Source: Gemmobacter lanyuensis (lineage in GTDB: Bacteria > Pseudomonadota > Alphaproteobacteria > Rhodobacterales > Rhodobacteraceae). Taken from it: a DNA stretch of 64,000 bases. The stretch spans positions 62,001 to 126,000 of the forward strand of contig NZ_BMYQ01000002.1 in assembly GCF_014652355.1 (NCBI RefSeq), read 5' to 3'. Shown here piece after piece: positions 1 through 64,000 of the stretch. A model generated the notes under the pieces. That model saw only the letters and a program-made list of their open reading frames with translations, did not search any database and had not been told where the DNA came from. Position 1 is the stretch's first letter, and every line of letters starts with the position of its first letter. A program made the translations under genes and the position numbers.

Positions 1-1002
1 ATGTGTCACCTCTTGCCCGAAATCGCGCAGCACATCGGCGGCAAGGCCAAGCGCCCAGTCGATGTTCAGCGTGGCGGCCATATTGGTCTGGACCTGCGTC
101 ACCACCCCCGGCACGGGCAGGCAGATGACATAGCCGGTGCCCTCGGCGTTCAGATGCACATCCTGCCAGCGCACCGCGCGCATGTGGACGCCGGTGGACC
201 CCACGGTCGAACAGGCCACATCACCCACCGCACCGCCATGCACCCCGGCGCCGAGCGCGGTCATCACCATATCCACATAGCCAAGGCTGACCGGCGTCCC
301 GGCGCGCAGCCCGGTCTGGGCCGCGGCTTCGGCGGTCAGGGGGTGCGTGGTCATGGTGCCGTCGACGATTTCGGGCAGCAGCCCGCGCCGATGGCTCAGC
401 CCGAGCGCATCAATGACGCCCGCATCATATTGGCGGGTGCGGAAATTCCCGAAGGTAAAGCTTGCCTCGGACGGATCGGTCGCCCGCACGCCGGTAAGGT
501 TAAGGTAGAGCCAGTCCTTGCAATGCAGGGCCACCTCGGCCCGGTCGAGCAGATCGCGGTGATGGCGGTCCATATGCGCCATCTGCGTGCCCTGCTGGCA
601 GGTGTTGAGGCCGGTCCCCGTCGCCTCGAAGCGGGCACGGTTGGCGGGCCCGGCGGCAAGATCGGCCACTGTCGGCGCCGCGCGCGCATCCAGCCAGAGC
701 CAGGCATCGCCGACCGGCGCATTGTCCGCGCCGACCAGCCAGGTGCCATCGCCCTGCGCCGTCACCGCGATGGCCGCCGTACGCGCGGCAAGGTTTTCAA
801 CCCGGGCGCCCAGGCCCCGCAGCGCCGCGGCGCAATCGGTCCAGGTCTGATCCAGGGGCTGCGTGGCCGATCCGTCAGCCCCGGTGGCATAGCGGTTCGG
901 CACCGCGAAACTGTCGATCTGCTGCCCCGACAGGGTAAAGGCCACCGCCTTGATGACCGAGGTGCCGGAATCGATCCCGATCAGAATATCGTTCTCCGAC
1001 AT
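1..1002 (-). CDS. eryA: Erythritol kinase (FGGY family), C-terminus cut by window edge
   Basis: This gene starts at 1002 and stays open to base 1, giving the first 334 residues of a protein usually about 520 long. The N-terminus has the FGGY phosphate-binding loop IGIDSGTSVIKAVAF, and further in are the segments ARFEATGTGLNTCQQGT and LHCKDWLYLNLTG. These resemble EryA of Brucella and rhizobia as I remember them, which phosphorylates erythritol with ATP in the cytosol. An AAGGGA ribosome site lies about 7 bases before the ATG. It is transcribed away from a sugar ABC importer that probably supplies its substrate, and the rest of an ery-type operon may lie left of the window. Xylulokinase-like activity on another polyol remains possible. 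FGGY kinase is certain, the erythritol assignment likely. Confidence 0.8.
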   Translation of the reverse strand, partial: MSENDILIGIDSGTSVIKAVAFTLSGQQIDSFAVPNRYATGADGSATQPLDQTWTDCAAALRGLGARVENLAARTAAIAVTAQGDGTWLVGADNAPVGDAWLWLDARAAPTVADLAAGPANRARFEATGTGLNTCQQGTQMAHMDRHHRDLLDRAEVALHCKDWLYLNLTGVRATDPSEASFTFGNFRTRQYDAGVIDALGLSHRRGLLPEIVDGTMTTHPLTAEAAAQTGLRAGTPVSLGYVDMVMTALGAGVHGGAVGDVACSTVGSTGVHMRAVRWQDVHLNAEGTGYVICLPVPGVVTQVQTNMAATLNIDWALGLAADVLRDFGQEVTH

Positions 1003-1132
1003 CAGCATCCCTTTCCGCAGGCTCGGCCCCGGGCCGCCAGATCACCGGTCATTGCGTTGGTTCCTCCTCGGCTGGTGTCGGGCCTCCTCTGACCCCGGCG
1101 CGGACATCCCCGTCCGGCGCCACCCACACCGC

Positions 1133-1166
1133 GTGATAACTTATATCACAATCCTATCCCGGATAG
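1133..1166. promoter_or_regulatory. Two adjacent inverted repeats upstream of eryA
   Basis: The AT-rich block between the divergent eryA and importer genes contains GTGATA-N5-TATCAC (1133-1149) followed five bases later by CTATCC-c-GGATAG (1154-1166). Both are exact palindromes 130-165 bases upstream of the eryA start. They are plausible operators for a sugar-responsive repressor, but no regulator can be assigned from sequence alone. The rest of 1003-1494 holds no gene that I can support. Confidence 0.4.
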
Positions 1167-1494
1167 TGTATTTTTTTACGGACAACGCAATTTATTTCAG
1201 TTAAGCTGGAAGCTGTCAAGACACAGAACTAGGGGACCACGGCCAATCCGGGCCGAAAACCGCTCTGACCACCAAGCGCGCCAAGGCGGTGGGGGCGTGG
1301 AGCAACTCGGGGCAAAAACTGTTATAAATCCGGCACTAACGACACACATCCGCTGCACATGCAGCATAATTCCGCCGCAGACGCGAAAGAATCAGCGCCT
1401 TAGCGGCAGGCCCTAGCACCCCCCGCGGCGACGCCAGAAAACCCGAAGGGAATCAAGGCAAACCCGCAAAAGCCGCCCACCATAGATAACATGC

Positions 1495-1522
1495 TTGACT
1501 GAGTTTATAACACGTATATAAC
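1495..1522 (+). promoter_or_regulatory. Sigma-70-type promoter for the sugar ABC importer operon
   Basis: TTGACT (1495-1500) is followed after 16 bases by TATAAC (1517-1522), a close match to the -35/-10 consensus in otherwise GC-rich DNA. The -10 region overlaps a direct repeat of TATAACAC, which could be an operator. Transcription would start near 1529 and leave a leader of about 210 bases before the first recognised gene at 1741. Confidence 0.55.
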
Positions 1523-1607
1523 ACATCAGACTGCTCAAGGCAGACAGGCGCCGCGAAGGGATGAGGAGATCCGTCGCAGCCGCCACGCAGGAGGGGAGAT
1601 ACAGCTC

Positions 1608-1670
1608 ATGTTCAGGCAGACCGCCGCATCCGGTGGCACACCCACCCATCCCAAGGCGCATCGCGCCTGA
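1608..1670 (+). CDS. Possible 20-codon leader peptide in the importer 5' UTR
   Basis: An ATG at 1608 opens a 20-codon frame ending at 1670. It is preceded by an AGGAGG sequence (1589-1594), with further purine-rich bases up to 1600, so spacing from the best match is long (13 bases). It lies inside the predicted transcript leader, 70 bases before the DUF2291 gene. The peptide contains two His and two Pro and no run of one amino acid, so classical attenuation is not evident. It may be a translated leader or chance. Confidence 0.25.
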   Translation: MFRQTAASGGTPTHPKAHRA

Positions 1671-1740
1671 TTGCGGCACGGGTGCCCTGCGCCCGCGGCC
1701 CTTCCTCCGACCCCGTTTCAGCAGAATTCCGAGGCCGCAC

Positions 1741-2397
1741 ATGACCACCAGCCCCGCCCCCGTCCCGAAAGCCCCCGCATCGCCCCGTCGCGGCCTGATC
1801 GCCGCCGTCTGCCTGGGCGCGGTGGTGCTGGGCGGCATCGCGCTTGATACGACCGTCGTTCACATCGGGTCCGAATCCGATGTGCGCCAACAGGCTTTCG
1901 CGCCCGACACCTATGGCCAGACCGAATTCCCGCGCATTCAGGCCGTGGTCGAGGAACGCGCGGTGGACGGCGTGACCATCGCCCCCGAGGTCATGGCAGA
2001 CAAGGTGGCCGCCGCACAGAAATACGGCACCGCCTCATCCACCGGGGCCATCATGATGGTTCGGGTGACCGGCGTGGTGGGCGAAGGCAAATCCGGGGTC
2101 TATACGCTGGCGGTTGAGGGGATGCCCGCCGATATCCGCGTCCGGGTCCAGACCGGCCCCGCCATCAACGGCACTGACCTGCGCGATGCGCCCGGCGATA
2201 TCGCCTTCGGCGCCTTCAAGAACCAGATCGAATATCAGGATGCCGGATCGGCCATCAACCGCGCCATGAAGGCGGCGGTTCTGGACGGGATCGACACCGC
2301 CAATCTGACCGGCAAGACCATCGAGGTGACGGGCGCCTTCCGCCTTGTGAACCCGAAGAACTGGATGATCACCCCTGTCCGGGTCACCGTGAAATGA
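1741..2397 (+). CDS. DUF2291 family protein linked to sugar ABC importer
   Basis: This 218-residue protein has one N-terminal membrane anchor (about residues 18-36, GLIAAVCLGAVVLGG) followed by an exported domain containing VNPKNWMITPVRVTVK near the end. DUF2291 proteins are found with ribose-type ABC importers and have no settled role; a periplasmic accessory function is likely. I chose the ATG at 1741 because GAGG lies seven bases upstream and the membrane anchor then sits at the N-terminus; a longer in-frame start at 1561 would add 60 proline- and arginine-rich residues with no sense as protein. Its stop overlaps the next start (ATGA), so it is translationally coupled to the ATPase gene. 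Confidence 0.75.
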   Translation: MTTSPAPVPKAPASPRRGLIAAVCLGAVVLGGIALDTTVVHIGSESDVRQQAFAPDTYGQTEFPRIQAVVEERAVDGVTIAPEVMADKVAAAQKYGTASSTGAIMMVRVTGVVGEGKSGVYTLAVEGMPADIRVRVQTGPAINGTDLRDAPGDIAFGAFKNQIEYQDAGSAINRAMKAAVLDGIDTANLTGKTIEVTGAFRLVNPKNWMITPVRVTVK

Positions 2398-3935
2398 ACG
2401 ACACCCCCACCCCCAAACCCGATCTGCGCGAGGTGGTTCTGGCCGCCCGCAACGTGGCCAAATCCTATGGCAATATCCATGCGCTCAAGGGCGTGAACTT
2501 CGACATCCATCGCGGGCAGGTCACCACCCTGTTCGGTGAAAACGGCGCGGGCAAATCCACGCTGATGAAGATCCTGTCGGGCGTGATCCAGCCTACGACC
2601 GGGCAGATCATCCTGGATGGTCAGCCGGTCAGCTTCCAATCCTCGACCGAGGCGCGCGACCGCGGGATTTCGATCATCCACCAGGAACTCTCGCTCGCGC
2701 CAAACCTCAGCGTGCGTGACAATATCTTCATGGGGCGCGAGATCACCGGCCCCACCGGCGTCAATTTCGCCGAGGAAGAACGTCAGGTTCGCAGGTTGAT
2801 GGCCGAGCTTGAGGAAGACATCGACCCGCTGACCCCGGTCGAAGAGCTGCGCCTGGGCCAGCAGCAGATCGTGGAAATCGCGCGCGCGCTGTCGGTGGAC
2901 AGCCGCATCCTGATCATGGACGAACCGACCAGCGCCCTGTCCGCGACCGAGGTCGAGGTGCTGTTCAAGGTGATCCGCGACCTGACCTCGAAAGGGGTGA
3001 GCATCGTTTACATCTCGCACCACCTCGAAGAGGCGCTGCAGATCACGGATCACGCCGTGGTGCTGCGCGACGGCAATATGACCGCCTATGCGCCGCGCGC
3101 GGACATCGATCTGGAATGGATCGTGCGGAACATGGTGGGCGAAAACTATGATCTGGGCAGCCCGCCCACCGGCTATGCCTTTGGCGACACGGCGCTGTCG
3201 GTGCGCGATCTGACCGTGCCGGACCCGGCCGGGGGCGCCTTCAACGTGGTGGACCGCCTGTCGCTGGATGTGAAGGCCGGCGAGATCGTCTGCATCTACG
3301 GCCTGATGGGCGCGGGGCGGACCGAGCTTCTGGAAACCGTGGCCGGCCGCCTGCGCGCCGGTCGCGGCCAGATAGTGCTGGAAGGGCATGAGGTTTCGCA
3401 TCTGACGATCGCGGAACGCATCGCCCGGGGCCTTGCTCTCGTGCCGGAAGACCGCCAGCGCGACGGCCTGGTCCAGACGATGAGCGTGGGCCAGAACCTC
3501 TCGCTCGCCTCGATCATGAACTTCACCAAGGGTCTGTTCACGCAGAAACGCGCCGAACAGGACCTGATCGACCAGACCATCCGCAAGGTCACGGTCAAGA
3601 CCTCGGGGGGCGCTGCCGCCATCGGGTCGCTTTCAGGGGGGAACCAGCAAAAGGTGGTGATCGGCAAGATGCTGGCGACCAATCCCCGCGTCATCATGCT
3701 GGATGAACCGTCACGCGGCATCGACATCGGCGCCAAGGCCGAGGTGTTCAGGCTTTTGGCCGAACGCGCGAAAGAGGGCCTCGCGGTCGTCTATTCGACC
3801 TCGGAAGTGGGCGAATGCCTGTCGATCGCCCACCGGATCATCGTCATGCACAAGGGCCGCATCTCGGCCGAATTCGATTCAACCGTCTCCAAGGAAAAGA
3901 TCATGGCCGCCTCGGGCGAGTCCGTGGCCGCCTGA
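2394..3935 (+). CDS. Sugar ABC importer ATPase, RbsA/MglA type
   Basis: The 513-residue protein has two fused ATPase domains, the arrangement of RbsA, MglA and the rhizobial polyol importers. The first half carries a normal Walker A (GENGAGKST, about residue 47), a shortened signature (LGQQQ) and Walker B (ILIMDEPTSAL). The second half has GLMGAGRTELLE, where the usual lysine is arginine as in other members of this family, then a full LSGGNQQKV signature and MLDEPSRGID. It energises sugar uptake through the permease encoded next. Placement opposite eryA suggests erythritol or a related polyol, but the substrate cannot be read from this subunit. The start overlaps the DUF2291 stop by four bases. 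Confidence 0.9.
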   Translation: MNDTPTPKPDLREVVLAARNVAKSYGNIHALKGVNFDIHRGQVTTLFGENGAGKSTLMKILSGVIQPTTGQIILDGQPVSFQSSTEARDRGISIIHQELSLAPNLSVRDNIFMGREITGPTGVNFAEEERQVRRLMAELEEDIDPLTPVEELRLGQQQIVEIARALSVDSRILIMDEPTSALSATEVEVLFKVIRDLTSKGVSIVYISHHLEEALQITDHAVVLRDGNMTAYAPRADIDLEWIVRNMVGENYDLGSPPTGYAFGDTALSVRDLTVPDPAGGAFNVVDRLSLDVKAGEIVCIYGLMGAGRTELLETVAGRLRAGRGQIVLEGHEVSHLTIAERIARGLALVPEDRQRDGLVQTMSVGQNLSLASIMNFTKGLFTQKRAEQDLIDQTIRKVTVKTSGGAAAIGSLSGGNQQKVVIGKMLATNPRVIMLDEPSRGIDIGAKAEVFRLLAERAKEGLAVVYSTSEVGECLSIAHRIIVMHKGRISAEFDSTVSKEKIMAASGESVAA

Positions 3936-3962
3936 CGGATCAAGCTTACGGAGCCCAGACCC

Positions 3963-5009
3963 ATGTCGGATACAACCGCCTCCCGCACTGCCGCAGCCAA
4001 GGGCGCTGGCGGCTTCAGCATCGGCCGACTTCTGCTGGAAGGCCGCGCCTTCTTTGCGCTGATCGTCATTATCGCCGTCTTTTCCTTCCTGTCGCCGAAC
4101 TACTTCACGGTGTCGAACTTCCTGATCATGGCCAGCCATGTGGCAATCTATGGCATCCTTGCCATCGGGATGCTGCTGGTGATCCTGAACGGGGGGATCG
4201 ACCTCTCGGTCGGCTCGATCCTTGCGCTGTCCGGGGTCATGGCCGGGGCCATGATGCAGGGGATCGAGATTGAGGCCATGGGCGTCATCCTCTATCCGCC
4301 GGTCTGGGCCGTGGTTGTGCTGACCTGCACGCTGGGCGCGCTGGTCGGGGCGGTGAACGGGGTGCTGATCGCCTGGTTCAAGGTGCCTGCCTTCGTCGCC
4401 ACGCTGGGCGTGATGTATGTGGCGCGCGGTGTGGGCCTGCTGATGACCAACGGGCTGACCTACAACAACCTTTCGGGCCGCCCCGAACTGGGCAACACCG
4501 GCTTTGACTGGCTGGGCTTCAACCGCCTTGCGGGGGTGCCGATCTCGGTTCTGGTGCTGGCGACGCTGGCCATTCTGGCGGGCCTGATGCTCAGCCGTTC
4601 GGCCTTCGGGCGCTGGCTCTATGCCTCGGGCGGCAATGCGCGCGCGGCTGATCTGTCGGGCGTGCCGGTCAAGCGCGTGCAGATCACGGTCTATACGCTC
4701 TCGGGCATCCTGTCGGCCATCGCGGGTCTGGTGCTGTCGTCGCAGCTGACCTCGGCCGGGCCGACCGCCGGCACCACCTATGAACTGACCGCGATTGCCG
4801 CAGTTGTCATCGGCGGGGCGGCGCTGACCGGCGGGCGCGGCACGGTGCGGGGCACCATGCTGGGGGCCTTCGTGATCGGCTTTCTGTCCGACGGCCTCGT
4901 GATCATCGGCGTGTCGTCCTACTGGCAGACCGTCTTTACCGGCGCGGTCATCGTGCTCGCCGTGCTGATGAACTCGATCCAATACGGGAAAGGCGCCCGC
5001 AAGGGCTGA
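3963..5009 (+). CDS. Sugar ABC importer permease, RbsC type
   Basis: This 348-residue inner membrane protein has about eight to ten hydrophobic segments and the RbsC-family stretch LAIGMLLVILNGGIDLSVGS, which in this family contacts the ATPase. It forms the channel of the importer with the upstream double ATPase and the downstream binding protein. The gene begins 27 bases after the ATPase stop. The 103 bases after it contain small GC-rich hairpins before the binding-protein gene, a layout that often lets the binding protein be made in excess. Confidence 0.9.
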   Translation: MSDTTASRTAAAKGAGGFSIGRLLLEGRAFFALIVIIAVFSFLSPNYFTVSNFLIMASHVAIYGILAIGMLLVILNGGIDLSVGSILALSGVMAGAMMQGIEIEAMGVILYPPVWAVVVLTCTLGALVGAVNGVLIAWFKVPAFVATLGVMYVARGVGLLMTNGLTYNNLSGRPELGNTGFDWLGFNRLAGVPISVLVLATLAILAGLMLSRSAFGRWLYASGGNARAADLSGVPVKRVQITVYTLSGILSAIAGLVLSSQLTSAGPTAGTTYELTAIAAVVIGGAALTGGRGTVRGTMLGAFVIGFLSDGLVIIGVSSYWQTVFTGAVIVLAVLMNSIQYGKGARKG

Positions 5010-5112
5010 TCCCGGAACGACCTTCTCGCGCGGGTCCTGCCAGAGGACGGGGCCCCGCGGAAAGCCTTGCCAAAAACGGCAACAAACTACCAACCCCAAG
5101 GGAGAGAGACCA

Positions 5113-6060
5113 ATGATGAAAATGACCCGTCGCCTGCTGCTGGGTGCTGTCGCCGCAATGCCGCTGATGGCTGGCGCCGCCTCGGCCGAGGGCCTGATCT
5201 CGATCATCGTGAACGACCCGGCCAACCCCTACTGGTTCACCGAAGGCGAAGTCGCCAAGGCCACTGCCGAAAGCATGGGCTATTCGGCCAATGTCGCCGC
5301 CCACAAGGGCGACACCAATGCCGAAAGCACCCTGGTCGACACCGCGATCACCAACAAATCCGTCGCCATCATTCTGGACCCGGCCAATGCCGACGGGTCG
5401 ATCGGTGCGGTGAAGAAGGCCGTTGATGCAGGCATCCCGGTGTTCCTGGTGAACGCCGAAATCAACCAGGAAGGTCTGGCCAAGGCGCAGCTCGTGTCGA
5501 ACAACGCCCAGGGTGCCGCCCTTGGCGCCGAGACTTGGGTTTCGATGGTCGGTGAATCGGGCAAATATGTCGAACTCTTCGGCAACCCGGCCGACAACAA
5601 TGCCGCGACCCGCTCGAACGGCTATGAAACCGTGATCACCCAATACCCGGATCTGGAAAAGGTCGGCAAGGAAGTCGCCAACTGGGACCGCACCCAAGGC
5701 TACCAGAAGACCCAGTCGCTGCTGCAGGCGAACCCCGACATCACCGGCCTGATCGCCGGCAACGACGAAATGGCCCTGGGTGCCATCGCGGCGCTGAAAG
5801 AGGCGGGCAAGCTGGATGCGGTCAAGGTTGGTGGCTTTGACGGTTCGCCGGACGCGGTCGAGGCGATCAAGGCGGGTGAAATGCAATACACCGTGCTGCA
5901 GCCCGTCGCCGTCTTCTCGGCCGAAGCCGTGAAACAGGCCGACAGCTTCATCAAGACTGGCGCGACCGGCGCCGCAACCGAAAAGCAGCTGTTCGACTGC
6001 CTCCTGATCACCAAGGAAAATGTCGACAAATACACCGCTGCCTTCACCCTGTCGGAATGA
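5113..6060 (+). CDS. Periplasmic sugar-binding protein, RbsB type
   Basis: The 315-residue protein begins with a typical signal peptide (basic MMKMTRR, hydrophobic LLLGAVAAM) and a likely cleavage after AASA. The mature part is a type I periplasmic binding fold with NDPANPYWF near its start and GLIAGNDEMALGAIAALKEAG in the second lobe. It captures the sugar or polyol and delivers it to the permease. A GGGAGAGAG ribosome site precedes the start; ATG at 5113 and 5116 are both possible and differ by one residue. A strong terminator follows, so this is the last gene of the importer operon. Confidence 0.9.
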   Translation: MMKMTRRLLLGAVAAMPLMAGAASAEGLISIIVNDPANPYWFTEGEVAKATAESMGYSANVAAHKGDTNAESTLVDTAITNKSVAIILDPANADGSIGAVKKAVDAGIPVFLVNAEINQEGLAKAQLVSNNAQGAALGAETWVSMVGESGKYVELFGNPADNNAATRSNGYETVITQYPDLEKVGKEVANWDRTQGYQKTQSLLQANPDITGLIAGNDEMALGAIAALKEAGKLDAVKVGGFDGSPDAVEAIKAGEMQYTVLQPVAVFSAEAVKQADSFIKTGATGAATEKQLFDCLLITKENVDKYTAAFTLSE

Positions 6061-6069
6061 TCTGACTTC

Positions 6070-6093
6070 GGGGGGCGCCAGATCGGCGCCCCC
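6070..6093 (+). terminator. Rho-independent-type terminator after the binding protein
   Basis: GGGGGCGCC (6071-6079) pairs exactly with GGCGCCCCC (6085-6093) around a five-base loop, ten bases after the binding-protein stop. The tail is TTCCCTT rather than a pure T-run. It separates the importer operon from the DeoR gene. Confidence 0.75.
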
Positions 6094-6186
6094 TTCCCTT
6101 CCCGGACCCCGTATCGCCTGTCCGGCAGGAAGTTCTTTGCCTTGACCGCGGCTTTTGCGCTAAGGCGAAACGGGCAGGAGGCAGCG

Positions 6187-7044
6187 ATGACGGCAACCCA
6201 GATTCCCTTTGAAAACGCTTTGGAACGTCTCGCGGCCGAACAGGTTTCCAGCGACAGCCGCCATGCACGCCAGCTGGCGCGCCGCCAGCTGATTGCCGAG
6301 GCCGTCATGGCCGAAGGCACCATGCGGATCGAGGATCTGACCGAACGCTTCGGCATTTCTCTGATGACCGCCCACCGCGATCTGGATGAACTGGTCAGCC
6401 GCGGTCTGCTGCGGAAAACGCGCGGCATCGTTTCGGCCACGCCCACCAGCCTGATTGAATCGAGCGACGTGTATCGGTCGTCCCGGCAGGCAGACGAAAA
6501 GGCCGCCATTGCCGCCGCCGCCGCGCAATTCGTGGAACCCGGCCAGGCGGTGTTCTTCGACGATTCCACCACGGTCTTGCAGATGGTCCCCCATCTGGCG
6601 ACCCGCGTGCCGCTGACCGCGATCACCAATTCACTGACGCTGATGTCGGCGCTTAAAGGGATGCGCGATGTCACGCTGCTGGGGCTGGGCGGACAGTTCT
6701 ACAACTGGTGCAATGCCTTCATGGGGCCGGTGACCACGGGCGAGATTCGCCGCATGCGCGCCGATTGCGTCTTTTTATCGGTCGCGGCCATCACCGACGG
6801 CATGGTCTTTCACCAATCGCCCGAAATGGTCGAAACCAAGCGCGCGATGTTCGACAGCGCGGCGCGGCGCATCCTCTTGGCCGATCACACCAAATTCGAA
6901 CGCCGCGCGCTGCATGCCATGGTCGCGCTCGAGGATTTCGACGCCATCATCGTGGATGAAGGCACCCCCGCCGCCGTGGTCACGCGAATGCAATCGCGCG
7001 GAGTGCAGGTGATCGTGGCGCCGGTCACACAGGCTGCGGGCTGA
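6187..7044 (+). CDS. DeoR family transcriptional regulator
   Basis: The 285-residue protein has an N-terminal helix-turn-helix (RIEDLTERFGISLMTAHRDL, about residues 40-60) and the DeoR sugar-phosphate sensor domain, with DDSTTVLQM, ITNSLTLMSAL and LLADHTKFERRAL. DeoR proteins usually repress sugar genes until a phosphorylated intermediate binds. The start at 6187 has AGGAGG five bases upstream; a start 15 codons earlier lacks such a site. The gene stands alone between the importer terminator and the kinase operon. A palindrome 16 bases past its stop is a candidate binding site, so it may control the downstream kinase operon, the importer, or both. Confidence 0.88.
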   Translation: MTATQIPFENALERLAAEQVSSDSRHARQLARRQLIAEAVMAEGTMRIEDLTERFGISLMTAHRDLDELVSRGLLRKTRGIVSATPTSLIESSDVYRSSRQADEKAAIAAAAAQFVEPGQAVFFDDSTTVLQMVPHLATRVPLTAITNSLTLMSALKGMRDVTLLGLGGQFYNWCNAFMGPVTTGEIRRMRADCVFLSVAAITDGMVFHQSPEMVETKRAMFDSAARRILLADHTKFERRALHAMVALEDFDAIIVDEGTPAAVVTRMQSRGVQVIVAPVTQAAG

Positions 7045-7059
7045 TTTTTATCATCTATT

Positions 7060-7076
7060 GATGTGAATTTCACATC
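7060..7076. promoter_or_regulatory. Candidate DeoR operator before the kinase operon
   Basis: GATGTGA-att-TCACATC is an exact inverted repeat with seven-base arms, 42 bases before the kinase start. A partial copy (GATGTTCAC) follows at 7081. Its position between the two genes makes it a good operator for either DeoR protein encoded beside it. Confidence 0.5.
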
Positions 7077-7117
7077 ATGCGATGTTCACTTTCACGCAAG
7101 TGGAGGAGACGCGCCCG

Positions 7118-8644
7118 ATGCCAAGCCTGCTGGGGATCGACAATGGCCTGACCGTCACCAAGGCCGTGATCTTTGATGAAAGCGGCGCGGTGCTGGCCGT
7201 AGCACGGCGGCGCGTCGCGCAGAGCATGCCCGCCCCCCGCTTTGTCGAACGCGATATGGCGGGCCTCTGGCAGGCGACTGCCGCTGCCATTGCCGAGGCG
7301 ATCACGCTCTCGGGTCGCCCGGCCTCGGACATCCGGGGGGTGGCGGCAACGGCGCATGGCGACGGGCTTTATCTGCTGGACCACGACCAACGCCCGCTGG
7401 GGCCGGGGATCCTGTCGCTCGACAGTCGCGCAGCCGAGGTGGTGGCGCAGTGGCAGGCCGATGGCACGGCCGACCGCGCATTGGCCCGCACCGGGCAGGT
7501 GCCCCATGCCTCGGCGCCGTCGGCGCTGCTGGGCTGGATCCGGCGGCATGACCCAGACCGGTTCGCCCGCATCGGCCATGTGATCGCCTGCAAGGACTGG
7601 CTGCGCTTTTGCCTGACCGGAACGATCGGCACCGACCTGACCGAGGCCAGCACCTCCTTCACCGATGTGGAAAGCCAGGGCTATGCGCCCGATATCCTGC
7701 CGTTGTTCGGGCTGGGCGATCTGGCCCATGCCCTGCCCCCGGTCAGCGCGCCGGATGCCGTGGTGGGCCATGTCACAACCGAGGCCGCCGCACGGACCGG
7801 TCTTGCCGTCGGCACGCCGGTGGTGGCGGGGCTGCATGATGTGACGGCCTCGGCCCTCGGGATCGGGGGGCACCGGAAGGGCACGGTTGCCATTGTCGCC
7901 GGCACCTATTCGATCAATGAAACCGTCTCTTTCGCGCCAAAGGTCGATGCGCGCTGGTTCTGCCGCAATGGCATCCGTGCGGGCGAATGGAACAGCATGG
8001 CGATCTCGCCCGCCTCGGCCACGAATTACGACTGGTTTCTCGACAATCTCATGGGGAACGACCGGGCAGAGGCCGAAGCCGCGGGCCAGTCGATCCATAC
8101 CCGCATCGCCCCCGAGATCGACGCCGCCCTTGCCCGGCCCTCGACGCTGCTGTTTCACCCCTATCTCTTCGGCTCGCCCCACGGCGCGATGGCCAGCGCG
8201 GGCTTTCTGGGCCTGCGCGGCTGGCATGGCCGCGGCGATCTGCTGCGCGCGGTGCTTGAGGGGATCGCCTTCAACCACAGGGTTCATGTCGATGCGCTCC
8301 GCGACGGATTTGCCCCCGATGAGGCCCGCCTGACGGGCGGCATTTCCCGCAACCCGGCCTTTGCCCGCCTGTTCGCCGATGTGCTGGGCATGCCCGTCAC
8401 CGTCAGCGCCACGGAAGAGGCCGCAGCTTGGGGTGCCGCGCTCTGTGCGGGGGCAGGCGTGGGGCTGTTTGCCAGCCCCCGGCATGACCCGCGCGATCTG
8501 GCAGCGCTGGACCAGGTTTTCACCCCCGATCCCGTCCGCAGCGCCGAGATGCAGGACCGCTACGCCCTACATTGCGAGGTTTCGGCGCAGCTTGCCCCGC
8601 TCTGGCCGCGGATCGAAGGGCTGGCACAGGGGCGCCAGCCATGA
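7118..8644 (+). CDS. FGGY family carbohydrate kinase of unknown substrate
   Basis: The 508-residue cytosolic kinase has the FGGY N-terminal loop (LLGIDNGLTVTKAVIFD), the mid-protein CKDWLRFCLTG segment shared with xylulo- and erythritol kinases, and a C-terminal ATP-binding loop (LTGGISRNPAFARLFADVLG). It phosphorylates a sugar, ketose or polyol; the nearest groups I recognise are L-xylulokinase-like proteins. The start at 7118 has GGAGGAG 11 bases upstream, whereas an in-frame ATG at 7082 has none. Its stop overlaps the next start (ATGA), tying it to a DeoR regulator and then a GlpD-like dehydrogenase, so its product is probably a polyol phosphate oxidised by that dehydrogenase. Confidence 0.85.
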   Translation: MPSLLGIDNGLTVTKAVIFDESGAVLAVARRRVAQSMPAPRFVERDMAGLWQATAAAIAEAITLSGRPASDIRGVAATAHGDGLYLLDHDQRPLGPGILSLDSRAAEVVAQWQADGTADRALARTGQVPHASAPSALLGWIRRHDPDRFARIGHVIACKDWLRFCLTGTIGTDLTEASTSFTDVESQGYAPDILPLFGLGDLAHALPPVSAPDAVVGHVTTEAAARTGLAVGTPVVAGLHDVTASALGIGGHRKGTVAIVAGTYSINETVSFAPKVDARWFCRNGIRAGEWNSMAISPASATNYDWFLDNLMGNDRAEAEAAGQSIHTRIAPEIDAALARPSTLLFHPYLFGSPHGAMASAGFLGLRGWHGRGDLLRAVLEGIAFNHRVHVDALRDGFAPDEARLTGGISRNPAFARLFADVLGMPVTVSATEEAAAWGAALCAGAGVGLFASPRHDPRDLAALDQVFTPDPVRSAEMQDRYALHCEVSAQLAPLWPRIEGLAQGRQP

Positions 8645-9408
8645 CCGCAGACCGCCGCCGCGACGACATCGCGGCCTATGTGACCCAGCGAGGCGAGGCG
8701 CGGATCGACGATCTGGTCGCAGCCTTCGGCGTGTCGCGCATGACCATCCATCGCCATGTCGAGGAGCTGGCCCGCCAAGGCGTGCTGCGGAAACTGCATG
8801 GCGCGGTCAGCGCCCAGCCGAGCGGGGTCTATGAAAGCCTGTTCCGCTTCCGCGAAACGCGCAACGCCCCGGCCAAACAGGCGCTGGCCCGCGCCGCGCT
8901 GGCCGAAGTTGCGGCCGGGCAGGTCATCGCGCTGGACGATTCCACCACGGTCAATGCGCTGGCCCCGCTGCTGGCGGATCGCGGCCCGCTGACGGTGGCG
9001 ACCAACAGCCTGACCGCGCTACAAGCGCTGGCCGGGGCCGATGATCTGCACCTGATCGCGCTGGGTGGCGATTACCACCCGACCTATCACGCCTTCATCG
9101 GGCATCTGTGCGAAACCCTGCTGGCGCAGCTGCGGGTCAATCTGCTGATCTGTTCCGCTTCCGCCATCAGCGGCACGGCGGCGCTGATCCAGGACCCGCA
9201 GGTGGTGCGCGTGAAACAGGCGATGCACCGCGCCGCAAGCCGCCGTGTGCTGCTGGTGGACAGTTCCAAATTCGGCAAGGTGGCCCTGCACCTCTTTGCC
9301 GATCTGACCGATTTCGACGCCGTCTATACCGATGACGGCCTCCCCCCCGAGACCGCGCAACAGCTGATTTCGGCTGGCGTGCGCCTGAAGATCGTGACCC
9401 TCGCATGA
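8641..9408 (+). CDS. DeoR family transcriptional regulator (second)
   Basis: This 255-residue regulator has its helix-turn-helix at about residues 20-45 (RIDDLVAAFGVSRMTIHRHV) and the same sensor fold as the regulator at 6187 (DDSTTVNALAPLL, VATNSLTALQAL, LLVDSSKFGKVAL). The two are clearly paralogous. It is embedded between a kinase and a dehydrogenase with four-base overlaps on both sides, so all three are made in step, and it probably answers to the phosphorylated substrate that passes between those two enzymes. Confidence 0.88.
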   Translation: MTADRRRDDIAAYVTQRGEARIDDLVAAFGVSRMTIHRHVEELARQGVLRKLHGAVSAQPSGVYESLFRFRETRNAPAKQALARAALAEVAAGQVIALDDSTTVNALAPLLADRGPLTVATNSLTALQALAGADDLHLIALGGDYHPTYHAFIGHLCETLLAQLRVNLLICSASAISGTAALIQDPQVVRVKQAMHRAASRRVLLVDSSKFGKVALHLFADLTDFDAVYTDDGLPPETAQQLISAGVRLKIVTLA

Positions 9409-11075
9409 CCCAGACCCAAGATTTCGACGTTCTCATCCTCGGCGCGGGGATCAACGGGGCGGGCCTGTTCCGCGACCTCTGCGAACAGGGGCTGCGGTGC
9501 CTGATCGTGGACAAGGCCGATTTCGGCAGCGGCACCAGCGCCGCGCCCTCGCGCCTGATCCACGGCGGCATCAAATATCTGGAGACGGGCGAATTCCGGC
9601 TGGTCGCGCAATCGACGCTGGAACGCAATCTGCTGCTGAAGAACGCGCCCCATGCCGTCAAGCCGCTGTCCACCGTGATCCCGATCTTCTCTTGGCTGAA
9701 GGGGATTCCGGCGGCGCTGCGGACGCTCTTGGGCAGCACCACCGCCCCGCGCAGCCGGGGCGCGGTGCTGATCAAGATCGGCCTCGGGCTTTATGATTTC
9801 TACGGCGCCCGCCATCGGGTGATGCCGCGCCATGCGCTGTGGTCGCGCAAGCGCGCGCTGACCGAGATCCCGCCGCTGACCCCGCGCATCGTGGCAGCCG
9901 GCACCTATTACGACGCAAAGGTCAGCCACCCCGAACGTCTGGTGCTGGAGCTGTTGCAGGACGGCATCGCCGCCAGCCCCGGGTCCGAGGCGCGCAATCA
10001 TTGCGAATTGCTGGGGGCCAAGGCCGGCGAGGTGCAGTTCTGCGGCCCCGATGGCGCGGAATTCGCTGTGGCGCCGCGGATCGTCGTCAATGCAGCCGGT
10101 CCCTGGATCGACAAGGTGAATACGCTGCTGGGCGCGCCGTCGCGCCTGATCGGGGGGACCAAGGGGTCGCATATCCTGCTGGATCACCCCGAACTTATTG
10201 CCGCGCTGAACGGCCGGATGATCTACTTCGAGGCGGATGACGGGCGCATCTGTCTGGTCTTTGACCATCTGGGCCGGGCGCTGGTCGGATCGACCGACAC
10301 CCGCGCCGCCGACCCCGATTCCGTGCGCTGCGAAGATGACGAGATCGACTATTTCCTGCAAAGCCTACGCGGCCTGCTGCCGGGGCTGAGCTTTGATCGC
10401 AGTCAGATCGTCTATGCCTATGCGGGGATCCGGCCCCTGCCCGCCTCGGACGGAACCGCGCCGGGGCTGATCAGCCGCGACCATTCCGCCCCGGTGATCG
10501 AGGGCGAGGGCCTGCGCCCCTGGCCCATCATCGCGCTTGTCGGGGGGAAGTGGACGACCTTCCGCGGCTTTGCGGAAGAGGTGGGCGATACCATCCTGTC
10601 CCGGCTTGGGCAGGCGCGGCGCGTCGCCACCACGGGCCTGCCCATCGGGGGGGGCCGCGATTTTCCGACAACCGAAGACGCGCGCCGTCGCTGGATCACG
10701 GCCGTTTCCGAGGCGACAGGTGCCAGCCCCGCGCGGGTGGGGGCGCTGCTCGACCGTTACGGCACCACCGCCCGACTGATCCTCGCGCAAGAGGCGATCA
10801 GCGCCCCGGCGCGGCTGCAGGATGCGCCCGACCATTCCCATGCCGAACTCGACTGGATCGCACGGAATGAACAGGTGGTGCATCTGGAGGATCTGGTGAT
10901 GCGCCGCACCGCGCTGGCCCTGACCGGACGGCTGAGCGGGCGCGACCTTGAGGTCATCTCGCAAATCTGCGCGCGGGCGCTACATTGGGATGAACCCCGC
11001 CGCGCCCGCGAATTGGCCAAGACCGAGGCCAAGCTGGTGTCTCGCCACCGGCTTCGCCTCGGACGGTCAGGCTGA
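9405..11075 (+). CDS. GlpD-like FAD-dependent polyol-phosphate dehydrogenase
   Basis: The 556-residue flavoprotein has an N-terminal FAD-binding motif (LILGAGINGAGLFRDL), the GlpD segment SRLIHGGIKYLETGEFRL and the C-terminal GlpD domain. GlpD enzymes are membrane-associated and pass electrons from sn-glycerol 3-phosphate to quinone; EryB does the same for erythritol phosphate. A second, more typical GlpD is encoded at 12040 beside the glycerol genes, so this copy probably oxidises another polyol phosphate, made by the kinase at 7118. Its stop directly abuts the stop of ribH on the other strand, the two forming TGATCA. Confidence 0.82.
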   Translation: MTQTQDFDVLILGAGINGAGLFRDLCEQGLRCLIVDKADFGSGTSAAPSRLIHGGIKYLETGEFRLVAQSTLERNLLLKNAPHAVKPLSTVIPIFSWLKGIPAALRTLLGSTTAPRSRGAVLIKIGLGLYDFYGARHRVMPRHALWSRKRALTEIPPLTPRIVAAGTYYDAKVSHPERLVLELLQDGIAASPGSEARNHCELLGAKAGEVQFCGPDGAEFAVAPRIVVNAAGPWIDKVNTLLGAPSRLIGGTKGSHILLDHPELIAALNGRMIYFEADDGRICLVFDHLGRALVGSTDTRAADPDSVRCEDDEIDYFLQSLRGLLPGLSFDRSQIVYAYAGIRPLPASDGTAPGLISRDHSAPVIEGEGLRPWPIIALVGGKWTTFRGFAEEVGDTILSRLGQARRVATTGLPIGGGRDFPTTEDARRRWITAVSEATGASPARVGALLDRYGTTARLILAQEAISAPARLQDAPDHSHAELDWIARNEQVVHLEDLVMRRTALALTGRLSGRDLEVISQICARALHWDEPRRARELAKTEAKLVSRHRLRLGRSG

Positions 11076-11528
11076 TCAGGCCGGAAGCTGGAGCGCCAGA
11101 ACCTGACGCACGGCTTCCGCCGCCTCGGCGCCCTTTTTGACGAAATGGTCACGGTAGAAGGTGATCAGCGCCTCGACCGGCTGGAAGTTGTGCGGCGTCA
11201 GTGACACCGAAAACACCGGAACGCCGGTTTCCATCTGGGCCTGCATCAGGCCGTTGACCACGGCTGCGGCCACGAAATCATGGCGATAGATGCCGCCATC
11301 AACGACAAGCGCGGCCGCGACCACGGCGTCATAACCGCCGCTCTGGGCCAGTTTCTTCGCCAGCAGCGGCATTTCGAACGCGCCGGGCACGTCATAGGCA
11401 TCAACCGTGGCACCGGGCAGCAGCTTGGCAGCTTCGGCCAGGAAACCTTCATGGGCACGATCGACGATATCGGCGTGCCAACGTGCCTTGATAAAGGCGA
11501 TGCGGGGGGTCTTGGTGGTGTTCGACAT
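11076..11528 (-). CDS. ribH: 6,7-dimethyl-8-ribityllumazine synthase, type II
   Basis: The 150-residue protein condenses 5-amino-6-ribitylaminouracil with dihydroxybutanone phosphate, the penultimate step of riboflavin synthesis. It matches the RibH2 type known from Brucella: IAFIKARWHADIVD near the start, DVPGAFEMPLLAKKLA, then VIDGGIYRHDF-like VVDGGIYRHDFVAAAV and the SVSLTPHNF segment. The ATG at 11528 has GGAAGG eight bases upstream. An FMN riboswitch lies between the promoter side and the gene, so FMN represses it. No other riboflavin gene is nearby, so this is a stand-alone copy. Confidence 0.9.
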   Translation of the reverse strand: MSNTTKTPRIAFIKARWHADIVDRAHEGFLAEAAKLLPGATVDAYDVPGAFEMPLLAKKLAQSGGYDAVVAAALVVDGGIYRHDFVAAAVVNGLMQAQMETGVPVFSVSLTPHNFQPVEALITFYRDHFVKKGAEAAEAVRQVLALQLPA

Positions 11529-11611
11529 TTCGGAACCTTCCGTTTGCATTGCGTCAGGTCCCAGAGCATTCCCCACAGCCGGGCCGCCCCGTTCAGGGTG
11601 GCTCGTCCGCG

Positions 11612-11735
11612 GTCCTCTTTCATCCGGACTATACCGTCGGCCCCGGAGTTTCACCGGATCTGCTGACCCTTCGGTTTCGAAGGCGCTCGCGGGCTGTCAC
11701 CGCCGGTGGGGAATTGCACCCCGCCCTGAGAACGC
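11612..11735 (-). promoter_or_regulatory. FMN riboswitch (RFN element) upstream of ribH
   Basis: Read on the minus strand, the conserved RFN blocks appear in order: GGGCGGGGTGCAATTCCCCA, CCGGCGGTGACAGCCCGCGA, a variable GCCTTCG-AA-CCGAAGG hairpin, CAGATCCGGTG, CTCCGGGGCCGACGGTATAG and TCCGGATGAAAGAG. It ends about 85 bases before the ribH start. I see no hairpin with a T-run in that gap, so control of translation initiation is more likely than transcription termination. Confidence 0.95.
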
Positions 11736-11928
11736 ACCAGAGGTAGCCTGTTCCGTACCCGCTTGCCATGCCCAATTGCGACATTCGGGCGACAAGATTC
11801 CCCTCTTTGCATCCGCGTTTACGGAAAGCCGTTCCCCCGCGCCCATGCCTGACGGCGCGCTTTGGCCGCTTTCGCCGCGCGTGTTAGCGACAAATCCTTT
11901 CGCTGCACCTGCGAAAAACCCCATTGAT

Positions 11929-11963
11929 GCGCGATTTATGCGCGAATTATCGGATAAACGCGC
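11929..11963. promoter_or_regulatory. Three-half-site operator in the glp operon promoter
   Basis: The 303-base gap between the FMN riboswitch and glpD holds GCGCGATTTAT (11929-11939), GCGCGAATTAT (11940-11950) and the inverted copy GATAAACGCGC (11953-11963). The last two form an imperfect palindrome around TTATC-g-GATAA. A TTGACA -35 hexamer follows at 11982-11987; the -10 is weak. The repeats sit just upstream of the -35, a position suited to a GlpR/DeoR-type regulator or an activator. The rest of 11736-11928 shows nothing I can name. Confidence 0.5.
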
Positions 11964-12039
11964 AAAAACGAATTTTTCCTTTTGACAAGGCCTCTCAAAA
12001 CGCGCTTTTCTAAAGCCCATAGCGAGGGGAGGCGCGGCT

Positions 12040-13632
12040 GTGACTTCAACAGCACCCGACAACGGGCCGATGGACCTGTTCATCATTGGCGGCGGGATCA
12101 ACGGCTGCGGCATTGCCCGCGACGCCGCCGGGCGCGGCCTGTCGGTCACGCTGGCAGAAATGGGCGATCTGGCACAGGCGACATCCTCGGCCTCGACCAA
12201 GCTGTTCCACGGCGGCCTGCGCTACCTTGAATTCTTCGAATTCCGGCTGGTGCGCGAGGCCCTGGAAGAACGCGAAACGCTGCTGCGGGCCATGCCCCAT
12301 ATCAGCTGGCCAATGCGCTTCGTGCTGCCGTGGCACCCGGCCATGCGGTTCGAAAGCGATACGCCGACCTCGCGCCTCTTGTCCTTTGTCATGCCCTGGA
12401 TGAAGGGGCGCCGCCCGGCCTGGCTGATCCGTCTGGGGCTGTTCCTTTACGACAATCTGGGCGGGCGGAAGATCCTGCCGGGAACGCGGACAGTGAACCT
12501 GCGCGAAGACGCTGCCGGGGCGCCGTTGAACCCGAAATTCGGCTTTGCCTATGAATATTCCGACTGCTGGGTGCAGGACGCCCGGCTTGTGGTGCTAAAC
12601 GCCCGTGATGCCGAAGCGCGCGGCGCGCGGGTTCTGGTGGGCACCAAGGTCGTCTCGGCGGCGCGGGAAAACGGGCTTTGGCACATCGTCACCGAGGGGC
12701 CGGAGGGCCGGGCCGATCACTGGTCGCGGGGTCTGGTCAATGCGGGCGGCCCCTGGGTCGAAGACGTGATTCGCAACACGATCCGCCTGAATTCCACCGA
12801 AGGGGTGCGGCTGGTGCGCGGCAGCCATATCGTGACGCGCAAGCTCTATGATCACGACCGCTGCTATTTCTTCCAGGGCGAAGACGGGCGCATCATCTTT
12901 GCCATTCCCTACGAGCAGGACTTCACCCTGATCGGCACCACGGACCAGGACCATAAGGCCGCCCCGTCAGACGTGCATTGCACCGAGGCCGAGCAGGATT
13001 ACCTTTGCGCCTTCGCCTCGAAATACTTCGCCAAGCCCGTGACCCGGCAGGATATTGTCTGGACCTATTCGGGGGTGCGGCCGCTTTACAATGACGGGGC
13101 GAAATCGGCCACGGCGGCAACGCGCGACTATGTGCTGTCGGTCGATGCCACGGGCGGGGTGCCGCTGCTGAATGTCTTTGGCGGCAAGATCACCACCTAT
13201 CGGCGGCTGGCGGAAAGCGCGATGGAAAAGCTGGCGCCCTATTTCCCCGGCCTGCGCGGCAAATGGACCGCCGGGGTCACGCTGCCGGGGGGCGGATTCG
13301 CGCCCGACGCGACGGCGCAGGTCATCCGGGATCTGGCGGCAAGCTATCCGTTTCTCGGTCCGCAATGGGCCGAGCGGATGGTTCGCCACTACGGACTGGA
13401 AGCGCGTGACATTCTCGGCAATGCTCGGATGGCAGAGGATCTTGGACAGAGCTTCGGCGCCACGCTGACCGAGGCGGAAGTAAACTGGCTGATGACCCGG
13501 GAATGGGCGCGCCGGGCCGAAGATGTGGTCTGGCGGCGCACCAAACTGGGCTTGAGGCTGACGACGGAACAGATCGCCGCGCTGGACATCTACATGACCG
13601 AGCGCGCGCAGCCCGCCCCGGTTGCGGAATGA
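12040..13632 (+). CDS. glpD: Glycerol-3-phosphate dehydrogenase (FAD, aerobic)
   Basis: The 530-residue enzyme oxidises sn-glycerol 3-phosphate to dihydroxyacetone phosphate and feeds quinone at the inner membrane. It has the FAD motif FIIGGGINGCGIARDAAG, the GlpD signature SASTKLFHGGLRYLEFFEFR and GKITTYRRLAE near the C-terminal domain. I prefer the GTG at 12040, with GAGGGGAGG ending seven bases before it; the first ATG, ten codons later, has no comparable site. Being first of the operon, before the glycerol importer and glpK, fixes its substrate better than that of its paralogue at 9405. Confidence 0.93.
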   Translation: MTSTAPDNGPMDLFIIGGGINGCGIARDAAGRGLSVTLAEMGDLAQATSSASTKLFHGGLRYLEFFEFRLVREALEERETLLRAMPHISWPMRFVLPWHPAMRFESDTPTSRLLSFVMPWMKGRRPAWLIRLGLFLYDNLGGRKILPGTRTVNLREDAAGAPLNPKFGFAYEYSDCWVQDARLVVLNARDAEARGARVLVGTKVVSAARENGLWHIVTEGPEGRADHWSRGLVNAGGPWVEDVIRNTIRLNSTEGVRLVRGSHIVTRKLYDHDRCYFFQGEDGRIIFAIPYEQDFTLIGTTDQDHKAAPSDVHCTEAEQDYLCAFASKYFAKPVTRQDIVWTYSGVRPLYNDGAKSATAATRDYVLSVDATGGVPLLNVFGGKITTYRRLAESAMEKLAPYFPGLRGKWTAGVTLPGGGFAPDATAQVIRDLAASYPFLGPQWAERMVRHYGLEARDILGNARMAEDLGQSFGATLTEAEVNWLMTREWARRAEDVVWRRTKLGLRLTTEQIAALDIYMTERAQPAPVAE

Positions 13633-13642
13633 GGGAGAGGAC

Positions 13643-14734
13643 ATGACGCTTGAACTGAAATCAGTGTCCAGCATGGTTGGGGGCCGGGTGCATATCCACC
13701 CTACCGACCTGACACTGACCAAGGGCACCATGAATGTGCTGCTGGGGCCGACGCTGTCGGGCAAGACCTCATTGATGCGGCTGATGGCGGGGCTGGACCG
13801 GCCCACCTCGGGCCGGATCTTCTGGGACGGGCAGGATGTCACCGGGCAGCGGGTTCAGGACCGCAAGGTTGCCATGGTCTATCAGCAATTCATCAACTAC
13901 CCGGCGATGACGGTCTATGACAACATCGCATCGCCCCTGCGGCTGATGGGGCAGAGCAAGACTGAAATCGACCGCGCCGTAAAGGACGCGGCCGAGATGA
14001 TGAAGCTGACGCCGCTGCTGGACCGCAAACCGCTGGAGCTTTCAGGCGGGCAGCAACAGCGATGTGCGCTGGCGCGGGCGCTGGTCAAGGGCGCGGGTCT
14101 GGTGCTGCTGGATGAGCCTCTGGCCAACCTTGATTACAAGCTGCGCGAAGAGCTGCGGGTCGAAATCCCCAAGATCTTCGAGGCGTCGGGCGCGATCTTC
14201 GTCTATGCCACCACCGAACCCGAAGAGGCGCTGCTGCTGGGTGGCCATACCGCGACACTATGGGAGGGCCGGATCACCCAATTCGGGCCGACGGCGCAGG
14301 TCTACCGCCAGCCGCGGGATCAGATCACCGCACGCGTCTTCTCGGACCCGCCGATGAATTTCCTGCCCGTGGTGAAGCAGGGCCACCGCCTGTCCTTTGG
14401 CGAAGGGGTGAACGCCCCGGCCGATGGTGCCTTCGCGGCGCTGGCCGATGGCCGCTACATCGCGGGCTTCCGCCCCAACCATCTGGAGATTGCGGGCCAT
14501 CATCAGGGGCGCGCGGTGGAATTTGCCTGCACGCTGCGCGGCACGGAAATTACGGGGTCGGAAACCTTTCTTCATCTGACGCACGGGGCCGATCAGTGGG
14601 TCGGGCTGGTGCATGGCGTCCACGCCCTGACCCGCGGTCAGGGCCTGACCGTCGCGCTTGACCCGCAGTTCGTCTACCTGTTCACCGAGGACGGGCGCCT
14701 TGCAGCGCCGGCCTCCTATGCCTTCGCGGCGTAA
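13643..14734 (+). CDS. glpS: Glycerol ABC importer ATPase GlpS
   Basis: This 363-residue protein is one of two ATPases of the glycerol importer described in Rhizobium leguminosarum. It has an acceptable Walker A (GPTLSGKTS), a normal LSGGQ signature (residues 133-137), Walker B LLDEPLANLD and a C-terminal regulatory domain of the MalK/UgpC kind. The switch histidine of the H-loop is missing: the usual Y-V-T-H-D reads Y-A-T-T-E (Thr191). GlpT next door has the opposite defect. The start at 13643 has GGGAGAGG upstream and lies ten bases after glpD. Confidence 0.9.
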   Translation: MTLELKSVSSMVGGRVHIHPTDLTLTKGTMNVLLGPTLSGKTSLMRLMAGLDRPTSGRIFWDGQDVTGQRVQDRKVAMVYQQFINYPAMTVYDNIASPLRLMGQSKTEIDRAVKDAAEMMKLTPLLDRKPLELSGGQQQRCALARALVKGAGLVLLDEPLANLDYKLREELRVEIPKIFEASGAIFVYATTEPEEALLLGGHTATLWEGRITQFGPTAQVYRQPRDQITARVFSDPPMNFLPVVKQGHRLSFGEGVNAPADGAFAALADGRYIAGFRPNHLEIAGHHQGRAVEFACTLRGTEITGSETFLHLTHGADQWVGLVHGVHALTRGQGLTVALDPQFVYLFTEDGRLAAPASYAFAA

Positions 14735-14748
14735 GGGGGCGCGGGACC

Positions 14749-15830
14749 ATGGCACAGATCACGCTCAAGAACCTTGCCCACAGCTACAAACCCAATGCCA
14801 CCGCCGATGCGGATTTTGCGCTGAAGGAAATGGACCACGTCTGGCAGGACGGCGGCGCCTATGCCCTTCTCGGATCGTCGGGCTGTGGGAAATCCACCCT
14901 GCTCAACATCATCTCGGGGCTCTTGCGGCCCAGCCACGGCCGCGTGCTGTTTGGCGACCGCGATGTCACCGACGCCGCCACCGCCGAACGCAATATCGCG
15001 CAGGTGTTCCAGTTTCCGGTCGTCTATGACACCATGACGGTGCGCGACAACCTCGCCTTCCCGCTGCGCAACCGCGGGATGGAGCCCGATTACATCAAGG
15101 CGCGCGTGAACCAGATCGCCGCCATGATCGGCATGGAAGAGATCCTGAACCGCAAGGCCCGCGGCCTGACCGCCGATGCCAAGCAGAAGATCAGCCTTGG
15201 CCGTGGCATGGTGCGCGAGGATGTGAATGCCATCCTCTTTGACGAACCGCTGACGGTGATCGACCCGCATATGAAGTTCGAACTGCGGACGCAGCTCAAG
15301 ACGCTGCACCGCGAATTCGGCCATACGATGATCTATGTCACCCATGACCAGACCGAGGCGCTGACCTTCGCCGACAAGGTGGTGGTCATGTATGACGGGC
15401 GCGTGGTGCAGATGGGCACCCCGCAAGAGCTGTTTGAACGGCCCGGCCACAGCTTTGTGGGCTATTTCATCGGCTCGCCGGGGATGAATTTCTTTGATGC
15501 TACGGTCGCGGGTCACACCGCCACCGTGCTGGGCGAGACGCTGGCGCTGGGGGCCAGCTATGCCCCGCCGAAAGGGCGCGTCCAGATCGGTATCCGGCCC
15601 GAATTCTGCGTTCTGGGCCGTAGTGGCGGGCTGCCCTTCAGCATCCGCCGGGTGGAAGACGTGGGCCGCCACCGCATCATCCGCGGCACCGTGGCCGGGG
15701 CGAATGTCAATGTCACCCTGCCCGAGGGCATGGAGATCGACGCCGATGCCAACCGCGTCCTCTTCGCCCCGGAAAAGATCAACGTCTACGCCGACGACTG
15801 GCGCGTCAGCCCCGAGGGGGAGGAGAACTG

Positions 15831-15831
<1 letters not shown>
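14749..15831 (+). CDS. glpT: Glycerol ABC importer ATPase GlpT
   Basis: The 360-residue second ATPase has a perfect Walker A (GSSGCGKSTLL), Walker B (AILFDEPLTVID) and the H-loop histidine (YVTHDQTEA, His199), but its ABC signature is degenerate: LSGGQ reads LTADAKQ (residues 140-146). Paired head to tail with GlpS, its Walker/H-loop half would face the good GlpS signature, leaving one consensus site per dimer. It has the same C-terminal domain as MalK-type proteins. The name is that of the rhizobial glycerol operon and is unrelated to the E. coli GlpT antiporter. Its stop overlaps the glpP start. Confidence 0.9.
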
Positions 15832-16702
<871 letters not shown>

Positions 16703-16703
<1 letters not shown>

Positions 16704-17506
16704 TGCGCGTGAAACCCTCAGCCTTCGTGATGGGCATCTACCTGCTGTTCCTGCTGGTGCCGATCTACTGGCTCGTGAACATGAGCTTCAAGACCAATGC
16801 CGAAATCCTCGGCAGCTTCACGCTCTTTCCCAATGACCTGACGCTGCGGAACTATGTCATCATCCTGACAGATCCGAGCTGGTACATGGGCTATGTCAAC
16901 AGCCTGATCTATGTGGTGATGAACACGGTGATTTCCATCACGGTGGCCCTGCCCGCGGCCTATGCCTTCAGCCGCTACAGCTTCATGGGCGACAAGCACC
17001 TGTTCTTTTGGCTGCTGACCAACCGCATGTCGCCGCCCGCGGTTTTCGCCTTACCCTTCTTCCAGCTCTATTCCTCGGTCGGGCTGTTCGACACCCATAT
17101 TGCCGTGGCGCTGGCGCATTGCCTGTTCAACGTGCCGCTGGCGGTCTGGATCCTGGAAGGGTTCATGCGCGGCGTGCCGAAAGAGATTGACGAAACCGCC
17201 TATATCGACGGCTATGGGTTCTGGCGGTTCTTCGTGAAGATCTTCATGCCGCTGATCGCAAGCGGCATCGGGGTCGCCGCCTTCTTCTGCTTCATGTTCA
17301 GCTGGGTTGAACTTCTGCTGTCGCGGACGCTGACCTCGGTCAATGCCAAGCCCATCGCGGCCACCATGACCCGCACGGTCAGCGCCTCGGGGATGGATTG
17401 GGGGGTGCTGGCAGCGGCGGGTGTTCTGACGATCATTCCCGGTGCGCTCGTGATCTACTTTGTCCGCAACTACATCGCCAAGGGCTTTGCCCTGGGGAGG
17501 GTGTGA
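16703..17506 (+). CDS. glpQ: Glycerol ABC importer permease GlpQ
   Basis: This 267-residue MalG-like permease begins with one membrane helix (VMGIYLLFLLVPIYWLVNM), has the contact loop PKEIDETAYIDGYGFWRFF and ends in a conserved GFALGRV tail. ATG codons occur in tandem at 16700 and 16703; the second is six bases from GGAGGG and is preferred. It pairs with GlpP. The name follows the rhizobial glycerol operon and not the phosphodiesterase GlpQ of enteric bacteria. Confidence 0.88.
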
Positions 17507-17922
17507 TGTCTGCCGCTTCCGCAAAAAGCCCGAACTGGACCGCGATTTCCGCCACCGCAGGGGGGCTGTGGCTGGCCGGTCTGGCCGCGCTGATCGCCAT
17601 CGCCCCACGCAGCGAGGACGGGATCGAATGGTTCGAACAGATCTCGCCCGGGGGCTGGATGGCCTGGAGCCTGCCGGTCGCGCTGTTCTTCTATATCATC
17701 GCGGGGCTGCTGGTGCTGTTCACGCTGCTGGCGATCCGCTTCCCCGAAACGCCGCGCCGCGGTGTGCTGCGGATTGAAACAACGCGCGGCGACCGCCTGT
17801 TCATCACCCTTCTGGGGTCGGCCCTCATCCATCTGGGCTGGCTCTTCTTCTTCGGCGCCCCGGTCTGGTGGGCGCTGGCGATCTGCCTTGTCTATGCCGT
17901 GGCGGTGTTCCGCTGGGTCTGA
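17506..17922 (+). CDS. glpU: DUF2160 family small membrane protein GlpU
   Basis: The 138-residue protein has about four hydrophobic segments (ISATAGGLWLAGLAALIAIA, ALFFYIIAGLLVLFTLLAI, LGSALIHLGWLFFFGA and ALAICLVYAVAVF). It matches the DUF2160 protein found in this place in glycerol importer operons, called GlpU in Rhizobium leguminosarum. A role as an extra membrane subunit of the importer is likely but I know of no mechanism. It overlaps glpQ by one base (TGATG). Confidence 0.82.
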   Translation: MSAASAKSPNWTAISATAGGLWLAGLAALIAIAPRSEDGIEWFEQISPGGWMAWSLPVALFFYIIAGLLVLFTLLAIRFPETPRRGVLRIETTRGDRLFITLLGSALIHLGWLFFFGAPVWWALAICLVYAVAVFRWV

Positions 17923-17940
17923 CGGGCCATGAAACGGGTC

Positions 17941-17972
17941 GGGGCGCGAAACAACCCCAAGACGCGCGCCCC
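17941..17972 (+). other. Intercistronic hairpin between glpU and glpV
   Basis: GGGGCGCG (17941-17948) pairs with CGCGCCCC (17965-17972) across a 16-base loop, with no T-run. Hairpins before a binding-protein gene commonly protect its mRNA or trim the transcript, giving more binding protein than channel. Confidence 0.5.
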
Positions 17973-18015
17973 GGTTCAGCGACGTTCAACGAAATCTCAC
18001 TTCTGGGAGGAATTC

Positions 18016-19740
18016 ATGAGATTGCGTAAGACCACCACCGCCATCGCGCTTGCGCTGATGGCCACCGGCGCGGCCCCCGCTTGGGCCGATATGGAAGCCG
18101 CCAAGGCCTTCCTCGATGCGGAAATCGGTGATCTTTCGGCGCTGTCGCGCGCCGATCAGGAAGCCGAGATGCAGTGGTTCGTCGATGCCGCCAAACCCTT
18201 GGCCGGGATGGAAATCAAGGTCGTCTCGGAAACGATCACCACGCATGAATACGAATCCAAGGTTCTGGCCCCGGCCTTCACCGCGATCACCGGCATCAAG
18301 ATCACCCATGATCTGATCGGCGAAGGCGACGTGGTGGAAAAGCTCCAGACGCAGATGCAGTCGGGCGAGAACATCTATGACGCCTATATCAACGACTCGG
18401 ACCTGATCGGGACGCATTGGCGCTACAAGCAGGCGCGCAGCCTGACCAAGTGGATGGAAGGCGACGGCAAGGCCTTTACCAACCCGAACCTCGATCTGGC
18501 CGATTTCATCGGCGCCAAGTTCACCACCGCCCCGGACGGCGAGCTGTATCAGCTGCCCGACCAGCAGTTCGCGAACCTCTACTGGTTCCGCTACGACTGG
18601 TTCTCGGATCAAAAGACCAAGGACGACTTCAAGGCCAAATATGGCTACGAGCTGGGCGTTCCGCTGAACTGGTCGGCCTATGAGGACATCGCGGAATTCT
18701 TCACCGGCCGCGACATGAGCTATCTCGGGGGGCCGGCCTCCGGCGTCTATGGCAACATGGACTACGGCAAGAAGGATCCGTCGCTTGGCTGGCGCTATAC
18801 CGATGCCTGGATGTCGATGGCCGGCATGGGCGACAAGGGCGAACCCAACGGCCTGCCGGTCGATGAATGGGGCATCCGCGTGGACGAAAACTCGCGTCCC
18901 GTCGGCTCTTGCGTGGCGCGCGGTGGTGCGACCAACGACGCGGCGGCGGTTTACGCCGTGACCAAGGCCATCGACTGGCTGCAGAAGTTCACCCCGCCGG
19001 AAGCGCAGGGCATGACCTTCGGTGAGGCTGGCCCGGTGCCCGCGCAGGGCAATATCGCCCAGCAGATGTTCTGGTACACCGCCTTCACCGCCGACATGGT
19101 CAAACCCGGCACCCCGGTGATGAACGAAGATGGCACGCCGAAATGGCGCATGGCCCCCAGCCCGCACGGCGCCTATTGGCAGGAAGGCACCAAGGTCGGC
19201 TATCAGGACGTGGGCTCTTGGACGCTGATGGAATCGACCCCGGTCGATCGCGCGCAGGCCGCCTGGCTTTACGCGCAGTTCGTGACATCGAAGACGGTGG
19301 ATGTGAAGAAATCGCACATCGGCCTGACCTTCGCGCGGGAATCGACGATCCAGCACCAGTCCTTCACCGATCGTGCGCCGCAACTGGGCGGCCTGGTCGA
19401 ATTCTACCGCTCGCCCGCCCGCGTGGCTTGGTCGCCGACCGGCACCAATATCCCGGACTATCCGAAGCTGGCGCAGCTGTGGTGGCAGAACATCGGCGAT
19501 GCCATGTCGGGGTCCAAGACCCCGCAGGAAGCGCTGGATGCCCTCTGCGCCGAGCAGGAAAAGGTGCTGGAACGTCTGGAACGCGCTGGCGTTCAGGGCG
19601 ACATCGGGCCGAAGATGAACGAAGAGAAAGACCCGCAGGAATGGCTGGATGCCCCCGGCGCCCCTGTGGCCAAACTGGAAAACGAAAAGCCGCAGGGCGA
19701 AACCGTTTCCTATGACGAGCTGATCAAATCCTGGCAGTAA
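18016..19740 (+). CDS. glpV: Glycerol-binding periplasmic protein GlpV
   Basis: The 574-residue protein has a signal peptide (MRLRKTTTAIALALMATG, likely cut after AWA) and is unusually long for a binding protein, as is typical of this family. Conserved-looking segments include DGELYQLPDQQFANLYWFRY and HGAYWQEGTKVGYQDVGSW. It captures glycerol in the periplasm for GlpPQST. The start at 18016 has GGGAGG five bases upstream; in-frame starts further left would bury the signal peptide. A strong terminator follows directly. Confidence 0.9.
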   Translation: MRLRKTTTAIALALMATGAAPAWADMEAAKAFLDAEIGDLSALSRADQEAEMQWFVDAAKPLAGMEIKVVSETITTHEYESKVLAPAFTAITGIKITHDLIGEGDVVEKLQTQMQSGENIYDAYINDSDLIGTHWRYKQARSLTKWMEGDGKAFTNPNLDLADFIGAKFTTAPDGELYQLPDQQFANLYWFRYDWFSDQKTKDDFKAKYGYELGVPLNWSAYEDIAEFFTGRDMSYLGGPASGVYGNMDYGKKDPSLGWRYTDAWMSMAGMGDKGEPNGLPVDEWGIRVDENSRPVGSCVARGGATNDAAAVYAVTKAIDWLQKFTPPEAQGMTFGEAGPVPAQGNIAQQMFWYTAFTADMVKPGTPVMNEDGTPKWRMAPSPHGAYWQEGTKVGYQDVGSWTLMESTPVDRAQAAWLYAQFVTSKTVDVKKSHIGLTFARESTIQHQSFTDRAPQLGGLVEFYRSPARVAWSPTGTNIPDYPKLAQLWWQNIGDAMSGSKTPQEALDALCAEQEKVLERLERAGVQGDIGPKMNEEKDPQEWLDAPGAPVAKLENEKPQGETVSYDELIKSWQ

Positions 19741-19749
19741 GTCGGGTCT

Positions 19750-19775
19750 GGGGGCAGGGTCACCTGCCCCCTTTT
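19750..19775 (+). terminator. Strong terminator between glpV and glpK
   Basis: GGGGGCAGG (19750-19758), a four-base loop and CCTGCCCCC (19763-19771) are followed by TTTT. It lies nine bases after the glpV stop. It should end most transcripts here, so glpK is either made by read-through or has its own promoter in the 60 bases before it, where I see no clear one. Confidence 0.88.
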
Positions 19776-19836
19776 CACCTTGGCCGAACGGCCCCGTGCG
19801 GGCCGCTTTGCCAAGTTGAAGGACGGACTGACAGCC

Positions 19837-21327
19837 ATGACCCATATCCTTGCCATCGATCAGGGCACCACTTCATCGCGCGCGATCCTGTTTGATGCGG
19901 CGCTGCGGCCCGTGGCCTCGGCGCAAGAGGAATTCCCCCAGATCTTCCCCGCCTCGGGCTGGGTGGAACATGATCCGGCGGATCTGTGGTCCACCGTCGC
20001 CGCCGTCACCCGTTCGGCCATCGAACGCGCCGGGATTGATGCCCAGTCGATTGCCGCCATCGGCATCACCAACCAGCGCGAAACGACACTGGTCTGGGAC
20101 AAGGTCACGGGCCAACCCGTCTATAACGCCATCGTCTGGCAGGATCGCCGCACCGCCGAAGATTGCGCCCGCTTGCGTGCCGAAGGCTTCGAGGAAGAGG
20201 TCACCAGCCGCACCGGCCTGCTGCTCGACCCCTATTTCTCGGCCACCAAGCTGCGCTGGATTCTGGAAAATGTCGAAGGCGCCCGCACAAGGGCCGAGGC
20301 GGGCGAGCTGCTGTTCGGCACGGTGGACAGCTTCCTGATCTGGAAGCTGACCGGCGGCCGCACCCATGCGACCGACGCCACCAATGCCGCGCGCACCATG
20401 CTCTATGACATCCGCAATGGCCGCTGGTCGCGCACCATCTGCGACCGGCTGGGCATCCCCATGCAGATGCTGCCCGAGGTGAAGGATTGCGCCGCCGACT
20501 TTGGCATGACGCGCGCCGATCTCTTTGGACGCGAGATCCCGATCCTGGGCGTCGCTGGCGACCAGCAGGCCGCCACCGTGGGGCAGGCCTGTTTCCAGCC
20601 CGGCATGATGAAATCGACCTATGGCACCGGCTGCTTCGCCCTGCTCAATACCGGGGACCGCATGGTCCGGTCACAGAACCGCCTGCTCACCACCATCGCC
20701 TATCAGATCGACGGCAAGCCCACCTATGCGCTGGAAGGGTCGATCTTCATTGCGGGCGCGGTGGTGCAATGGCTGCGTGACGGGCTGCGGATCATCCGCG
20801 AGGCGAAAGAGACCCAGCCGCTGGCCGAAACCGCCGATGCAGGCCAAGGCGTTGTGATCGTTCCGGCCTTCGTGGGCCTGGGCGCGCCCTATTGGAATGC
20901 CGAATGTCGCGGGGCGGTCTTTGGCCTGACCCGCGCGTCCGGGCCTGCCGAAATGGCCCGCGCCGCGCTGGAAAGTGTGGGCTATCAGACCCGCGACCTG
21001 CTGGAGGCAATGCATGCAGACTGGCAGGCCGACGGCGCCACCCCTACCCTGCGCGTCGATGGCGGCATGACCGCATCAGACTGGGCCATGCAGTTCCTGT
21101 CGGACATTCTGGGCGCGGCAGTGGACCGGCCGCAGGTGCTGGAAACCACCGCGCTTGGCGTGGCTTGGCTCGCCGGGTGGCGCGCGGGCGTCTGCCCCGG
21201 CCCTGACGAATTCGCGGCGACCTGGGCGCTTGACCGCACCTTCCGCCCCGACATGACCGAAGCCGACCGCGAAGCGCGCTATGGCCGCTGGAAACGCGCC
21301 GTGGCCGCAACGATCAGCTTCGGCTGA
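19837..21327 (+). CDS. glpK: Glycerol kinase
   Basis: The 496-residue enzyme phosphorylates glycerol with ATP, trapping what the importer brings in and feeding GlpD. It has the kinase loop [33 protein letters not shown], the glycerol kinase signature region [18 protein letters not shown] and a C-terminal [20 protein letters not shown]. Length matches E. coli GlpK (502). The ATG at 19837 puts the phosphate-binding loop at residue 4, as usual. It follows a terminator, so its expression may be set apart from the importer. It converges on ridA with only 15 bases between. Confidence 0.95.
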
Positions 21328-21342
21328 TCGCCCGCCACAGGG

Positions 21343-21738
21343 TCAGGGAATGACGGCGGTCGCCTCGATCTCCACCTTGGCGCGGTCTTCCACCAGGGCT
21401 ACGACCTGCACCAGCGCCATGGCCGGATAGGTGCGCCCGATCACCGCCTTGTAGACACGGCCCAGGTCTTTGAGGTTGGCAAGATATTCTTTCTTATCCG
21501 TGACATACCAGGTCAGCCGCACCAGATGTTCAGGGCGCGCGCCCGCCTCGGCCAGCACGGCGACGATGGATTTCAACGCCGTCTCGACCTGACCGACAAA
21601 GTCATCCGTCTCGAACTCCTGCTGGTCATTCCAGCCGATCAACCCGCCGGTAAAGACCATGCGGCCCGTCGCCGCGATGCCGTTGGAATAGCCCGGCGTG
21701 GCCTTCCAGCTTTTGGGGTGCAGAACCTCATGCGTCAT
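21343..21738 (-). CDS. RidA/YjgF family enamine-imine hydrolase
   Basis: The 131-residue protein belongs to the RidA family, which releases ammonia from reactive enamines and imines (VFTGGLIGWN, LVRLTWYVTDKKEYL, TYPAMALVQVVALV). The segment after VQVVALVEDRAKVEIEATAV lies where many RidA proteins carry the active-site arginine. It is the last gene of the operon headed by the anthraniloyl-CoA-type monooxygenase. Dearomatised 2-aminobenzoyl-CoA products are enamines, so a RidA protein for the deamination step fits well; this is inference from context. Its start overlaps the thioesterase stop by 11 bases. Confidence 0.82.
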   Translation of the reverse strand: MTHEVLHPKSWKATPGYSNGIAATGRMVFTGGLIGWNDQQEFETDDFVGQVETALKSIVAVLAEAGARPEHLVRLTWYVTDKKEYLANLKDLGRVYKAVIGRTYPAMALVQVVALVEDRAKVEIEATAVIP

Positions 21739-22147
21739 CGCGCGTCTCCATGAAAGCGGTCAATCTGTTGCGGATCACCTCGGGCCAGGGGGCCGACCGG
21801 CCATCCGGCATGACCCAAACGAGCGTGATCTGCGCCTGCATCCGTGCCTCGGGCCCCACCGCGCCGCGCAGCATCACCGTGGCGCTGGCCCGGCCAATCC
21901 GCTCCACCTCCAGCGCAAAGGTCAGCACATCGCCCAACCGCGACGGCGCGTAAAACTCTGCCGCGATCTTCACAGTGGGCACCCCGGCGTGTTCCTCCAT
22001 ATGGATGCGCGCAAAGGGATAGTGCAGCACCTCGGCAAAAAAGTTCTCGATGACGGAATTCGTCATCTCGAAATAGCGGGGGTAAAAGACGATCCCGGCC
22101 GGGTCGCAGTGGTTGAATTCGATCTGAATGGGGCGGCGATAGATCAT
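21728..22147 (-). CDS. 4-hydroxybenzoyl-CoA-type acyl-CoA thioesterase
   Basis: This 139-residue hotdog-fold protein has the motif [16 protein letters not shown], in which the aspartate aligns with the catalytic residue of Pseudomonas 4-hydroxybenzoyl-CoA thioesterase. It would release CoA from aromatic or alicyclic thioesters, either as a pathway step or to relieve trapped CoA. It overlaps the acyl-CoA dehydrogenase gene upstream by four bases and ridA downstream by 11. A second protein with the same motif lies at 49570. Confidence 0.85.
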
Positions 22148-23277
22148 CCCAGCACGCTCCGCGCGATGACCACGCGCTGCACGTCCGACGCACCCTCGTA
22201 AATCCGCAGCGCACGGATTTCGCGGTAAAGCCGCTCCACCGCAAAGCCGTGGCGGACGCCATCCCCCCCATGCAGCTGCACGGCGGCATCGATCACGCGC
22301 TGCGCGGCCTCGGTCGCGTACAGCTTGGCCATCGCGGCTTCCCGGCTCACTCGCGGGGCGCCCATGTCCTTGGTCCAGGCGGCGCGATAGATCAGAAGGG
22401 CGGCGGCGTCGATCTCCAGGGCCATATCCGCCAGATGCCCCTGCACCATCTGGAGGTTCGCCAGCGCCTCGCCCCCTATGCGGCGGCTCTGCACCCGCGC
22501 CAGCGCCTCGTCCAGAGCGCGGCGGGCAAAGCCAAGCGCCGCTGCACCGACCGTGGCCCGGAACACATCCAGCACCGACATGGCGATCTTGAACCCCTCG
22601 CCTGCCCGGCCGATCAACGCGCTTTCCGGAAGCTCGACCCCCGTCAGGCGCAAATGGGCCAATGGATGCGGTGCCATGACATCGATCCGCTCCACCACCT
22701 CAAGGCCGGGGGTATCGGTGGGCATCAGAAAGGCCGAAAGGCCCCGCGCCCCCGGCGCCTCGCCCGTGCGCGCAAAGATGACATAAACATCGGCGATCCC
22801 GCCGTTCGAGATATAGGTCTTTTCCCCCGTCAGGCTGTATCCCCCCGGCACCCGCGTTGCGGTGGTGGCGGTATTCGCCACATCAGACCCCGACCCCGGC
22901 TCGGTCAGGGCAAAGGCCGCAATCGCGGCCCCGCTGCGCGTCCGCGCCAACCAGTCGCGCTGCGCGGGCGTCCCGAACAGCGACACCGCCCCCATCCCCA
23001 AGCCCTGCATGGCAAAGGCGAAATCGGCCAGCCCGTCATGGCGCGCCAGAATCTCGCGGCTCAGACAGAGCGTCCGCACATCCAGCCGCTCGCCCTCGGC
23101 CGCGCCCGTGACCTGCAACCAACCCGCCGCGCCCAGATCGGCCACAAGCCCCCGACAGGCTGCATCTGTATCGCCATGGTCCACCGCCAGCCCCGCGCAC
23201 CAGTCTTCCAGCCGCGCGGCCCAGTCACGATGCCTGGCCTCGAAAAACGGCCAGTCGAGGAAAGTCTTGTCGCCCAT
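22144..23277 (-). CDS. Acyl-CoA dehydrogenase
   Basis: The 377-residue flavoenzyme has the family blocks [19 protein letters not shown] and [19 protein letters not shown], and ends with [18 protein letters not shown], where the glutamate of YEG is the usual catalytic base. It should oxidise or, in reverse, reduce a CoA-bound ring or chain intermediate. The ATG at 23277 is preceded by AAGGTG; a start six codons upstream is possible. A 51-base gap with a GC-rich hairpin separates it from the crotonase gene, the only gap in an otherwise overlapping operon. Confidence 0.9.
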
Positions 23278-23298
23278 GTTTTCACCTTGGTCCAAATA

Positions 23299-23326
23299 TC
23301 CCGGGGTCCGGGGCAGAGCCCCGGGA
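23299..23326. repeat. GC-rich intergenic hairpin element
   Basis: TCCCGGGG (23299-23306) pairs exactly with CCCCGGGA (23319-23326) around a 12-base loop. On the minus strand the hairpin is followed by ATATTTGGACC just before the acyl-CoA dehydrogenase start. From memory, hairpins of this make-up followed by TATTTGG-type sequence recur many times in Rhodobacteraceae genomes. Only one copy is in this window. Confidence 0.5.
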
Positions 23327-23328
23327 CG

Positions 23329-24141
23329 TCAGTTCCCCTCGAACACCGGTTTTTCCTTCGCGACAAAGGCGTGATAGGCCCGCGCGAAATCCTGCGTCTG
23401 CATGCAGATGGCCTGCGCCTGGGCCTCGGCCTCGATCGCCTGTTCCAGCCCCATGTTCCATTCCTGGTTCAGCTGGGTCTTGGTGATGCCATGGGCAAAG
23501 ACCGGCCCTGCCGCCAGCCGCCGGGCCAGCTTCAGCGCCTCGGTCTCCAGCACCTCGGGCGCATGCAGCGCGTTCCAGAAACCCCAGGCCGCCCCTTCGT
23601 GGGCCTCCATCACCCGCCCGGTATAAAGCAGCTCTGCCGCCCGCCCCTGCCCGATGATCCGGGGCAGCATGGCGCAGGCGCCCATGTCGCAGCCCGCCAG
23701 ACCCACGCGGGTGAAAAGGAAGGCGCATTTCGCCTCGGGCGTCGCCAGCCGCAGGTCCGAGGCCATGGCCACAATCGCCCCCGCCCCCACGCAGACCCCT
23801 TCGACCGCCGCGATGATGGGTTTGCCGCAACCGATCATCGCCTTGACCAGATCGCCGGTCATGCGGGTAAAGGCCAGAAGGCCCTTCATGTCCATGCCGA
23901 CCAGCGGCCCGATGATGTCATGCACATCACCGCCCGAGCAGAAATTCCCGCCGTTCGAGGCGAAGATCACCACATCGACATCGGTCGCATAGACCAGCGC
24001 GCGAAAGGTATCGCGCAGCTCGGCATAGCTGTCAAAGCTCAGCGGGTTCTTGCGGTCCGGGCGGTTCAGCCGCACGGTGGCGATCCGGTCCTTGACCTCC
24101 CACAGGAAATGCTTGGGCTGTAGCCCGGCGAGTTCGGTCAT
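23329..24141 (-). CDS. Crotonase family protein lacking the usual catalytic glutamates
   Basis: The 270-residue protein has the crotonase fold with the oxyanion segment [14 protein letters not shown] and the helix [19 protein letters not shown]. Enoyl-CoA hydratases carry a glutamate at GGGCELAMM; here the aligned residue is isoleucine. The second glutamate region reads [17 protein letters not shown], with no glutamate but an aspartate in GCDMG. Chemistry other than simple hydration, such as hydrolytic ring opening or isomerisation, is therefore likely. It is coupled by ATGA to the MarR gene upstream and sits in the anthraniloyl-CoA operon. Confidence 0.85.
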
Positions 24142-24623
24142 CCGCTGTCCCTTTCCGTCTCTCGTTTTTCAAGCGCGCGCCGCAGGATGTCGGACAGGCT
24201 TTCCAGATCGGCATCGCTCAGCCCCGCGAACAGGGCGTCCACCTCGCGTTCGTGGTCGGCGGCAAGGCCCTCAAACTGGCGCAGTCCTTCATCGGTCAGC
24301 GCGACATGGATGGTGCGGCGGTCCGAAACGCTGGGGGTCCGGCGGGCAAGCCCGTCCTTTTCCAGCCGGTCCACCACCGCCGTCGCATTGCCGTTTGACA
24401 CCAGCAGGGCGCGGCTCAGCTCGGTCATCGTCATCCCATCGCGACGCCGCCACAGCGCCGCCATCACGTCAAAGCGGGGCAGCGTCGTGTCGTGATTCAC
24501 CCGCAGGAATTCGCGCAGGTGGTTTTCGGCCCGCCGCGTCACGCCCAGAAGGCGGATCCAGGTTTTCAGGCGGCGTTTCGACAGGCTGCTGCGGGTGGCG
24601 TCGGGTTTCGCGGGATCGGTCAT
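24138..24623 (-). CDS. MarR family regulator inside the anthraniloyl-CoA operon
   Basis: The 161-residue protein has a winged helix of the MarR type: [40 protein letters not shown] and the wing [17 protein letters not shown]. Such regulators often sense aromatic acids or their CoA esters. The ATG at 24623 has GGAGGGG close upstream; a longer frame from 24689 lies in the SDR gene and is not used. It overlaps the SDR upstream and the crotonase downstream by four bases each, so it is produced with the enzymes it may regulate. Confidence 0.88.
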
Positions 24624-25357
24624 GTTTCCCCTCCGGCAATGGCGATTGCCTGACCGTTTATCCCCTCTGATCCCGGCGCGCACAGCCAAAGCGCAGCCGC
24701 CGTCACCTCAGCCGGCTGGATAAGCCGCTTTTGCGGGTTTGTCGCCTCGAGTGCGGCACGGGCGGCGGCGGCCTCCATCCCGGTCTTGGCCATGATATTG
24801 GCGACGGACCGTTCGGTCATTTCGGTATCAAGGAAACCGGGGCACAGCGCATTGACCGTGACCGGCCGCCGCGCGACCTCAAGGGCGAGGCTGCGGGTCA
24901 TCCCCACCACCCCGTGTTTCGCGGCCGCGTAGGGGGCGACATAGGCATAACCCTTCAGCCCGGCGGTCGAGGCAACGGCGATCAGCCGCCCCCAGCCCGG
25001 CATCTGGCGCAGCCCTTCGCGGAAAGTCAGGAAGACCCCCGTCAGGTTCACCGCCAGCATGGCGTTCCACTCCGCCAGCGAGGTTTTGGTCAAGGGCGCG
25101 CTTTCGGCCGCGCCCGCATTTGCGATGACGACATCACAAGGGCCAGCTTCGGCAAACAGGGCGGTCACGGCGGCCTCATCGGTGACATCAGCCACTAGGG
25201 CGCGGGCGCCGGTGCGGGCGGCAACCTCTTGCAGCGGCGCAAGGCGCCGCCCGGCGATCACCACCTCGGCCCCGGCGGCGGCGAAGCCGCGGGCCAGATC
25301 GGCCCCGACCCCGGTTCCCCCCCCGGTGATCAACACCCGTTTGCCTGCCATTGTCAT
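24620..25357 (-). CDS. Short-chain dehydrogenase/reductase
   Basis: This 245-residue SDR has the cofactor loop TGGGTGVGADLARGF, NANAG-type VIANAG and the catalytic Y-A-A-A-K (PYAAAKHGVVGMTRS). Being coupled by overlap to the fused monooxygenase/reductase, it probably oxidises or reduces the alicyclic hydroxy/oxo-CoA intermediate produced there. Exact substrate unknown. Confidence 0.88.
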   Translation of the reverse strand: MTMAGKRVLITGGGTGVGADLARGFAAAGAEVVIAGRRLAPLQEVAARTGARALVADVTDEAAVTALFAEAGPCDVVIANAGAAESAPLTKTSLAEWNAMLAVNLTGVFLTFREGLRQMPGWGRLIAVASTAGLKGYAYVAPYAAAKHGVVGMTRSLALEVARRPVTVNALCPGFLDTEMTERSVANIMAKTGMEAAAARAALEATNPQKRLIQPAEVTAAALWLCAPGSEGINGQAIAIAGGET

Positions 25358-27639
25358 GCGCGGATCGCCTCTTGCTGTTTCTGCGCCAGACGGAACAGCA
25401 GATCGCGGCCCCCCTTGTAGGGCGCGGGCCATTCGCTGGCCGTATCACCCTGGGCCACAGCAGCGTGCAGCGTCCAGTAGGGATCGGCCAGATGCGCGCG
25501 CGCCAGACAGACCAGATCAGCCCGGCCCGCCATCAGGATGCCGTTCACCTGATCAAAGTCGCTGATATTGCCCACGGTCATGGTGGGAATCCCCGCCTCG
25601 TTGCGGATCCTATCGCTGAACGGGGTCTGGAACATCCGGCCATAGATCGGCTTTTCCGCCGGGTCGGTCTGACCCGAGGAGACGTCGATGATATCGGCAC
25701 CGGCGGCATGGAAGGCGCGCGCGACCTCGACCGCCTCGGCGGGGGTGACGCCGCCGTCGATCCAGTCATGGGCGCTGATCCGCACCGACATGGGCTTGTC
25801 CGCAGGCCAGGCCGCGCGCATCGCGGCAAAAACCTCCAGCGGGTAGCGCAGGCGGTTTTCGAGGCTGCCACCATAGGCATCGTCGCGGCGGTTGGTTACC
25901 GGGCTGACAAAGCTGCCCAGCAGATAGCCGTGGGCGGCATGCATTTCGATCATGTCGGCCCCGGCGCGGTCGGCCATCTGCACGGCGGCAACGAAATCGG
26001 CCTTCACGCGGTCCATATCGGCGCGCGTCATGGCACGGGGGGTCTGGCTGTTGGGCTTGTAGGGCAAGGGGCTGGCGCTGATCAGATCCCAGTTGCCATC
26101 GGGCAGGGGGGCGTCGATCCCCCCGTCCCAAGGCACGCAGGTCGATCCCTTGCGCCCGGCATGGCCGATCTGCAGGCAGAGCTTCGCGCTGGTTTCCGCA
26201 TGGATGAAATCGGCCAGACGTTTCCACGCCGCTTCATGTTCCGGCGCATAAAGGCCGGGGCAGCCGGGGGTGATGCGTCCATCCGCCGACACGCAGGTCA
26301 TTTCGGTATAGATCAGCGCCGCACCGCCCTTGGCGCGCTCGGCGTAATGGGTGAAATGCCAATCCGTCGGGCAGCCATCCACGGCCTTGTATTGCGCCAT
26401 GGGCGACATCACGATGCGATTCTTCAGCGTCATGTTCCGCAGGCGGAAGGGCGTGAACATCGGACGGCGGCCCTTTTCGCCCCCTGCCTGTTCGGCGAAC
26501 CAATCCTCGGCCTCGGCCAGCCAGTCGGGGTCACGCAGGCGCAGGTTTTCATGGCTGATCCGCTGGCTGCGGGTCAGCAGCGAATAGGCGAACTGCATCG
26601 GCGGCATATCCAGATAGCGTTCGACCTGTTCGAACCATTCCAGCGAGTTGCGCGCCGCCGATTGCAGGCGCAGCACTTCGACCCGGCGCTCTTCCTGATA
26701 GCGGGCGAAGGCGGCCTGCATGTCGGGTTCGCTGTGCAGATATTCAGCCAGCGCAATCGCGCTGTCGAAGGCGAGACGCGACCCCGACCCGATCGAGAAA
26801 TGCCCCGTCGCCGCAGCATCGCCCATCAGGACGATGTTTTCGTGATACCATTTTTCGCAGATCACCCGCGGGAATTGCATCCAGACCGCCGACCCCCGCA
26901 GATGCGCCGCGTTGGACATGAGATCATGCCCCCCCAGATGGCGCTCAAAGATCTTGCGGCAGGTCTCGACCGTTTCCTCCTTCGACATCGCGGCAAAACC
27001 CCAGCGGTCCCAAGTCTCGGGCAGGGTTTCGACGATGAAGGTCGCAGTATTGTCGTCGAACTGGTAGACATGAGCCCAGACCCAGCCATGTTCGGTCTTC
27101 TCGAAAATGAAGGTGAAGGCATCATCGAATTTCTGATGCGTGCCCAGCCAGACGAACTTGCATAGGCGCGTGTCGATATCGGGCTTGAAGACATCGGCAT
27201 AATCACGGCGCACGACGCTGTTGATCCCGTCGGAGGCGACGACAAGGTCATAGTCCTTGCGATATTCCTCGGCCGCGCGGAATTCGGTTTCGAACTGCAT
27301 GTCCACGCCCAGCTCACGCGCGCGGGCCTGCAGCAGGATCAAAAGTTGCTTGCGCCCGATCCCGGCAAAGCCATGCCCGCCCGAAACGATCCGCACCCCG
27401 TTGTGGATGGTGGCAATGTCGTCCCAATAGGCGAAATGCGACCGGATCGCATCGGTGCTGACCGGGTCATTCTTCTGCATCCGGCTCAGCGCGTCATCGG
27501 ACAGCACCACCCCCCAACCGAAGGTGTCATTCGCGCGGTTGCGTTCCAGCACCGTCACCTGATGCGAGGGATCGCGCAGTTTCATCGAAATGGCGAAGTA
27601 AAGACCGGCGGGACCACCGCCAAGGCAAAGAATCTTCAT
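25354..27639 (-). CDS. Fused anthraniloyl-CoA monooxygenase/reductase
   Basis: The 761-residue protein joins two flavoenzymes. Residues 1 to about 385 are an aromatic hydroxylase with FAD motif LCLGGGPAGLYFAISM and LMGDAAATGHFSIGSGSRLA. Residues from about 395 are an old-yellow-enzyme domain (PMFTPFRLRNMTLKNRIVMS, QIGHAGRKGS, SPVTNRRDDAYGGSLENR). This fusion and length match 2-aminobenzoyl-CoA monooxygenase/reductase of Azoarcus evansii, which hydroxylates and then reduces the ring of anthraniloyl-CoA; salicylyl-CoA 5-hydroxylases are close relatives. It is the first gene of a seven-gene minus-strand operon and diverges from a beta-oxidation pair. The CoA ligase that would make its substrate is not in the window. 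Confidence 0.85.
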   Translation of the reverse strand: MKILCLGGGPAGLYFAISMKLRDPSHQVTVLERNRANDTFGWGVVLSDDALSRMQKNDPVSTDAIRSHFAYWDDIATIHNGVRIVSGGHGFAGIGRKQLLILLQARARELGVDMQFETEFRAAEEYRKDYDLVVASDGINSVVRRDYADVFKPDIDTRLCKFVWLGTHQKFDDAFTFIFEKTEHGWVWAHVYQFDDNTATFIVETLPETWDRWGFAAMSKEETVETCRKIFERHLGGHDLMSNAAHLRGSAVWMQFPRVICEKWYHENIVLMGDAAATGHFSIGSGSRLAFDSAIALAEYLHSEPDMQAAFARYQEERRVEVLRLQSAARNSLEWFEQVERYLDMPPMQFAYSLLTRSQRISHENLRLRDPDWLAEAEDWFAEQAGGEKGRRPMFTPFRLRNMTLKNRIVMSPMAQYKAVDGCPTDWHFTHYAERAKGGAALIYTEMTCVSADGRITPGCPGLYAPEHEAAWKRLADFIHAETSAKLCLQIGHAGRKGSTCVPWDGGIDAPLPDGNWDLISASPLPYKPNSQTPRAMTRADMDRVKADFVAAVQMADRAGADMIEMHAAHGYLLGSFVSPVTNRRDDAYGGSLENRLRYPLEVFAAMRAAWPADKPMSVRISAHDWIDGGVTPAEAVEVARAFHAAGADIIDVSSGQTDPAEKPIYGRMFQTPFSDRIRNEAGIPTMTVGNISDFDQVNGILMAGRADLVCLARAHLADPYWTLHAAVAQGDTASEWPAPYKGGRDLLFRLAQKQQEAIRA

Positions 27640-27701
27640 GGCCGTTCCTCTATGACGCCGTATGCGCCGTTGAGGGAAGATTTGCATCGGGTCCAAACAA
27701 T

Positions 27702-27727
27702 TTCAAGCTTAAAGTTTTAGACTTGAA
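27702..27727. promoter_or_regulatory. Inverted repeat in the divergent promoter region
   Basis: The 193-base gap between the monooxygenase and hydroxyacyl-CoA dehydrogenase genes holds an AT-rich block with TTCAAG (27702-27707) and CTTGAA (27722-27727), 14 bases apart. It lies 63 bases before the monooxygenase start and 106 before the other gene, so one bound MarR dimer could control both operons. Confidence 0.45.
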
Positions 27728-27832
27728 GTTTTTCCGGGATCGGCCATGATGCCCCCAAGAAAGATATTCCCGAAATCCGCGCGCGGCGCGAGGCGGAATG
27801 TCGCGGCACGCGGGTTTGGGGCGGAGGGGTCG

Positions 27833-28948
27833 ATGATCATCGGTGTGGTCGGTCTGGGGATGATGGGGCTTGGCATCGCGCAGGTCTATGCGCAGGCCGG
27901 GCATGAGGTGCGTGTGACCGACGCCCTGCCCGCCGCGCGCGAAAGCGCTCTGTCCCGGCTGGCTGCGGCGCTGGACCCCCGCGTGGCGAAGGGCGCGATG
28001 ACCGCGGCCGACCGCGATGCCCTGCTCGCGCGGGTGCAGGTGGTGGAGGATCTGGCAGGGCTTGCCCCCGCCGATCTGGTGATCGAGGCGGTGGTCGAAA
28101 AGATCGACGTGAAACAGGCGCTGCTGGCCGAATTGGAAACCGTTCTGGCGCCGGAGGCGGTGCTGGCGACCAATACGTCCTCGCTGTCGGTCGGGGCCAT
28201 CGCGCGGGGGCTGACCCGGCCCAATCGCCTGCTGGGGCTGCATTTCTTCAACCCCGCCCCGGTGATGAAGCTGGTCGAACTGATCGGCCATGACGGCACA
28301 GACCTTTCGGCGCTGACCCGCGCGCGGGATCTGACCGAGGCAGCCGGGAAGACGGTGATCGCCTGTCTCGACAGCCCCGGCTTCATCGTCAACCGCTGCG
28401 CCCGGCCGTTTTACGGTGAGGCGCTGGCCCTGTTGGAGGAAGGCCATGACCCTGCCGCCATTGACGCGGCAATGCAGGCGGCAGGCTATCGGCTGGGGCC
28501 GTTCGGGCTGATTGATCTGGTTGGCGCGGATATCAATCTGGCCGCCACCGAAAGCCTTGCGGCCGCGATGGGGGGCCATCCGCGCTATCACGTCTTTGCC
28601 GCGCTGCGGGATCAGGTCGCCTCGGGCGCGCTGGGGCGCAAGGCCGGGCGCGGCTTCGTGACGCCCCCCACCCCGGTTGCGCCGCCGCCCGAGGCCGCGC
28701 AGATCGTGGAACGGATCGAGGCGGCCCTGATCAATGAGGCCGCCTGGCTGGTGTCGGAAGGTGGCGTCTCGCGGCGGGGGGTCGATACGGCGCTGAAGCT
28801 TGGCCTCAATTTCCCGCGCGGCCCGTTCGAAATGCTGGAACGGGACGGCCCCGCCACACTGCGCGCAAGGCTGGCGGCGCTGGCCGCAGCCGCACCCGCG
28901 CATCTGCAGGGGCGCTATGCCCCCGCGCCCGGATTGGAGGCGATGTGA
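27833..28948 (+). CDS. 3-hydroxyacyl-CoA dehydrogenase
   Basis: The 371-residue NAD enzyme has the cofactor loop GVVGLGMMGLGIAQVYAQAG, the catalytic-histidine segment LLGLHFFNPAPVMKLVEL and GFIVNRCARPFYGEAL. Usual single-unit enzymes are about 280-320 residues; the PaaH/PaaC type of phenylacetate degradation is about 500 with a second C-terminal domain. This one has a shortened second domain (RRGVDTALKLGLNFPRGPFE). ATG at 27833 has GGAGGGG five bases upstream. It is coupled to a thiolase and divergent from the anthraniloyl-CoA operon, so it should serve its lower beta-oxidation steps. Confidence 0.88.
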   Translation: MIIGVVGLGMMGLGIAQVYAQAGHEVRVTDALPAARESALSRLAAALDPRVAKGAMTAADRDALLARVQVVEDLAGLAPADLVIEAVVEKIDVKQALLAELETVLAPEAVLATNTSSLSVGAIARGLTRPNRLLGLHFFNPAPVMKLVELIGHDGTDLSALTRARDLTEAAGKTVIACLDSPGFIVNRCARPFYGEALALLEEGHDPAAIDAAMQAAGYRLGPFGLIDLVGADINLAATESLAAAMGGHPRYHVFAALRDQVASGALGRKAGRGFVTPPTPVAPPPEAAQIVERIEAALINEAAWLVSEGGVSRRGVDTALKLGLNFPRGPFEMLERDGPATLRARLAALAAAAPAHLQGRYAPAPGLEAM

Positions 28949-30123
28949 TGACCGAGGTTTTCCTGTGTTCCCCGCGCCGCACCGCCATCGGGCGGCACGG
29001 CGGCGCGCTGGCGATGATGCGCCCCGACGATATGGCGGCGTATGTGATTGACGGCTTGCTGGACCTGCACCCCGATCTGATCCCGGATGAGGTGATCCTC
29101 GGCTGCGCCAATCAGGCGGGCGAGGATAACCGCAATGTCGCGCGCATGGCGGTGCTGCTGTCGCGTCTGCCGGACAGCGTGCCGGGGCTGACGGTGAACC
29201 GGCTCTGCGCCTCGGGGCTGGATGCGGTGATCGCGGGCGCGCGGGCGGTGCGTGATGGCGCCGATCTGGTGATTGCGGGCGGGGTGGAAAGCATGTCGCG
29301 CGCGCCCTTCGTGATGGGCAAGGCCGAAACCGCCTTTTCCCGTCAGGCGGAAATCCATGACACCACCATCGGCTGGCGCTTCGTGAATGACCGGATCGCC
29401 CGCGCCTATGGCTGTGAATCGATGCCCGAAACCGCCGAGAATGTGGCAGCCGCCCATGGCATTTCCCGCGCCGATCAGGATGCCTATGCCCTGTGGTCGC
29501 AACAGCGCTATGACGCCGATTGGCATGCGCCCGATATCCTGCCGGTAACGCTACAGGGCCGCAAGGGCGCGACGGTGGTGGACCGCGACGAACACCCGCG
29601 CCCGACGACGGCGGAAAAGCTGGCCACCCTGCCCACACCTTTCCGCGTGGGCGGGACGGTGACGGCGGGCAATGCCTCGGGCGTGAATGACGGTGCGGCA
29701 GCGCTGATCCTCGCCTCGGCCGCCGGGGTGGCACGTCATGGCCTGCAGCCGCTGGCGCGGATTGGGGCGGCGGCCTCGGCCGGGGTGGCGCCGGGTCTGA
29801 TGGGCATCGGCCCGGTCGCTGCAGTGGAACGGCTGGTGGCACGGGGCGCCCGCCCCCCCGCCGAACAGGACATCATCGAGCTGAATGAGGCCTTCGCGGC
29901 GCAAGTTCTGGCCTGCACGCGCAACTGGGGGCTGGCGGATGACGACCCGCGCGTGAACGCCAAGGGTGGTGGCATCAGCATGGGTCACCCGCTGGGCATG
30001 TCAGGCGCGCGGATCGCGGGGGCGGCGGCGCGGCGGCTTGCGGAAAGCGGCGGCGCCTCGGCGCTGGTCACGCTCTGCGTGGGTGTGGGCCAAGGCGTCG
30101 CGTTGGAGCTTTTGCGCCCCTGA
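28948..30123 (+). CDS. Acyl-CoA thiolase, beta-ketoadipyl-CoA thiolase type
   Basis: The 391-residue thiolase has the acyl-accepting cysteine in VNRLCASGLDAVIAGAR, the histidine in GGGISMGHPLGMSGAR and the second cysteine in LVTLCVGVGQGVALELL. It cleaves a 3-oxoacyl-CoA with CoA, the last step towards acetyl-CoA. Sequence most resembles PcaF/PaaJ proteins of aromatic degradation. GTG at 28945 and ATG at 28948 are both possible; the ATG overlaps the previous stop and has GGAGG seven bases upstream. Its stop abuts that of the convergent AraC gene in TGATCA. Confidence 0.9.
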   Translation: MTEVFLCSPRRTAIGRHGGALAMMRPDDMAAYVIDGLLDLHPDLIPDEVILGCANQAGEDNRNVARMAVLLSRLPDSVPGLTVNRLCASGLDAVIAGARAVRDGADLVIAGGVESMSRAPFVMGKAETAFSRQAEIHDTTIGWRFVNDRIARAYGCESMPETAENVAAAHGISRADQDAYALWSQQRYDADWHAPDILPVTLQGRKGATVVDRDEHPRPTTAEKLATLPTPFRVGGTVTAGNASGVNDGAAALILASAAGVARHGLQPLARIGAAASAGVAPGLMGIGPVAAVERLVARGARPPAEQDIIELNEAFAAQVLACTRNWGLADDDPRVNAKGGGISMGHPLGMSGARIAGAAARRLAESGGASALVTLCVGVGQGVALELLRP

Positions 30124-31125
30124 TCACCCGCCCTGCGCCGCGCGCAGCGTATCGCGCGGGCTAAGCCCATAGCGCGCGCGGTAGAGTTCGGAAAAGCGGC
30201 CGAAATGGGTGAAGCCCCAGCGCAGCGCCACCTGCGTGACGGTGACACCCGGCGCCGCAGTCAGCAGATCGGCATGGGCGCGCGCAAGACGCACCTCGCG
30301 CCAGAAACCCAGCGGCGTGGTGCCGCGATGCTGGCGGAAGGCCAGCTGCAAGCCGCGCGGCGAAATGCCCGCAGCCTCGGCCACGTCCTCCAGCGTGATG
30401 GGCTGGTCAAGATGCGCCTCGATATAGGATTCCGCCAGACGCAGATGCCGGGGCCGCGGGGCCGCCCGCCGCCGCCCCAGCGCGGCCATATGGTCATGCG
30501 CCGCCGCATCCAGCAGCCCCGACAGGACGGTCTTCTCGATCTGCCCCGCCATCAGCCCCGCCGCAGGGGCGGCAACAGGTGATTGCCCGGCATCCGCCTC
30601 GGCAACCAGCCACAGCACCAGCCGCCGCAGCGCCGCCCCCGGCCCGGCGGTCAGGTCCAGGGGCCCATCAAAGGTCAGTGGCCGGTCGGACGGCCCGCCC
30701 AGATGCGCGGCCAGATGCGCCTGCATGGCGGCACGGCTGATCTGCACCAGAATCTGCCGCGTGCCTTCCTCCCACTCCATCACCGTGGGCAGATGCGGGT
30801 TCAGGATCGCCGCGCGGTCCGGGGTGGACAGATAGCCCTGCGCGCCATTGCGGATCGAGGCGCCCCCGGCCAGCGGGATTTGCAGCAGGTAAAAGGCGCC
30901 CAGCTCCCCCGGCATGATCCGCGTGCGCGCGCCGTATTCGATATAGTTCAGCGACAGCCCCTGCCCCGCCAGATGGTGATGCCGCGCGGCAAAGGCCCCC
31001 CCGCCCGAGGTATCAAGCCGGTGGGGGCAGAACACCTCGGCCACGCGCGCCCGTGCCTCATCCAGATCCGAGGATCGGAACAGCACATGCCCCTGAAGGG
31101 GAAGCGGCGTCAGCGATGCGGTCAT
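30124..31125 (-). CDS. AraC family transcriptional regulator
   Basis: The 333-residue protein has an N-terminal ligand-binding domain and a C-terminal double helix-turn-helix (ITLEDVAEAAGISPRGLQLA, then VTQVALRWGFTHFGRFSELY). Proteins of this layout activate aromatic degradation operons on sensing the aromatic acid. It is divergent from the SDR-indole monooxygenase operon, with a 170-base gap containing paired CGGATAG direct repeats, so activation of that operon is the best guess. Confidence 0.88.
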   Translation of the reverse strand: MTASLTPLPLQGHVLFRSSDLDEARARVAEVFCPHRLDTSGGGAFAARHHHLAGQGLSLNYIEYGARTRIMPGELGAFYLLQIPLAGGASIRNGAQGYLSTPDRAAILNPHLPTVMEWEEGTRQILVQISRAAMQAHLAAHLGGPSDRPLTFDGPLDLTAGPGAALRRLVLWLVAEADAGQSPVAAPAAGLMAGQIEKTVLSGLLDAAAHDHMAALGRRRAAPRPRHLRLAESYIEAHLDQPITLEDVAEAAGISPRGLQLAFRQHRGTTPLGFWREVRLARAHADLLTAAPGVTVTQVALRWGFTHFGRFSELYRARYGLSPRDTLRAAQGG

Positions 31126-31208
31126 GCCGGGTTTCCTGAAGATCAGGCCCCAAGGCTAGCACGGCCTGCGGCAATCCGACCCACGCCCCCGCCGATTTTT
31201 TCGTTTTT

Positions 31209-31235
31209 CGGATAGGAGCTGCGCCGCGCGGATAG
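31209..31235. promoter_or_regulatory. Direct repeat, candidate AraC binding site
   Basis: CGGATAG occurs at 31209-31215 and again at 31229-31235, a 20-base period close to two helical turns, 61 to 87 bases before the SDR start. AraC proteins typically bind such same-direction half-sites just upstream of the -35 region. Confidence 0.5.
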
Positions 31236-31295
31236 CTGGTTTCGCAGGCTCAGTCACAATTCCTTCAAATTCAAAGCAAAAACAGGGAGTCTCTC

Positions 31296-32066
31296 ATGGA
31301 AGGGCTGGAGGGCAAGGTTGCCATCATTCCGGGCGGCGCGACGAAAATCGGCCAGGCGATTGTCGCGGCCTTCCGCGCGGCGGGGGTGCGGGTGATGGTG
31401 GCCGATATCGCCGAACCCCCGGCGGGAATCACCGAAGGCGTGGCCTATACGCGCTGCGACCTGCGGGATGATGCGCAGATCGCGGCATTGGTACAGGCCA
31501 CGCGCGACCAGTTCGGCCGGATCGATTTTCTGGTCAATGTGGCGTGTTCCTACCTGGATAATGGCGCGGCCTCGACGCGGGCGGAATGGCTGGAAAGCCT
31601 TGATGTGAACATCGTGGGGTCGGTCATGCTGATGCAGGCCGCGCGGGCCGATCTGGCGAAGACCAAAGGCGCGATCGTGAACTTCGGCTCGATCTCGTCG
31701 CGCGTGGCACAGACGGGGCGCTGGCTCTATCCGGTGTCGAAGGCAGCGATCCTGCAGCTCACACGCAATCAGGCGATGGACCTTGCGCCCGACGGCATCC
31801 GTGTGAACGCCGTCAGCCCCGGCTGGACCTGGTCGAACATCATGGATCAGCTGACCGGCGGCGACCGCGCCAAGACCGATGCCGTGGCCGCCCCCTTCCA
31901 CCTGCTGGGCCGCGTGGGCGACCCCGAAGAGGTAGCGCAGGCGGTGCTGTTTCTCTGTTCCGACGCGGCAAGCTTCATCACCGGGACCGATCTGTGCGTG
32001 GACGGCGGCTATACCGCCATGGGCCCCGAACAGGCGGAACCCGCCATTCCGAAACTGATGGCCTGA
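31296..32066 (+). CDS. Short-chain dehydrogenase paired with the indole monooxygenase
   Basis: The 256-residue SDR has a slightly unusual cofactor loop (PGGATKIGQAIVAAF), VNVACS in place of the usual NNAG, and the catalytic Y-P-V-S-K (WLYPVSKAAILQLTRN). It begins the operon with the StyA-type oxygenase and its reductase. In the Acinetobacter iif system an SDR (IifB) oxidises indole 2,3-dihydrodiol to 3-hydroxyoxindole, and this gene occupies the same place; that role is inferred. GGGAG lies a few bases before the ATG. Confidence 0.85.
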   Translation: MEGLEGKVAIIPGGATKIGQAIVAAFRAAGVRVMVADIAEPPAGITEGVAYTRCDLRDDAQIAALVQATRDQFGRIDFLVNVACSYLDNGAASTRAEWLESLDVNIVGSVMLMQAARADLAKTKGAIVNFGSISSRVAQTGRWLYPVSKAAILQLTRNQAMDLAPDGIRVNAVSPGWTWSNIMDQLTGGDRAKTDAVAAPFHLLGRVGDPEEVAQAVLFLCSDAASFITGTDLCVDGGYTAMGPEQAEPAIPKLMA

Positions 32067-32108
32067 CGCCCGATGGCGCGGCCAGACCAAAAAACAGGGA
32101 GAATTGGC

Positions 32109-33341
32109 ATGAGAACCATCACCATCATCGGCGGCGGCCAATCGGGGCTGCAACTGGGCATCGGCCTTTTGCAGGCGGGCCACAAGGTTCGCGTCGTGCA
32201 GAACCGCACGGCCGAGGACATCGCCACCGGCAAGGTCCTGTCCAGCCAGTGCATGTTCCACACCGCCGTGCAGAACGAACGCGATCTGGGCATCGATTTC
32301 TGGAGCGATATCTGTCCCCCGGTTGAGGGCATCAACTTCATGGTCCCGCACCCTGAGGTGCCGGGTGCCAAGGCGATGGATTGGGTCGGGCGACTGGATC
32401 ACAACGCCTATTCGGTGGACCAACGGGTCAAGATCCCGCGCTGGATGGCCGAATTCACCCGGCTGGGCGGCGATCTGGTGATCCATGATGCGGGCATCGC
32501 CGATCTTGAGGATTACGCCGCCAGCGACGATCTGGTCATCATCGCCTCGGGCAAGGGCGAGATCGGGCGGCTCTTCGCCCGCGACGCCGCGAAATCCCCC
32601 TATGAGGCGCCGCAGCGGGCGCTGGCCCTGACCTATGTAAAGGGCATGACCCCGCGCGAAGGCCATTCCGCAGTCTGTTTCAACCTGATCCCCGGCGTGG
32701 GCGAATATTTCGTGTTCCCGGCGCTGACGACCTCGGGTCCCTGCGAGATCATGGTGATGGAAGGCATCCCCGGCGGCCCGATGGATTGCTGGGCCGATGT
32801 AAAGACCCCGGCCGACCATCTGGCGCGGTCAAAGCAGATCGTCGAGACTTACCTCCCTTGGGAAGCCGCGCGCTGCCGCGACATTGAGCTGACCGATGAC
32901 AACGGTATTCTTGCGGGCCGCTTTGCGCCGACGGTGCGCCATCCGGTCGGCGTGCTGCCCTCGGGGCGGAAGGTGCTGGGACTGGGCGATGCGGTCTGCC
33001 TTAATGACCCGATCACCGGGCAGGGGTCGAACAACGCCTCCAAGGCTGCGGCGGTCTATCTGCGGCGCATCCTCGACCACGGTGACCGGCCCTTTGATGC
33101 CGATTGGATGCAGGCCACCTTCGATGCCTATTGGGATTACGCGCAATGGGTGGTGCGCTGGACCAACATGATGCTGCAACCGCCGCCGCCCTTCGTGCTG
33201 GAAATCATGGGCACCGCCTGCGCCACCCCGCGTCTGGCGCAGCGCATGGCCAATGGCTTTGACGACCCGCGCGATTTCTTCCCCTGGTTCGCCGATCCCG
33301 CCGCCGCAGGCGCCTACCTGTCCGAGCTGAAGGCGGCCTGA
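32109..33341 (+). CDS. StyA/IndA-type FAD monooxygenase, probably for indole
   Basis: This 410-residue protein is the oxygenase half of a two-component group E flavin monooxygenase. The FAD motif is IIGGGQSGLQLGIGL, and GLGDAVCLNDPITGQGSNNA is the second flavin-binding block. By hand alignment with Pseudomonas StyA, the residues said to separate indole from styrene enzymes are Ser45, Gln47, Met49, Val72, Ile75 and Ala100, the pattern I recall for indole monooxygenases (S-Q-M-V/I-I-A). It would epoxidise indole using reduced FAD from the next gene. Start at 32109 has GGGAGA upstream; a start 12 codons earlier does not. Confidence 0.85.
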   Translation: MRTITIIGGGQSGLQLGIGLLQAGHKVRVVQNRTAEDIATGKVLSSQCMFHTAVQNERDLGIDFWSDICPPVEGINFMVPHPEVPGAKAMDWVGRLDHNAYSVDQRVKIPRWMAEFTRLGGDLVIHDAGIADLEDYAASDDLVIIASGKGEIGRLFARDAAKSPYEAPQRALALTYVKGMTPREGHSAVCFNLIPGVGEYFVFPALTTSGPCEIMVMEGIPGGPMDCWADVKTPADHLARSKQIVETYLPWEAARCRDIELTDDNGILAGRFAPTVRHPVGVLPSGRKVLGLGDAVCLNDPITGQGSNNASKAAAVYLRRILDHGDRPFDADWMQATFDAYWDYAQWVVRWTNMMLQPPPPFVLEIMGTACATPRLAQRMANGFDDPRDFFPWFADPAAAGAYLSELKAA

Positions 33342-33342
33342 G

Positions 33343-33837
33343 ATGGGCATGGCGATTGATCCGGGCGCCTTTCGCGCAGCCATGGCGCGGTTTCCGGGGG
33401 CGGTGACGATCATCACCGCCCGCCACGGCAGCGAACGGCGCGGCATCACGGCCACGGCGGTCTGTTCCGTCACCGCCGATCCGCCCAGCCTGCTGGTCTG
33501 CGTGAACCGCAAGACCGGCACCTGTGCCGCGATCCACGACAGCGGGCGCTTTGCGGTGAACCTGCTATCTGACCCGGCCGCGCCGCTCGCGCTGCGCTTT
33601 GCCGGGGCGGGCGGCACCACCGGCGAGGACAAGTTCGCCGAGGGTGACTGGCAGGAAGATGGCAGCGGCCTGCCGGTCTTGGCGGGGGCGCTGGTCTCCA
33701 TCTCTTGCACGGTGGCCGAGGTGATGGAGACGGGCAGCCACACCGTCTTTATCGGGCAGATCATCGAAATCCGTCAGGGGGACGGGGCGCCCCTGGTTTA
33801 TGAACAGGCGCGGTTCCACCGCCTGTCCCCATTGTAA
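33343..33837 (+). CDS. Flavin reductase partner of the indole monooxygenase
   Basis: The 164-residue protein is a flavin reductase of the HpaC/StyB fold (FRAAMARFPGAVTIITA, GITATAVCSVTADPPSLLVC and the terminal HTVFIGQIIEIRQG). It reduces FAD with NAD(P)H and hands it to the oxygenase encoded one base upstream. ATG at 33343 or 33349 could start it. A hairpin follows. Confidence 0.9.
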   Translation: MGMAIDPGAFRAAMARFPGAVTIITARHGSERRGITATAVCSVTADPPSLLVCVNRKTGTCAAIHDSGRFAVNLLSDPAAPLALRFAGAGGTTGEDKFAEGDWQEDGSGLPVLAGALVSISCTVAEVMETGSHTVFIGQIIEIRQGDGAPLVYEQARFHRLSPL

Positions 33838-33843
33838 CGGGCG

Positions 33844-33859
33844 GGGCGCCCCGGCGCCC
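33844..33859. terminator. GC-rich hairpin between convergent genes
   Basis: GGGCGCC (33844-33850) and GGCGCCC (33853-33859) form a tight hairpin in the 28 bases between the flavin reductase and the convergent regulator. There is no T-run, so it may only slow polymerase or may block read-through from both sides. Confidence 0.45.
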
Positions 33860-33865
33860 TCCCCC

Positions 33866-34432
33866 TCAGCTACGCCGGTGCGTCGCGGCCTGCCGGGCGA
33901 TTTCCTCATAGATCCCAGTCAGCACATTCAGGGTGCGGGTGGCCTCGGTCAGGCGTTCGGCAAAGCCGGGCAGGTTTTCGATGGCGGCAATCAGCAGCCG
34001 CCGCCGCAGGGCACCGTAATCCTCGGTCACGCGGCGGCCCTCGTCGGTCACCTCATAGGTGACGCCCGACCGCCCTGCACCCTTGCGCTCGACCAGACCC
34101 GCCGCAAGCAGCTTGCGGAGCGAATACTGGATATTCGGCACATCATCCCGATTCATCAGCCGCGCCAGATCCTTCAGCGTCTTGGGCCGTTCATTCATGC
34201 GGATGATGTGCAGCATGGCGTTTTCCGGCCCTGTGGCGGCCAGGTCGCAGACCGAGGACAGGCATTCCGTCTGCCAGCGCCCGAATCCCTCGAAGGTCCG
34301 CATCAGGGCAAATTCCGTCTCGGTCATGTCGACCTCGACCGGACTTTGCGCCAGATGCCAGCGCCAGTCGATCCCCCGACCCGGGGGGGGCGGGCTGTCA
34401 TCATTTTGAATTTGAAGCTTCTTTTCCGTCAT
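33866..34432 (-). CDS. MarR-like winged-helix regulator
   Basis: The 188-residue protein has a basic, glutamine-rich N-terminus, then a winged helix: PKTLKDLARLMNRDDVPNIQ, YSLRKLLAAGLVERKGAGRS and VTDEGRRVTEDY. It is divergent from the RutA-like monooxygenase gene and convergent with the indole monooxygenase operon, so it probably controls the former. ATG at 34432 has a GGGGGAG site. Its first codons contain, on the minus strand, the 13-base sequence CTTCAAATTCAAA also found before the SDR at 31296. Confidence 0.8.
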   Translation of the reverse strand: MTEKKLQIQNDDSPPPPGRGIDWRWHLAQSPVEVDMTETEFALMRTFEGFGRWQTECLSSVCDLAATGPENAMLHIIRMNERPKTLKDLARLMNRDDVPNIQYSLRKLLAAGLVERKGAGRSGVTYEVTDEGRRVTEDYGALRRRLLIAAIENLPGFAERLTEATRTLNVLTGIYEEIARQAATHRRS

Positions 34433-34476
34433 GTTTCTCCCCCGCATCGCCGGGCAGCCTGACCCGGACGAAGGTG

Positions 34477-34504
34477 TTGACGCAATGTGATTTTACGATA
34501 GACT
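34477..34504 (+). promoter_or_regulatory. Possible promoter for the RutA-like operon
   Basis: TTGACG (34477-34482) and TAGACT (34499-34504) are 16 bases apart, 43 bases before the monooxygenase start, in the most AT-rich part of the divergent gap. Confidence 0.4.
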
Positions 34505-34546
34505 TTCAAACATAAAATAAAACCAAAACTCCAACAGGGAACCAGA

Positions 34547-35638
34547 ATGACCCAACACCCGATGCTCTCGGGCGATCGTTTTCGCCTTGGCACTTTTTCG
34601 ACGAACTGCTCGTCGGGGATGACCCCGACGAAGATTCCCGGCCGCTGGAATAACAGCTGGGACAACAATCTCAAACTGGCGCAAATGCTGGATGAGGCCG
34701 GGATCGACTTCATGCTGCCGATTGCCCGCTGGATCGGCTATGGCGGCGAAACCGATTTTCACGGCGGCGTTCTGGAAACCATGACCTGGGCCGCCGGTCT
34801 GCTGGCCGCTACCAAGAACATCGCGGTCTTCGCCACCATCCACACGGCAGCCAATCACCCGGTCGTCGTGGCCAAGCAGATTGCCACCATCGACCAGATC
34901 GGCCATGGCCGCGCCGGGCTGAACATCGTGGCAGGCTGGAACAAGCCGGAATACGAGGCCCTGGGCCTGAGCCTGCCGGACGATCACGAAACCCGCTATG
35001 CCTATGCCCAGGAATGGTTCGATCTGATCCGCAAGCTTTGGACCTCGGACGAGCATTTCGATTGGGACGGCACCTATTTCAAGGCCAAGCGCGTGAAGGG
35101 TGATCCCAAGCCGCTGCGCGGGGGCGTGCCGATCCTGAATGCCGCAGGCAGCCCGCAGGGCCGCGAATTCGCAACTGACAATGCGAATTTCCTGTTCACC
35201 CCGGCCATTGATCTGGAACGGTCGAAAACCGAAATCGCGGATCTGAAGGCGCAGGCCAAGGCCAAGGGGCGCGATGTCAACGTACTGACCTTCAGCCATG
35301 TCATCTGCCGCCCGACCGAAGCCGAGGCGCAGGAATTCGCCAAATACACCGCCGTGGATAATTGCGATGCCGAGGCGGTGGACAATCTGGTGCGCCTGCA
35401 ATTCGCCCATGCCCACAGCTTCCCGCATGATCTGCTGGCGCAGATCAAGCATCTGTTCGCGCTGGGTCACGGGGGCTTCCCGCTGATTGGCACGCCGGAT
35501 CAGGTGGCGGAGGGCATCCTCAAGCTGCATGCCGCGGGCTTTGCGGGGACGACGCTGTCCTTCGTCGATTATGTCGAGGAATTCCCCTACTTCCGCGACA
35601 CCGTGCTGCCCAAGCTGGCGGCGGCAGGCATCCGCTGA
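34547..35638 (+). CDS. RutA-like flavin-dependent monooxygenase (luciferase family)
   Basis: The 363-residue protein belongs to the bacterial luciferase-like fold and resembles pyrimidine oxygenase RutA and dimethylsulfone monooxygenase SfnG (LGTFSTNCSSGMTPTKIPGR, TIHTAANHPVVVAKQIATID, GRAGLNIVAGWNKPEYEALG). RutA opens the uracil ring by oxidising a cyclic amide carbon through a flavin peroxide. Next to an indole oxidation operon that lacks an IifA-like ring opener, this enzyme may open an oxindole-type lactam to give anthranilate. That role is inference; other substrates are possible. It overlaps its own flavin reductase by one base. Confidence 0.85.
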   Translation: MTQHPMLSGDRFRLGTFSTNCSSGMTPTKIPGRWNNSWDNNLKLAQMLDEAGIDFMLPIARWIGYGGETDFHGGVLETMTWAAGLLAATKNIAVFATIHTAANHPVVVAKQIATIDQIGHGRAGLNIVAGWNKPEYEALGLSLPDDHETRYAYAQEWFDLIRKLWTSDEHFDWDGTYFKAKRVKGDPKPLRGGVPILNAAGSPQGREFATDNANFLFTPAIDLERSKTEIADLKAQAKAKGRDVNVLTFSHVICRPTEAEAQEFAKYTAVDNCDAEAVDNLVRLQFAHAHSFPHDLLAQIKHLFALGHGGFPLIGTPDQVAEGILKLHAAGFAGTTLSFVDYVEEFPYFRDTVLPKLAAAGIR

Positions 35639-36129
35639 TGGCGGCGCCTGAACCCAAGGCCTTTCGTGATGCGATGCGCGCCTTTGTCGGCAATTGCAGC
35701 GTGATCACGGTGGGCGATGGCGACCGGTCCTCGGGGCTGGTCGTCACTTCGGCGATCTCGCTTTCGGCGGAACCGCCGCTTTTGCTGGCCTGTGTCAACC
35801 GGTCCTCCTCCAGCCACCCCCTGCTGGCCGAATTCGGCCGGTTTGGCTGGTCCTCGCTCGGCGCGGCCCATCAGGCCGTGGCCGAGCGCTTTTCCGGCTT
35901 TGGGGGCGTGGCGGGCGCGGCCCGGTATGAGGGCGCCGAATGGGAAACCGCCGTCACGGGCGCGCGGCTGCTGAAAGGCGCCCCGGCGGCCTTTGATTGT
36001 GAGGTCGAAGAGATGATCGACCGCGCGACCCACAGCATCCTGATCGGCAGGGTCCGTGCCATCCGCACCACGCCGGGCGCGGGGGCGCTGATCTACTGGA
36101 ACGGGGCCTATCGCGCGCTGGAAGACTGA
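35638..36129 (+). CDS. Flavin reductase partner of the RutA-like monooxygenase
   Basis: This 163-residue protein has the HpaC/RutF-type flavin reductase fold (FRDAMRAFVGNCSVITVG, SSGLVVTSAISLSAEPPLLL, HSILIGRVRAI). It should supply reduced FMN to the monooxygenase immediately upstream. It is distinct from the reductase at 33343, so each oxygenase has its own partner. A strong bidirectional terminator follows. Confidence 0.9.
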   Translation: MAAPEPKAFRDAMRAFVGNCSVITVGDGDRSSGLVVTSAISLSAEPPLLLACVNRSSSSHPLLAEFGRFGWSSLGAAHQAVAERFSGFGGVAGAARYEGAEWETAVTGARLLKGAPAAFDCEVEEMIDRATHSILIGRVRAIRTTPGAGALIYWNGAYRALED

Positions 36130-36147
36130 GATCCCGGCCAGATCACC

Positions 36148-36179
36148 AAAAGGGGGGCGCAGATCGCGCCCCCCTTTTT
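36148..36179. terminator. Bidirectional terminator
   Basis: AAAA, GGGGGGCGC (36152-36160), a five-base loop, GCGCCCCCC (36166-36174) and TTTTT form a symmetrical terminator serving the flavin reductase on the plus strand and iorB on the minus strand. Confidence 0.93.
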
Positions 36180-36186
36180 CATGTCG

Positions 36187-37734
36187 TCAGGCAAAGCTGC
36201 GGATGGTCTGGATCGCGCCATCAAGCGCCTTGCCCTCTTCATCCTGCAGCGCGGCCTCGCGCAGGCGGCGCAGCCAATCGGCGGCATCGGGCCGGGCCGA
36301 CAGCACCGGCACCATGCCCAGCACCCGATCGAATTTCGACAGACCGCGCGCATGGGTATCGGAATAGCCCTTCACCAGACGGCGGCAGCGCATGACCTCT
36401 ACCCCCAGATCATAGTTCACCCCCGCCCAGTGCAGCGCCTGATCCAGCCAGCGCGCCAGATGCGCCTGTTCCTGCGCGTGACGCAGGGTGCGACGACGCC
36501 AGCCTTTCATGCCGCCCAGGACATAGAGGGTCAGGTAGCTGCGAAGGCTGTCGGTCCGCAGGCGGCGGCCCTTGCTGAACCAGCGATCCAGCCGCGCCAT
36601 CCAGACCGGGCTGTCCTGCACGCGCTGGCCCAGACCGGCGGGCAACATGCCGGCAATCTCCTCGGCGCGGGGATGCATGAATTCGGTCAGCTGCAGCAGG
36701 TTACCCTCTTTCACCCGCATCTCCTTGCGGATGCGATCAAAGCGGCGGGCACGGGTTTTCAGATCGGCCACGCGGATGACATCATCATAGGCCATGGCAT
36801 TGGCGATGTACTTGGCCGCCTCGCGCGACAGGGCATGGCCCCGCGCGGCATCATCCGCGCGCAGCACGGTGTCCAGCCGATCCAGATATTCGGCGCCATA
36901 GGCAAGGTCCTGAAACTCCACCACCTTGCGCAGGCCGGACAGGGCCATTTCGGCCACTGGCGCGGGCAGCGCCGCCACACGTGCCTGCAGTGCAGTCCAG
37001 GCCTGAACCAGACGCGCCGGGCCACGGGCCGCAGGGGCGGCAGGCTTGGCAGGCGCCACGGGTGCATCCGGCGCATGGGGGGTGCCGGCCACCTCATAGG
37101 CGGCTGCAAAGGCACGGAGCGAACCTTCCACCCCCTTGCCCCCCGACCGGATCGCCGCCTCAAACGCCTCACGTGGGAAGGGCAGCGCGCCCGAACCCGC
37201 CAGCGCCCCGAACAGCGACGCCGAAATGACCGAGCCGTTGCGGATGGCCAGCGTATCGAAATCGGCCGCGATGAAGCGGCGCGCGGCGATTTCGGCGGCG
37301 GCCATCACCTCGTCCGAGGACGCAATCCCATCCCCCGGCACCATCTTTTCCGACACCGCCAAGGCCCGGTGGGTCGAGGCGATCAGCACCGTCCGATCCG
37401 GGGTGACAAAGCCGCGCTGGATCGACCGGCCCGCCTCCATCATCTCGGCCGCGATCATGATGTCCACATCACCCTGCGCAGGCATCAGCGAAAAGACGGG
37501 CGTGCCGCCCCCGGCAGGGGCCATTTCCACATAATAGACCGTGGCCCCGGTGCGCTGCGCCACACCCGCGACGCTGGTCGCCTGCGCGACATAGCCGTTC
37601 TGGCGGGCCAGATCCTCGATCCAGCCGGTCAGCACACCGCCGCCCTGGCCCCCGACGGCCAGAATGGCAAGCTTGATGATACCCGAGAGCCGCGGATCCG
37701 ACGGATGGGCGGGAAGATGTTCATGCACGCTCAT
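36187..37734 (-). CDS. iorB: Indolepyruvate ferredoxin oxidoreductase beta subunit
   Basis: The 515-residue protein starts with the pyruvate-oxidoreductase gamma domain (LAILAVGGQGGGVLTGWIED, VAGVAQRTGATVYYVEM, IMIAAEMMEAGR) and has a long C-terminal extension of about 270 residues seen in proteobacterial IorB proteins. With IorA it decarboxylates arylpyruvates to arylacetyl-CoA and reduces ferredoxin. It overlaps iorA by four bases and is the last gene of a five-gene minus-strand operon. Confidence 0.9.
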   Translation of the reverse strand: MSVHEHLPAHPSDPRLSGIIKLAILAVGGQGGGVLTGWIEDLARQNGYVAQATSVAGVAQRTGATVYYVEMAPAGGGTPVFSLMPAQGDVDIMIAAEMMEAGRSIQRGFVTPDRTVLIASTHRALAVSEKMVPGDGIASSDEVMAAAEIAARRFIAADFDTLAIRNGSVISASLFGALAGSGALPFPREAFEAAIRSGGKGVEGSLRAFAAAYEVAGTPHAPDAPVAPAKPAAPAARGPARLVQAWTALQARVAALPAPVAEMALSGLRKVVEFQDLAYGAEYLDRLDTVLRADDAARGHALSREAAKYIANAMAYDDVIRVADLKTRARRFDRIRKEMRVKEGNLLQLTEFMHPRAEEIAGMLPAGLGQRVQDSPVWMARLDRWFSKGRRLRTDSLRSYLTLYVLGGMKGWRRRTLRHAQEQAHLARWLDQALHWAGVNYDLGVEVMRCRRLVKGYSDTHARGLSKFDRVLGMVPVLSARPDAADWLRRLREAALQDEEGKALDGAIQTIRSFA

Positions 37735-39878
37735 GCGGGGACCTCAAAGTTCAGGCGGCGGGCATCGCGGCGGGCCTGCAGCCAGCCGATCACACGGGCG
37801 CGGACGTTGGCGCGGCGGGCTTCCGACGGGGTGGGGTTATGCACCACATCGGCGCGGTAGAAGGACGGGCAGAGCACGGCGGCATCCGCCACCTCGCCGC
37901 AGTTGCCGCAGCCGACGCAGCTTTGGTCGATGCTGGCAACCGGATCATCGCGCAGCGGATCATCCAGCTTTTTCAGGCTGAGCGACGGACACCCCGACAG
38001 GCGGATGCAGGCATGATCGCCGGTGCAGACATCTTCATCCACGCCAAAGCGCGGCGCCTCGACCCGGCGGCCATCCTTGATCGCCTGCGCCATCAGCGGC
38101 TTTTCGCGGCGCTGACGGTTCAGCATGCACTCGGACGAGGCGACGATCACCTTGGGGCCGGGTTCATCCGTGGTCAGCGCCTCGCGCAGCACATCGCGCA
38201 TCCGGCCCACGTCATAGGTGCGGTTCACCTCGCGCACCCAGTTGATGCCAATGCCCTTCAGCGCCTTGGAGATCGGGTTCTTCGTGGCCTTGCTCGGGTT
38301 ATCCGCGCGCGAGGACATGATGTCTTGTCCGCCCGTGGCCGCGGAATAGTAGTTGTCCACGATCACCGCCACGCCATCAGACTTGTTGAAGGCCATATTG
38401 GTAAAGCTGGAGGACAGGCCATTGTGCCAGAACCCGCCATCACCGATCACCGCAACCGGGCGCCGTTCGCCGCCGCCGTCAAAGGCGGCATTGGCAGCCG
38501 GCCCAAGACCATAGCCCATGGTCGCCCCGCCGATTTCAAAGGGCGGCAGCGCGGCGAACAGATGGCAGCCGATATCGGCACTGATCTGCAGCTTGCCGGT
38601 TTCCTTCTGCACCAGCTTCATCGCCGCAAAGATCGGGCGCTCCGGGCAGCCGGTGCAGAACCCTGGCGGGCGGATCGGCACGGTTTTCGACAGATCGGGG
38701 ATCGGGGGGCGTTCCTCATTCGGCGCCCGCACCATGGCGGGCAGCAATCCCGGCGCGGCCTCGCGCAGAAAACGTCCGATGCTGTCCAGCATGACCTGTC
38801 CGGTATATTCCCCCGCCATGGGGAAGATGTCTTTCCCCCGCAGCCGCACCGGCACCTGCGCACGATAGAGATAGGTCGAAAGCTGCTGTTCGATGAATTC
38901 GGGCTGGCCTTCCTCGATCACCAGCACCTGTTCCTTGCCCGCGCAGAATTCGAGGAACTCGGACGACACCAGCGGGTAGGTGACATTCAACACATAAAGC
39001 GGCACCGCGCTATTGCCGTAGATATCCGCCATGCCCAGCCGTTGCAGCGCGCGGATGACGCTGTTGTACATCCCCCCCTGCACGATCAGGCCCACCGGCG
39101 CCTCGGCCGGGCCGAAGATCTCGTTCAGGCGGTTGTCGCGGATGAAGCGTTCGGCGGCAGGCCAGCGGTTGTGGATCTTGTCCTGTTCATGGGCATAGGA
39201 CATCGGCGGCAGCACGACGCGGGCGAAATCGGATTGCGGGTTCGACAGCGCCTCGCGCACGGTCAGGGCCGGGCGGCGGTTGTCGCGCGTCTCGAAACTG
39301 CCGGTGACATGGCAAGACCGGATCCGCACCATCAGCATGACGGGCGTGTTCGAGGCCTCGGACAGCTCAAACCCATCCTTTACCGCCTTGGTGATGCAGG
39401 GCAGGTTCGGGCGCGGGTCCAAAAGCCAGAATTGCGATTTCATCGCAAAGGCGTGGCTGCGTTCCTGCATGATGGAACTGCCTTCGCCGTAATCCTCGCC
39501 CACGATGATCAGCGCGCCACCATTCACCCCCGAGGAGGCCAGGTTCGCCAGCGCGTCCGAGGCGACGTTCACACCGACCGATCCCTTGAAGGTCACGGCG
39601 CCGCGGATCGGGTAATGGACGCTGGCGGCCAGCATGGCGGCGGCGGCGGCCTCGTTCGCATTGGCCTCGAACCGGACGCCCAGCTCGGACAACAGCTCTT
39701 CGGCGTCGGCCAGCACGTCCATCAGATGGCTGATCGGCGCCCCCTGATAGCCCCCCACATAGCCCACGCCGTTTTCCAGCAGGGCCTTGGTGATCGCCAG
39801 AATGCCTTCGCCGGTAAAAGTCTGCCCGGCACCGAGCCGCAGATGCGCGACCTCGGCCTTGAATGATCTCTCTGCCAT
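37731..39878 (-). CDS. iorA: Indolepyruvate ferredoxin oxidoreductase alpha subunit
   Basis: The 715-residue catalytic subunit has the N-terminal pyrimidine domain (GYVGGYQGAPISHLMDVL), a thiamine-diphosphate block (VIGDGGFWHNGLSSSFTNMA, VDNYYSAATGGQD) and C-terminal iron-sulfur cysteines (CTGDHACIRLSGCPS and CVGCGNCGEVADAAVLCPSF). It converts indolepyruvate or other arylpyruvates plus CoA to the arylacetyl-CoA. Its start is three bases after the MarR stop region. The neighbouring enzymes point to tryptophan or related indole compounds as the source of substrate, but phenylpyruvate is equally possible for the family. Confidence 0.92.
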   Translation of the reverse strand: MAERSFKAEVAHLRLGAGQTFTGEGILAITKALLENGVGYVGGYQGAPISHLMDVLADAEELLSELGVRFEANANEAAAAAMLAASVHYPIRGAVTFKGSVGVNVASDALANLASSGVNGGALIIVGEDYGEGSSIMQERSHAFAMKSQFWLLDPRPNLPCITKAVKDGFELSEASNTPVMLMVRIRSCHVTGSFETRDNRRPALTVREALSNPQSDFARVVLPPMSYAHEQDKIHNRWPAAERFIRDNRLNEIFGPAEAPVGLIVQGGMYNSVIRALQRLGMADIYGNSAVPLYVLNVTYPLVSSEFLEFCAGKEQVLVIEEGQPEFIEQQLSTYLYRAQVPVRLRGKDIFPMAGEYTGQVMLDSIGRFLREAAPGLLPAMVRAPNEERPPIPDLSKTVPIRPPGFCTGCPERPIFAAMKLVQKETGKLQISADIGCHLFAALPPFEIGGATMGYGLGPAANAAFDGGGERRPVAVIGDGGFWHNGLSSSFTNMAFNKSDGVAVIVDNYYSAATGGQDIMSSRADNPSKATKNPISKALKGIGINWVREVNRTYDVGRMRDVLREALTTDEPGPKVIVASSECMLNRQRREKPLMAQAIKDGRRVEAPRFGVDEDVCTGDHACIRLSGCPSLSLKKLDDPLRDDPVASIDQSCVGCGNCGEVADAAVLCPSFYRADVVHNPTPSEARRANVRARVIGWLQARRDARRLNFEVPA

Positions 39879-39881
39879 GGT

Positions 39882-40364
39882 TCAGATCTCGTGTTTGCGG
39901 ATGTTCGCCAGCATCTTTTGCAGCGTGCCCACAAAGGCGCGGCGTTCATCGTCAGGAATGCCCCGGAACATCCGGGAAAAGCTTTCGACCATATGGGGCC
40001 AGAGCGTATCAAAGACCGCCCGGCCGGCATCGGTCAGGAAAACGCGGGTGGCGCGGCTGTCCCCGGCATCGGTTTCCCGCCGCACCAAGCCATCGGCATC
40101 GAGCTGGTCCAGCGCGCGCGACAGCGTGGATTGTTCGGCCACGATATAGACCGCAAGTTCGCGGATCAGCGGACCATCGATCACCGAAAGCACCGCAAGC
40201 GCCCGCATCTTGGGCGTGGTCAGCCCCAGCTTCGCCATTTCATCGCGCAGCGCCGAGTTGTAGCGCCCCATGATGCGGTTCATCAGATAGGGCGCGTAAT
40301 TCGCAAGCCCGATCTCGCCCAGACGCGGCAAGTCCTCTTGGTGATCGTGGTCGTCGTCGGTCAT
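39882..40364 (-). CDS. MarR family regulator in the ior operon
   Basis: The 160-residue MarR protein has YNSALRDEMAKLGLTTPKMR, the recognition helix VAEQSTLSRALDQLDADGLV and the wing RATRVFLTDAGRAVFDTLW, and an acidic-histidine-rich N-terminus (MTDDDHDHQED). It overlaps the flavoprotein gene upstream by four bases and precedes iorA by three, so it is co-transcribed with them and likely feeds back on the promoter near 42800. Starts further upstream lie within the flavoprotein gene and are not used. Confidence 0.88.
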   Translation of the reverse strand: MTDDDHDHQEDLPRLGEIGLANYAPYLMNRIMGRYNSALRDEMAKLGLTTPKMRALAVLSVIDGPLIRELAVYIVAEQSTLSRALDQLDADGLVRRETDAGDSRATRVFLTDAGRAVFDTLWPHMVESFSRMFRGIPDDERRAFVGTLQKMLANIRKHEI

Positions 40365-41923
40365 GCACCCAATCTCTTTGCGGCAAGGAAGCCCGATCCA
40401 CCGCCCAGACCCGGCCCCGGATGGGTCGAGGCGCCGATGTGAAGCAGCCCCCGCACCGTCCCCGTGCCATTGGACGAATGGGCAAAGGGGCGGAACAGGA
40501 AGAACTGGTCGATGGAACATTGCCCGCCATAGGGGTCGCCCCCGACCAGATTGACATTCATCCGTTCCAGATCGGCGGGCGCATAGGCGCGGCGGGCCAG
40601 CTTGATCTGGTCAAAATCCTTGATGTGCCGGGCCAGAATCGCCTCGATCCGATCGGCAAAGGCCTCGCGCGTGGCGTCGGACCATGTGCCATCGGTGGCA
40701 ATCTGGCCCGCGGCATCACCCTTCACCCGGCGCGGCGCATCGGGGATCTGCAGCCAGAGGATCGCCTTGCCTTCGGGACAGCGCGAGGGGTCAAGGCGGT
40801 GGGGCTGACCCACGCAGATGGTGGGGGTTTCCGGCAGCAGGCCGCGTTCCGCCTCATTGGCGGATTTCGACACGCTGTCGATGCCATCGGCCAGATGGAT
40901 CAGCGCGACATCCGCCAACCCCTCGGCCCGCCATTCCGGCACGCGGTCCAGCGCATAGTGCAGCTGGAAATTGCCCCGGCCGTATCGGTATTCCGCTGCG
41001 GCGGCACGGTCTTCGGGCAGGTTCACACCCGCAAGCAGATCCATCAGCGCCCCCGGCGTGACCGAGGCCAGGACCGACCGACAAGCGATCTCCTCGCCGT
41101 CGGCCAGACGCACGCCCGTCACACGGCCATCCTTAACCAGAATCTGTTCGGCACAGGCCCCGGTACGGATGGCGCCGCCCTTTTCCTCGATCAACCCACG
41201 AAAGGCTGCAACCGCGCGCCCAGCCCCGCCTTTCGCAATCGGCGCCCCTGCGGCCTCCAGCGCGAAGGCGATGACCTTGCCCATCTGCCCGGAATAGGTG
41301 CTTTCCGGCGTCAGGCCGCAATGCAACCCCCAGGGCGCGTGCAGGGCCTGCACCAGCGGGCTGCGATATCCGGTTTCCAGCCAGCCCCGCGCCGGAACCA
41401 GCGCCTGCCCGAACCACGCGGCCAGCCCGCGCAGGCCGCGCCGCCGCACCTGCCCCCAAAGCAGACGCAGGGTTGGCCAACTCCACAACGCGCCGCCCAG
41501 AAGCGCAAAAAGGAAGGGCGCGTCGCGTTCCACCCCGCCCACATCGGCGGCATGGCGGTCCCCATCGCCCGGCGCCAGCGCGTTGAAGGTGGCGATATTC
41601 TGCGCCCGATCCGTAGTCAGCACCAGCGACGACCCGTCCGGCCGCAGCACGGCGGTCGGGTGCGGGGTGTGGCAGGTTTCAAACCCGTGCCGGGCAAGGT
41701 GGGGGCCAAGCGCGGCCCCCGCCGGAGAGGTGAGGAACAGAACGAAGGTCGCGGCCATCACATCATGCTGAAAGCCGGGAAGGGTGATCTCCTCAGTCCG
41801 CAGACAGCCCCCGGGGGTGGCCTCGCGCTCCAGCACCAAAACCTTGTCGCCCTTCAGCGCCAGAAGCGCCGCCGCGACAAGGCCGTTGATGCCGGACCCG
41901 ATGATGATGTGATCGGGCCGCAT
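40361..41923 (-). CDS. Phytoene-desaturase-like FAD oxidoreductase (first)
   Basis: The 520-residue protein has the N-terminal FAD motif HIIIGSGINGLVAAALLAL, followed by PGGCLRTEEITLPGFQHD, and a C-terminal flavin block GLLHIGASTHPGPGLGGGSG. It belongs to the broad phytoene desaturase/PYROXD2 group, whose members oxidise or isomerise C-C bonds. It is paralogous to the protein at 42901 (both contain NLVGGD and F-x-FRP near the end). No function is known to me in this setting; the operon with iorA/iorB and a cyclase-family gene suggests an aromatic or indolic substrate. Confidence 0.82.
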   Translation of the reverse strand: MRPDHIIIGSGINGLVAAALLALKGDKVLVLEREATPGGCLRTEEITLPGFQHDVMAATFVLFLTSPAGAALGPHLARHGFETCHTPHPTAVLRPDGSSLVLTTDRAQNIATFNALAPGDGDRHAADVGGVERDAPFLFALLGGALWSWPTLRLLWGQVRRRGLRGLAAWFGQALVPARGWLETGYRSPLVQALHAPWGLHCGLTPESTYSGQMGKVIAFALEAAGAPIAKGGAGRAVAAFRGLIEEKGGAIRTGACAEQILVKDGRVTGVRLADGEEIACRSVLASVTPGALMDLLAGVNLPEDRAAAAEYRYGRGNFQLHYALDRVPEWRAEGLADVALIHLADGIDSVSKSANEAERGLLPETPTICVGQPHRLDPSRCPEGKAILWLQIPDAPRRVKGDAAGQIATDGTWSDATREAFADRIEAILARHIKDFDQIKLARRAYAPADLERMNVNLVGGDPYGGQCSIDQFFLFRPFAHSSNGTGTVRGLLHIGASTHPGPGLGGGSGFLAAKRLGA

Positions 41924-41929
41924 GTCGGA

Positions 41930-42721
41930 TCAGCCCTTCGTCACCAGCGCCAGTGCGCGGATGGGCGACCCGGTCCCCTGCTTGATCTTCAGCGGCGCGG
42001 CAATCAGGATCGCGCCCTTGGCGGGCAGCTTGTCCAGATTGGCAAGGCTAGCCAGGCCAAAGCAGTTGTTCTTGTGCAGCAGGTTATGCGCCGGGAAGGG
42101 CGGGTTCATGCCCCCGGCCTGCCCCGCGTCGGTACCGATGCACTGGCTGCCCCAGCCGACGATGCCCTTGTCCAGCAGATATTGGATCACCTCGGCGGTC
42201 GGTCCGGGGGTATGCGGCCCCGTCGCATCGGCATTGAGGAACAACGCCTCGTCATGGGCGCGCTTGTCCCAATCGCTGCGCAGCACCACCCATTCGCCCT
42301 TGCCGATGGCGCCATGTTTGGCCTCCCAGGCCTTCACATGGTCGATGGTCAGCAGGAAATCGGGGTCTTCGGCACATTCCGCGCTGAAATCCAGCACATT
42401 GACCGGGGCGACAAGGCGCTGCACATCCAGCGTGTCGGTATAGCCGTCACTGTAATCCTTGCCGGTGATCCAGTGATGCGGCGCGTCGAAATGGGTGCCG
42501 GAATGTTCGCCCAGTTCCAACCAGTTCCAAGCCCAGAAGGGGCCGTCCTGATCATATTCCGAAATGCGGTGGATCTTGATCGGCGGGGTGTCCTTGGCCA
42601 GTTCCGGCGGCAGTTTCAGAAGCGGCGTTTCCGGGCCAAGCACCCCGGAGCAATCCACCACCTCGATCCCGCCGGATGCCAGCATCCCGGCCAATGACGA
42701 AAGAACGGCTGCAGAAGTCAT
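41930..42721 (-). CDS. Cyclase/isatin hydrolase family metal-dependent hydrolase
   Basis: The 263-residue protein has the family's metal-binding motif as EHSGTHFDAPHHW, plus VVLRSDW and GSQCIGTDAG further on. Members include kynurenine formamidase and isatin hydrolase, both opening or cleaving amides of anthranilate-type compounds. In an indole-related locus, hydrolysis of isatin or N-formyl-type intermediates is an attractive role, but I cannot distinguish these. ATG at 42721 follows GGAGAG by four bases. First gene of the minus-strand operon that ends with iorB. Confidence 0.82.
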   Translation of the reverse strand: MTSAAVLSSLAGMLASGGIEVVDCSGVLGPETPLLKLPPELAKDTPPIKIHRISEYDQDGPFWAWNWLELGEHSGTHFDAPHHWITGKDYSDGYTDTLDVQRLVAPVNVLDFSAECAEDPDFLLTIDHVKAWEAKHGAIGKGEWVVLRSDWDKRAHDEALFLNADATGPHTPGPTAEVIQYLLDKGIVGWGSQCIGTDAGQAGGMNPPFPAHNLLHKNNCFGLASLANLDKLPAKGAILIAAPLKIKQGTGSPIRALALVTKG

Positions 42722-42856
42722 CAGTCTCTCCACTGTTGTTGTGCCGTAGGGTCTGCGCCCCGACGGTCATTCCACGTCGCACGGGTTGGTGCGGCGGCCC
42801 GCTGCGCCTTCTGTCGGGCGCGTCTGTCGGGTCATAGAATCATGCTAGACAGAATT

Positions 42857-42866
42857 AAATGCATTT
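42857..42866. promoter_or_regulatory. AAATGCATTT palindrome in divergent promoter
   Basis: The 179-base gap between the cyclase and the second flavoprotein contains an AT-rich stretch with the ten-base palindrome AAATGCATTT, 35 bases before the flavoprotein start. It is a candidate MarR site acting on both operons. Confidence 0.35.
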
Positions 42867-42900
42867 GCAAATATCTTCGCAGAAAATGCGGGGGACGGTC

Positions 42901-44469
42901 GTGACGAATGCTTTTGACGCGGTCTTGATCGGGGCGGGGCACAATACGCTGGCAGCAGCACTGCACCTTTCGGTGAAGGGCTGGCGCGTGGGCGTCTTTG
43001 AACAGGCGGCTGAACCGGGGGGCGCGGTCAAGACCGGGGCCTATACCCTACCGGGCTTTCGCCATGACTGGGCCGCGATGAACCTGTCGCTCTTTGCAGG
43101 AAGCGGGTTTTTCAAGCAACATTCCGCGGAACTGACGCAACATGGCTGCGCCTTCGTGCCAGTGGACCGGCCGTTTGCCTCGGTCTTTCCCGATGGGCAT
43201 TGGGTGGGTGTCAGCACCAATCTGGCAGAAACCAAGTCGGCAATTGCGGCGCTGTCTACGCGCGACGCCGCGACCTGGCAGCGGCTGGTCGATGGTTTTG
43301 GCGCCGAGGCGCCGCACCTCTTCGGCCTTCTGAACAGCCCGGCGCGTTTCAATGCGTTTGCATATTTCATGCTTAAACTTTTAAAATCCAAAGGGATATC
43401 GGGATCGCTCGACTTTGGCCGCTTTCTGGCCAGCGCGCCGCGCCGCTGGCTGGAAGATACCTTTGAACATCCGCATGTGCGCGCGATGCTGGCAGCCTGG
43501 GGGATGCACCTTGACTTCGCGCCTGATGTCGCGGGCGGGGCGATGTTTCCCTATCTGGAGGGGATGGCCGGCCAGGCCTTCGGCATGGCGCTGGGTCAAG
43601 GCGGGGCCGATACGGTCGTGCGCGCGCTGGTCGGGGCCATAACGGCACGGGGCGGCGTCGTGGAATGCAGCGCCCCGGTGCGGCGCATCCTGCGCGAAGG
43701 CGCGCGCGCCACGGGGATCGAACTGGCCGATGGGCGGCAGATCACGGCCCGGCGCGCGGTGATCGCGGGCGTGGCGCCCAGCGCCCTGCCCCGCCTGACC
43801 GGCGACACGACCCCCGCCTTTGATACCGCGATGCGGGGTTATGCCCATGCCCCCGGCACGATGATGATTCACCTCGCGCTGGATGCCCTGCCCGACTGGG
43901 CCGCAGGCCCAGCGCTGCGCCGCTTTGCCTATGTGCATCTGGCCCCCAGCCTCGATCAGATGGCGCGGACCTATCAACAGGCGCTAGCCGGGCTGCTGCC
44001 GGATGAGCCGATTCTGGTGGTCGGCCAGCCCACCGTCTTTGACCCAAGCCGCGCGCCCGAGGGCAAGCATACGCTCTGGGTGCAGGTTCGCATGGCCCCA
44101 GGCACCATCCGGGGCGATGCGGCGGGCCAGATCGCCGCGACCGACTGGGCCAGCGCGGCCGAGCCCTTTGCGAATCGCGCGCTCGACCTGCTGGAACGCT
44201 ACGCCCCCGGCCTGCGGGGCCATATCCTCGCCCAGCGCATCGTCACGCCGGAGGAGCTGGAGGCCGACAACCCGAACCTCGTCGGCGGGGATCAGGTCTG
44301 CGGCAGCCACCACCTCACGCAGCATTTCATCTTCCGCCCGACGCGCGGCCATGCCGATGGCAGCACGCCGGTGCAAAACCTCTTCCTCACCGGGGCCGCG
44401 GTCTGGCCCGGTGCGGGCACCGGGGCAGGCCCCGGCTTCCTTCTGGCGCAAAAGCTCGCCGGAAAATGA
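42901..44469 (+). CDS. Phytoene-desaturase-like FAD oxidoreductase (second)
   Basis: The 522-residue protein has FAD motif VLIGAGHNTLAAALHL, PGGAVKTGAYTLPGFRHD and C-terminal LFLTGAAVWPGAGTGAGPG, and is a paralogue of the protein at 40361. I use the GTG at 42901, which has GGGGGA five bases upstream; an ATG at 42859 overlaps the candidate operator. It is first in a plus-strand operon with a peptide-type ABC importer, so it probably acts on the imported compound. Function unknown. Confidence 0.82.
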   Translation: MTNAFDAVLIGAGHNTLAAALHLSVKGWRVGVFEQAAEPGGAVKTGAYTLPGFRHDWAAMNLSLFAGSGFFKQHSAELTQHGCAFVPVDRPFASVFPDGHWVGVSTNLAETKSAIAALSTRDAATWQRLVDGFGAEAPHLFGLLNSPARFNAFAYFMLKLLKSKGISGSLDFGRFLASAPRRWLEDTFEHPHVRAMLAAWGMHLDFAPDVAGGAMFPYLEGMAGQAFGMALGQGGADTVVRALVGAITARGGVVECSAPVRRILREGARATGIELADGRQITARRAVIAGVAPSALPRLTGDTTPAFDTAMRGYAHAPGTMMIHLALDALPDWAAGPALRRFAYVHLAPSLDQMARTYQQALAGLLPDEPILVVGQPTVFDPSRAPEGKHTLWVQVRMAPGTIRGDAAGQIAATDWASAAEPFANRALDLLERYAPGLRGHILAQRIVTPEELEADNPNLVGGDQVCGSHHLTQHFIFRPTRGHADGSTPVQNLFLTGAAVWPGAGTGAGPGFLLAQKLAGK

Positions 44470-44510
44470 CCGACAAAGACAAGACAAACAAACCACAACA
44501 GGGACTTACC

Positions 44511-46031
44511 ATGAACCTCAATCGACGGAGCCTGCTGCAGCTTTCGGCCGCCACGGCCGCCCTTGGCCTGACAGGCCTGCCCCTGCGCGCCCAAGGCATT
44601 GAAGAGCTGGTCATCGCCTATAACGTCAACCTGCCCTCCTGGGACCCGACGGTCGGGCCTTCGGCGGTGAACCCCACCATTCAGGGCATCTACCAGTCGG
44701 TCTTTGACCAGTTCATCCTGCAACAACCCGATCTGAAACCCGCGCCCGGCCTGCTGACCGAATGGGGCTGGAACGAGGATCGCACCAAGGTGATCATGAA
44801 GGTGCGCGAAGGCGTGACCTGGCATGACGGCAGCCCCTTCACCGCTGAAGATGTCGCCTGGAGCCTTGCGCGCGCCGCCGACCCTGCCACCGGCAACCCG
44901 ATCAACTTCGTCTGGTCCACGCTGGCCAACTTTGCGGTCGAGGGCAACACCGTCACCGCCGATGTGAAGCAATTCGACCCGACCATCTTCAAATGGATGT
45001 ACTTCCTGACGGGCTATGTGCTGCCCAAGGCCTATTTCGAAAAGGTCGGCCCCGAAGGGTTCGAGGCCGCGCCCATCGGCACCGGCCCCTATATGGTCGA
45101 GAAGTTCGAGCGCAACGCCTTTGTCCGCCTGAAGGCCAACCCGAATTACTGGGGCGGCAAGCCCGAATTTGAAACCGTCACCCTGAAATTCGTGACCGAT
45201 GCCGCCGCCCGCGTGGCCGAGGTGGAATCGGGGTCGTCCCATGTCACGCTGGAAGTCCCCTATGAGGAATATGACCGCCTGAAGGCCACGCTTTCCGGCA
45301 CCGCGACGCCGGTGTCGGATATCGGGATGATCTTCCTCAATGACATCGACGTGATGCTTGACCCGAATGTCCGCAAGGCCGCGGCCCTTGCCATCGACAA
45401 ACAGGCGATCATCGACCGGCTGCTCTCGGGTTATGGGGTGGCGATCGACACGCTGGAAACCCCGGATTACGAAGCCTATGACCCGTCGATCAAGGTGGGC
45501 TATGACCCGGAACAGGCCAAGGCATTGCTGGCCGCTTCGGGCTTTGGCCCCGACAATCCGGTGAAGTTCAAGATCCAGACCACCAAGGGCTTCAAACCCA
45601 AGGACTATGAGATGGTGCAGGCCATCGTCGGTCTTTGGCGCAAGGTGGGGATCGAGGCCGAGATCGAGGTCTATGAGATCGCCAAGCATTACGAATTGCG
45701 CGCCGCCGATCAGCTGGCCCCGGCCGCCTTCTACAACTGGGGCAATTCGGTCGCCGATCCTACCACCTCGACCGGGTTCGCGATGTTCGGGCCTTCGCCC
45801 CATTCGGTCTGGGACAGTGCCGATCTGGTGGAAAAGATCGCCCCGCTCTGGGGTGAGGCTGATGAGGCCAAGCGCATCCAGGGCTGGAAGGACGTGAGCC
45901 GCTATATCGCCGAAAACGCCTATGTCATCCCGCTGCTGCAATATGTGCAGCCGGTGCTGGCCGCGCCGGGCGTGGTGGTGACGCCGCATCGGTCGGGTGC
46001 GCTGCTGCCGCATCTGATGAAACGCGCCTGA
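44511..46031 (+). CDS. ABC importer binding protein, peptide/opine type
   Basis: The 506-residue family 5 binding protein has a twin-arginine-like leader (NRRSLLQLSAATAALGL) probably cut after RAQ, and the family signature TWHDGSPFTAEDVAWSLARA. Proteins of this family bind di- and oligopeptides, opines, nickel or varied organic solutes, so the ligand is open; the flavoprotein before it suggests an aromatic or cyclic amine-containing compound. ATG at 44511 lies after a CAGGGA site. A strong hairpin follows. Confidence 0.88.
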   Translation: MNLNRRSLLQLSAATAALGLTGLPLRAQGIEELVIAYNVNLPSWDPTVGPSAVNPTIQGIYQSVFDQFILQQPDLKPAPGLLTEWGWNEDRTKVIMKVREGVTWHDGSPFTAEDVAWSLARAADPATGNPINFVWSTLANFAVEGNTVTADVKQFDPTIFKWMYFLTGYVLPKAYFEKVGPEGFEAAPIGTGPYMVEKFERNAFVRLKANPNYWGGKPEFETVTLKFVTDAAARVAEVESGSSHVTLEVPYEEYDRLKATLSGTATPVSDIGMIFLNDIDVMLDPNVRKAAALAIDKQAIIDRLLSGYGVAIDTLETPDYEAYDPSIKVGYDPEQAKALLAASGFGPDNPVKFKIQTTKGFKPKDYEMVQAIVGLWRKVGIEAEIEVYEIAKHYELRAADQLAPAAFYNWGNSVADPTTSTGFAMFGPSPHSVWDSADLVEKIAPLWGEADEAKRIQGWKDVSRYIAENAYVIPLLQYVQPVLAAPGVVVTPHRSGALLPHLMKRA

Positions 46032-46039
46032 TGAAGGGA

Positions 46040-46062
46040 GCCGCCGGACCTGGTCCGGCGGC
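46040..46062 (+). other. Intercistronic hairpin after the binding protein gene
   Basis: GCCGCCGGA (46040-46048) pairs with TCCGGCGGC (46054-46062) around CCTGG, with no T-run. It probably shields the binding-protein mRNA so that it exceeds the downstream permeases. Confidence 0.55.
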
Positions 46063-46071
46063 ACATCCATC

Positions 46072-47082
46072 ATGATCGTGCTGCGCGCGCTGCTGTCCCG
46101 TCTCGTGATGACGGCGATCACCCTTTTTGGCGTGGCCGTCATCGTCTTTGTCACCATCCGGGTTGTGCCCGGCAACCCCATCGCCATGATGCTGCCCCCC
46201 GGCGCCACGCCCGAGGATGTGGCGAACCTCACCGCCCTTTACGGTCTGGACAAGACCATCGCCGAACAGTTCCTGATCTGGGGTCAGGGGGTGCTGGCGG
46301 GCGATTTCGGCACCTCGATCACCACGCGCCAGCCGGTACTGGATCTGGTGCTGGGGCGCCTGCCTGCGACGCTGGAGCTTTCGATCATGGCGCTGGTCAT
46401 GGCGATGCTGATCGGCGGGGTCGCGGCGCTGACCGGCACGCGGCTGCGCGGCACGCGCACCGAAGGCGGCATCGATATCGCCAATGGCATGGCGCTTTCG
46501 GTGCCGGATTTCCTCTGGGGGCTGATCCTGATCCTGCTGTTCGGGGTACTGGCGCCGATCTTCCATATCTCGGGTCGGATCACGCCCTCGCTCGACCTGC
46601 CCTTCGTGACGAACTTCTATCTGTTCGAAAGCCTGCTGCGGCTACGCTTCGACCTCTGGGCCGATATCGTCAGCCACATGTTCCTGCCCGCACTGGCGCT
46701 GGCCATTCCGCTGTCGGCGATCATCGGGCAGCTGCTGAAGCAGAGCCTGAAGGAAACCATGCATCTGGATTACATCACGCTGGCGCGCACCAAGGGCTAT
46801 GGCGAAAACCACATCATCCTGCGCGAGGCGCTGCGGAACGCCATCCTGCCCACGCTGACGCTGGTCGGCGTTCAGTTCACTTTTCTGATCGGCGGGACGG
46901 TGATCATCGAGCGGCTGTTTTCCTATGAAGGTCTGGGGAACATGGCGATTGATGCCGTGATCAACCGTGACCTGCCGCTGATCCAGGGGATCGTGATCCT
47001 GTTTGCAGTGATCTTTACCGGGGTGAACCTGATCGTCGATCTGACCTATGCCCTGCTGAACCCGAGGCTGCGCCATGCTTGA
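46072..47082 (+). CDS. ABC importer permease, DppB type
   Basis: The 336-residue protein has the N-terminal membrane helix of DppB proteins (MTAITLFGVAVIVFVTIRVV), about six helices in all, and the contact loop with YITLARTKGYGENHIILREA. It forms one half of the importer channel. It overlaps the next permease by eight bases. Confidence 0.92.
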   Translation: MIVLRALLSRLVMTAITLFGVAVIVFVTIRVVPGNPIAMMLPPGATPEDVANLTALYGLDKTIAEQFLIWGQGVLAGDFGTSITTRQPVLDLVLGRLPATLELSIMALVMAMLIGGVAALTGTRLRGTRTEGGIDIANGMALSVPDFLWGLILILLFGVLAPIFHISGRITPSLDLPFVTNFYLFESLLRLRFDLWADIVSHMFLPALALAIPLSAIIGQLLKQSLKETMHLDYITLARTKGYGENHIILREALRNAILPTLTLVGVQFTFLIGGTVIIERLFSYEGLGNMAIDAVINRDLPLIQGIVILFAVIFTGVNLIVDLTYALLNPRLRHA

Positions 47083-47926
47083 CGGACGTTCCCAGATCAA
47101 ACGCCGCGCGGGGTTGCGGCTGTGGCTTTCGGCGGGCTGGCTGGTGCTTCTGGTGCTGGTCGCGCTGCTCGCACCGATGATCGCGCCCAAGAACCCGCTG
47201 GAGCAAGACCTCTTTGCCGGTCGCCTGCCGCCCTTCTGGGTCAGTGGGGCGGACCCCTCCTTCCTGCTGGGCACCGACAGCCTGGGCCGTGATGTTCTCA
47301 GCCGCATCCTGCATGGCGCGCGGCTTGCGCTGACCGTGGCGCTGGTGTCGGGGCTGGCCACCTGCCTTGTCGGGGCCACGCTGGGCCTGATGGCGGGTTA
47401 TCTGCGCGGCTGGGTGGATGTCGTGATTTCGCGCCTGATCGACATCTGGATGGCCTTTCCGCCGGTGCTGTTCTCGATCCTGCTGATCGCGGTGATCGGG
47501 CCGGGGCTGGGGTCGATCATCCTGGCCATCGTCATCATCGACTGGACCCGCTTTGCCCGCGTCGTCCGGGCCGAGGCGATGGCACAGGGCGCGATGGATT
47601 ACGTCGCCTCGGCGCGCATTGCCGGGCGCGGGCGGCTGGGCATCATGCTGCGGGAAATCCTGCCCAATGTGCTGCCCACCATCGTCGTGCTGCTGACGCT
47701 GGAGATGGGCATCGCGGTGATCGTCGAGGCGATCCTGTCCTTCGTGAACCTCTCGATCTCGACCGATGATCCCACCTGGGGCGGCATGATCGCCGAAGGT
47801 CGCGCTTCGATCCATCAGGCGTGGTGGGTTCTGGTCTTCCCGCTGATCACCCTGTTTTTCACCGTCCTCTCCTTCAGCCAACTGGGCGAAGGGCTGAAGG
47901 ACCGCTTCGATCCGGTGCTGCGATGA
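47075..47926 (+). CDS. ABC importer permease, DppC type
   Basis: The 283-residue permease shows the DppC features LLGTDSLGRDVLSRILHGAR and the contact loop YVASARIAGRGRLGIMLREI. It pairs with the DppB-type protein. Its stop overlaps the first ATPase start (ATGA). Confidence 0.92.
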   Translation: MLDGRSQIKRRAGLRLWLSAGWLVLLVLVALLAPMIAPKNPLEQDLFAGRLPPFWVSGADPSFLLGTDSLGRDVLSRILHGARLALTVALVSGLATCLVGATLGLMAGYLRGWVDVVISRLIDIWMAFPPVLFSILLIAVIGPGLGSIILAIVIIDWTRFARVVRAEAMAQGAMDYVASARIAGRGRLGIMLREILPNVLPTIVVLLTLEMGIAVIVEAILSFVNLSISTDDPTWGGMIAEGRASIHQAWWVLVFPLITLFFTVLSFSQLGEGLKDRFDPVLR

Positions 47927-48792
47927 GCTTTCTGGAAATCCGAAACCTGACCGCCACCCTGTCAAACGGGATGCCGATCCTGCGCGATGTCTCGCTCTCG
48001 GTCGCGGCGGCCGAGGTGCGGGGGCTGGTGGGCGAAAGCGGCGCGGGCAAGTCGATGATCGGCAAGGCCATTCTGGGCATCCTGCCCCGGTCGGTGCGGA
48101 TCACGCGGGGGGAAATCCGGCTGGATGGCACCGACCTTCTGGCCCTGCCCCCGGCAGAACGCCGCCGCCGCATCGGCCAGAGCTGCGCCCTGATCCCGCA
48201 AGACCCGCTGACCGCGCTCAACCCCTCGCGTCGGGTCGGGCCGCAGATCACGGACCGGCTGGTCGATATTTTGGGCTGGACCCGCAGCAATGCCGAAGCC
48301 CGCGCCCGCGACCTGCTGGCCGAGGTGCAGATCCCCGAGCCGGAGCGGGTGATGCGGTCCTACCCGCATGAGCTTTCGGGGGGGATGCGGCAGCGTATCC
48401 TGATCGCCTCGGCCTTTGCGGCCGAGCCGAAGCTGATCGTGGCCGACGAACCCACCACGGCGCTGGACGTGACGGTGCAGAAGCAGATCCTCAAGCTGAT
48501 CGCGGGGATGCAGGCCCGCCACGGCACGGCGCTGCTGTTTGTCACCCATGACCTTGGGGTGGTGTCCAAGGTCTGTCAGCGGCTTTCGGTGCTTTATGCC
48601 GGGATGGTGGTGGAAGATACCGATGTGCGCGGCTTTTTCAGTGCCCCGGACCACCCCTATTCCCGCGCCCTGCTGGCCGCGACCCCGGTCTATACCGACC
48701 CCGAGGCCAGCCTGACCCCCGTGCCCGAGGCGGTGATCACCGCCGTGCGCGCCGAAGTTGCCGCCGCAGACAGGAGAGCCGGACGTGGCTGA
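47923..48792 (+). CDS. ABC importer ATPase, DppD type
   Basis: The 289-residue ATPase has Walker A GESGAGKSMIG, signature LSGGMRQRILIA, Walker B LIVADEPTTALDVT and H-loop FVTHDLGVV. It starts at the ATG overlapping the permease stop and itself overlaps the next gene by eight bases. It is shorter at the C-terminus than enteric DppD (about 327), with less of the usual cysteine-rich tail. Confidence 0.9.
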   Translation: MSFLEIRNLTATLSNGMPILRDVSLSVAAAEVRGLVGESGAGKSMIGKAILGILPRSVRITRGEIRLDGTDLLALPPAERRRRIGQSCALIPQDPLTALNPSRRVGPQITDRLVDILGWTRSNAEARARDLLAEVQIPEPERVMRSYPHELSGGMRQRILIASAFAAEPKLIVADEPTTALDVTVQKQILKLIAGMQARHGTALLFVTHDLGVVSKVCQRLSVLYAGMVVEDTDVRGFFSAPDHPYSRALLAATPVYTDPEASLTPVPEAVITAVRAEVAAADRRAGRG

Positions 48793-49585
48793 CCTTTACA
48801 CCATCGAAAACCTGCGCCTGTCGCTGGCCGATATGACCCGCCGCCCCCTGCTGGGCACCGCCCCGCAGCTGGAAATCCTGAAGGGGCTAAACTTCAGCAT
48901 CCCCAAGGGGTCTGTCATGGGCATTGTCGGCGGGTCCGGGTCGGGCAAATCCACGCTGGGCCGGGCCATGGTGCGGCTGCTGGAACCGTCATCGGGCCAG
49001 ATCCGCTTTGACGGGCAGGACATCGCCCATCTGTCTGACCGCGAACTGCGGCCACTGCGGCGGCGGTTCCAGATGATCTTCCAGGACCCGCTGAGCAGCC
49101 TGAACCCCCGTCACACCGTTGGCACCCTGATCGCCGAGCCCCTGCGCCTGCACGGGTTTGATGATGTGCAGGGCCGCGTTGGCCGGGCGCTGGATCATGT
49201 GGGCCTGCCGCGCAGCTTTCTGACACGCTACCCCCATGAACTTTCGGGGGGGCAGCGGCAGCGCGTCGGCATCGCTCGCGCCATCGCGATCGAGCCGGAT
49301 TTCATTCTGGCCGATGAAATCGTCTCGGGTCTGGATGTCTCCAGCCAGGCGCAGGTTCTACGCCTGCTGGAGGATCTGGTCCGCGAACTGGGCCTGACGC
49401 TGGCCTTCATCAGCCATGATCTGAGCGTGATCCGCAGGCTCTGTTCGCGGGTTCTGGTACTCTATCGCGGTGAAATCGTGGAAAACCGCGAGACCGCGGC
49501 GCTTTTTGCTGCGCCAGAGGCACCCTATACCCGGGAACTTCTGTCGGCGATCCCCCTGCCCGATCCGGATCAGCCCTGGGGCTGA
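48785..49585 (+). CDS. ABC importer ATPase, DppF type
   Basis: The 266-residue second ATPase has Walker A GGSGSGKSTLG, signature LSGGQRQRVGIARA and H-loop FISHDLSVI. The residues after Walker B read DEIVSGLD where DEPVSALD is usual. I use the GTG at 48785, eight bases after AGGAG. The gene ends inside a 22-base palindrome and overlaps the convergent thioesterase by 16 bases. Confidence 0.9.
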   Translation: MADLYTIENLRLSLADMTRRPLLGTAPQLEILKGLNFSIPKGSVMGIVGGSGSGKSTLGRAMVRLLEPSSGQIRFDGQDIAHLSDRELRPLRRRFQMIFQDPLSSLNPRHTVGTLIAEPLRLHGFDDVQGRVGRALDHVGLPRSFLTRYPHELSGGQRQRVGIARAIAIEPDFILADEIVSGLDVSSQAQVLRLLEDLVRELGLTLAFISHDLSVIRRLCSRVLVLYRGEIVENRETAALFAAPEAPYTRELLSAIPLPDPDQPWG

Positions 49586-49588
49586 TCC
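49567..49588. terminator. Palindrome covering two convergent stop codons
   Basis: GGATCAGCCC (49567-49576) and GGGCTGATCC (49579-49588) are exact reverse complements around TG. The stop of the DppF-type ATPase lies in the right arm and that of the thioesterase in the left arm. It could fold as a terminator hairpin for both strands, although no T-run follows. Confidence 0.55.
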
Positions 49589-50010
49589 ATCCCGTCGGCA
49601 GGCAGAAAGCTTTCCAGCTTGGCCTTCACTTCGGCGGGCCAGGGCATCGAGGTATGGGTGTCCAGATGGCTCGCCGCCAGAACCTGTTCGCCAGACCAGC
49701 GCTGTTCTTCCCCGCAATGCACCGTATGGCGCAGGCGCAGAGACGATTTCCCCACCTTCAGCACGGTCAGGCGGAAGGTCAGCTTGTCGCCAAAGAACGA
49801 CGGTTTGGAAAAATCACAGCTCAGATGCACGGTCGGCGTGCCCCAGCGTTCGTTCCAGATGATCTCGTGCCAGGGGTAGCCGATCACGGTCCAGAATTCC
49901 TCGACCACACCGTTCAGGATGTTCAGATAGGACGGGTAATAGGCCGTCCCCGAAATGTCGCAATCGCCAAAGTTCAGCATGCGATCGGTGGTGAAGCTGA
50001 CATCGGTCAC
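49570..50010 (-). CDS. 4-hydroxybenzoyl-CoA-type acyl-CoA thioesterase (second)
   Basis: The 146-residue hotdog protein has FGDCDISGTAYYPSYL, very close to the active-site motif of 4-hydroxybenzoyl-CoA thioesterase. It would hydrolyse an aromatic acyl-CoA. The start is a GTG at 50010 with GAGGAG eight bases upstream. It is a separate minus-strand gene at the end of the catabolic region and the counterpart of the one at 21728. Confidence 0.85.
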   Translation of the reverse strand: MTDVSFTTDRMLNFGDCDISGTAYYPSYLNILNGVVEEFWTVIGYPWHEIIWNERWGTPTVHLSCDFSKPSFFGDKLTFRLTVLKVGKSSLRLRHTVHCGEEQRWSGEQVLAASHLDTHTSMPWPAEVKAKLESFLPADGMDQPQG

Positions 50011-50129
50011 GGCGCTCTCCTCAACTGGGGTGGTGCCGATGTTCGACGCGATCCGGCCGGGCCTGTCAAGCGGCGTGGCGGGAAATGAAAAAGCCGCCCA
50101 TAGGGGCGGCGCTTTCGGTTCGGGCGAAG

Positions 50130-50205
50130 TGGTGCCGGTGAAGGGACTCGAACCCCCGACCCCATCATTACGAATGACGTGCTCTACCAGCTGAGCTACA
50201 CCGGC
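50130..50205 (-). tRNA. tRNA-Thr (CGT)
   Basis: Read on the minus strand this is a 76-base cloverleaf: acceptor GCCGGTG/CACCGGC, D-arm GCTCAGCTGGTAGAGC, anticodon stem CGTCA/TGATG with loop TTCGTAA (anticodon CGT at 50172-50170), T-arm with GTTCGAGTC, discriminator A and an encoded CCA. Confidence 0.97.
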
Positions 50206-50255
50206 ACTTCGCGCTTGCGGGGGCTGATACCACCCCCGCGCAGGATTGTGTAGCC

Positions 50256-51713
50256 CTAATTTGCGCCGCGGGCAATGGCGGCGAGGTCGATCACCTCATC
50301 CTCCTTGTCCGCTGCAGGTGCGGATGCAGGGGGTGCCGGCGGGTTCACGATCAGGGGCAGCATTTCGGCCCCCGTCGGGCTGGGCGTCGCGGTTTCGGGC
50401 GGCTCGCGCCAGCTCAGTGTATCGAAGCCGCCGCAATTGTCGCAGATCGGCGTCCATTGCGCGTGGATGGCCTGACACTTGTCACAGCACCACTGCGGCC
50501 CGCGCGGTGCGGTCAGGGCGCGCGCCAGCCAGCCGCGGACCTCGGCCTCATCCCCGCCTTCGCCGCGGGCGATTGCCGCGCGCAGGGCCAGCGCCCGGCC
50601 CGTGGGCTTGGTTTCAGGCAGATCCCCCAGCACGCGACGGGCGGCGGGGAAATCTTCGGCGGCGATGTTCAGTTCGGCCAGAAGCATCCGGGTTTCCGGG
50701 TGGTCGGCGTGAAGCTCGGTCAGTTGGCGGAAGCGTTTCAGCCGGGCGACGGGGGTTTCCTCGGGTTCGATCTCCGCGAAAGCCGCGGCAAGATCAGGAT
50801 GGGGCTGCGCCTCCCAGGCCTTGCGGATCACCCGCGTCGCGCCCTTGGTATCACCCGAGGTCGCAAGCCCGCGTGCCGCCATGGCCGCCGCCGGGATCAG
50901 GTCTGGCGATTGCTTGTTCGCGGCAATCGCGGCCTCACGCGCCTCGATCGAGGCACCCTCCTCCATCACCTTGCGCGCCTCTTGCAGCGCCAGAACGGCA
51001 TCGCGGCGGCGGAACAGATCCTTGCCCAGCCCGCCGGTCTTGCGCTTGGCCTCAAGGGTCGCCCGCGCGCCTTTCCAATCCTGCGTTTCAGCCTGCAATT
51101 TGAGCAAGATGTCCTGCGTCTCCAGGTGCCGGGGTTTCAGGGCAAAGGCCTTTTCCGCAAGCTTCAGCGCGGTGTCATGGTCCCCCTCGGCCAGCTTTTG
51201 GCCCAAAAGCCCACGGATGCCGACAAAGCGCGTGCGGTCATGTGCCAGCAGCGCCTTGTAGGCCTGTTCGGCGCGCTTGTTATCGCCCGCGGCCTCGGCC
51301 GCCTGTGCGACCATGATGGTGGTCAGCTCTGGGTTCGACAGCAGTTTTTCGGCCTTCAGCGCCCGCGACAGCGCCACGCGGTTTTCCCCGGCGGCCAGTG
51401 CGATCATGCCATCGGCAAGCGCGGCAAAGCCCTTGCGTTCCCGATTACGGTCAAAATAACGCGAAATCGCGGTTTCATCGCCGGTGACAAAGCGCAGGAT
51501 CGCCGTCAGGAACCCCACCAGCCGCGCAAGCAGCCAGAGCGCCAGCAACCCCACCGCCAGCGCCACGATGGCCTGCAGCGGGCCCAGCGTTACCTCATAG
51601 CCCGCAGCAGCGATGCGGATGCCGTCACCATTATGAAGCAGCAGCGTCGCGCCCCAGGTCAGACCGGCAATCGCGGCGATAAAGAGCAGAACCTTGATCA
51701 GGGACCAGATCAT
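50256..51713 (-). CDS. hemY: HemY family membrane protein
   Basis: The 485-residue protein has two N-terminal membrane helices (LIKVLLFIAAIAGLTWGATL and IVALAVGLLALWLLARLV), a tetratricopeptide-rich region and a C-terminal cysteine cluster (WCCDKCQ and CDNCGG) that probably binds zinc. HemY of this kind lies with hemD in many proteobacteria and has an uncertain role in haem synthesis or the envelope. It is third in the minus-strand hemD-membrane protein-hemY series. Confidence 0.88.
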   Translation of the reverse strand: MIWSLIKVLLFIAAIAGLTWGATLLLHNGDGIRIAAAGYEVTLGPLQAIVALAVGLLALWLLARLVGFLTAILRFVTGDETAISRYFDRNRERKGFAALADGMIALAAGENRVALSRALKAEKLLSNPELTTIMVAQAAEAAGDNKRAEQAYKALLAHDRTRFVGIRGLLGQKLAEGDHDTALKLAEKAFALKPRHLETQDILLKLQAETQDWKGARATLEAKRKTGGLGKDLFRRRDAVLALQEARKVMEEGASIEAREAAIAANKQSPDLIPAAAMAARGLATSGDTKGATRVIRKAWEAQPHPDLAAAFAEIEPEETPVARLKRFRQLTELHADHPETRMLLAELNIAAEDFPAARRVLGDLPETKPTGRALALRAAIARGEGGDEAEVRGWLARALTAPRGPQWCCDKCQAIHAQWTPICDNCGGFDTLSWREPPETATPSPTGAEMLPLIVNPPAPPASAPAADKEDEVIDLAAIARGAN

Positions 51714-51723
51714 GCGACGCTCC

Positions 51724-52716
51724 TTACTCTGCGGGGATCAGGGCGGCCAGCGCAGCCTGCGCGGCCAGATGGGCCTCGGCCTGTGCGGCCCAGTCGGAAA
51801 GGGCATCCTGGCCCGGGGCGGGCAGCGCGGTCAGCTCGGCGCGCGCCGCGGCGACATCGCCCTTGGCCAACAGCGCCTCGGCCCGCGAAAGCACGGCGTC
51901 GGGGTCATCCCCCTCGCGCACTTCAAGCGACCGGACGCCCGTCTGCGCCTTGAGGAAGGTGGTCAGGCGGTCCGTCACCGTCCCCTCCATTTGTGCCTGA
52001 CGCGCAGCCAAGAGCGCGGCGCGCGCGGCATCAGGGAAGGCTGTCTGCAGGTCTTGCAGGCTGGGCGGCACCTGAGTCAGCGCCTCAGGCAGGGCAATGC
52101 CCTGATCGGCGGCGGCAGCCAAAGCGATATCGACATCGCGGCCCAGTTCAAGCGCGCCTTTCAGCTGCAACAGGGCCGCACGCTGTTCGGCGGCCTTCCG
52201 CAGGCCTTCAGCCTCGGCCTTCAGGCCATTGGCCTCGGCCTCCGCCTCTTTCAGTTTCAACTGCACCTGCGCGTCGATCTCGGCCGCGATGGCGGCGGAA
52301 TCGCCGGGGTTCATCGTGGCAAGCCGCTGCTCCAGCGCGGCAATCTGCGCCTGTAGCCCGGCCACCAGATCCGCATCCGATGGCGGCCGCGTTTCCAGCG
52401 CCGCAATGCGCTGATCAAAGGCCGCAAGATCAACCACGGGCGCAGGGCGGGATTGCTCCTGTTGCAGCGCCTCCGACAAGCGCGAGACTTCGGCCTGAAG
52501 CACGGCGAGATCGGCAGTCTGCGGCGAGAGGAAAGGCCATCCCTGCTGCATGCCATAAACGGCGAGCCCGAAACCCAGACCAGCCGCGACCACCCCGCCC
52601 GCAATCACACCAAAGGCACCGGACCGCGCCCGACCGGCCGGCGCGGCCGAGGTATCAACCGATGAGACATCGGGCTCTGGCACGGGATCGGCCGTGCGGA
52701 GTTCTGCGTCTGCCAT
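51724..52716 (-). CDS. Mitofilin-like inner membrane protein (COG4223)
   Basis: The 330-residue protein has a short cytoplasmic tail, one membrane helix (GVIAGGVVAAGLGFGLAVYG) and a long alanine- and glutamate-rich coiled coil (about residues 60-200). Alphaproteobacterial proteins of this kind between hemD and hemY are related to mitofilin/Mic60, which shapes membranes. Function here is not proven; position is the main support. Confidence 0.78.
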   Translation of the reverse strand: MADAELRTADPVPEPDVSSVDTSAAPAGRARSGAFGVIAGGVVAAGLGFGLAVYGMQQGWPFLSPQTADLAVLQAEVSRLSEALQQEQSRPAPVVDLAAFDQRIAALETRPPSDADLVAGLQAQIAALEQRLATMNPGDSAAIAAEIDAQVQLKLKEAEAEANGLKAEAEGLRKAAEQRAALLQLKGALELGRDVDIALAAAADQGIALPEALTQVPPSLQDLQTAFPDAARAALLAARQAQMEGTVTDRLTTFLKAQTGVRSLEVREGDDPDAVLSRAEALLAKGDVAAARAELTALPAPGQDALSDWAAQAEAHLAAQAALAALIPAE

Positions 52717-52758
52717 CTGGTTCCCCCTTCTTCCGGCCCGCGACGGGTGACCCGGCTC

Positions 52759-53532
52759 TCATTCCTCGTCTGACCCAAGGTAATCCTTCGGTCCCTCTGG
52801 CTCAACCTCGGCCTCGGCGGCGATCAGTCGCGCCAGCGCGGCCAGCATCGCATCGGCCTGCGGCGCGGCGGCAATGTCAAGCCGTGCGCGTTCAAAACGC
52901 CGCAAGGGCGCGGCGGTTGCCTCGGAAATGGCGGCAAAGCGCAAAGGCGCGATGGCCCCGATGCGATCCAGTTCGTCCGCAAGGATTTGCGCGGTACGCG
53001 GCGAAAAAACAGGCAGGAACACCGGTTCCGCTCCCCGCAGCGCGGCGATTGCCGGATCGGCCAAAGGCTGCGGCTTCTGGCAGTAGATCACCTGCGAAAA
53101 CGTCTCTAATCCTGCGGAATTGAGCCTTTGGGCAATCTCGCCCCGCGTTTCGGCCCCGTGTAGATGCAACAAGGGCGGCGGCGGCGCATCCGACAGGATC
53201 AGCCGCACCAGCGCCTCGGCATCGCCATCGGCGGACTGCGCCTCAAGCCCAAGCGCCTGCGCCTCGGCAGCGGTGCGGGCACCCACGCAATAGGCCCGCG
53301 CAGGCAAGGCCCCCCCGTTGCGCTGCAACGCCTGCACAGCAGTGACCGAGGTAAGGATAAGCGCTGAAACCGGACGATCAGGAAGATCAAAGGGCAGAAA
53401 CTCCGGCGCCATCAGGGGCGACACGATCTGCCGCAGATCTGGCGCCCGGGCCGCCAAATCCCGCGCAAACCGCGCGCCCTGTTCAGCGGGGCGCGTAAGG
53501 ATCACCACAAAGGGGCGGGATTGCCTGACCAT
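52759..53532 (-). CDS. hemD: Uroporphyrinogen-III synthase
   Basis: The 257-residue protein closes hydroxymethylbilane into uroporphyrinogen III. The family is poorly conserved; supporting segments are [18 protein letters not shown] at the start, [14 protein letters not shown] and [18 protein letters not shown], which match HemD's two-domain plan. ATG at 53532 begins the family's N-terminal strand. It is divergent from tsaD across 48 bases, the arrangement seen in other Rhodobacteraceae. Confidence 0.85.
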
Positions 53533-53580
53533 GCCTGTGGTGTTACCTGCGGAGGGACCGTGTTTCAACCGGAACCACCG

Positions 53581-54660
53581 ATGCCGGACAGCCTCACCTT
53601 CCTTGGAATCGAAAGCAGCTGCGATGATACGGCAGCCGCCGTCGTACGCCTGACCAGCGGGCGGGGCGAGATCCTGTCCTCGGTCGTCGAGGGGCAGACG
53701 GCGCTGCATGCGGCCTTTGGGGGCGTGGTGCCAGAGATTGCCGCCCGCGCCCATGCAGAGCGGGTTGATCTTTGTGTGGAGCGGGCCTTGGCCGAAGCGG
53801 GGCTGCCGCTGGCCGCGCTGGATGGTATTGCCGTGACAGCGGGGCCGGGGCTGATTGGCGGGGTTCTGTCGGGGGTTATGTGCGCCAAGGGCCTTGCCGC
53901 GGCAACGGGCCTGCCGCTGGTGGGGGTGAACCATCTTGCAGGCCACGCGCTGACCCCGCGCCTGACGGATGGCATCGATTACCCCTATCTCATGCTGCTG
54001 GTATCGGGCGGGCATTGTCAGTTCCTGCGCGTCGATGGCCCCGATGATTTCACGCGACTTGGCGGGTCGATCGACGACGCACCGGGCGAAGCCTTTGACA
54101 AGGTGGCAAAAATTCTGGCGCTGCCACAGCCCGGCGGCCCCTCGGTCCAGGCCGAGGCGGAACGCGGTGATGCCAAGCGCATTCCGCTGCCGCGCCCCCT
54201 GCTGGACCGACCCGGCTATGACCTGAGCTTTTCGGGCCTGAAGACCGCCGTCCTGCGCGCCCGCGACGGGCTGATGGCGGGGCTGGGCGGTCTGCGCCAG
54301 CAGGATCGCGCGGATCTTTGCGCCGCCTTCCAGCGCGCAGTGGCTGATGTGCTGGTGGAAAAGTCGCGCCGGGCGCTGACAGACCATCCCGTCCGTACCT
54401 TTGCCGTGGCGGGGGGCGTTGCCGCCAATAGCGAAATCCGCGCCCGGCTTCAGGCGCTTTGCGCTGGATTAGACACTGTTTTTCTGGCGCCGCCGCTGCG
54501 GCTGTGCACCGACAACGCAGCGATGATCGCCTGGGCGGGGATCGAGCAGTTCCAGCTGCGCGGTGCCGATGACATGACGCTGGTCGCCCGGCCACGCTGG
54601 CCACTGGACAAGCGCAGCCCCGCCCTGATCGGGTCGGGCAAGAAGGGAGCCAAGGCATGA
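53581..54660 (+). CDS. tsaD: tRNA N6-threonylcarbamoyladenosine transferase
   Basis: The 359-residue enzyme attaches threonylcarbamoyl to A37 of tRNAs reading ANN codons. It has [16 protein letters not shown], the metal-binding histidines of [25 protein letters not shown] and [16 protein letters not shown] at 53581 starts just before the family's first strand; in-frame starts further left would overlap hemD. It overlaps gpsA by four bases. Confidence 0.95.
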
Positions 54661-55592
54661 AGATTGCCGTTCTCGGCGCGGGCGCATTCGGTGCGGCCCT
54701 TGCCATCTCTCTGGCCGCGAAGGGGCCGGTTACCCTTTGGGGACGCGGGCAACAGGGTCGCACCGTCCGCCGCCTGCCGGGCATCATGCTTCCGGACAAC
54801 GTCTCTATCACAGCGGAAATCGCAGAGACCGACGAGGCCGATGCGCTGCTGCTGTCGCTGCCGATGCAGGCGCTCGCGGGGTTTGCCGCCGAACAGGCCA
54901 GCCGCTTGCGCGACCGCCCGCTGGTGGCCTGCTGCAAGGGGGTGGATCTGCTGTCTGGTCTCGGCCCGGTCGAGATTCTGCAAAAGCTGGGCGGGCCTGC
55001 CCCTGCGGTGCTGACCGGCCCCAGCTTTGCCGCCGATATCGCGCGCGGCCTGCCCACGGCGCTGACGCTGGCCTGCGCGGATGACACGCTGGGCGAGTCG
55101 CTTCAGGCAACGCTGTCGACGCCTGTGCTGCGGCTTTACCGGACGACCGATTACATCGGCGCTGAAATCGGCGGGGCGCTGAAAAACGTCATGGCCATTG
55201 CCGCTGGCGTGGTCATCGGCGCCGGTCTGGGTGATTCCGCTCGCGCCGCGCTGATGACGCGCGGCTATGCCGAAATGCAACGCTTTGCGCTGGCGCGCGG
55301 GGCGCGGGCCGAAACGCTGGGCGGGCTGTCGGGGTTGGGCGACCTCGTGCTGACCTGCACCTCGGATCTGTCACGCAACTTCCGCTTCGGGCATGCGCTG
55401 GGGGCCGGGCAGGCCTTTGACAGCGACACCACCGTCGAGGGCGCGGCCACCGCCAAGGCCGTGGCGCAGATCGCCCGGGCCGAGGCACTGGACATGCCGA
55501 TTTCCACCATGGTGGCCGCGCTGGTTGACGGCAAAGTCACGCTGGCCGACGCTATGCAGAGCCTTTTGACCCGCCCCCTGAAACAGGAGTGA
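54657..55592 (+). CDS. gpsA: Glycerol-3-phosphate dehydrogenase [NAD(P)+]
   Basis: The 311-residue enzyme makes sn-glycerol 3-phosphate from dihydroxyacetone phosphate for phospholipids, the opposite direction to GlpD. It has the cofactor loop [16 protein letters not shown], the catalytic-lysine region [20 protein letters not shown] and [20 protein letters not shown]. Confidence 0.95.
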
Positions 55593-55595
55593 TCC

Positions 55596-55868
55596 ATGCG
55601 CGTGGCGCTTGTGTGCAAAGACAAACCCGGTGCGCTCCAGATCCGTCTGGATAACCGCCCCGCCCATCTGGACCATATCCGCGCCTCGGGCGTGGTGGAA
55701 ATGGCCGGTCCGTTCCTGAGCGAGACGGGCGACATGTGCGGATCACTGGTGATCCTTGAGGTCGAAACGCTGGCGCAAGCGCAGGATTGGGCCGCGAATG
55801 ACCCCTATGCCAAGGCGGGGCTCTTTGAAAGCGTGCAGATCACCGAATGGAAAAAGGTTATCGGCTGA
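55596..55868 (+). CDS. YciI family protein
   Basis: This 90-residue protein has the small ferredoxin-like YciI fold (HLDHIRASGVVEMAGPFL, ANDPYAKAGLFESVQI). The conserved His-Asp pair is possible as HLDHI and NDPY. The biochemical role of YciI in this locus is unknown. It starts three bases after gpsA and overlaps the EVE gene by one base. Confidence 0.85.
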   Translation: MRVALVCKDKPGALQIRLDNRPAHLDHIRASGVVEMAGPFLSETGDMCGSLVILEVETLAQAQDWAANDPYAKAGLFESVQITEWKKVIG

Positions 55869-56287
55869 TGGCCTATTGGCTGTTCAAATCCGAACCCGAT
55901 GCCTGGTCATGGGACCAGCAGGTCGCCAAGGGGGACGCGGGCGAGGAATGGGCAGGCGTCCGCAACTATCAGGCGCGCAACAACATGCGCGCCATGAAGA
56001 TCGGCGATCTGGGGTTCTTTTACCATTCCAACATCGGGAAAGAGATCGTCGGCATTGTCGAGGTCTGCGCCGAGAGTGCGCCCGACAGCACGACTGACGA
56101 TCCGCGCTGGGATTGCGTGCATATCCGCGCTCTGCGGCCCCTACAGCGGCCCGTGACGCTGGAGACCTGCAAGATGCAGCCGGGGCTTGAGAATATGGCG
56201 CTGGTGAAATCCATGCGGCTGTCGGTGCAGCCGGTGACGCCCGAGGAATGGCGCATCGTCTGTGCGCTTGGCGGCGTCGATCCGTAA
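55868..56287 (+). CDS. EVE domain protein
   Basis: The 139-residue protein is an EVE (PUA-like) domain: YWLFKSEPDAWSWDQQV at the start, WAGVRNYQARNNMRAMKIGD and FFYHSNIGKEIVGIVEV. EVE domains bind modified bases in DNA or RNA. It ends the tsaD-gpsA-yciI-EVE operon. ATG at 55868 overlaps the yciI stop; an in-frame ATG at 55847 lies within yciI. Confidence 0.9.
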   Translation: MAYWLFKSEPDAWSWDQQVAKGDAGEEWAGVRNYQARNNMRAMKIGDLGFFYHSNIGKEIVGIVEVCAESAPDSTTDDPRWDCVHIRALRPLQRPVTLETCKMQPGLENMALVKSMRLSVQPVTPEEWRIVCALGGVDP

Positions 56288-56292
56288 ACGAA

Positions 56293-56325
56293 ATGGAGGG
56301 CCCCGACCCCAACGGGACCCTCCAT
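56293..56325 (+). terminator. Terminator of the tsaD operon
   Basis: ATGGAGGG (56293-56300) and CCCTCCAT (56318-56325) form an eight-base stem, extended inside by CCCG/CGGG, six bases after the EVE stop. Confidence 0.75.
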
Positions 56326-56493
56326 CCACCCCACGCGCTCCCCTAGCACCACGCGTGTTCTGATAAGGTCCCGGGCGTCCTGCCCTTGTGATCTGGATAC
56401 CACGTCCCGCCGTAGGGACCAAAGGCCAAGTATCCGGCATTTGATCCGAATGCCGCGGAACGGAAGCGCCCGCCAGCGCGGGCGCCCGCAGGA
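56326..56493. other. Gene-free stretch with two hairpins
   Basis: Between the tsaD operon terminator and the DUF2853 gene lie GGCATT-N7-AATGCC (56438-56456) and GCGCCCGC-CAGC-GCGGGCGC (56466-56485). The second may end the DUF2853 transcript. I see no open frame with coding character; a small RNA cannot be excluded. Confidence 0.35.
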
Positions 56494-56835
56494 TCAGCCG
56501 TAGACAGCCTCGCGCCCGAAGTGGCGGGTCAGCATGTAATAGACCACCGCACGGTATTTGTTGCGCTCGGACCGGCCGTAGATGTCGACCACGGCGTTGA
56601 TCGCCTCCATCAACGCAGGGCCATCGGTCAACCCCAGCTTCTTGATAAGGAAGTTGCGGCGCACGGTTTCCAGTTCGGCCTCATCCGAGGCGGCAATGGT
56701 TTCGCTGTCGGCATTGTAGATCGCCGGACCGCAGCCAATGGTGACCTTGGTCAAAAGATCCATGTCCGGCTCGACCTTGCATTTATTGCGCAGATCCCCG
56801 GCGTATTTGGCAATCAGCTCGTCCCGCTTGCTCAT
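56494..56835 (-). CDS. DUF2853 family protein
   Basis: The 113-residue, largely helical, soluble protein matches DUF2853 (KYAGDLRNKCKVEPDMDLLT, VTIGCGPAIYNADSETIA, YYMLTRHFGRE). No function is known to me. ATG at 56835 has GGGGAG about eight bases upstream. It stands alone. Confidence 0.82.
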   Translation of the reverse strand: MSKRDELIAKYAGDLRNKCKVEPDMDLLTKVTIGCGPAIYNADSETIAASDEAELETVRRNFLIKKLGLTDGPALMEAINAVVDIYGRSERNKYRAVVYYMLTRHFGREAVYG

Positions 56836-56951
56836 CCGAAAACTCCCCTCGTTGTGCCCGGCGGGCTTCCGACCCGCCTTGGCGCGAAAGACTAGCCAAG
56901 GCGACATCGGCCACAAAGGGAATTATCGACGCAGGTTCCCGTTGAACGCAA

Positions 56952-57518
56952 TCAAGGGGCTGGGCGGTTCAGCTTGACGATCCACTGATTGGCCAGAAGC
57001 GTCAGCTCGGCCTGATCGCCCAATGCGGACACCATGCTTTCCACCGCACGTTTGACCGGGGCACCCTGTGCATCCGACATCCAGTTGAAATCGTCGCCCG
57101 CAAGGATACCGTCATGTTTGACCTTTTGGAGGCAAAGCGCGATATCCCGCCCGACGAAGGGCTCATTGTGATTGCCGTCGATATAGACCCAGTCAAGCGA
57201 GGCATCTTCAAAACCGGCAAGCGCCACCTCTGACAGGGCGCGATGCACTTTCACCCGCGGATCCTGTGCGAATTTGGCGCAGACATCCTGATATTTCACG
57301 TCCATCAGGGTTTCGTTCTTCTTGCGCCCGAAGCCGGTATTGGCGAATTCCGGCTGATAGAGCCACGGGTCGATCAGATGCAGTTCGACAGGATCGCAGA
57401 TCTCAAGAATACGCTCGCTGAAATGCCCTTCCCATACACCGATCTCGGCCGCGCGCGCCTTTTTGGGCATGGCTTCCAACAGACGGCGGCGCACCTTTTC
57501 ACGCTTTGACTCTTCCAC
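56952..57518 (-). CDS. Class I SAM-dependent methyltransferase
   Basis: The 188-residue protein has a Rossmann-type SAM site (RAAEIGVWEGHFSERILEIC), LHLIDPWLYQPEF after the second strand and DWVYIDGNHNEPFVGRDIAL, the Methyltransf_24 pattern. The target is unknown. The start is a GTG at 57518 with GGAGGG seven bases upstream. It lies downstream of the ahcY terminator; SAM use next to the SAH-recycling gene is suggestive only. Confidence 0.8.
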   Translation of the reverse strand: MEESKREKVRRRLLEAMPKKARAAEIGVWEGHFSERILEICDPVELHLIDPWLYQPEFANTGFGRKKNETLMDVKYQDVCAKFAQDPRVKVHRALSEVALAGFEDASLDWVYIDGNHNEPFVGRDIALCLQKVKHDGILAGDDFNWMSDAQGAPVKRAVESMVSALGDQAELTLLANQWIVKLNRPAP

Positions 57519-57597
57519 CTTTGCTCCCTCCGGAAATCACGCTCTTTGACGCGTTGCCAGTGAGATTAGCTCTGGAATACGCTCTCGGCAAATCAAA

Positions 57598-57622
57598 GGC
57601 CCCGGTTGATCCAACCGGGGCC
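57598..57622 (-). terminator. Terminator of ahcY
   Basis: GGCCCCGGTT (57598-57607) and AACCGGGGCC (57613-57622) pair exactly around GATCC. On the minus strand the stem is followed by TTTGATTT. It lies 28 bases after the ahcY stop. Confidence 0.85.
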
Positions 57623-57649
57623 CGGAATGATGCAGCGCTGCCGCAGCAA

Positions 57650-59050
57650 TCAATAGCGGTAGTGATCGGCCTTGAACGGGCCATCCACCTTGACGCCGAT
57701 ATAATCGGCCTGTTCGGGGCGCAGTTCCGTCAGTTTCACGCCGATCTTTTTCAGGTGCAGACGGGCGACTTTTTCATCCAGCGCCTTGGGCAGGATATAA
57801 ACGCCCGGCGCATAGTCGGCGCCCTTGGTCCAAAGTTCGATCTGCGCCAGAACCTGGTTGGTGAAGCTGGCCGACATCACGAAGGACGGATGCCCGGTCG
57901 CATTGCCAAGGTTCAGCAGACGCCCTTCCGACAGCAGGATGATCTTGTTGCCCGAGGGCATCTCGATCATGTCCACCTGGTCCTTGATATTGGTCCATTT
58001 GTGGTTACGCAGGGCGGCGACCTGAATTTCATTGTCGAAATGGCCGATATTGCCGACGATGGCCATGTTCTTCATCTCGCGCATATGCTCGATGCGGATC
58101 ACGTCCTTGTTGCCGGTGGTGGTGATGAAGATGTCAGCGTCATGCACCACGTCTTCCAGCACCACGACCTCAAACCCGTCCATCGCGGCTTGCAGCGCGC
58201 AGATCGGATCAACCTCGGTCACTTTCACACGGGCGCCCGCGCCACGCAGCGAAGCCGCAGACCCCTTACCCACGTCGCCATAGCCGCAAACCACGGCAAC
58301 CTTGCCGGCCATCATGGTATCGGTCGCGCGGCGGATGCCATCGACGAGCGACTCCTTGCAGCCGTATTTGTTGTCGAACTTCGACTTGGTGACCGAATCA
58401 TTCACGTTGATCGCCGGGAAGGGCAGCAGGCCCTTCTTGTGCAGATCATACAGACGATGCACGCCGGTGGTGGTTTCTTCCGAAACGCCCTTGATCGCGT
58501 CGCGCTGCTTGGTGAACCAGCCGGGGCTGGCAGCCAGACGCTTCTTGATCTGGTTGAAGAGGCAGACTTCTTCCTCGCTGGTCGGAACGGCGATCAGGTC
58601 GGTTTCGCCCGCTTCCACCCGTGCGCCCATGAGGATGTAGAGCGTCGCATCTCCGCCATCGTCGAGGATCATGTTACAGGTGCCGCCCTCGCCGCCGAAC
58701 TGGAAGATGCGGTCGGTGTATTCCCAATACTCTTCAAGGGTTTCCCCCTTGATCGCGAAGACCGGCGTGCCGCTGGCAGCGATGGCCGCGGCGGCGTGGT
58801 CCTGGGTCGAGAAGATATTGCACGATGCCCAGCGCACATCCGCGCCCAGCGCCTTGAGCGTTTCGATCAGCACAGCGGTCTGGATCGTCATATGCAGCGA
58901 TCCGGCGATGCGGGCGCCCTTCAGCGGCTGGCTCGGCCCGAATTCCTCGCGGCAGGCCATCAGGCCCGGCATTTCGGTTTCGGCGATGTCGAGTTCCTTG
59001 CGGCCGAAATCAGCCAGAGCAATATCCTTGACGATGTAATCCTTCGGCAT
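57650..59050 (-). CDS. ahcY: S-adenosylhomocysteine hydrolase
   Basis: The 466-residue enzyme splits SAH into adenosine and homocysteine. It has the NAD loop [18 protein letters not shown], the substrate region [20 protein letters not shown] and the invariant C-terminus [11 protein letters not shown] at 59050 gives [10 protein letters not shown], the normal family start. In Rhodobacter this gene also lies near the reg genes. The short gap to the divergent HD gene shows no riboswitch. Confidence 0.97.
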
Positions 59051-59135
59051 TCGCCGCACTCCTTGCCATGTCTTTGCGGGCTGAGATAGCACTCTGTCGA
59101 GGTGCGGACAACTTGCAGGGAAATCAGGTCGAATT

Positions 59136-59783
59136 ATGGCGGGCACAGCACGAGGCAAACAGACGCGGGCCTGGCAGCGCATGCTTTCGGGCCGCAGGCT
59201 GGACCTGCTGGACCCCACGCCCATGGATATCGAGATCGAGGACATCGCCCATGGTCTGGCCTTTGTCGCACGCTGGAACGGCCAGACGCGGGGCGATTTC
59301 GCCTATTCGGTCGCGGAACATTCCTTGCTGGTGGAGCGCATCTTCGACCGGCAGAACCCCGGCATTGCACCGCGCTGGAAACTGGCTGCGCTGCTGCACG
59401 ACGCCCCGGAATATGTGATCGGCGACATGATCAGCCCGGTCAAAGCCGCCGTCGGTCCGGGGTATGGGGAATTGGACGCAAGATTGACCGCCGCAATTCA
59501 CCGCCGCTTTGGTCTGCCTGCGGTTTTACCGGCGCCGATCAAGAAGGCGATCAAGGCCGCCGATCTGGTTTCCGCCTGGATGGAGGCCGTGCAAATCGCA
59601 GGGTTCAGCGCCGAAGAAGCCGACGGATTTTTTGGCCATCCCGCCGCCATTTGGCGGAGTGACCTGGAAATTGTGCTGCGAGCACCGGTTCTGGTGCGCA
59701 ACGATTTTACCGCGCGCTACCAGAGCCTTGTTACAGAGATCGACGGTCAGACCGCGAGATCATCCACCGAACGCCCGGACTGA
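59136..59783 (+). CDS. HD domain phosphohydrolase
   Basis: The 215-residue protein has the metal-binding pattern of HD hydrolases: [26 protein letters not shown] and a later aspartate in IKAADLV. It resembles YfbR-type nucleotidases; substrate unknown. It is divergent from ahcY and its last 37 bases overlap the end of hvrA on the other strand. Confidence 0.85.
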
Positions 59784-60055
59784 AGCGCGGCCTCAAACCA
59801 GCGCGGCTTGCGCCCGCGGCCCGACCATGTTTCCGACGGATTTTCCGGATTGGCATATTTCGCCGAGGCCGGTGCCCGCTTGCGCGTAACCGGGGTACCC
59901 AGCAATTCCGCCAGGGTGAAACCCATGGCGCGCGCGCGATCTTCCAGCTCGGACAGGGCCTCTTTCTTTTTGCGATCTTCGTAAGAGGCAATGGCCTTGT
60001 TGACCTGCGTTTGCAGGTCTTTCAGCTCGCGCAGCGAAAGTGCGTTCAGATCCAT
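59747..60055 (-). CDS. hvrA: H-NS family regulator HvrA/Spb
   Basis: The 102-residue protein has an N-terminal coiled coil (about residues 5-40, LRELKDLQTQVNKAIASYED) and the H-NS-type DNA-binding tail YANPENPSETWSGRGRKPRW. In Rhodobacter capsulatus HvrA tunes photosynthesis genes to light and nitrogen; Spb is the R. sphaeroides counterpart. It lies downstream of regA in the same orientation, as in those genomes. Its end overlaps the HD gene. Confidence 0.92.
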   Translation of the reverse strand: MDLNALSLRELKDLQTQVNKAIASYEDRKKKEALSELEDRARAMGFTLAELLGTPVTRKRAPASAKYANPENPSETWSGRGRKPRWFEAALQSGRSVDDLAV

Positions 60056-60108
60056 ACTGTCGATGTCCTTTCAGGAGTCCGCGTTTCTGTTTTTGTCAAA
60101 CAGGAATT

Positions 60109-60160
60109 AACAGCTGATTACAGCGTATCACATAGATACGCTTTTAAAGCTGTTTTTTTT
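60109..60160 (+). terminator. Nested palindrome with T-run between hvrA and regA
   Basis: An inner perfect stem AGCGTATC-N5-GATACGCT (60122-60142) sits within an outer AACAGCT/AGCTGTT pair (60109-60115, 60148-60154), followed on the plus strand by eight T (60153-60160). It reads as a plus-strand terminator although both neighbours are on the minus strand; it may stop antisense transcription into regA, or act as an RNA structure between regA and hvrA. Confidence 0.6.
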
Positions 60161-60169
60161 AGCGGCAAC

Positions 60170-60724
60170 TTATTTTGGACTACGCTTGGCAAGAATGCGC
60201 TGCAACGTCCGACGGTGCATGTTCAGCCGCCGCGCCGTTTCCGAGACGTTGCGGTCGCACATCTCATAAACCCGCTGGATATGCTCCCAGCGCACGCGAT
60301 CGGCCGACATCGGATTTTCCGGCGGATCGGGCAGCATTTCACCGCGTGACAAAAGGGCATTTGTCACTTCATTCGCATCGGCGGGTTTCGAAAGATAATC
60401 CGTGGCGCCAATTTTTACCGCGGCCACGGCAGTGGCAATTGCGCCATATCCGGTCAGAACCACAATGCGGCAATCGGGGCGGCGTTCGCGCAGCGCCTCG
60501 ACCACATCGAGCCCGTTGCCATCTTCCAGCCGCAGGTCAACGACCGCATAGGCCGGCGGGCGGCTTTGGGCAATTGCCTTGCCCGCCGCGACGCTTTCGG
60601 CCGTTTCAGGAATGAAGCCGCGCTTTTCCATCGCCTTGGCGAGACGTTTGACGAAGGGTTCGTCGTCATCCACCAGCAAAAGTGACCGATCCGGTCCGAG
60701 ATCGAGACTCAGATCTTCAACCAT
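60170..60724 (-). CDS. regA: Redox response regulator RegA (PrrA)
   Basis: The 184-residue regulator has a receiver domain with acidic pocket LLVDDDEPFV and phosphorylation site Asp63 (YAVVDLRLEDG), the proline-rich linker LPDPPENPM and a Fis-type helix-turn-helix (VSETARRLNMHRRTLQRIL). RegA controls photosynthesis, respiration, nitrogen and carbon fixation genes when RegB signals a reduced quinone pool. Sequence and order match Rhodobacter. Confidence 0.97.
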   Translation of the reverse strand: MVEDLSLDLGPDRSLLLVDDDEPFVKRLAKAMEKRGFIPETAESVAAGKAIAQSRPPAYAVVDLRLEDGNGLDVVEALRERRPDCRIVVLTGYGAIATAVAAVKIGATDYLSKPADANEVTNALLSRGEMLPDPPENPMSADRVRWEHIQRVYEMCDRNVSETARRLNMHRRTLQRILAKRSPK

Positions 60725-60782
60725 GGCGAATTCCTCTGTTCGGCGCGACGTTACGCAAGGCTAGGCTGCTTTGACGGGAAGG

Positions 60783-61415
60783 TCAATTTTTCGCAAGTCC
60801 TTTGGCGGCATCGACATAGCAGGCAACCCGATCCGCCATCTCTTCAGGTGTAGTTTCCCGCTTGAAGAAATCCACAAAGCCGATCCCCGGCAGGGTCAGA
60901 TAACTGAAAGTTGAATGGTCCATCAGATAGAATTCATCCTCGGACTCCTGCTTCTTGAAATAGGTCTTGTAAGCCAGCGAGGCCGCCTTGACCTGTTCCA
61001 TGCTGCCGGTCAGGCCAATCATCTTCGGATGCAGATTGGCGGCAAAATCCTTCATCACCTCGGGCGTGTCGCGTTCCGGGTCAATCGAGATAAAGACGGG
61101 CTGCACGTCATAGCCCTTGCTTTCCAGCAGATCGACGGCATCGGCGTTGCGGGCATTGTCCATCGGGCAGACATCCGGGCAGAAGGTATAGCCAAAGTAT
61201 AGGATCGTGGGCTTGGTCAGCACCTCGGCATCGGTGACAGTTTTGCCGTTCCCATTGACCAGCGTGAAGGGGCCACCGATGGCGCCGCCACCGATCTGGC
61301 CGCCGCGGCAGGCCGCGAAGGGGTCATTCCCGCCTTGCAGGACGGAATAGCCGTAAAGACCGCCCACCATCCCCACGACGGCCGCAATGGCCAGACCCGC
61401 ATAGAGTTTTGACAT
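60783..61415 (-). CDS. senC: SCO1/SenC family copper chaperone
   Basis: The 210-residue membrane-anchored protein has an N-terminal helix (YAGLAIAAVVGMVGGLYGYS) and the thioredoxin-like SCO domain with copper ligands C79 and C83 (FCPDVCPM) and His167 (MDHSTF). It helps assemble the CuA or CuB centre of cytochrome oxidase and connects it to RegB signalling. It lies between regB and regA as in Rhodobacter (PrrC). Confidence 0.95.
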   Translation of the reverse strand: MSKLYAGLAIAAVVGMVGGLYGYSVLQGGNDPFAACRGGQIGGGAIGGPFTLVNGNGKTVTDAEVLTKPTILYFGYTFCPDVCPMDNARNADAVDLLESKGYDVQPVFISIDPERDTPEVMKDFAANLHPKMIGLTGSMEQVKAASLAYKTYFKKQESEDEFYLMDHSTFSYLTLPGIGFVDFFKRETTPEEMADRVACYVDAAKGLAKN

Positions 61416-61505
61416 CCCCAGACCCCTTTCAAGAACCGGGCGCATTGATCCCGCAAAGCGCCGGTTTTAACAATGGCAAAACCAAGCCTGCGACAGGAAG
61501 GGCCC

Positions 61506-62867
61506 ATGACCCCGAACCCGACCCTTACCAAAGGCGCCCCGCGCGACGATGTGCTGCGCCTGCGGACACTGATCCTTATCCGATGGGCTGCCATCACGGG
61601 GCAAATCGTAACGCTCTTTGCTGCCGACCAAATCTATCAAGTCGGTCTGCCGCTTGGTCTTTGCTTCATGGTGGTGGGCGCCTCGGTCATCGTCAACCTG
61701 TTGCTGATGTTCCTCTTCCCGGAAAACACCATGCTGACCGACCGGCAGGTGTTCTTCATGCTCGCCTTCGATCTGGCGCAGTTGGTGCTGCTTTTGTGGC
61801 TGACCGGGGGGCTGACCAACCCCTTCGTCCTGCTGATCGTGGCGCCGGTGACGATTTCGGCCACCGCGCTCAGCACAAGGGCGACGCTGGTTCTGGGCGG
61901 GGCGGCGGTGGCCTCTGTGTCTGGTCTGGCCGTTACGCATCTGCCGCTGACACTCCAGGGCGTGCCTTTCACGCTGCCCGCGCTCTTTGCCTTCGGGTTC
62001 TGGCTGGCGGTTGTGATCGGGATCGTGTTCCTCGGTATTTACGCGCGGCGGGTGGCGGGTGAAATCCACACCATGCAGGATGCGCTGCTCGCCACGCAGA
62101 TGGCGCTGGCGCGGGCGCAAAAGCTCACGGATCTGGGGGGCGTGGTCGCCGCCGCCGCGCATGAGCTTGGCACCCCGCTTGCGACCATCAAGCTGGTCAG
62201 CACTGAGCTGATCGACGAGCTGGATGATGACCCCGACCTTCAGGCCGATGCGCGGCTGATCCGAGAACAGGCCGAACGCTGCCGCGAAATCCTGCGCTCG
62301 ATGGGTCGGGCGGGCAAGGATGACCTGCATTTGCGGCAGGCCCCTTTGGAGGCACTGCTGCGCGAGGCCGCCGAGCCGCATATGGCGCGCGGCAAAACGG
62401 TCGACTTCCTGCTGCTGCCCCCCGAAGAGGACGACATTGCCCCAACCGTGCTGCGCCAGCCCGAGATCATCCACGGACTGCGCAACCTGATCCAGAATGC
62501 GGTGGATTTTGCAGACGGTCAGGTCTGGGTCGAAGCCGAATGGACCCCCGCCCAACTGACCCTGCGTATCATCGACGATGGCCCCGGTTATCCGCCCCAG
62601 ATGATCGGCCGCATCGGTGAACCCTTCATGCGGAGCCGCCGCAGCAGTGCCGATCTGGCTGCGCGTCCCGAATATGAAGGCATGGGGCTGGGGCTTTTCA
62701 TCGCCAAAACTCTGCTGGAACGCACCGGCGCGGAATTGACCTTCGACAATGCCGCCCGCACCAGCGCCGATAACCCGCGCAAGGGCGCCATCGTCGAGGT
62801 CATCTGGCCGATGGACCGCATATCGGCCGGGCGCGGCGCCTTGGGGCACAACCCCGTCAACGATTGA
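61506..62867 (+). CDS. regB: Redox sensor histidine kinase RegB (PrrB)
   Basis: The 453-residue kinase has six membrane helices, the quinone-site loop GGLTNPF (residues 101-107), the H-box AAAAHELGTPLATI with His219, a redox-active cysteine position (ERCREILRSMG, Cys259) and ATPase motifs LIQNAVDFA, DDGPGYP and EGMGLGLFIAKTL. ATG at 61506 has AGGAAGG upstream; an ATG at 61473 would add 11 residues but has no ribosome site. It is divergent from senC-regA, as in Rhodobacter. Confidence 0.96.
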   Translation: MTPNPTLTKGAPRDDVLRLRTLILIRWAAITGQIVTLFAADQIYQVGLPLGLCFMVVGASVIVNLLLMFLFPENTMLTDRQVFFMLAFDLAQLVLLLWLTGGLTNPFVLLIVAPVTISATALSTRATLVLGGAAVASVSGLAVTHLPLTLQGVPFTLPALFAFGFWLAVVIGIVFLGIYARRVAGEIHTMQDALLATQMALARAQKLTDLGGVVAAAAHELGTPLATIKLVSTELIDELDDDPDLQADARLIREQAERCREILRSMGRAGKDDLHLRQAPLEALLREAAEPHMARGKTVDFLLLPPEEDDIAPTVLRQPEIIHGLRNLIQNAVDFADGQVWVEAEWTPAQLTLRIIDDGPGYPPQMIGRIGEPFMRSRRSSADLAARPEYEGMGLGLFIAKTLLERTGAELTFDNAARTSADNPRKGAIVEVIWPMDRISAGRGALGHNPVND

Positions 62868-62965
62868 TCCGCAATACCACAAAAATTACCTTGCAATTTT
62901 TCGTTTAACTTCACGTTAACTTTATCTCCTCAAGGTTGCTGAACCACAGCATGAGGGAGGGGACG

Positions 62966-64000
62966 TTGACAGGATGGGCGTTGCTGGTTCTGGTGCCAAC
63001 TGCGGGCCTGCTGGCTCTCGCCGCGCTCTTTGTGCTGGCGGCCTTGCAGCGCCATGGTGATGCTCGGGCGGGCGGTATTTTTGCTGATCGCTGCGGAGGA
63101 ACGGTCTTCCTGTTTGATGGTGATCGTCTGGTCGACGCGACCCCACCGGCACGCGCGCTTCTGGCGCAGGGCGCGGCGCAGGGGCCCAGTTGGGCGCGAC
63201 TGCTCGCCTATCTCGGCCCGCGGTTTCCCCAGATCGAACCACGCCTCGCAGGGCTTGAGGCCGACGGGATGCTGACGCTCGCAAGCCGGGGATCTGACGG
63301 TATGCCCCTGTCGTTGCAGGCCGAACATCGTGGCGGGCTTTTGCGCATTACCCTGTCACAGGATGTCGGGCATCAGAACGGGCTTGGCCACGATCTGCTG
63401 ACGCTTCGGGCGCTGCAGGATGAACTGGCGCAGTTACGCGGGACATTGGCGCAGGCACCCCTGCTCATCTGGCGGGAAACCGCCTCGGGCGAGGTGGTCT
63501 GGGCAAATGCCCGCTATCTGACCGAAGTCGGCGACCGCCTGGATCCCGGGCAGGATCTGTCCTGGCCGTTGCCACGGCTGCTTGAGGCTCCGGCCGACAA
63601 CCCCGTGGCCCATGGGCAACGGCAGCGCCTGATGACGGAAGGGCGGAAAGACCGCTGGTTCGACCTGTCTGCCACAACCGACGATCAGGGCGAACGGCTG
63701 ATCTTTGCCACACCCGCTGACACGACCGTGCAGGCAGAAGGCGCCCTCCGCGAATTCACCCAGACGCTGACCAAAACCTTCGCCCATCTGCCGATCGGTC
63801 TGGCGATCTTTGACCGGCAGCGTCAGTTGCAGCTCTTCAACCCCGCCTTGCTTGACCTGTGCAACCTGCCCCCGGATTTCCTGTCGGCCCGCCCCACGCT
63901 GTTTGCCTTTCTCGACATGATGCGCGACCGTAACATGTTGCCCGAACCCAAGGATTACCGCAGCTGGCGGAAGCAGATGGCCGAATTGGAGGCGGCAGCA
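62966..64000 (+). CDS. PAS domain sensor protein (partial at right edge)
   Basis: The frame stays open to the last base, giving 345 residues. An N-terminal membrane helix (WALLVLVPTAGLLALAALFV) is followed by PAS-like segments (LLIWRETASGEVVWANARYL; then LPIGLAIFDRQRQLQLFNPA, LCNLPPDFLSARPTLFAFLD). Proteins like this next to regB in Rhodobacteraceae are PAS-rich histidine-kinase-like proteins; any kinase domain would lie past the window. I favour the TTG at 62966, directly after GGGAGGGG, over an ATG at 62951 that lacks a site. Confidence 0.8.
   Translation, partial: MTGWALLVLVPTAGLLALAALFVLAALQRHGDARAGGIFADRCGGTVFLFDGDRLVDATPPARALLAQGAAQGPSWARLLAYLGPRFPQIEPRLAGLEADGMLTLASRGSDGMPLSLQAEHRGGLLRITLSQDVGHQNGLGHDLLTLRALQDELAQLRGTLAQAPLLIWRETASGEVVWANARYLTEVGDRLDPGQDLSWPLPRLLEAPADNPVAHGQRQRLMTEGRKDRWFDLSATTDDQGERLIFATPADTTVQAEGALREFTQTLTKTFAHLPIGLAIFDRQRQLQLFNPALLDLCNLPPDFLSARPTLFAFLDMMRDRNMLPEPKDYRSWRKQMAELEAAA

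Follow-up and report, generated by a model that had tools for sequence, protein, structure and literature searches.

Gene content of the locus

The window analysed here is a stretch of 64,000 nucleotides from the 4.03 Mb genome of Gemmobacter lanyuensis (G000, contig C2, positions 62001–126000), and all coordinates below are those of the window. On its minus strand, genes of a lower pathway encode a RidA-family protein (21343–21738; PF01042, with TIGR00004 at 57.9 bits, below its cut-off), a 4HBT-type thioesterase (21728–22147; PF13279), a member of the acyl-CoA dehydrogenase family (22144–23295; 22 models of this type, none over its cut-off), an enoyl-CoA hydratase/crotonase (23329–24141; NF006107, 479 bits for a cut-off of 330), a MarR-family regulator (24138–24689; MarR-type models, none over cut-off), and an SDR (24620–25432; SDR models) whose gene order is kept in relatives. 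Foremost on this strand is a fused protein of the 2-aminobenzoyl-CoA monooxygenase/reductase type (25354–27696; NF006101, 1278.6 bits for a cut-off of 1078), which combines an FAD monooxygenase with an old yellow enzyme domain (PF01494 and PF00724), as in the aerobic 2-aminobenzoyl-CoA pathway, and for which a start near 27639 is more probable. On the plus strand, there follow a 3-hydroxyacyl-CoA dehydrogenase (27746–28948; PaaH/3-hydroxyacyl-CoA dehydrogenase models, below cut-off) and a thiolase close to 3-oxoadipyl-CoA thiolase (28945–30123; TIGR01930, 357 bits for a cut-off of 240.55; NF006551, 542 bits for a cut-off of 605).

Adjacent to this cluster are an AraC-type regulator on the minus strand (30124–31125; PF14525, PF12833, and AndR-like at 173 bits, below the cut-off of 350) and, on the plus strand, an SDR (31296–32066; NF006121, 387 bits for a cut-off of 294), the oxygenase part of a StyA-type, two-component indole monooxygenase (32073–33341; PF17885), and its flavin reductase (33343–33837; PF01613). 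Homologs of the oxygenase are annotated as styrene/indole monooxygenases, and its match in the PDB (7z4x, E = 1.5e-195) is a solved flavoprotein oxygenase subunit; for its gene, the ATG at 32109 is the more probable start. In other lineages, too, the SDR adjoins the indole monooxygenase. Also on the plus strand are a luciferase-like flavin monooxygenase (34547–35638; PF00296) and a second flavin reductase (35638–36129; PF01613), which probably serves it. An earlier note on this DNA had called the former a RutA-like oxygenase. Here, the SfnG model scored higher than RutA (187 and 155 bits), with both below cut-off, and so the product can be placed only in the wider luciferase-like family.

An adjoining minus-strand operon (36187–42733) holds genes for isatin hydrolase, an FAD oxidoreductase, a MarR-family regulator, IorA, and IorB, and this changed our interpretation of the locus. 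The isatin hydrolase (41930–42733; PF04199) matches isatin hydrolase B of Labrenzia aggregata (PDB 4j0n) over nearly its full length (487 bits, E = 1.3e-145), and the two have in common the HxxxHxD motif, whose metal residues are described in PMC6117287, with no difference of kind seen between them. Among the matches listed, those closest to it (92–95% identical) belong to members of the Rhodobacteraceae, for example Tabrizicola and Rhodobacter. FAD oxidoreductase 1 (40361–41923; PF01593, PF13450) is CrtO/amine-oxidase-like and, in other lineages, stands beside both the hydrolase and the indole monooxygenase, and the MarR gene (39882–40520; SlyA/MarR-type models, none over cut-off) probably has its true start below 40361. 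The IorA-type subunit (37731–39878; PF02775) carries a TPP motif and a CxxCxxC...CP motif, and its IorB-type partner (36187–37734; PF01558, PF20169; NF006179, 703.8 bits for a cut-off of 348) consists of a POR domain with DUF6537. The TPP-binding and POR domains and the ferredoxin-type cysteines place the pair in the 2-oxoacid:acceptor oxidoreductase superfamily, and both subunits miss the cut-offs of the curated indolepyruvate ferredoxin oxidoreductase models (IOR alpha, 279 of 650.9; IOR beta, 42.3 of 205.8).

Divergent from this operon on the plus strand are a CrtO-like FAD oxidoreductase 2 (42859–44469; PF01593) and a peptide-type ABC transporter (44466–49585), with its binding protein and two permeases recognised by profile matches and its two ATPases by their match to genes annotated so in Alloyangia. 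We propose that it takes up an indolic or related compound. The gene classes named by the earlier note at 21343–36129 are all present and correctly placed, though the locus as drawn there stopped one operon short, leaving out the isatin hydrolase and IorAB. The missing anthranilate-CoA ligase was left unaddressed in that note. None of the genome's 19 matches to TIGR02262 falls in the window; the best candidate is on contig C19, where it overlaps or adjoins tryptophan 2,3-dioxygenase, and any of the 19 might act on anthranilate.

Conservation in other genomes

Apart from gene families and the identity of the isatin hydrolase, sequence comparison bears directly on operon conservation, co-occurrence, and the grouping of IorB. 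Of the 61 hydrolase loci whose 3′ sequence extends for 7 kb or more, 60 have both IorA and IorB, always on the hydrolase's strand. IorAB is also kept in the seven full-length loci (of 49) that have no FAD oxidoreductase. On plasmids, 43 records matched IorB, and 36 of them recur in the list of hydrolase matches, which covers 50 of 57 records; 35 of these pairs are at most 20 kb apart, and the 36th would be about 3.4 kb apart if its record is circular. The IorB tree puts the window's protein in a group of 47 rows (support 100/100), 35 of them hydrolase-linked, as compared to none of 20 rows in the other group. Nine of the 47 have no hydrolase or other link in the stretch read, and for two of these (L260 and L263) a hydrolase is found some 23–31 kb away.

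Within the family (150 genomes, one per genus), the monooxygenase/reductase is present in 21 of 23 hydrolase carriers versus 30 of 127 non-carriers (Fisher p = 8e-10, kinship of genomes ignored). In the phylum sample, 25 of 398 genomes (16 genera) carry the hydrolase, and of these, 24 have the monooxygenase/reductase and 23 have IorB. There are exceptions: G872 has the hydrolase and lower cluster with no IorB match at 1e-60, the monooxygenase/reductase was not found in the hydrolase-carrying G446 and G530, and in G029 and G160 (one family), an IorAB of the other group lies beside the monooxygenase/reductase with no hydrolase match in the stretch.

Proposed route

We consider it probable, judging by gene content and neighbourhood, that 21343–49585 is a catabolic super-locus for indole, with degradation through isatin and isatinate to anthraniloyl-CoA and IorAB as the predicted link to the dearomatising monooxygenase/reductase and beta-oxidation. 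Here, the indole monooxygenase and its flavin reductase would act on indole first, giving the epoxide/dihydrodiol; from indole-2,3-dihydrodiol, the SDR at 31296 would produce 3-hydroxyindolin-2-one (dioxindole), and the FAD oxidoreductase at 40361 would oxidise dioxindole to isatin, whose lactam would then be opened by the hydrolase to give isatinate (2-aminophenylglyoxylate), an alpha-keto acid. IorAB, as a thiamine-diphosphate/iron-sulfur enzyme, is proposed to be an isatinate:acceptor oxidoreductase that would yield anthraniloyl-CoA and CO2 from isatinate and CoA by oxidative decarboxylation. Since anthraniloyl-CoA would thus form directly, free anthranilate and an ATP-dependent ligase would both be unneeded on this route. 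After dearomatisation by the monooxygenase/reductase, RidA may aid hydrolysis of the resulting enamine (or imine), and the crotonase, acyl-CoA dehydrogenase, hydroxyacyl-CoA dehydrogenase, thiolase, and thioesterase would carry out the last steps. Every substrate in this scheme is a prediction; this holds most of all for the isatinate of IorAB and the dioxindole of the FAD oxidoreductase. The earlier proposal that an indole-oxidising module is joined to an anthraniloyl-CoA dearomatising one is supported, and RidA is indeed a frequent member: of 21 clusters that were read together with 5 kb or more of each flank, 13 have it within 12 kb.

Comparison with known systems and alternative readings

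That another indolic compound (for instance, oxindole or an indole acid), imported by the ABC transporter, is the main substrate of the locus, with indole oxidation as a side activity, is a possibility of some weight, if a doubtful one. Within 10 kb of the hydrolase in the 49 full-length loci, the transporter (40/49) and FAD oxidoreductase 2 (41/49) are indeed kept more often than the indole monooxygenase (11/49). Moreover, the same hydrolase/IorAB pair occurs in an auxin iad-type operon, which in L300 extends from IorA and IorB through to the hydrolase. The iad loci of Variovorax and Bradyrhizobium (PMC9613470, PMC12633357) share with the window the IorA/IorB homologs IadA/IadB and MarR control, and, as proposed here, have isatin and isatinic acid as intermediates, with IadI annotated as kynurenine formamidase; the combination of IorAB with a hydrolase-family gene, found together with MarR in the window, is therefore already known from them. 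Where the window has an indole monooxygenase, they rely on a Rieske oxygenase (IadCDE) and on removal of the side chain; a scan of the genes from 21343 to 47926 turned up no IadDE. Against this alternative, in other lineages the indole monooxygenase stands in one row with the hydrolase, as in G777 and G843 (SDR, monooxygenase, flavin reductase, hydrolase, FAD oxidoreductase), and a comparable indole cluster has been published for Providencia rettgeri GS-2 (PMC9871250). The latter shares a PF04199 protein (GS-A), an SDR, a StyA-type monooxygenase, a flavin reductase, and an AraC regulator with our locus, and its 1613 bp oxidoreductase gene is likened to the FAD oxidoreductases here by size alone. 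Its authors propose anthranilate, salicylate, and catechol, with no IorAB or anthraniloyl-CoA branch described in the accessible text. A GS-2 product of m/z 164.0355 was called N-formylanthranilate (PMC9871250), a formula that isatinate has in common.

Somewhat less probable, in our view, is that isatinate goes to free anthranilate, to be activated by a ligase encoded elsewhere, with IorAB acting on another keto acid (e.g., indolepyruvate from tryptophan) and only co-regulated. The 2-aminobenzoyl-CoA pathway of Azoarcus evansii (PMC3534580, PMC6221969) likewise combines the fused monooxygenase/reductase with beta-oxidation-type genes, but the window's cluster lacks the anthranilate-CoA ligase, and feeding by IorAB is proposed instead. 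A ligase of the right kind does exist on another contig, though its neighbour there is tryptophan 2,3-dioxygenase. Where a genome has both the hydrolase and the monooxygenase/reductase, a ligase is usually close to the latter (at most 15 kb away in 40 of 48 genomes), and Alloyangia has IorAB and ligase within one cluster; hence, IorAB is not a general replacement of the ligase. In G777, from another class, however, one monooxygenase/reductase copy follows IorA, IorB, and a thioesterase with no ligase in the stretch, and the other has a ligase without IorAB, so that IorAB occupies the ligase's place at one of two copies. G843 has the same IorAB arrangement, and in G202 and G914, the hydrolase, IorAB, and lower cluster adjoin with no close ligase in the stretch (in G202, no TIGR02262 match at 1e-80). 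Beside the IorAB-linked copies, no crotonase or acyl-CoA dehydrogenase match was found in the Alloyangia, G777, and G843 stretches. The near-constant strand-sharing of IorAB with the hydrolase and the missed indolepyruvate-oxidoreductase cut-offs also argue against a merely co-regulated IorAB.

Iad strains, for their part, make free anthranilate (PMC9613470, PMC12633357). According to the preprint PMC12633357, Variovorax overexpressing iadC-K2 accumulates C8H7NO3 and C7H7NO and has anthranilic acid fully restored, which means that anthranilate can arise without IadAB. By its gene names, the iadC-K2 segment is without iadAB. The two formulas fit isatinate and 2-aminobenzaldehyde, a reinterpretation of these data that we count for the IorAB reading. 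The accessible parts of both papers give no role for IadA/IadB, and we found no paper that assigns IorAB to isatinate.

Lastly, the earlier note's route, in which iif-type enzymes and the RutA-like oxygenase as ring opener lead from indole to anthranilate ahead of a ligase and the monooxygenase/reductase, is very improbable. In its favour, one stretch holds the luciferase-like gene together with those for the monooxygenase, SDR, and flavin reductase, and seven rhizobial stretches have luciferase-like homologs of 39–43% identity close to genes of the same pathway. The locus has no ligase, however. The luciferase-like gene is present in 23 of the 49 full-length loci of the hydrolase; in 17 loci, other than the window's, where the indole monooxygenase and isatin hydrolase were both in the stretch read, it occurs at 45% identity or more in five and is absent from 12, so that a required role for it is not supported, though it may still contribute. 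The iif/ind clusters of Acinetobacter and Cupriavidus (PMC6221969), and the Burkholderia stretches that we read, have in common with the window the StyA-type indole monooxygenase, flavin reductase, SDR, and AraC regulator, whereas an IifA-like gene is replaced here by the isatin hydrolase, FAD oxidoreductase, and IorAB. Ten of 21 matched plasmid records with an indole monooxygenase were read; four stretches have an IifA-like gene, two the hydrolase instead, and none has both. A Burkholderia pyrrocinia gene, which we take to be IifA by its position and fold, had no match in the window.

Biological meaning

The joining of indole oxidation to an anthraniloyl-CoA lower pathway, which the earlier note thought undescribed, is already in print: the 2018 review PMC6221969, citing Qu et al. 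2017, reports a 2-aminobenzoyl-CoA gene cluster as vital for anthranilate degradation in an indole-degrading Cupriavidus. For the route via IorAB, we lean towards a wider reading, in which a whole group of proteins now named indolepyruvate oxidoreductase would be an isatinate:acceptor oxidoreductase making anthraniloyl-CoA and, with isatin hydrolase, would form a portable converter module, shared by loci for indole (monooxygenase) and for auxin (iad) as an ATP-saving entry to the dearomatising CoA pathway. If this is true, the IadA/IadB pair of plant bacteria that degrade auxin would gain a function, an apparently misnamed enzyme group would receive a correct name, and aerobic indole degradation in these bacteria would genuinely run through isatin. 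Two questions raised in the same review (PMC6221969) are whether indole degradation truly passes through isatin and how anthranilate is then processed; the present locus suggests an answer to both, namely that isatin lies on the path and that free anthranilate may be bypassed.

Isatin hydrolase and IorAB next to the indole genes

The gene classes that an earlier note had listed for 21343-36129 were all found in the window, and their typing was correct. The fused 2-aminobenzoyl-CoA monooxygenase/reductase type protein (25354-27696) scores 1278.6 bits against the curated profile NF006101 (cut-off 1078) and contains both an FAD-monooxygenase and an old-yellow-enzyme domain. Moreover, the protein encoded at 32073-33341, whose homologs are annotated as styrene/indole monooxygenase, gave a nearly full-length match (1.5e-195) to a solved flavoprotein oxygenase (PDB ID: 7z4x), which we take to be an indole monooxygenase.

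Overlooked in that note, a tight row of minus-strand genes lies directly past its reported end, and comprises isatin hydrolase (41930-42733), a CrtO/amine-oxidase-like FAD oxidoreductase (40361-41923), MarR (39882-40520), IorA (37731-39878), and IorB (36187-37734). For the hydrolase, the match to Labrenzia isatin hydrolase B (PDB ID: 4j0n) is at 1.3e-145, compared with about 3e-5 for kynurenine formamidases, and the HxxxHxD motif is retained. Here, we noticed TPP and ferredoxin-type cysteine features in IorA and a POR feature in IorB, the latter scoring 703.8 against NF006179 (cut-off 348). As neither subunit reached the cut-offs of the curated indolepyruvate oxidoreductase models, that name is unearned. 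Against PDB sequences, IorA had no match at 0.001, and the FAD oxidoreductase had three weak ones. The C-terminal part of IorB (residues 261-471) is DUF6537.

Isatinate is an aryl-glyoxylate, and the related phenylglyoxylate oxidoreductase converts an aryl-glyoxylate to the aroyl-CoA by oxidative decarboxylation. The best explanation of the locus is probably a whole route from indole via isatin and isatinate, with IorAB making anthraniloyl-CoA from isatinate, followed by dearomatisation and beta-oxidation. RidA, found within 12 kb in 13 of the 21 monooxygenase/reductase clusters having 5 kb on both sides, would act on the enamine formed after dearomatisation.

On the far side of the RidA gene, and ending 15 bases from its 3′ end, are genes for glycerol-3-phosphate use (9405-21327). 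These include a glycerol-3-phosphate dehydrogenase over its cut-off (12040-13632) and a second, weaker protein resembling that enzyme (9405-11075), UgpC-like ATPases below cut-off (13622-15831), and, as read by eye only, a solute-binding protein (17929-19740) and glycerol kinase (19780-21327). A tRNA-Thr (cgt) gene (50130-50205) sits just past the ABC transporter genes.

Conservation of the hydrolase-IorAB pair

A genome scan with isatin hydrolase as the query gave 278 loci, from which the best 80 were taken. Among these, IorA and IorB lie on the hydrolase strand in 60 of the 61 loci whose sequence runs on for 7 kb or more past the 3′ end of the hydrolase gene. In the 49 full-length loci (10 kb flanks, identity at least 45%), we counted IorA and IorB in 48, the FAD oxidoreductase in 42, a second FAD oxidoreductase in 41, the transporter binding protein in 40, the luciferase-like gene in 23, the indole monooxygenase in 11, and the monooxygenase/reductase in 6. 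Seven of the 49 lack the FAD oxidoreductase yet keep IorAB, and a Sulfitobacter indolifex plasmid stretch holds hydrolase, MarR, IorA, and IorB only. Among plasmids, 36 of 43 IorB records were also among the hydrolase records listed (50 of 57); 35 of these pairs are at most 20 kb apart, the 36th being close only across the origin, if the record is circular.

A tree of 67 IorB rows, hand-picked from the fetched loci, divided into two groups with support of 100/100 each, which, because the root was set at the midpoint, are the two sides of one branch. The window's group has 35 hydrolase-linked rows, three linked to the monooxygenase/reductase only, and nine with neither in the stretch (in two of the nine, the hydrolase is 23-31 kb away). 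The corresponding numbers in the other group are 0, 2 (one family), and 18. The hydrolase label requires 8 changes on this tree, versus 22.5 in shuffles. One IorB gene was entered twice, as hydrolase-linked L218 and as L256, one of the three, whose stretch stops short of the hydrolase; L166 was manually reassigned to the monooxygenase/reductase-only set because that gene sits on the next stretch, L167. As a separate observation, other-group IorAB adjoins the monooxygenase/reductase cluster in two genomes of one family (L164/L165 and L166/L167), stretches in which no isatin hydrolase or ligase match was found.

Linkage to the monooxygenase/reductase

In a family sample of 150 genomes, one per genus, 51 carry the monooxygenase/reductase, 23 the hydrolase, and 21 both (Fisher p=8e-10, in a test that ignores shared ancestry). 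Within a phylum sample of 398 genomes, the hydrolase occurs in 25 (16 genera), 24 of which have the monooxygenase/reductase and 23 IorB. Likewise, 48 of the 49 genomes with loci from the hydrolase scan (from 50 loci, L057 being left out) carry the monooxygenase/reductase, against a class background of 71/385.

Several gene arrangements tie IorAB to this enzyme. In genome G202, the row RidA-thioesterase-dehydrogenase-crotonase-MarR-SDR-monooxygenase/reductase is faced by hydrolase-IorA-IorB; no match to TIGR02262 (the ligase family) at 1e-80 was found in this genome, although a remotely related AMP-ligase (32% to the query) is present in the stretch. The same lower cluster is adjoined by IorA-IorB-hydrolase in G914. 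One contig of G777, from another class, has IorA-IorB-thioesterase-monooxygenase/reductase with no ligase match in the stretch, an IorAB arrangement shared by G843. A further copy of the monooxygenase/reductase, on another G777 contig, is accompanied by SDR, MarR, crotonase, dehydrogenase, and ligase. The hydrolase of G777 lies in the row SDR-monooxygenase-flavin reductase-hydrolase-FAD oxidoreductase. On the Alloyangia pacifica plasmid NZ_CP022192, about 27 kb hold AraC, SDR, an indole monooxygenase with its reductase, and a monooxygenase/reductase accompanied by SDR, thioesterases, and RidA. These are followed by hydrolase, FAD oxidoreductase, MarR, IorA, IorB, the second FAD oxidoreductase, the transporter, and a ligase 71% identical to that of the window's genome. 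This stretch gave no match to the luciferase-like gene, crotonase, acyl-CoA dehydrogenase, hydroxyacyl-CoA dehydrogenase, or thiolase.

Anthranilate-CoA ligase and alternative routes

The genome has 19 TIGR02262 matches, all of them outside the window. The highest-scoring one, on contig C19 (341.9 bits, cut-off 375.25), overlaps a tryptophan 2,3-dioxygenase gene and, for that reason, would fit a role on anthranilate from kynurenine, a suggestive rather than general indication. That indole instead yields free anthranilate, with a ligase elsewhere in the genome and IorAB serving another keto acid, seems rather unlikely to us. Of 48 genomes that carry the hydrolase, 40 do have a ligase no more than 15 kb from the monooxygenase/reductase (34 on the same strand, 6 on the other). 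This count used 46 of 56 ligase rows; each of the ten omitted (seven above 465 bits, three at 274-287 bits) is either over 60 kb from the monooxygenase/reductase or on a different contig; G398, one of two genomes scored as lacking a ligase, has one weak omitted row.

These 40 relatives, together with Alloyangia, weaken the idea that IorAB strictly substitutes for the ligase. A hint toward it is that a ligase is within 15 kb in none of four IorB-linked clusters versus 38 of 70 others (74 monooxygenase/reductase and 132 ligase rows, complete; second IorB fragments of G044 and G351 omitted). Similarly, among the 21 clusters flanked by 5 kb of sequence on either side, seven have IorB, one of them with a ligase, versus a ligase in eight of the remaining 14, some of which have IorB just past the stretch end.

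The iif-type route of the earlier note, taken here with a RutA-like oxygenase opening the ring and a ligase following, is very improbable. The oxygenase gene is present, and its luciferase-like product (34547) is closer to SfnG than to RutA and below the cut-off of both. Amide cleavage of isatin by this product, although it may occur, was set aside, as the gene is absent at 45% identity from 12 of the 17 further loci that combine an indole monooxygenase with the hydrolase. Seven rhizobial stretches that also contain pathway genes (L213, L219, L255, L257, L259, L267, and L268) have homologs of 39-43% identity, which may mark a further oxidation step outside the proposed route.

Ten of 21 plasmid records with an indole monooxygenase were read, and within these stretches four have a dienelactone-hydrolase-family gene, which we infer from its position to be IifA, two have hydrolase and FAD oxidoreductase, none has both, and four have neither. 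The window is of the second kind of indole locus, with hydrolase and FAD oxidoreductase. None of the 80 scan loci, all selected for hydrolase, has an IifA-like match; L211, a rhizobial hydrolase stretch lacking the indole monooxygenase, has one.

Relation to described pathways and auxin degradation

The earlier note knew of no described union of indole and anthraniloyl-CoA degradation; according to a review, indole degradation is joined to the 2-aminobenzoyl-CoA pathway in Cupriavidus (PMC6221969), so the combination had already been reported. In Arthrobacter, a quinaldine pathway leads to an anthranilate-CoA ligase and a monooxygenase/reductase of this kind (PMC3534580), and a Providencia indole cluster contains a PF04199 gene (PMC9871250). 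Providencia GS-A belongs to the same Pfam family as isatin hydrolase, and its yellow product of m/z 164.0355 was assigned to N-formylanthranilate (PMC9871250). Because isatinate shares that formula, the assignment may merit re-examination. We found no paper assigning isatinate to anthraniloyl-CoA conversion to IorAB, in a search made largely without subscription papers and hence weak evidence of absence.

The alphaproteobacterial locus L300 has the row IorA, IorB, reductase, Rieske alpha and beta, AMP-ligase, thiolase, SDR, and PF04199 hydrolase, with a divergent MarR, and matches iadA to iadI of the auxin degradation (iad) loci as those genes are described. In a 2025 preprint, rebuilding the pathway with iadC-K2, where iadA and iadB are not mentioned, fully restored anthranilic acid (PMC12633357), which counts against IorAB as the sole way on. 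Strains overexpressing iadC-K2 accumulate C7H7NO and also C8H7NO3, for which N-formylanthranilic acid was excluded there (PMC12633357). These formulas fit isatinate and 2-aminobenzaldehyde (C8H7NO3 and C7H7NO, respectively), and in our own reading their build-up is what a lack of IorAB would produce. On balance, the IorB group named indolepyruvate oxidoreductase would appear to be an isatinate:acceptor oxidoreductase that, together with isatin hydrolase, would form a converter module for indole and auxin loci.
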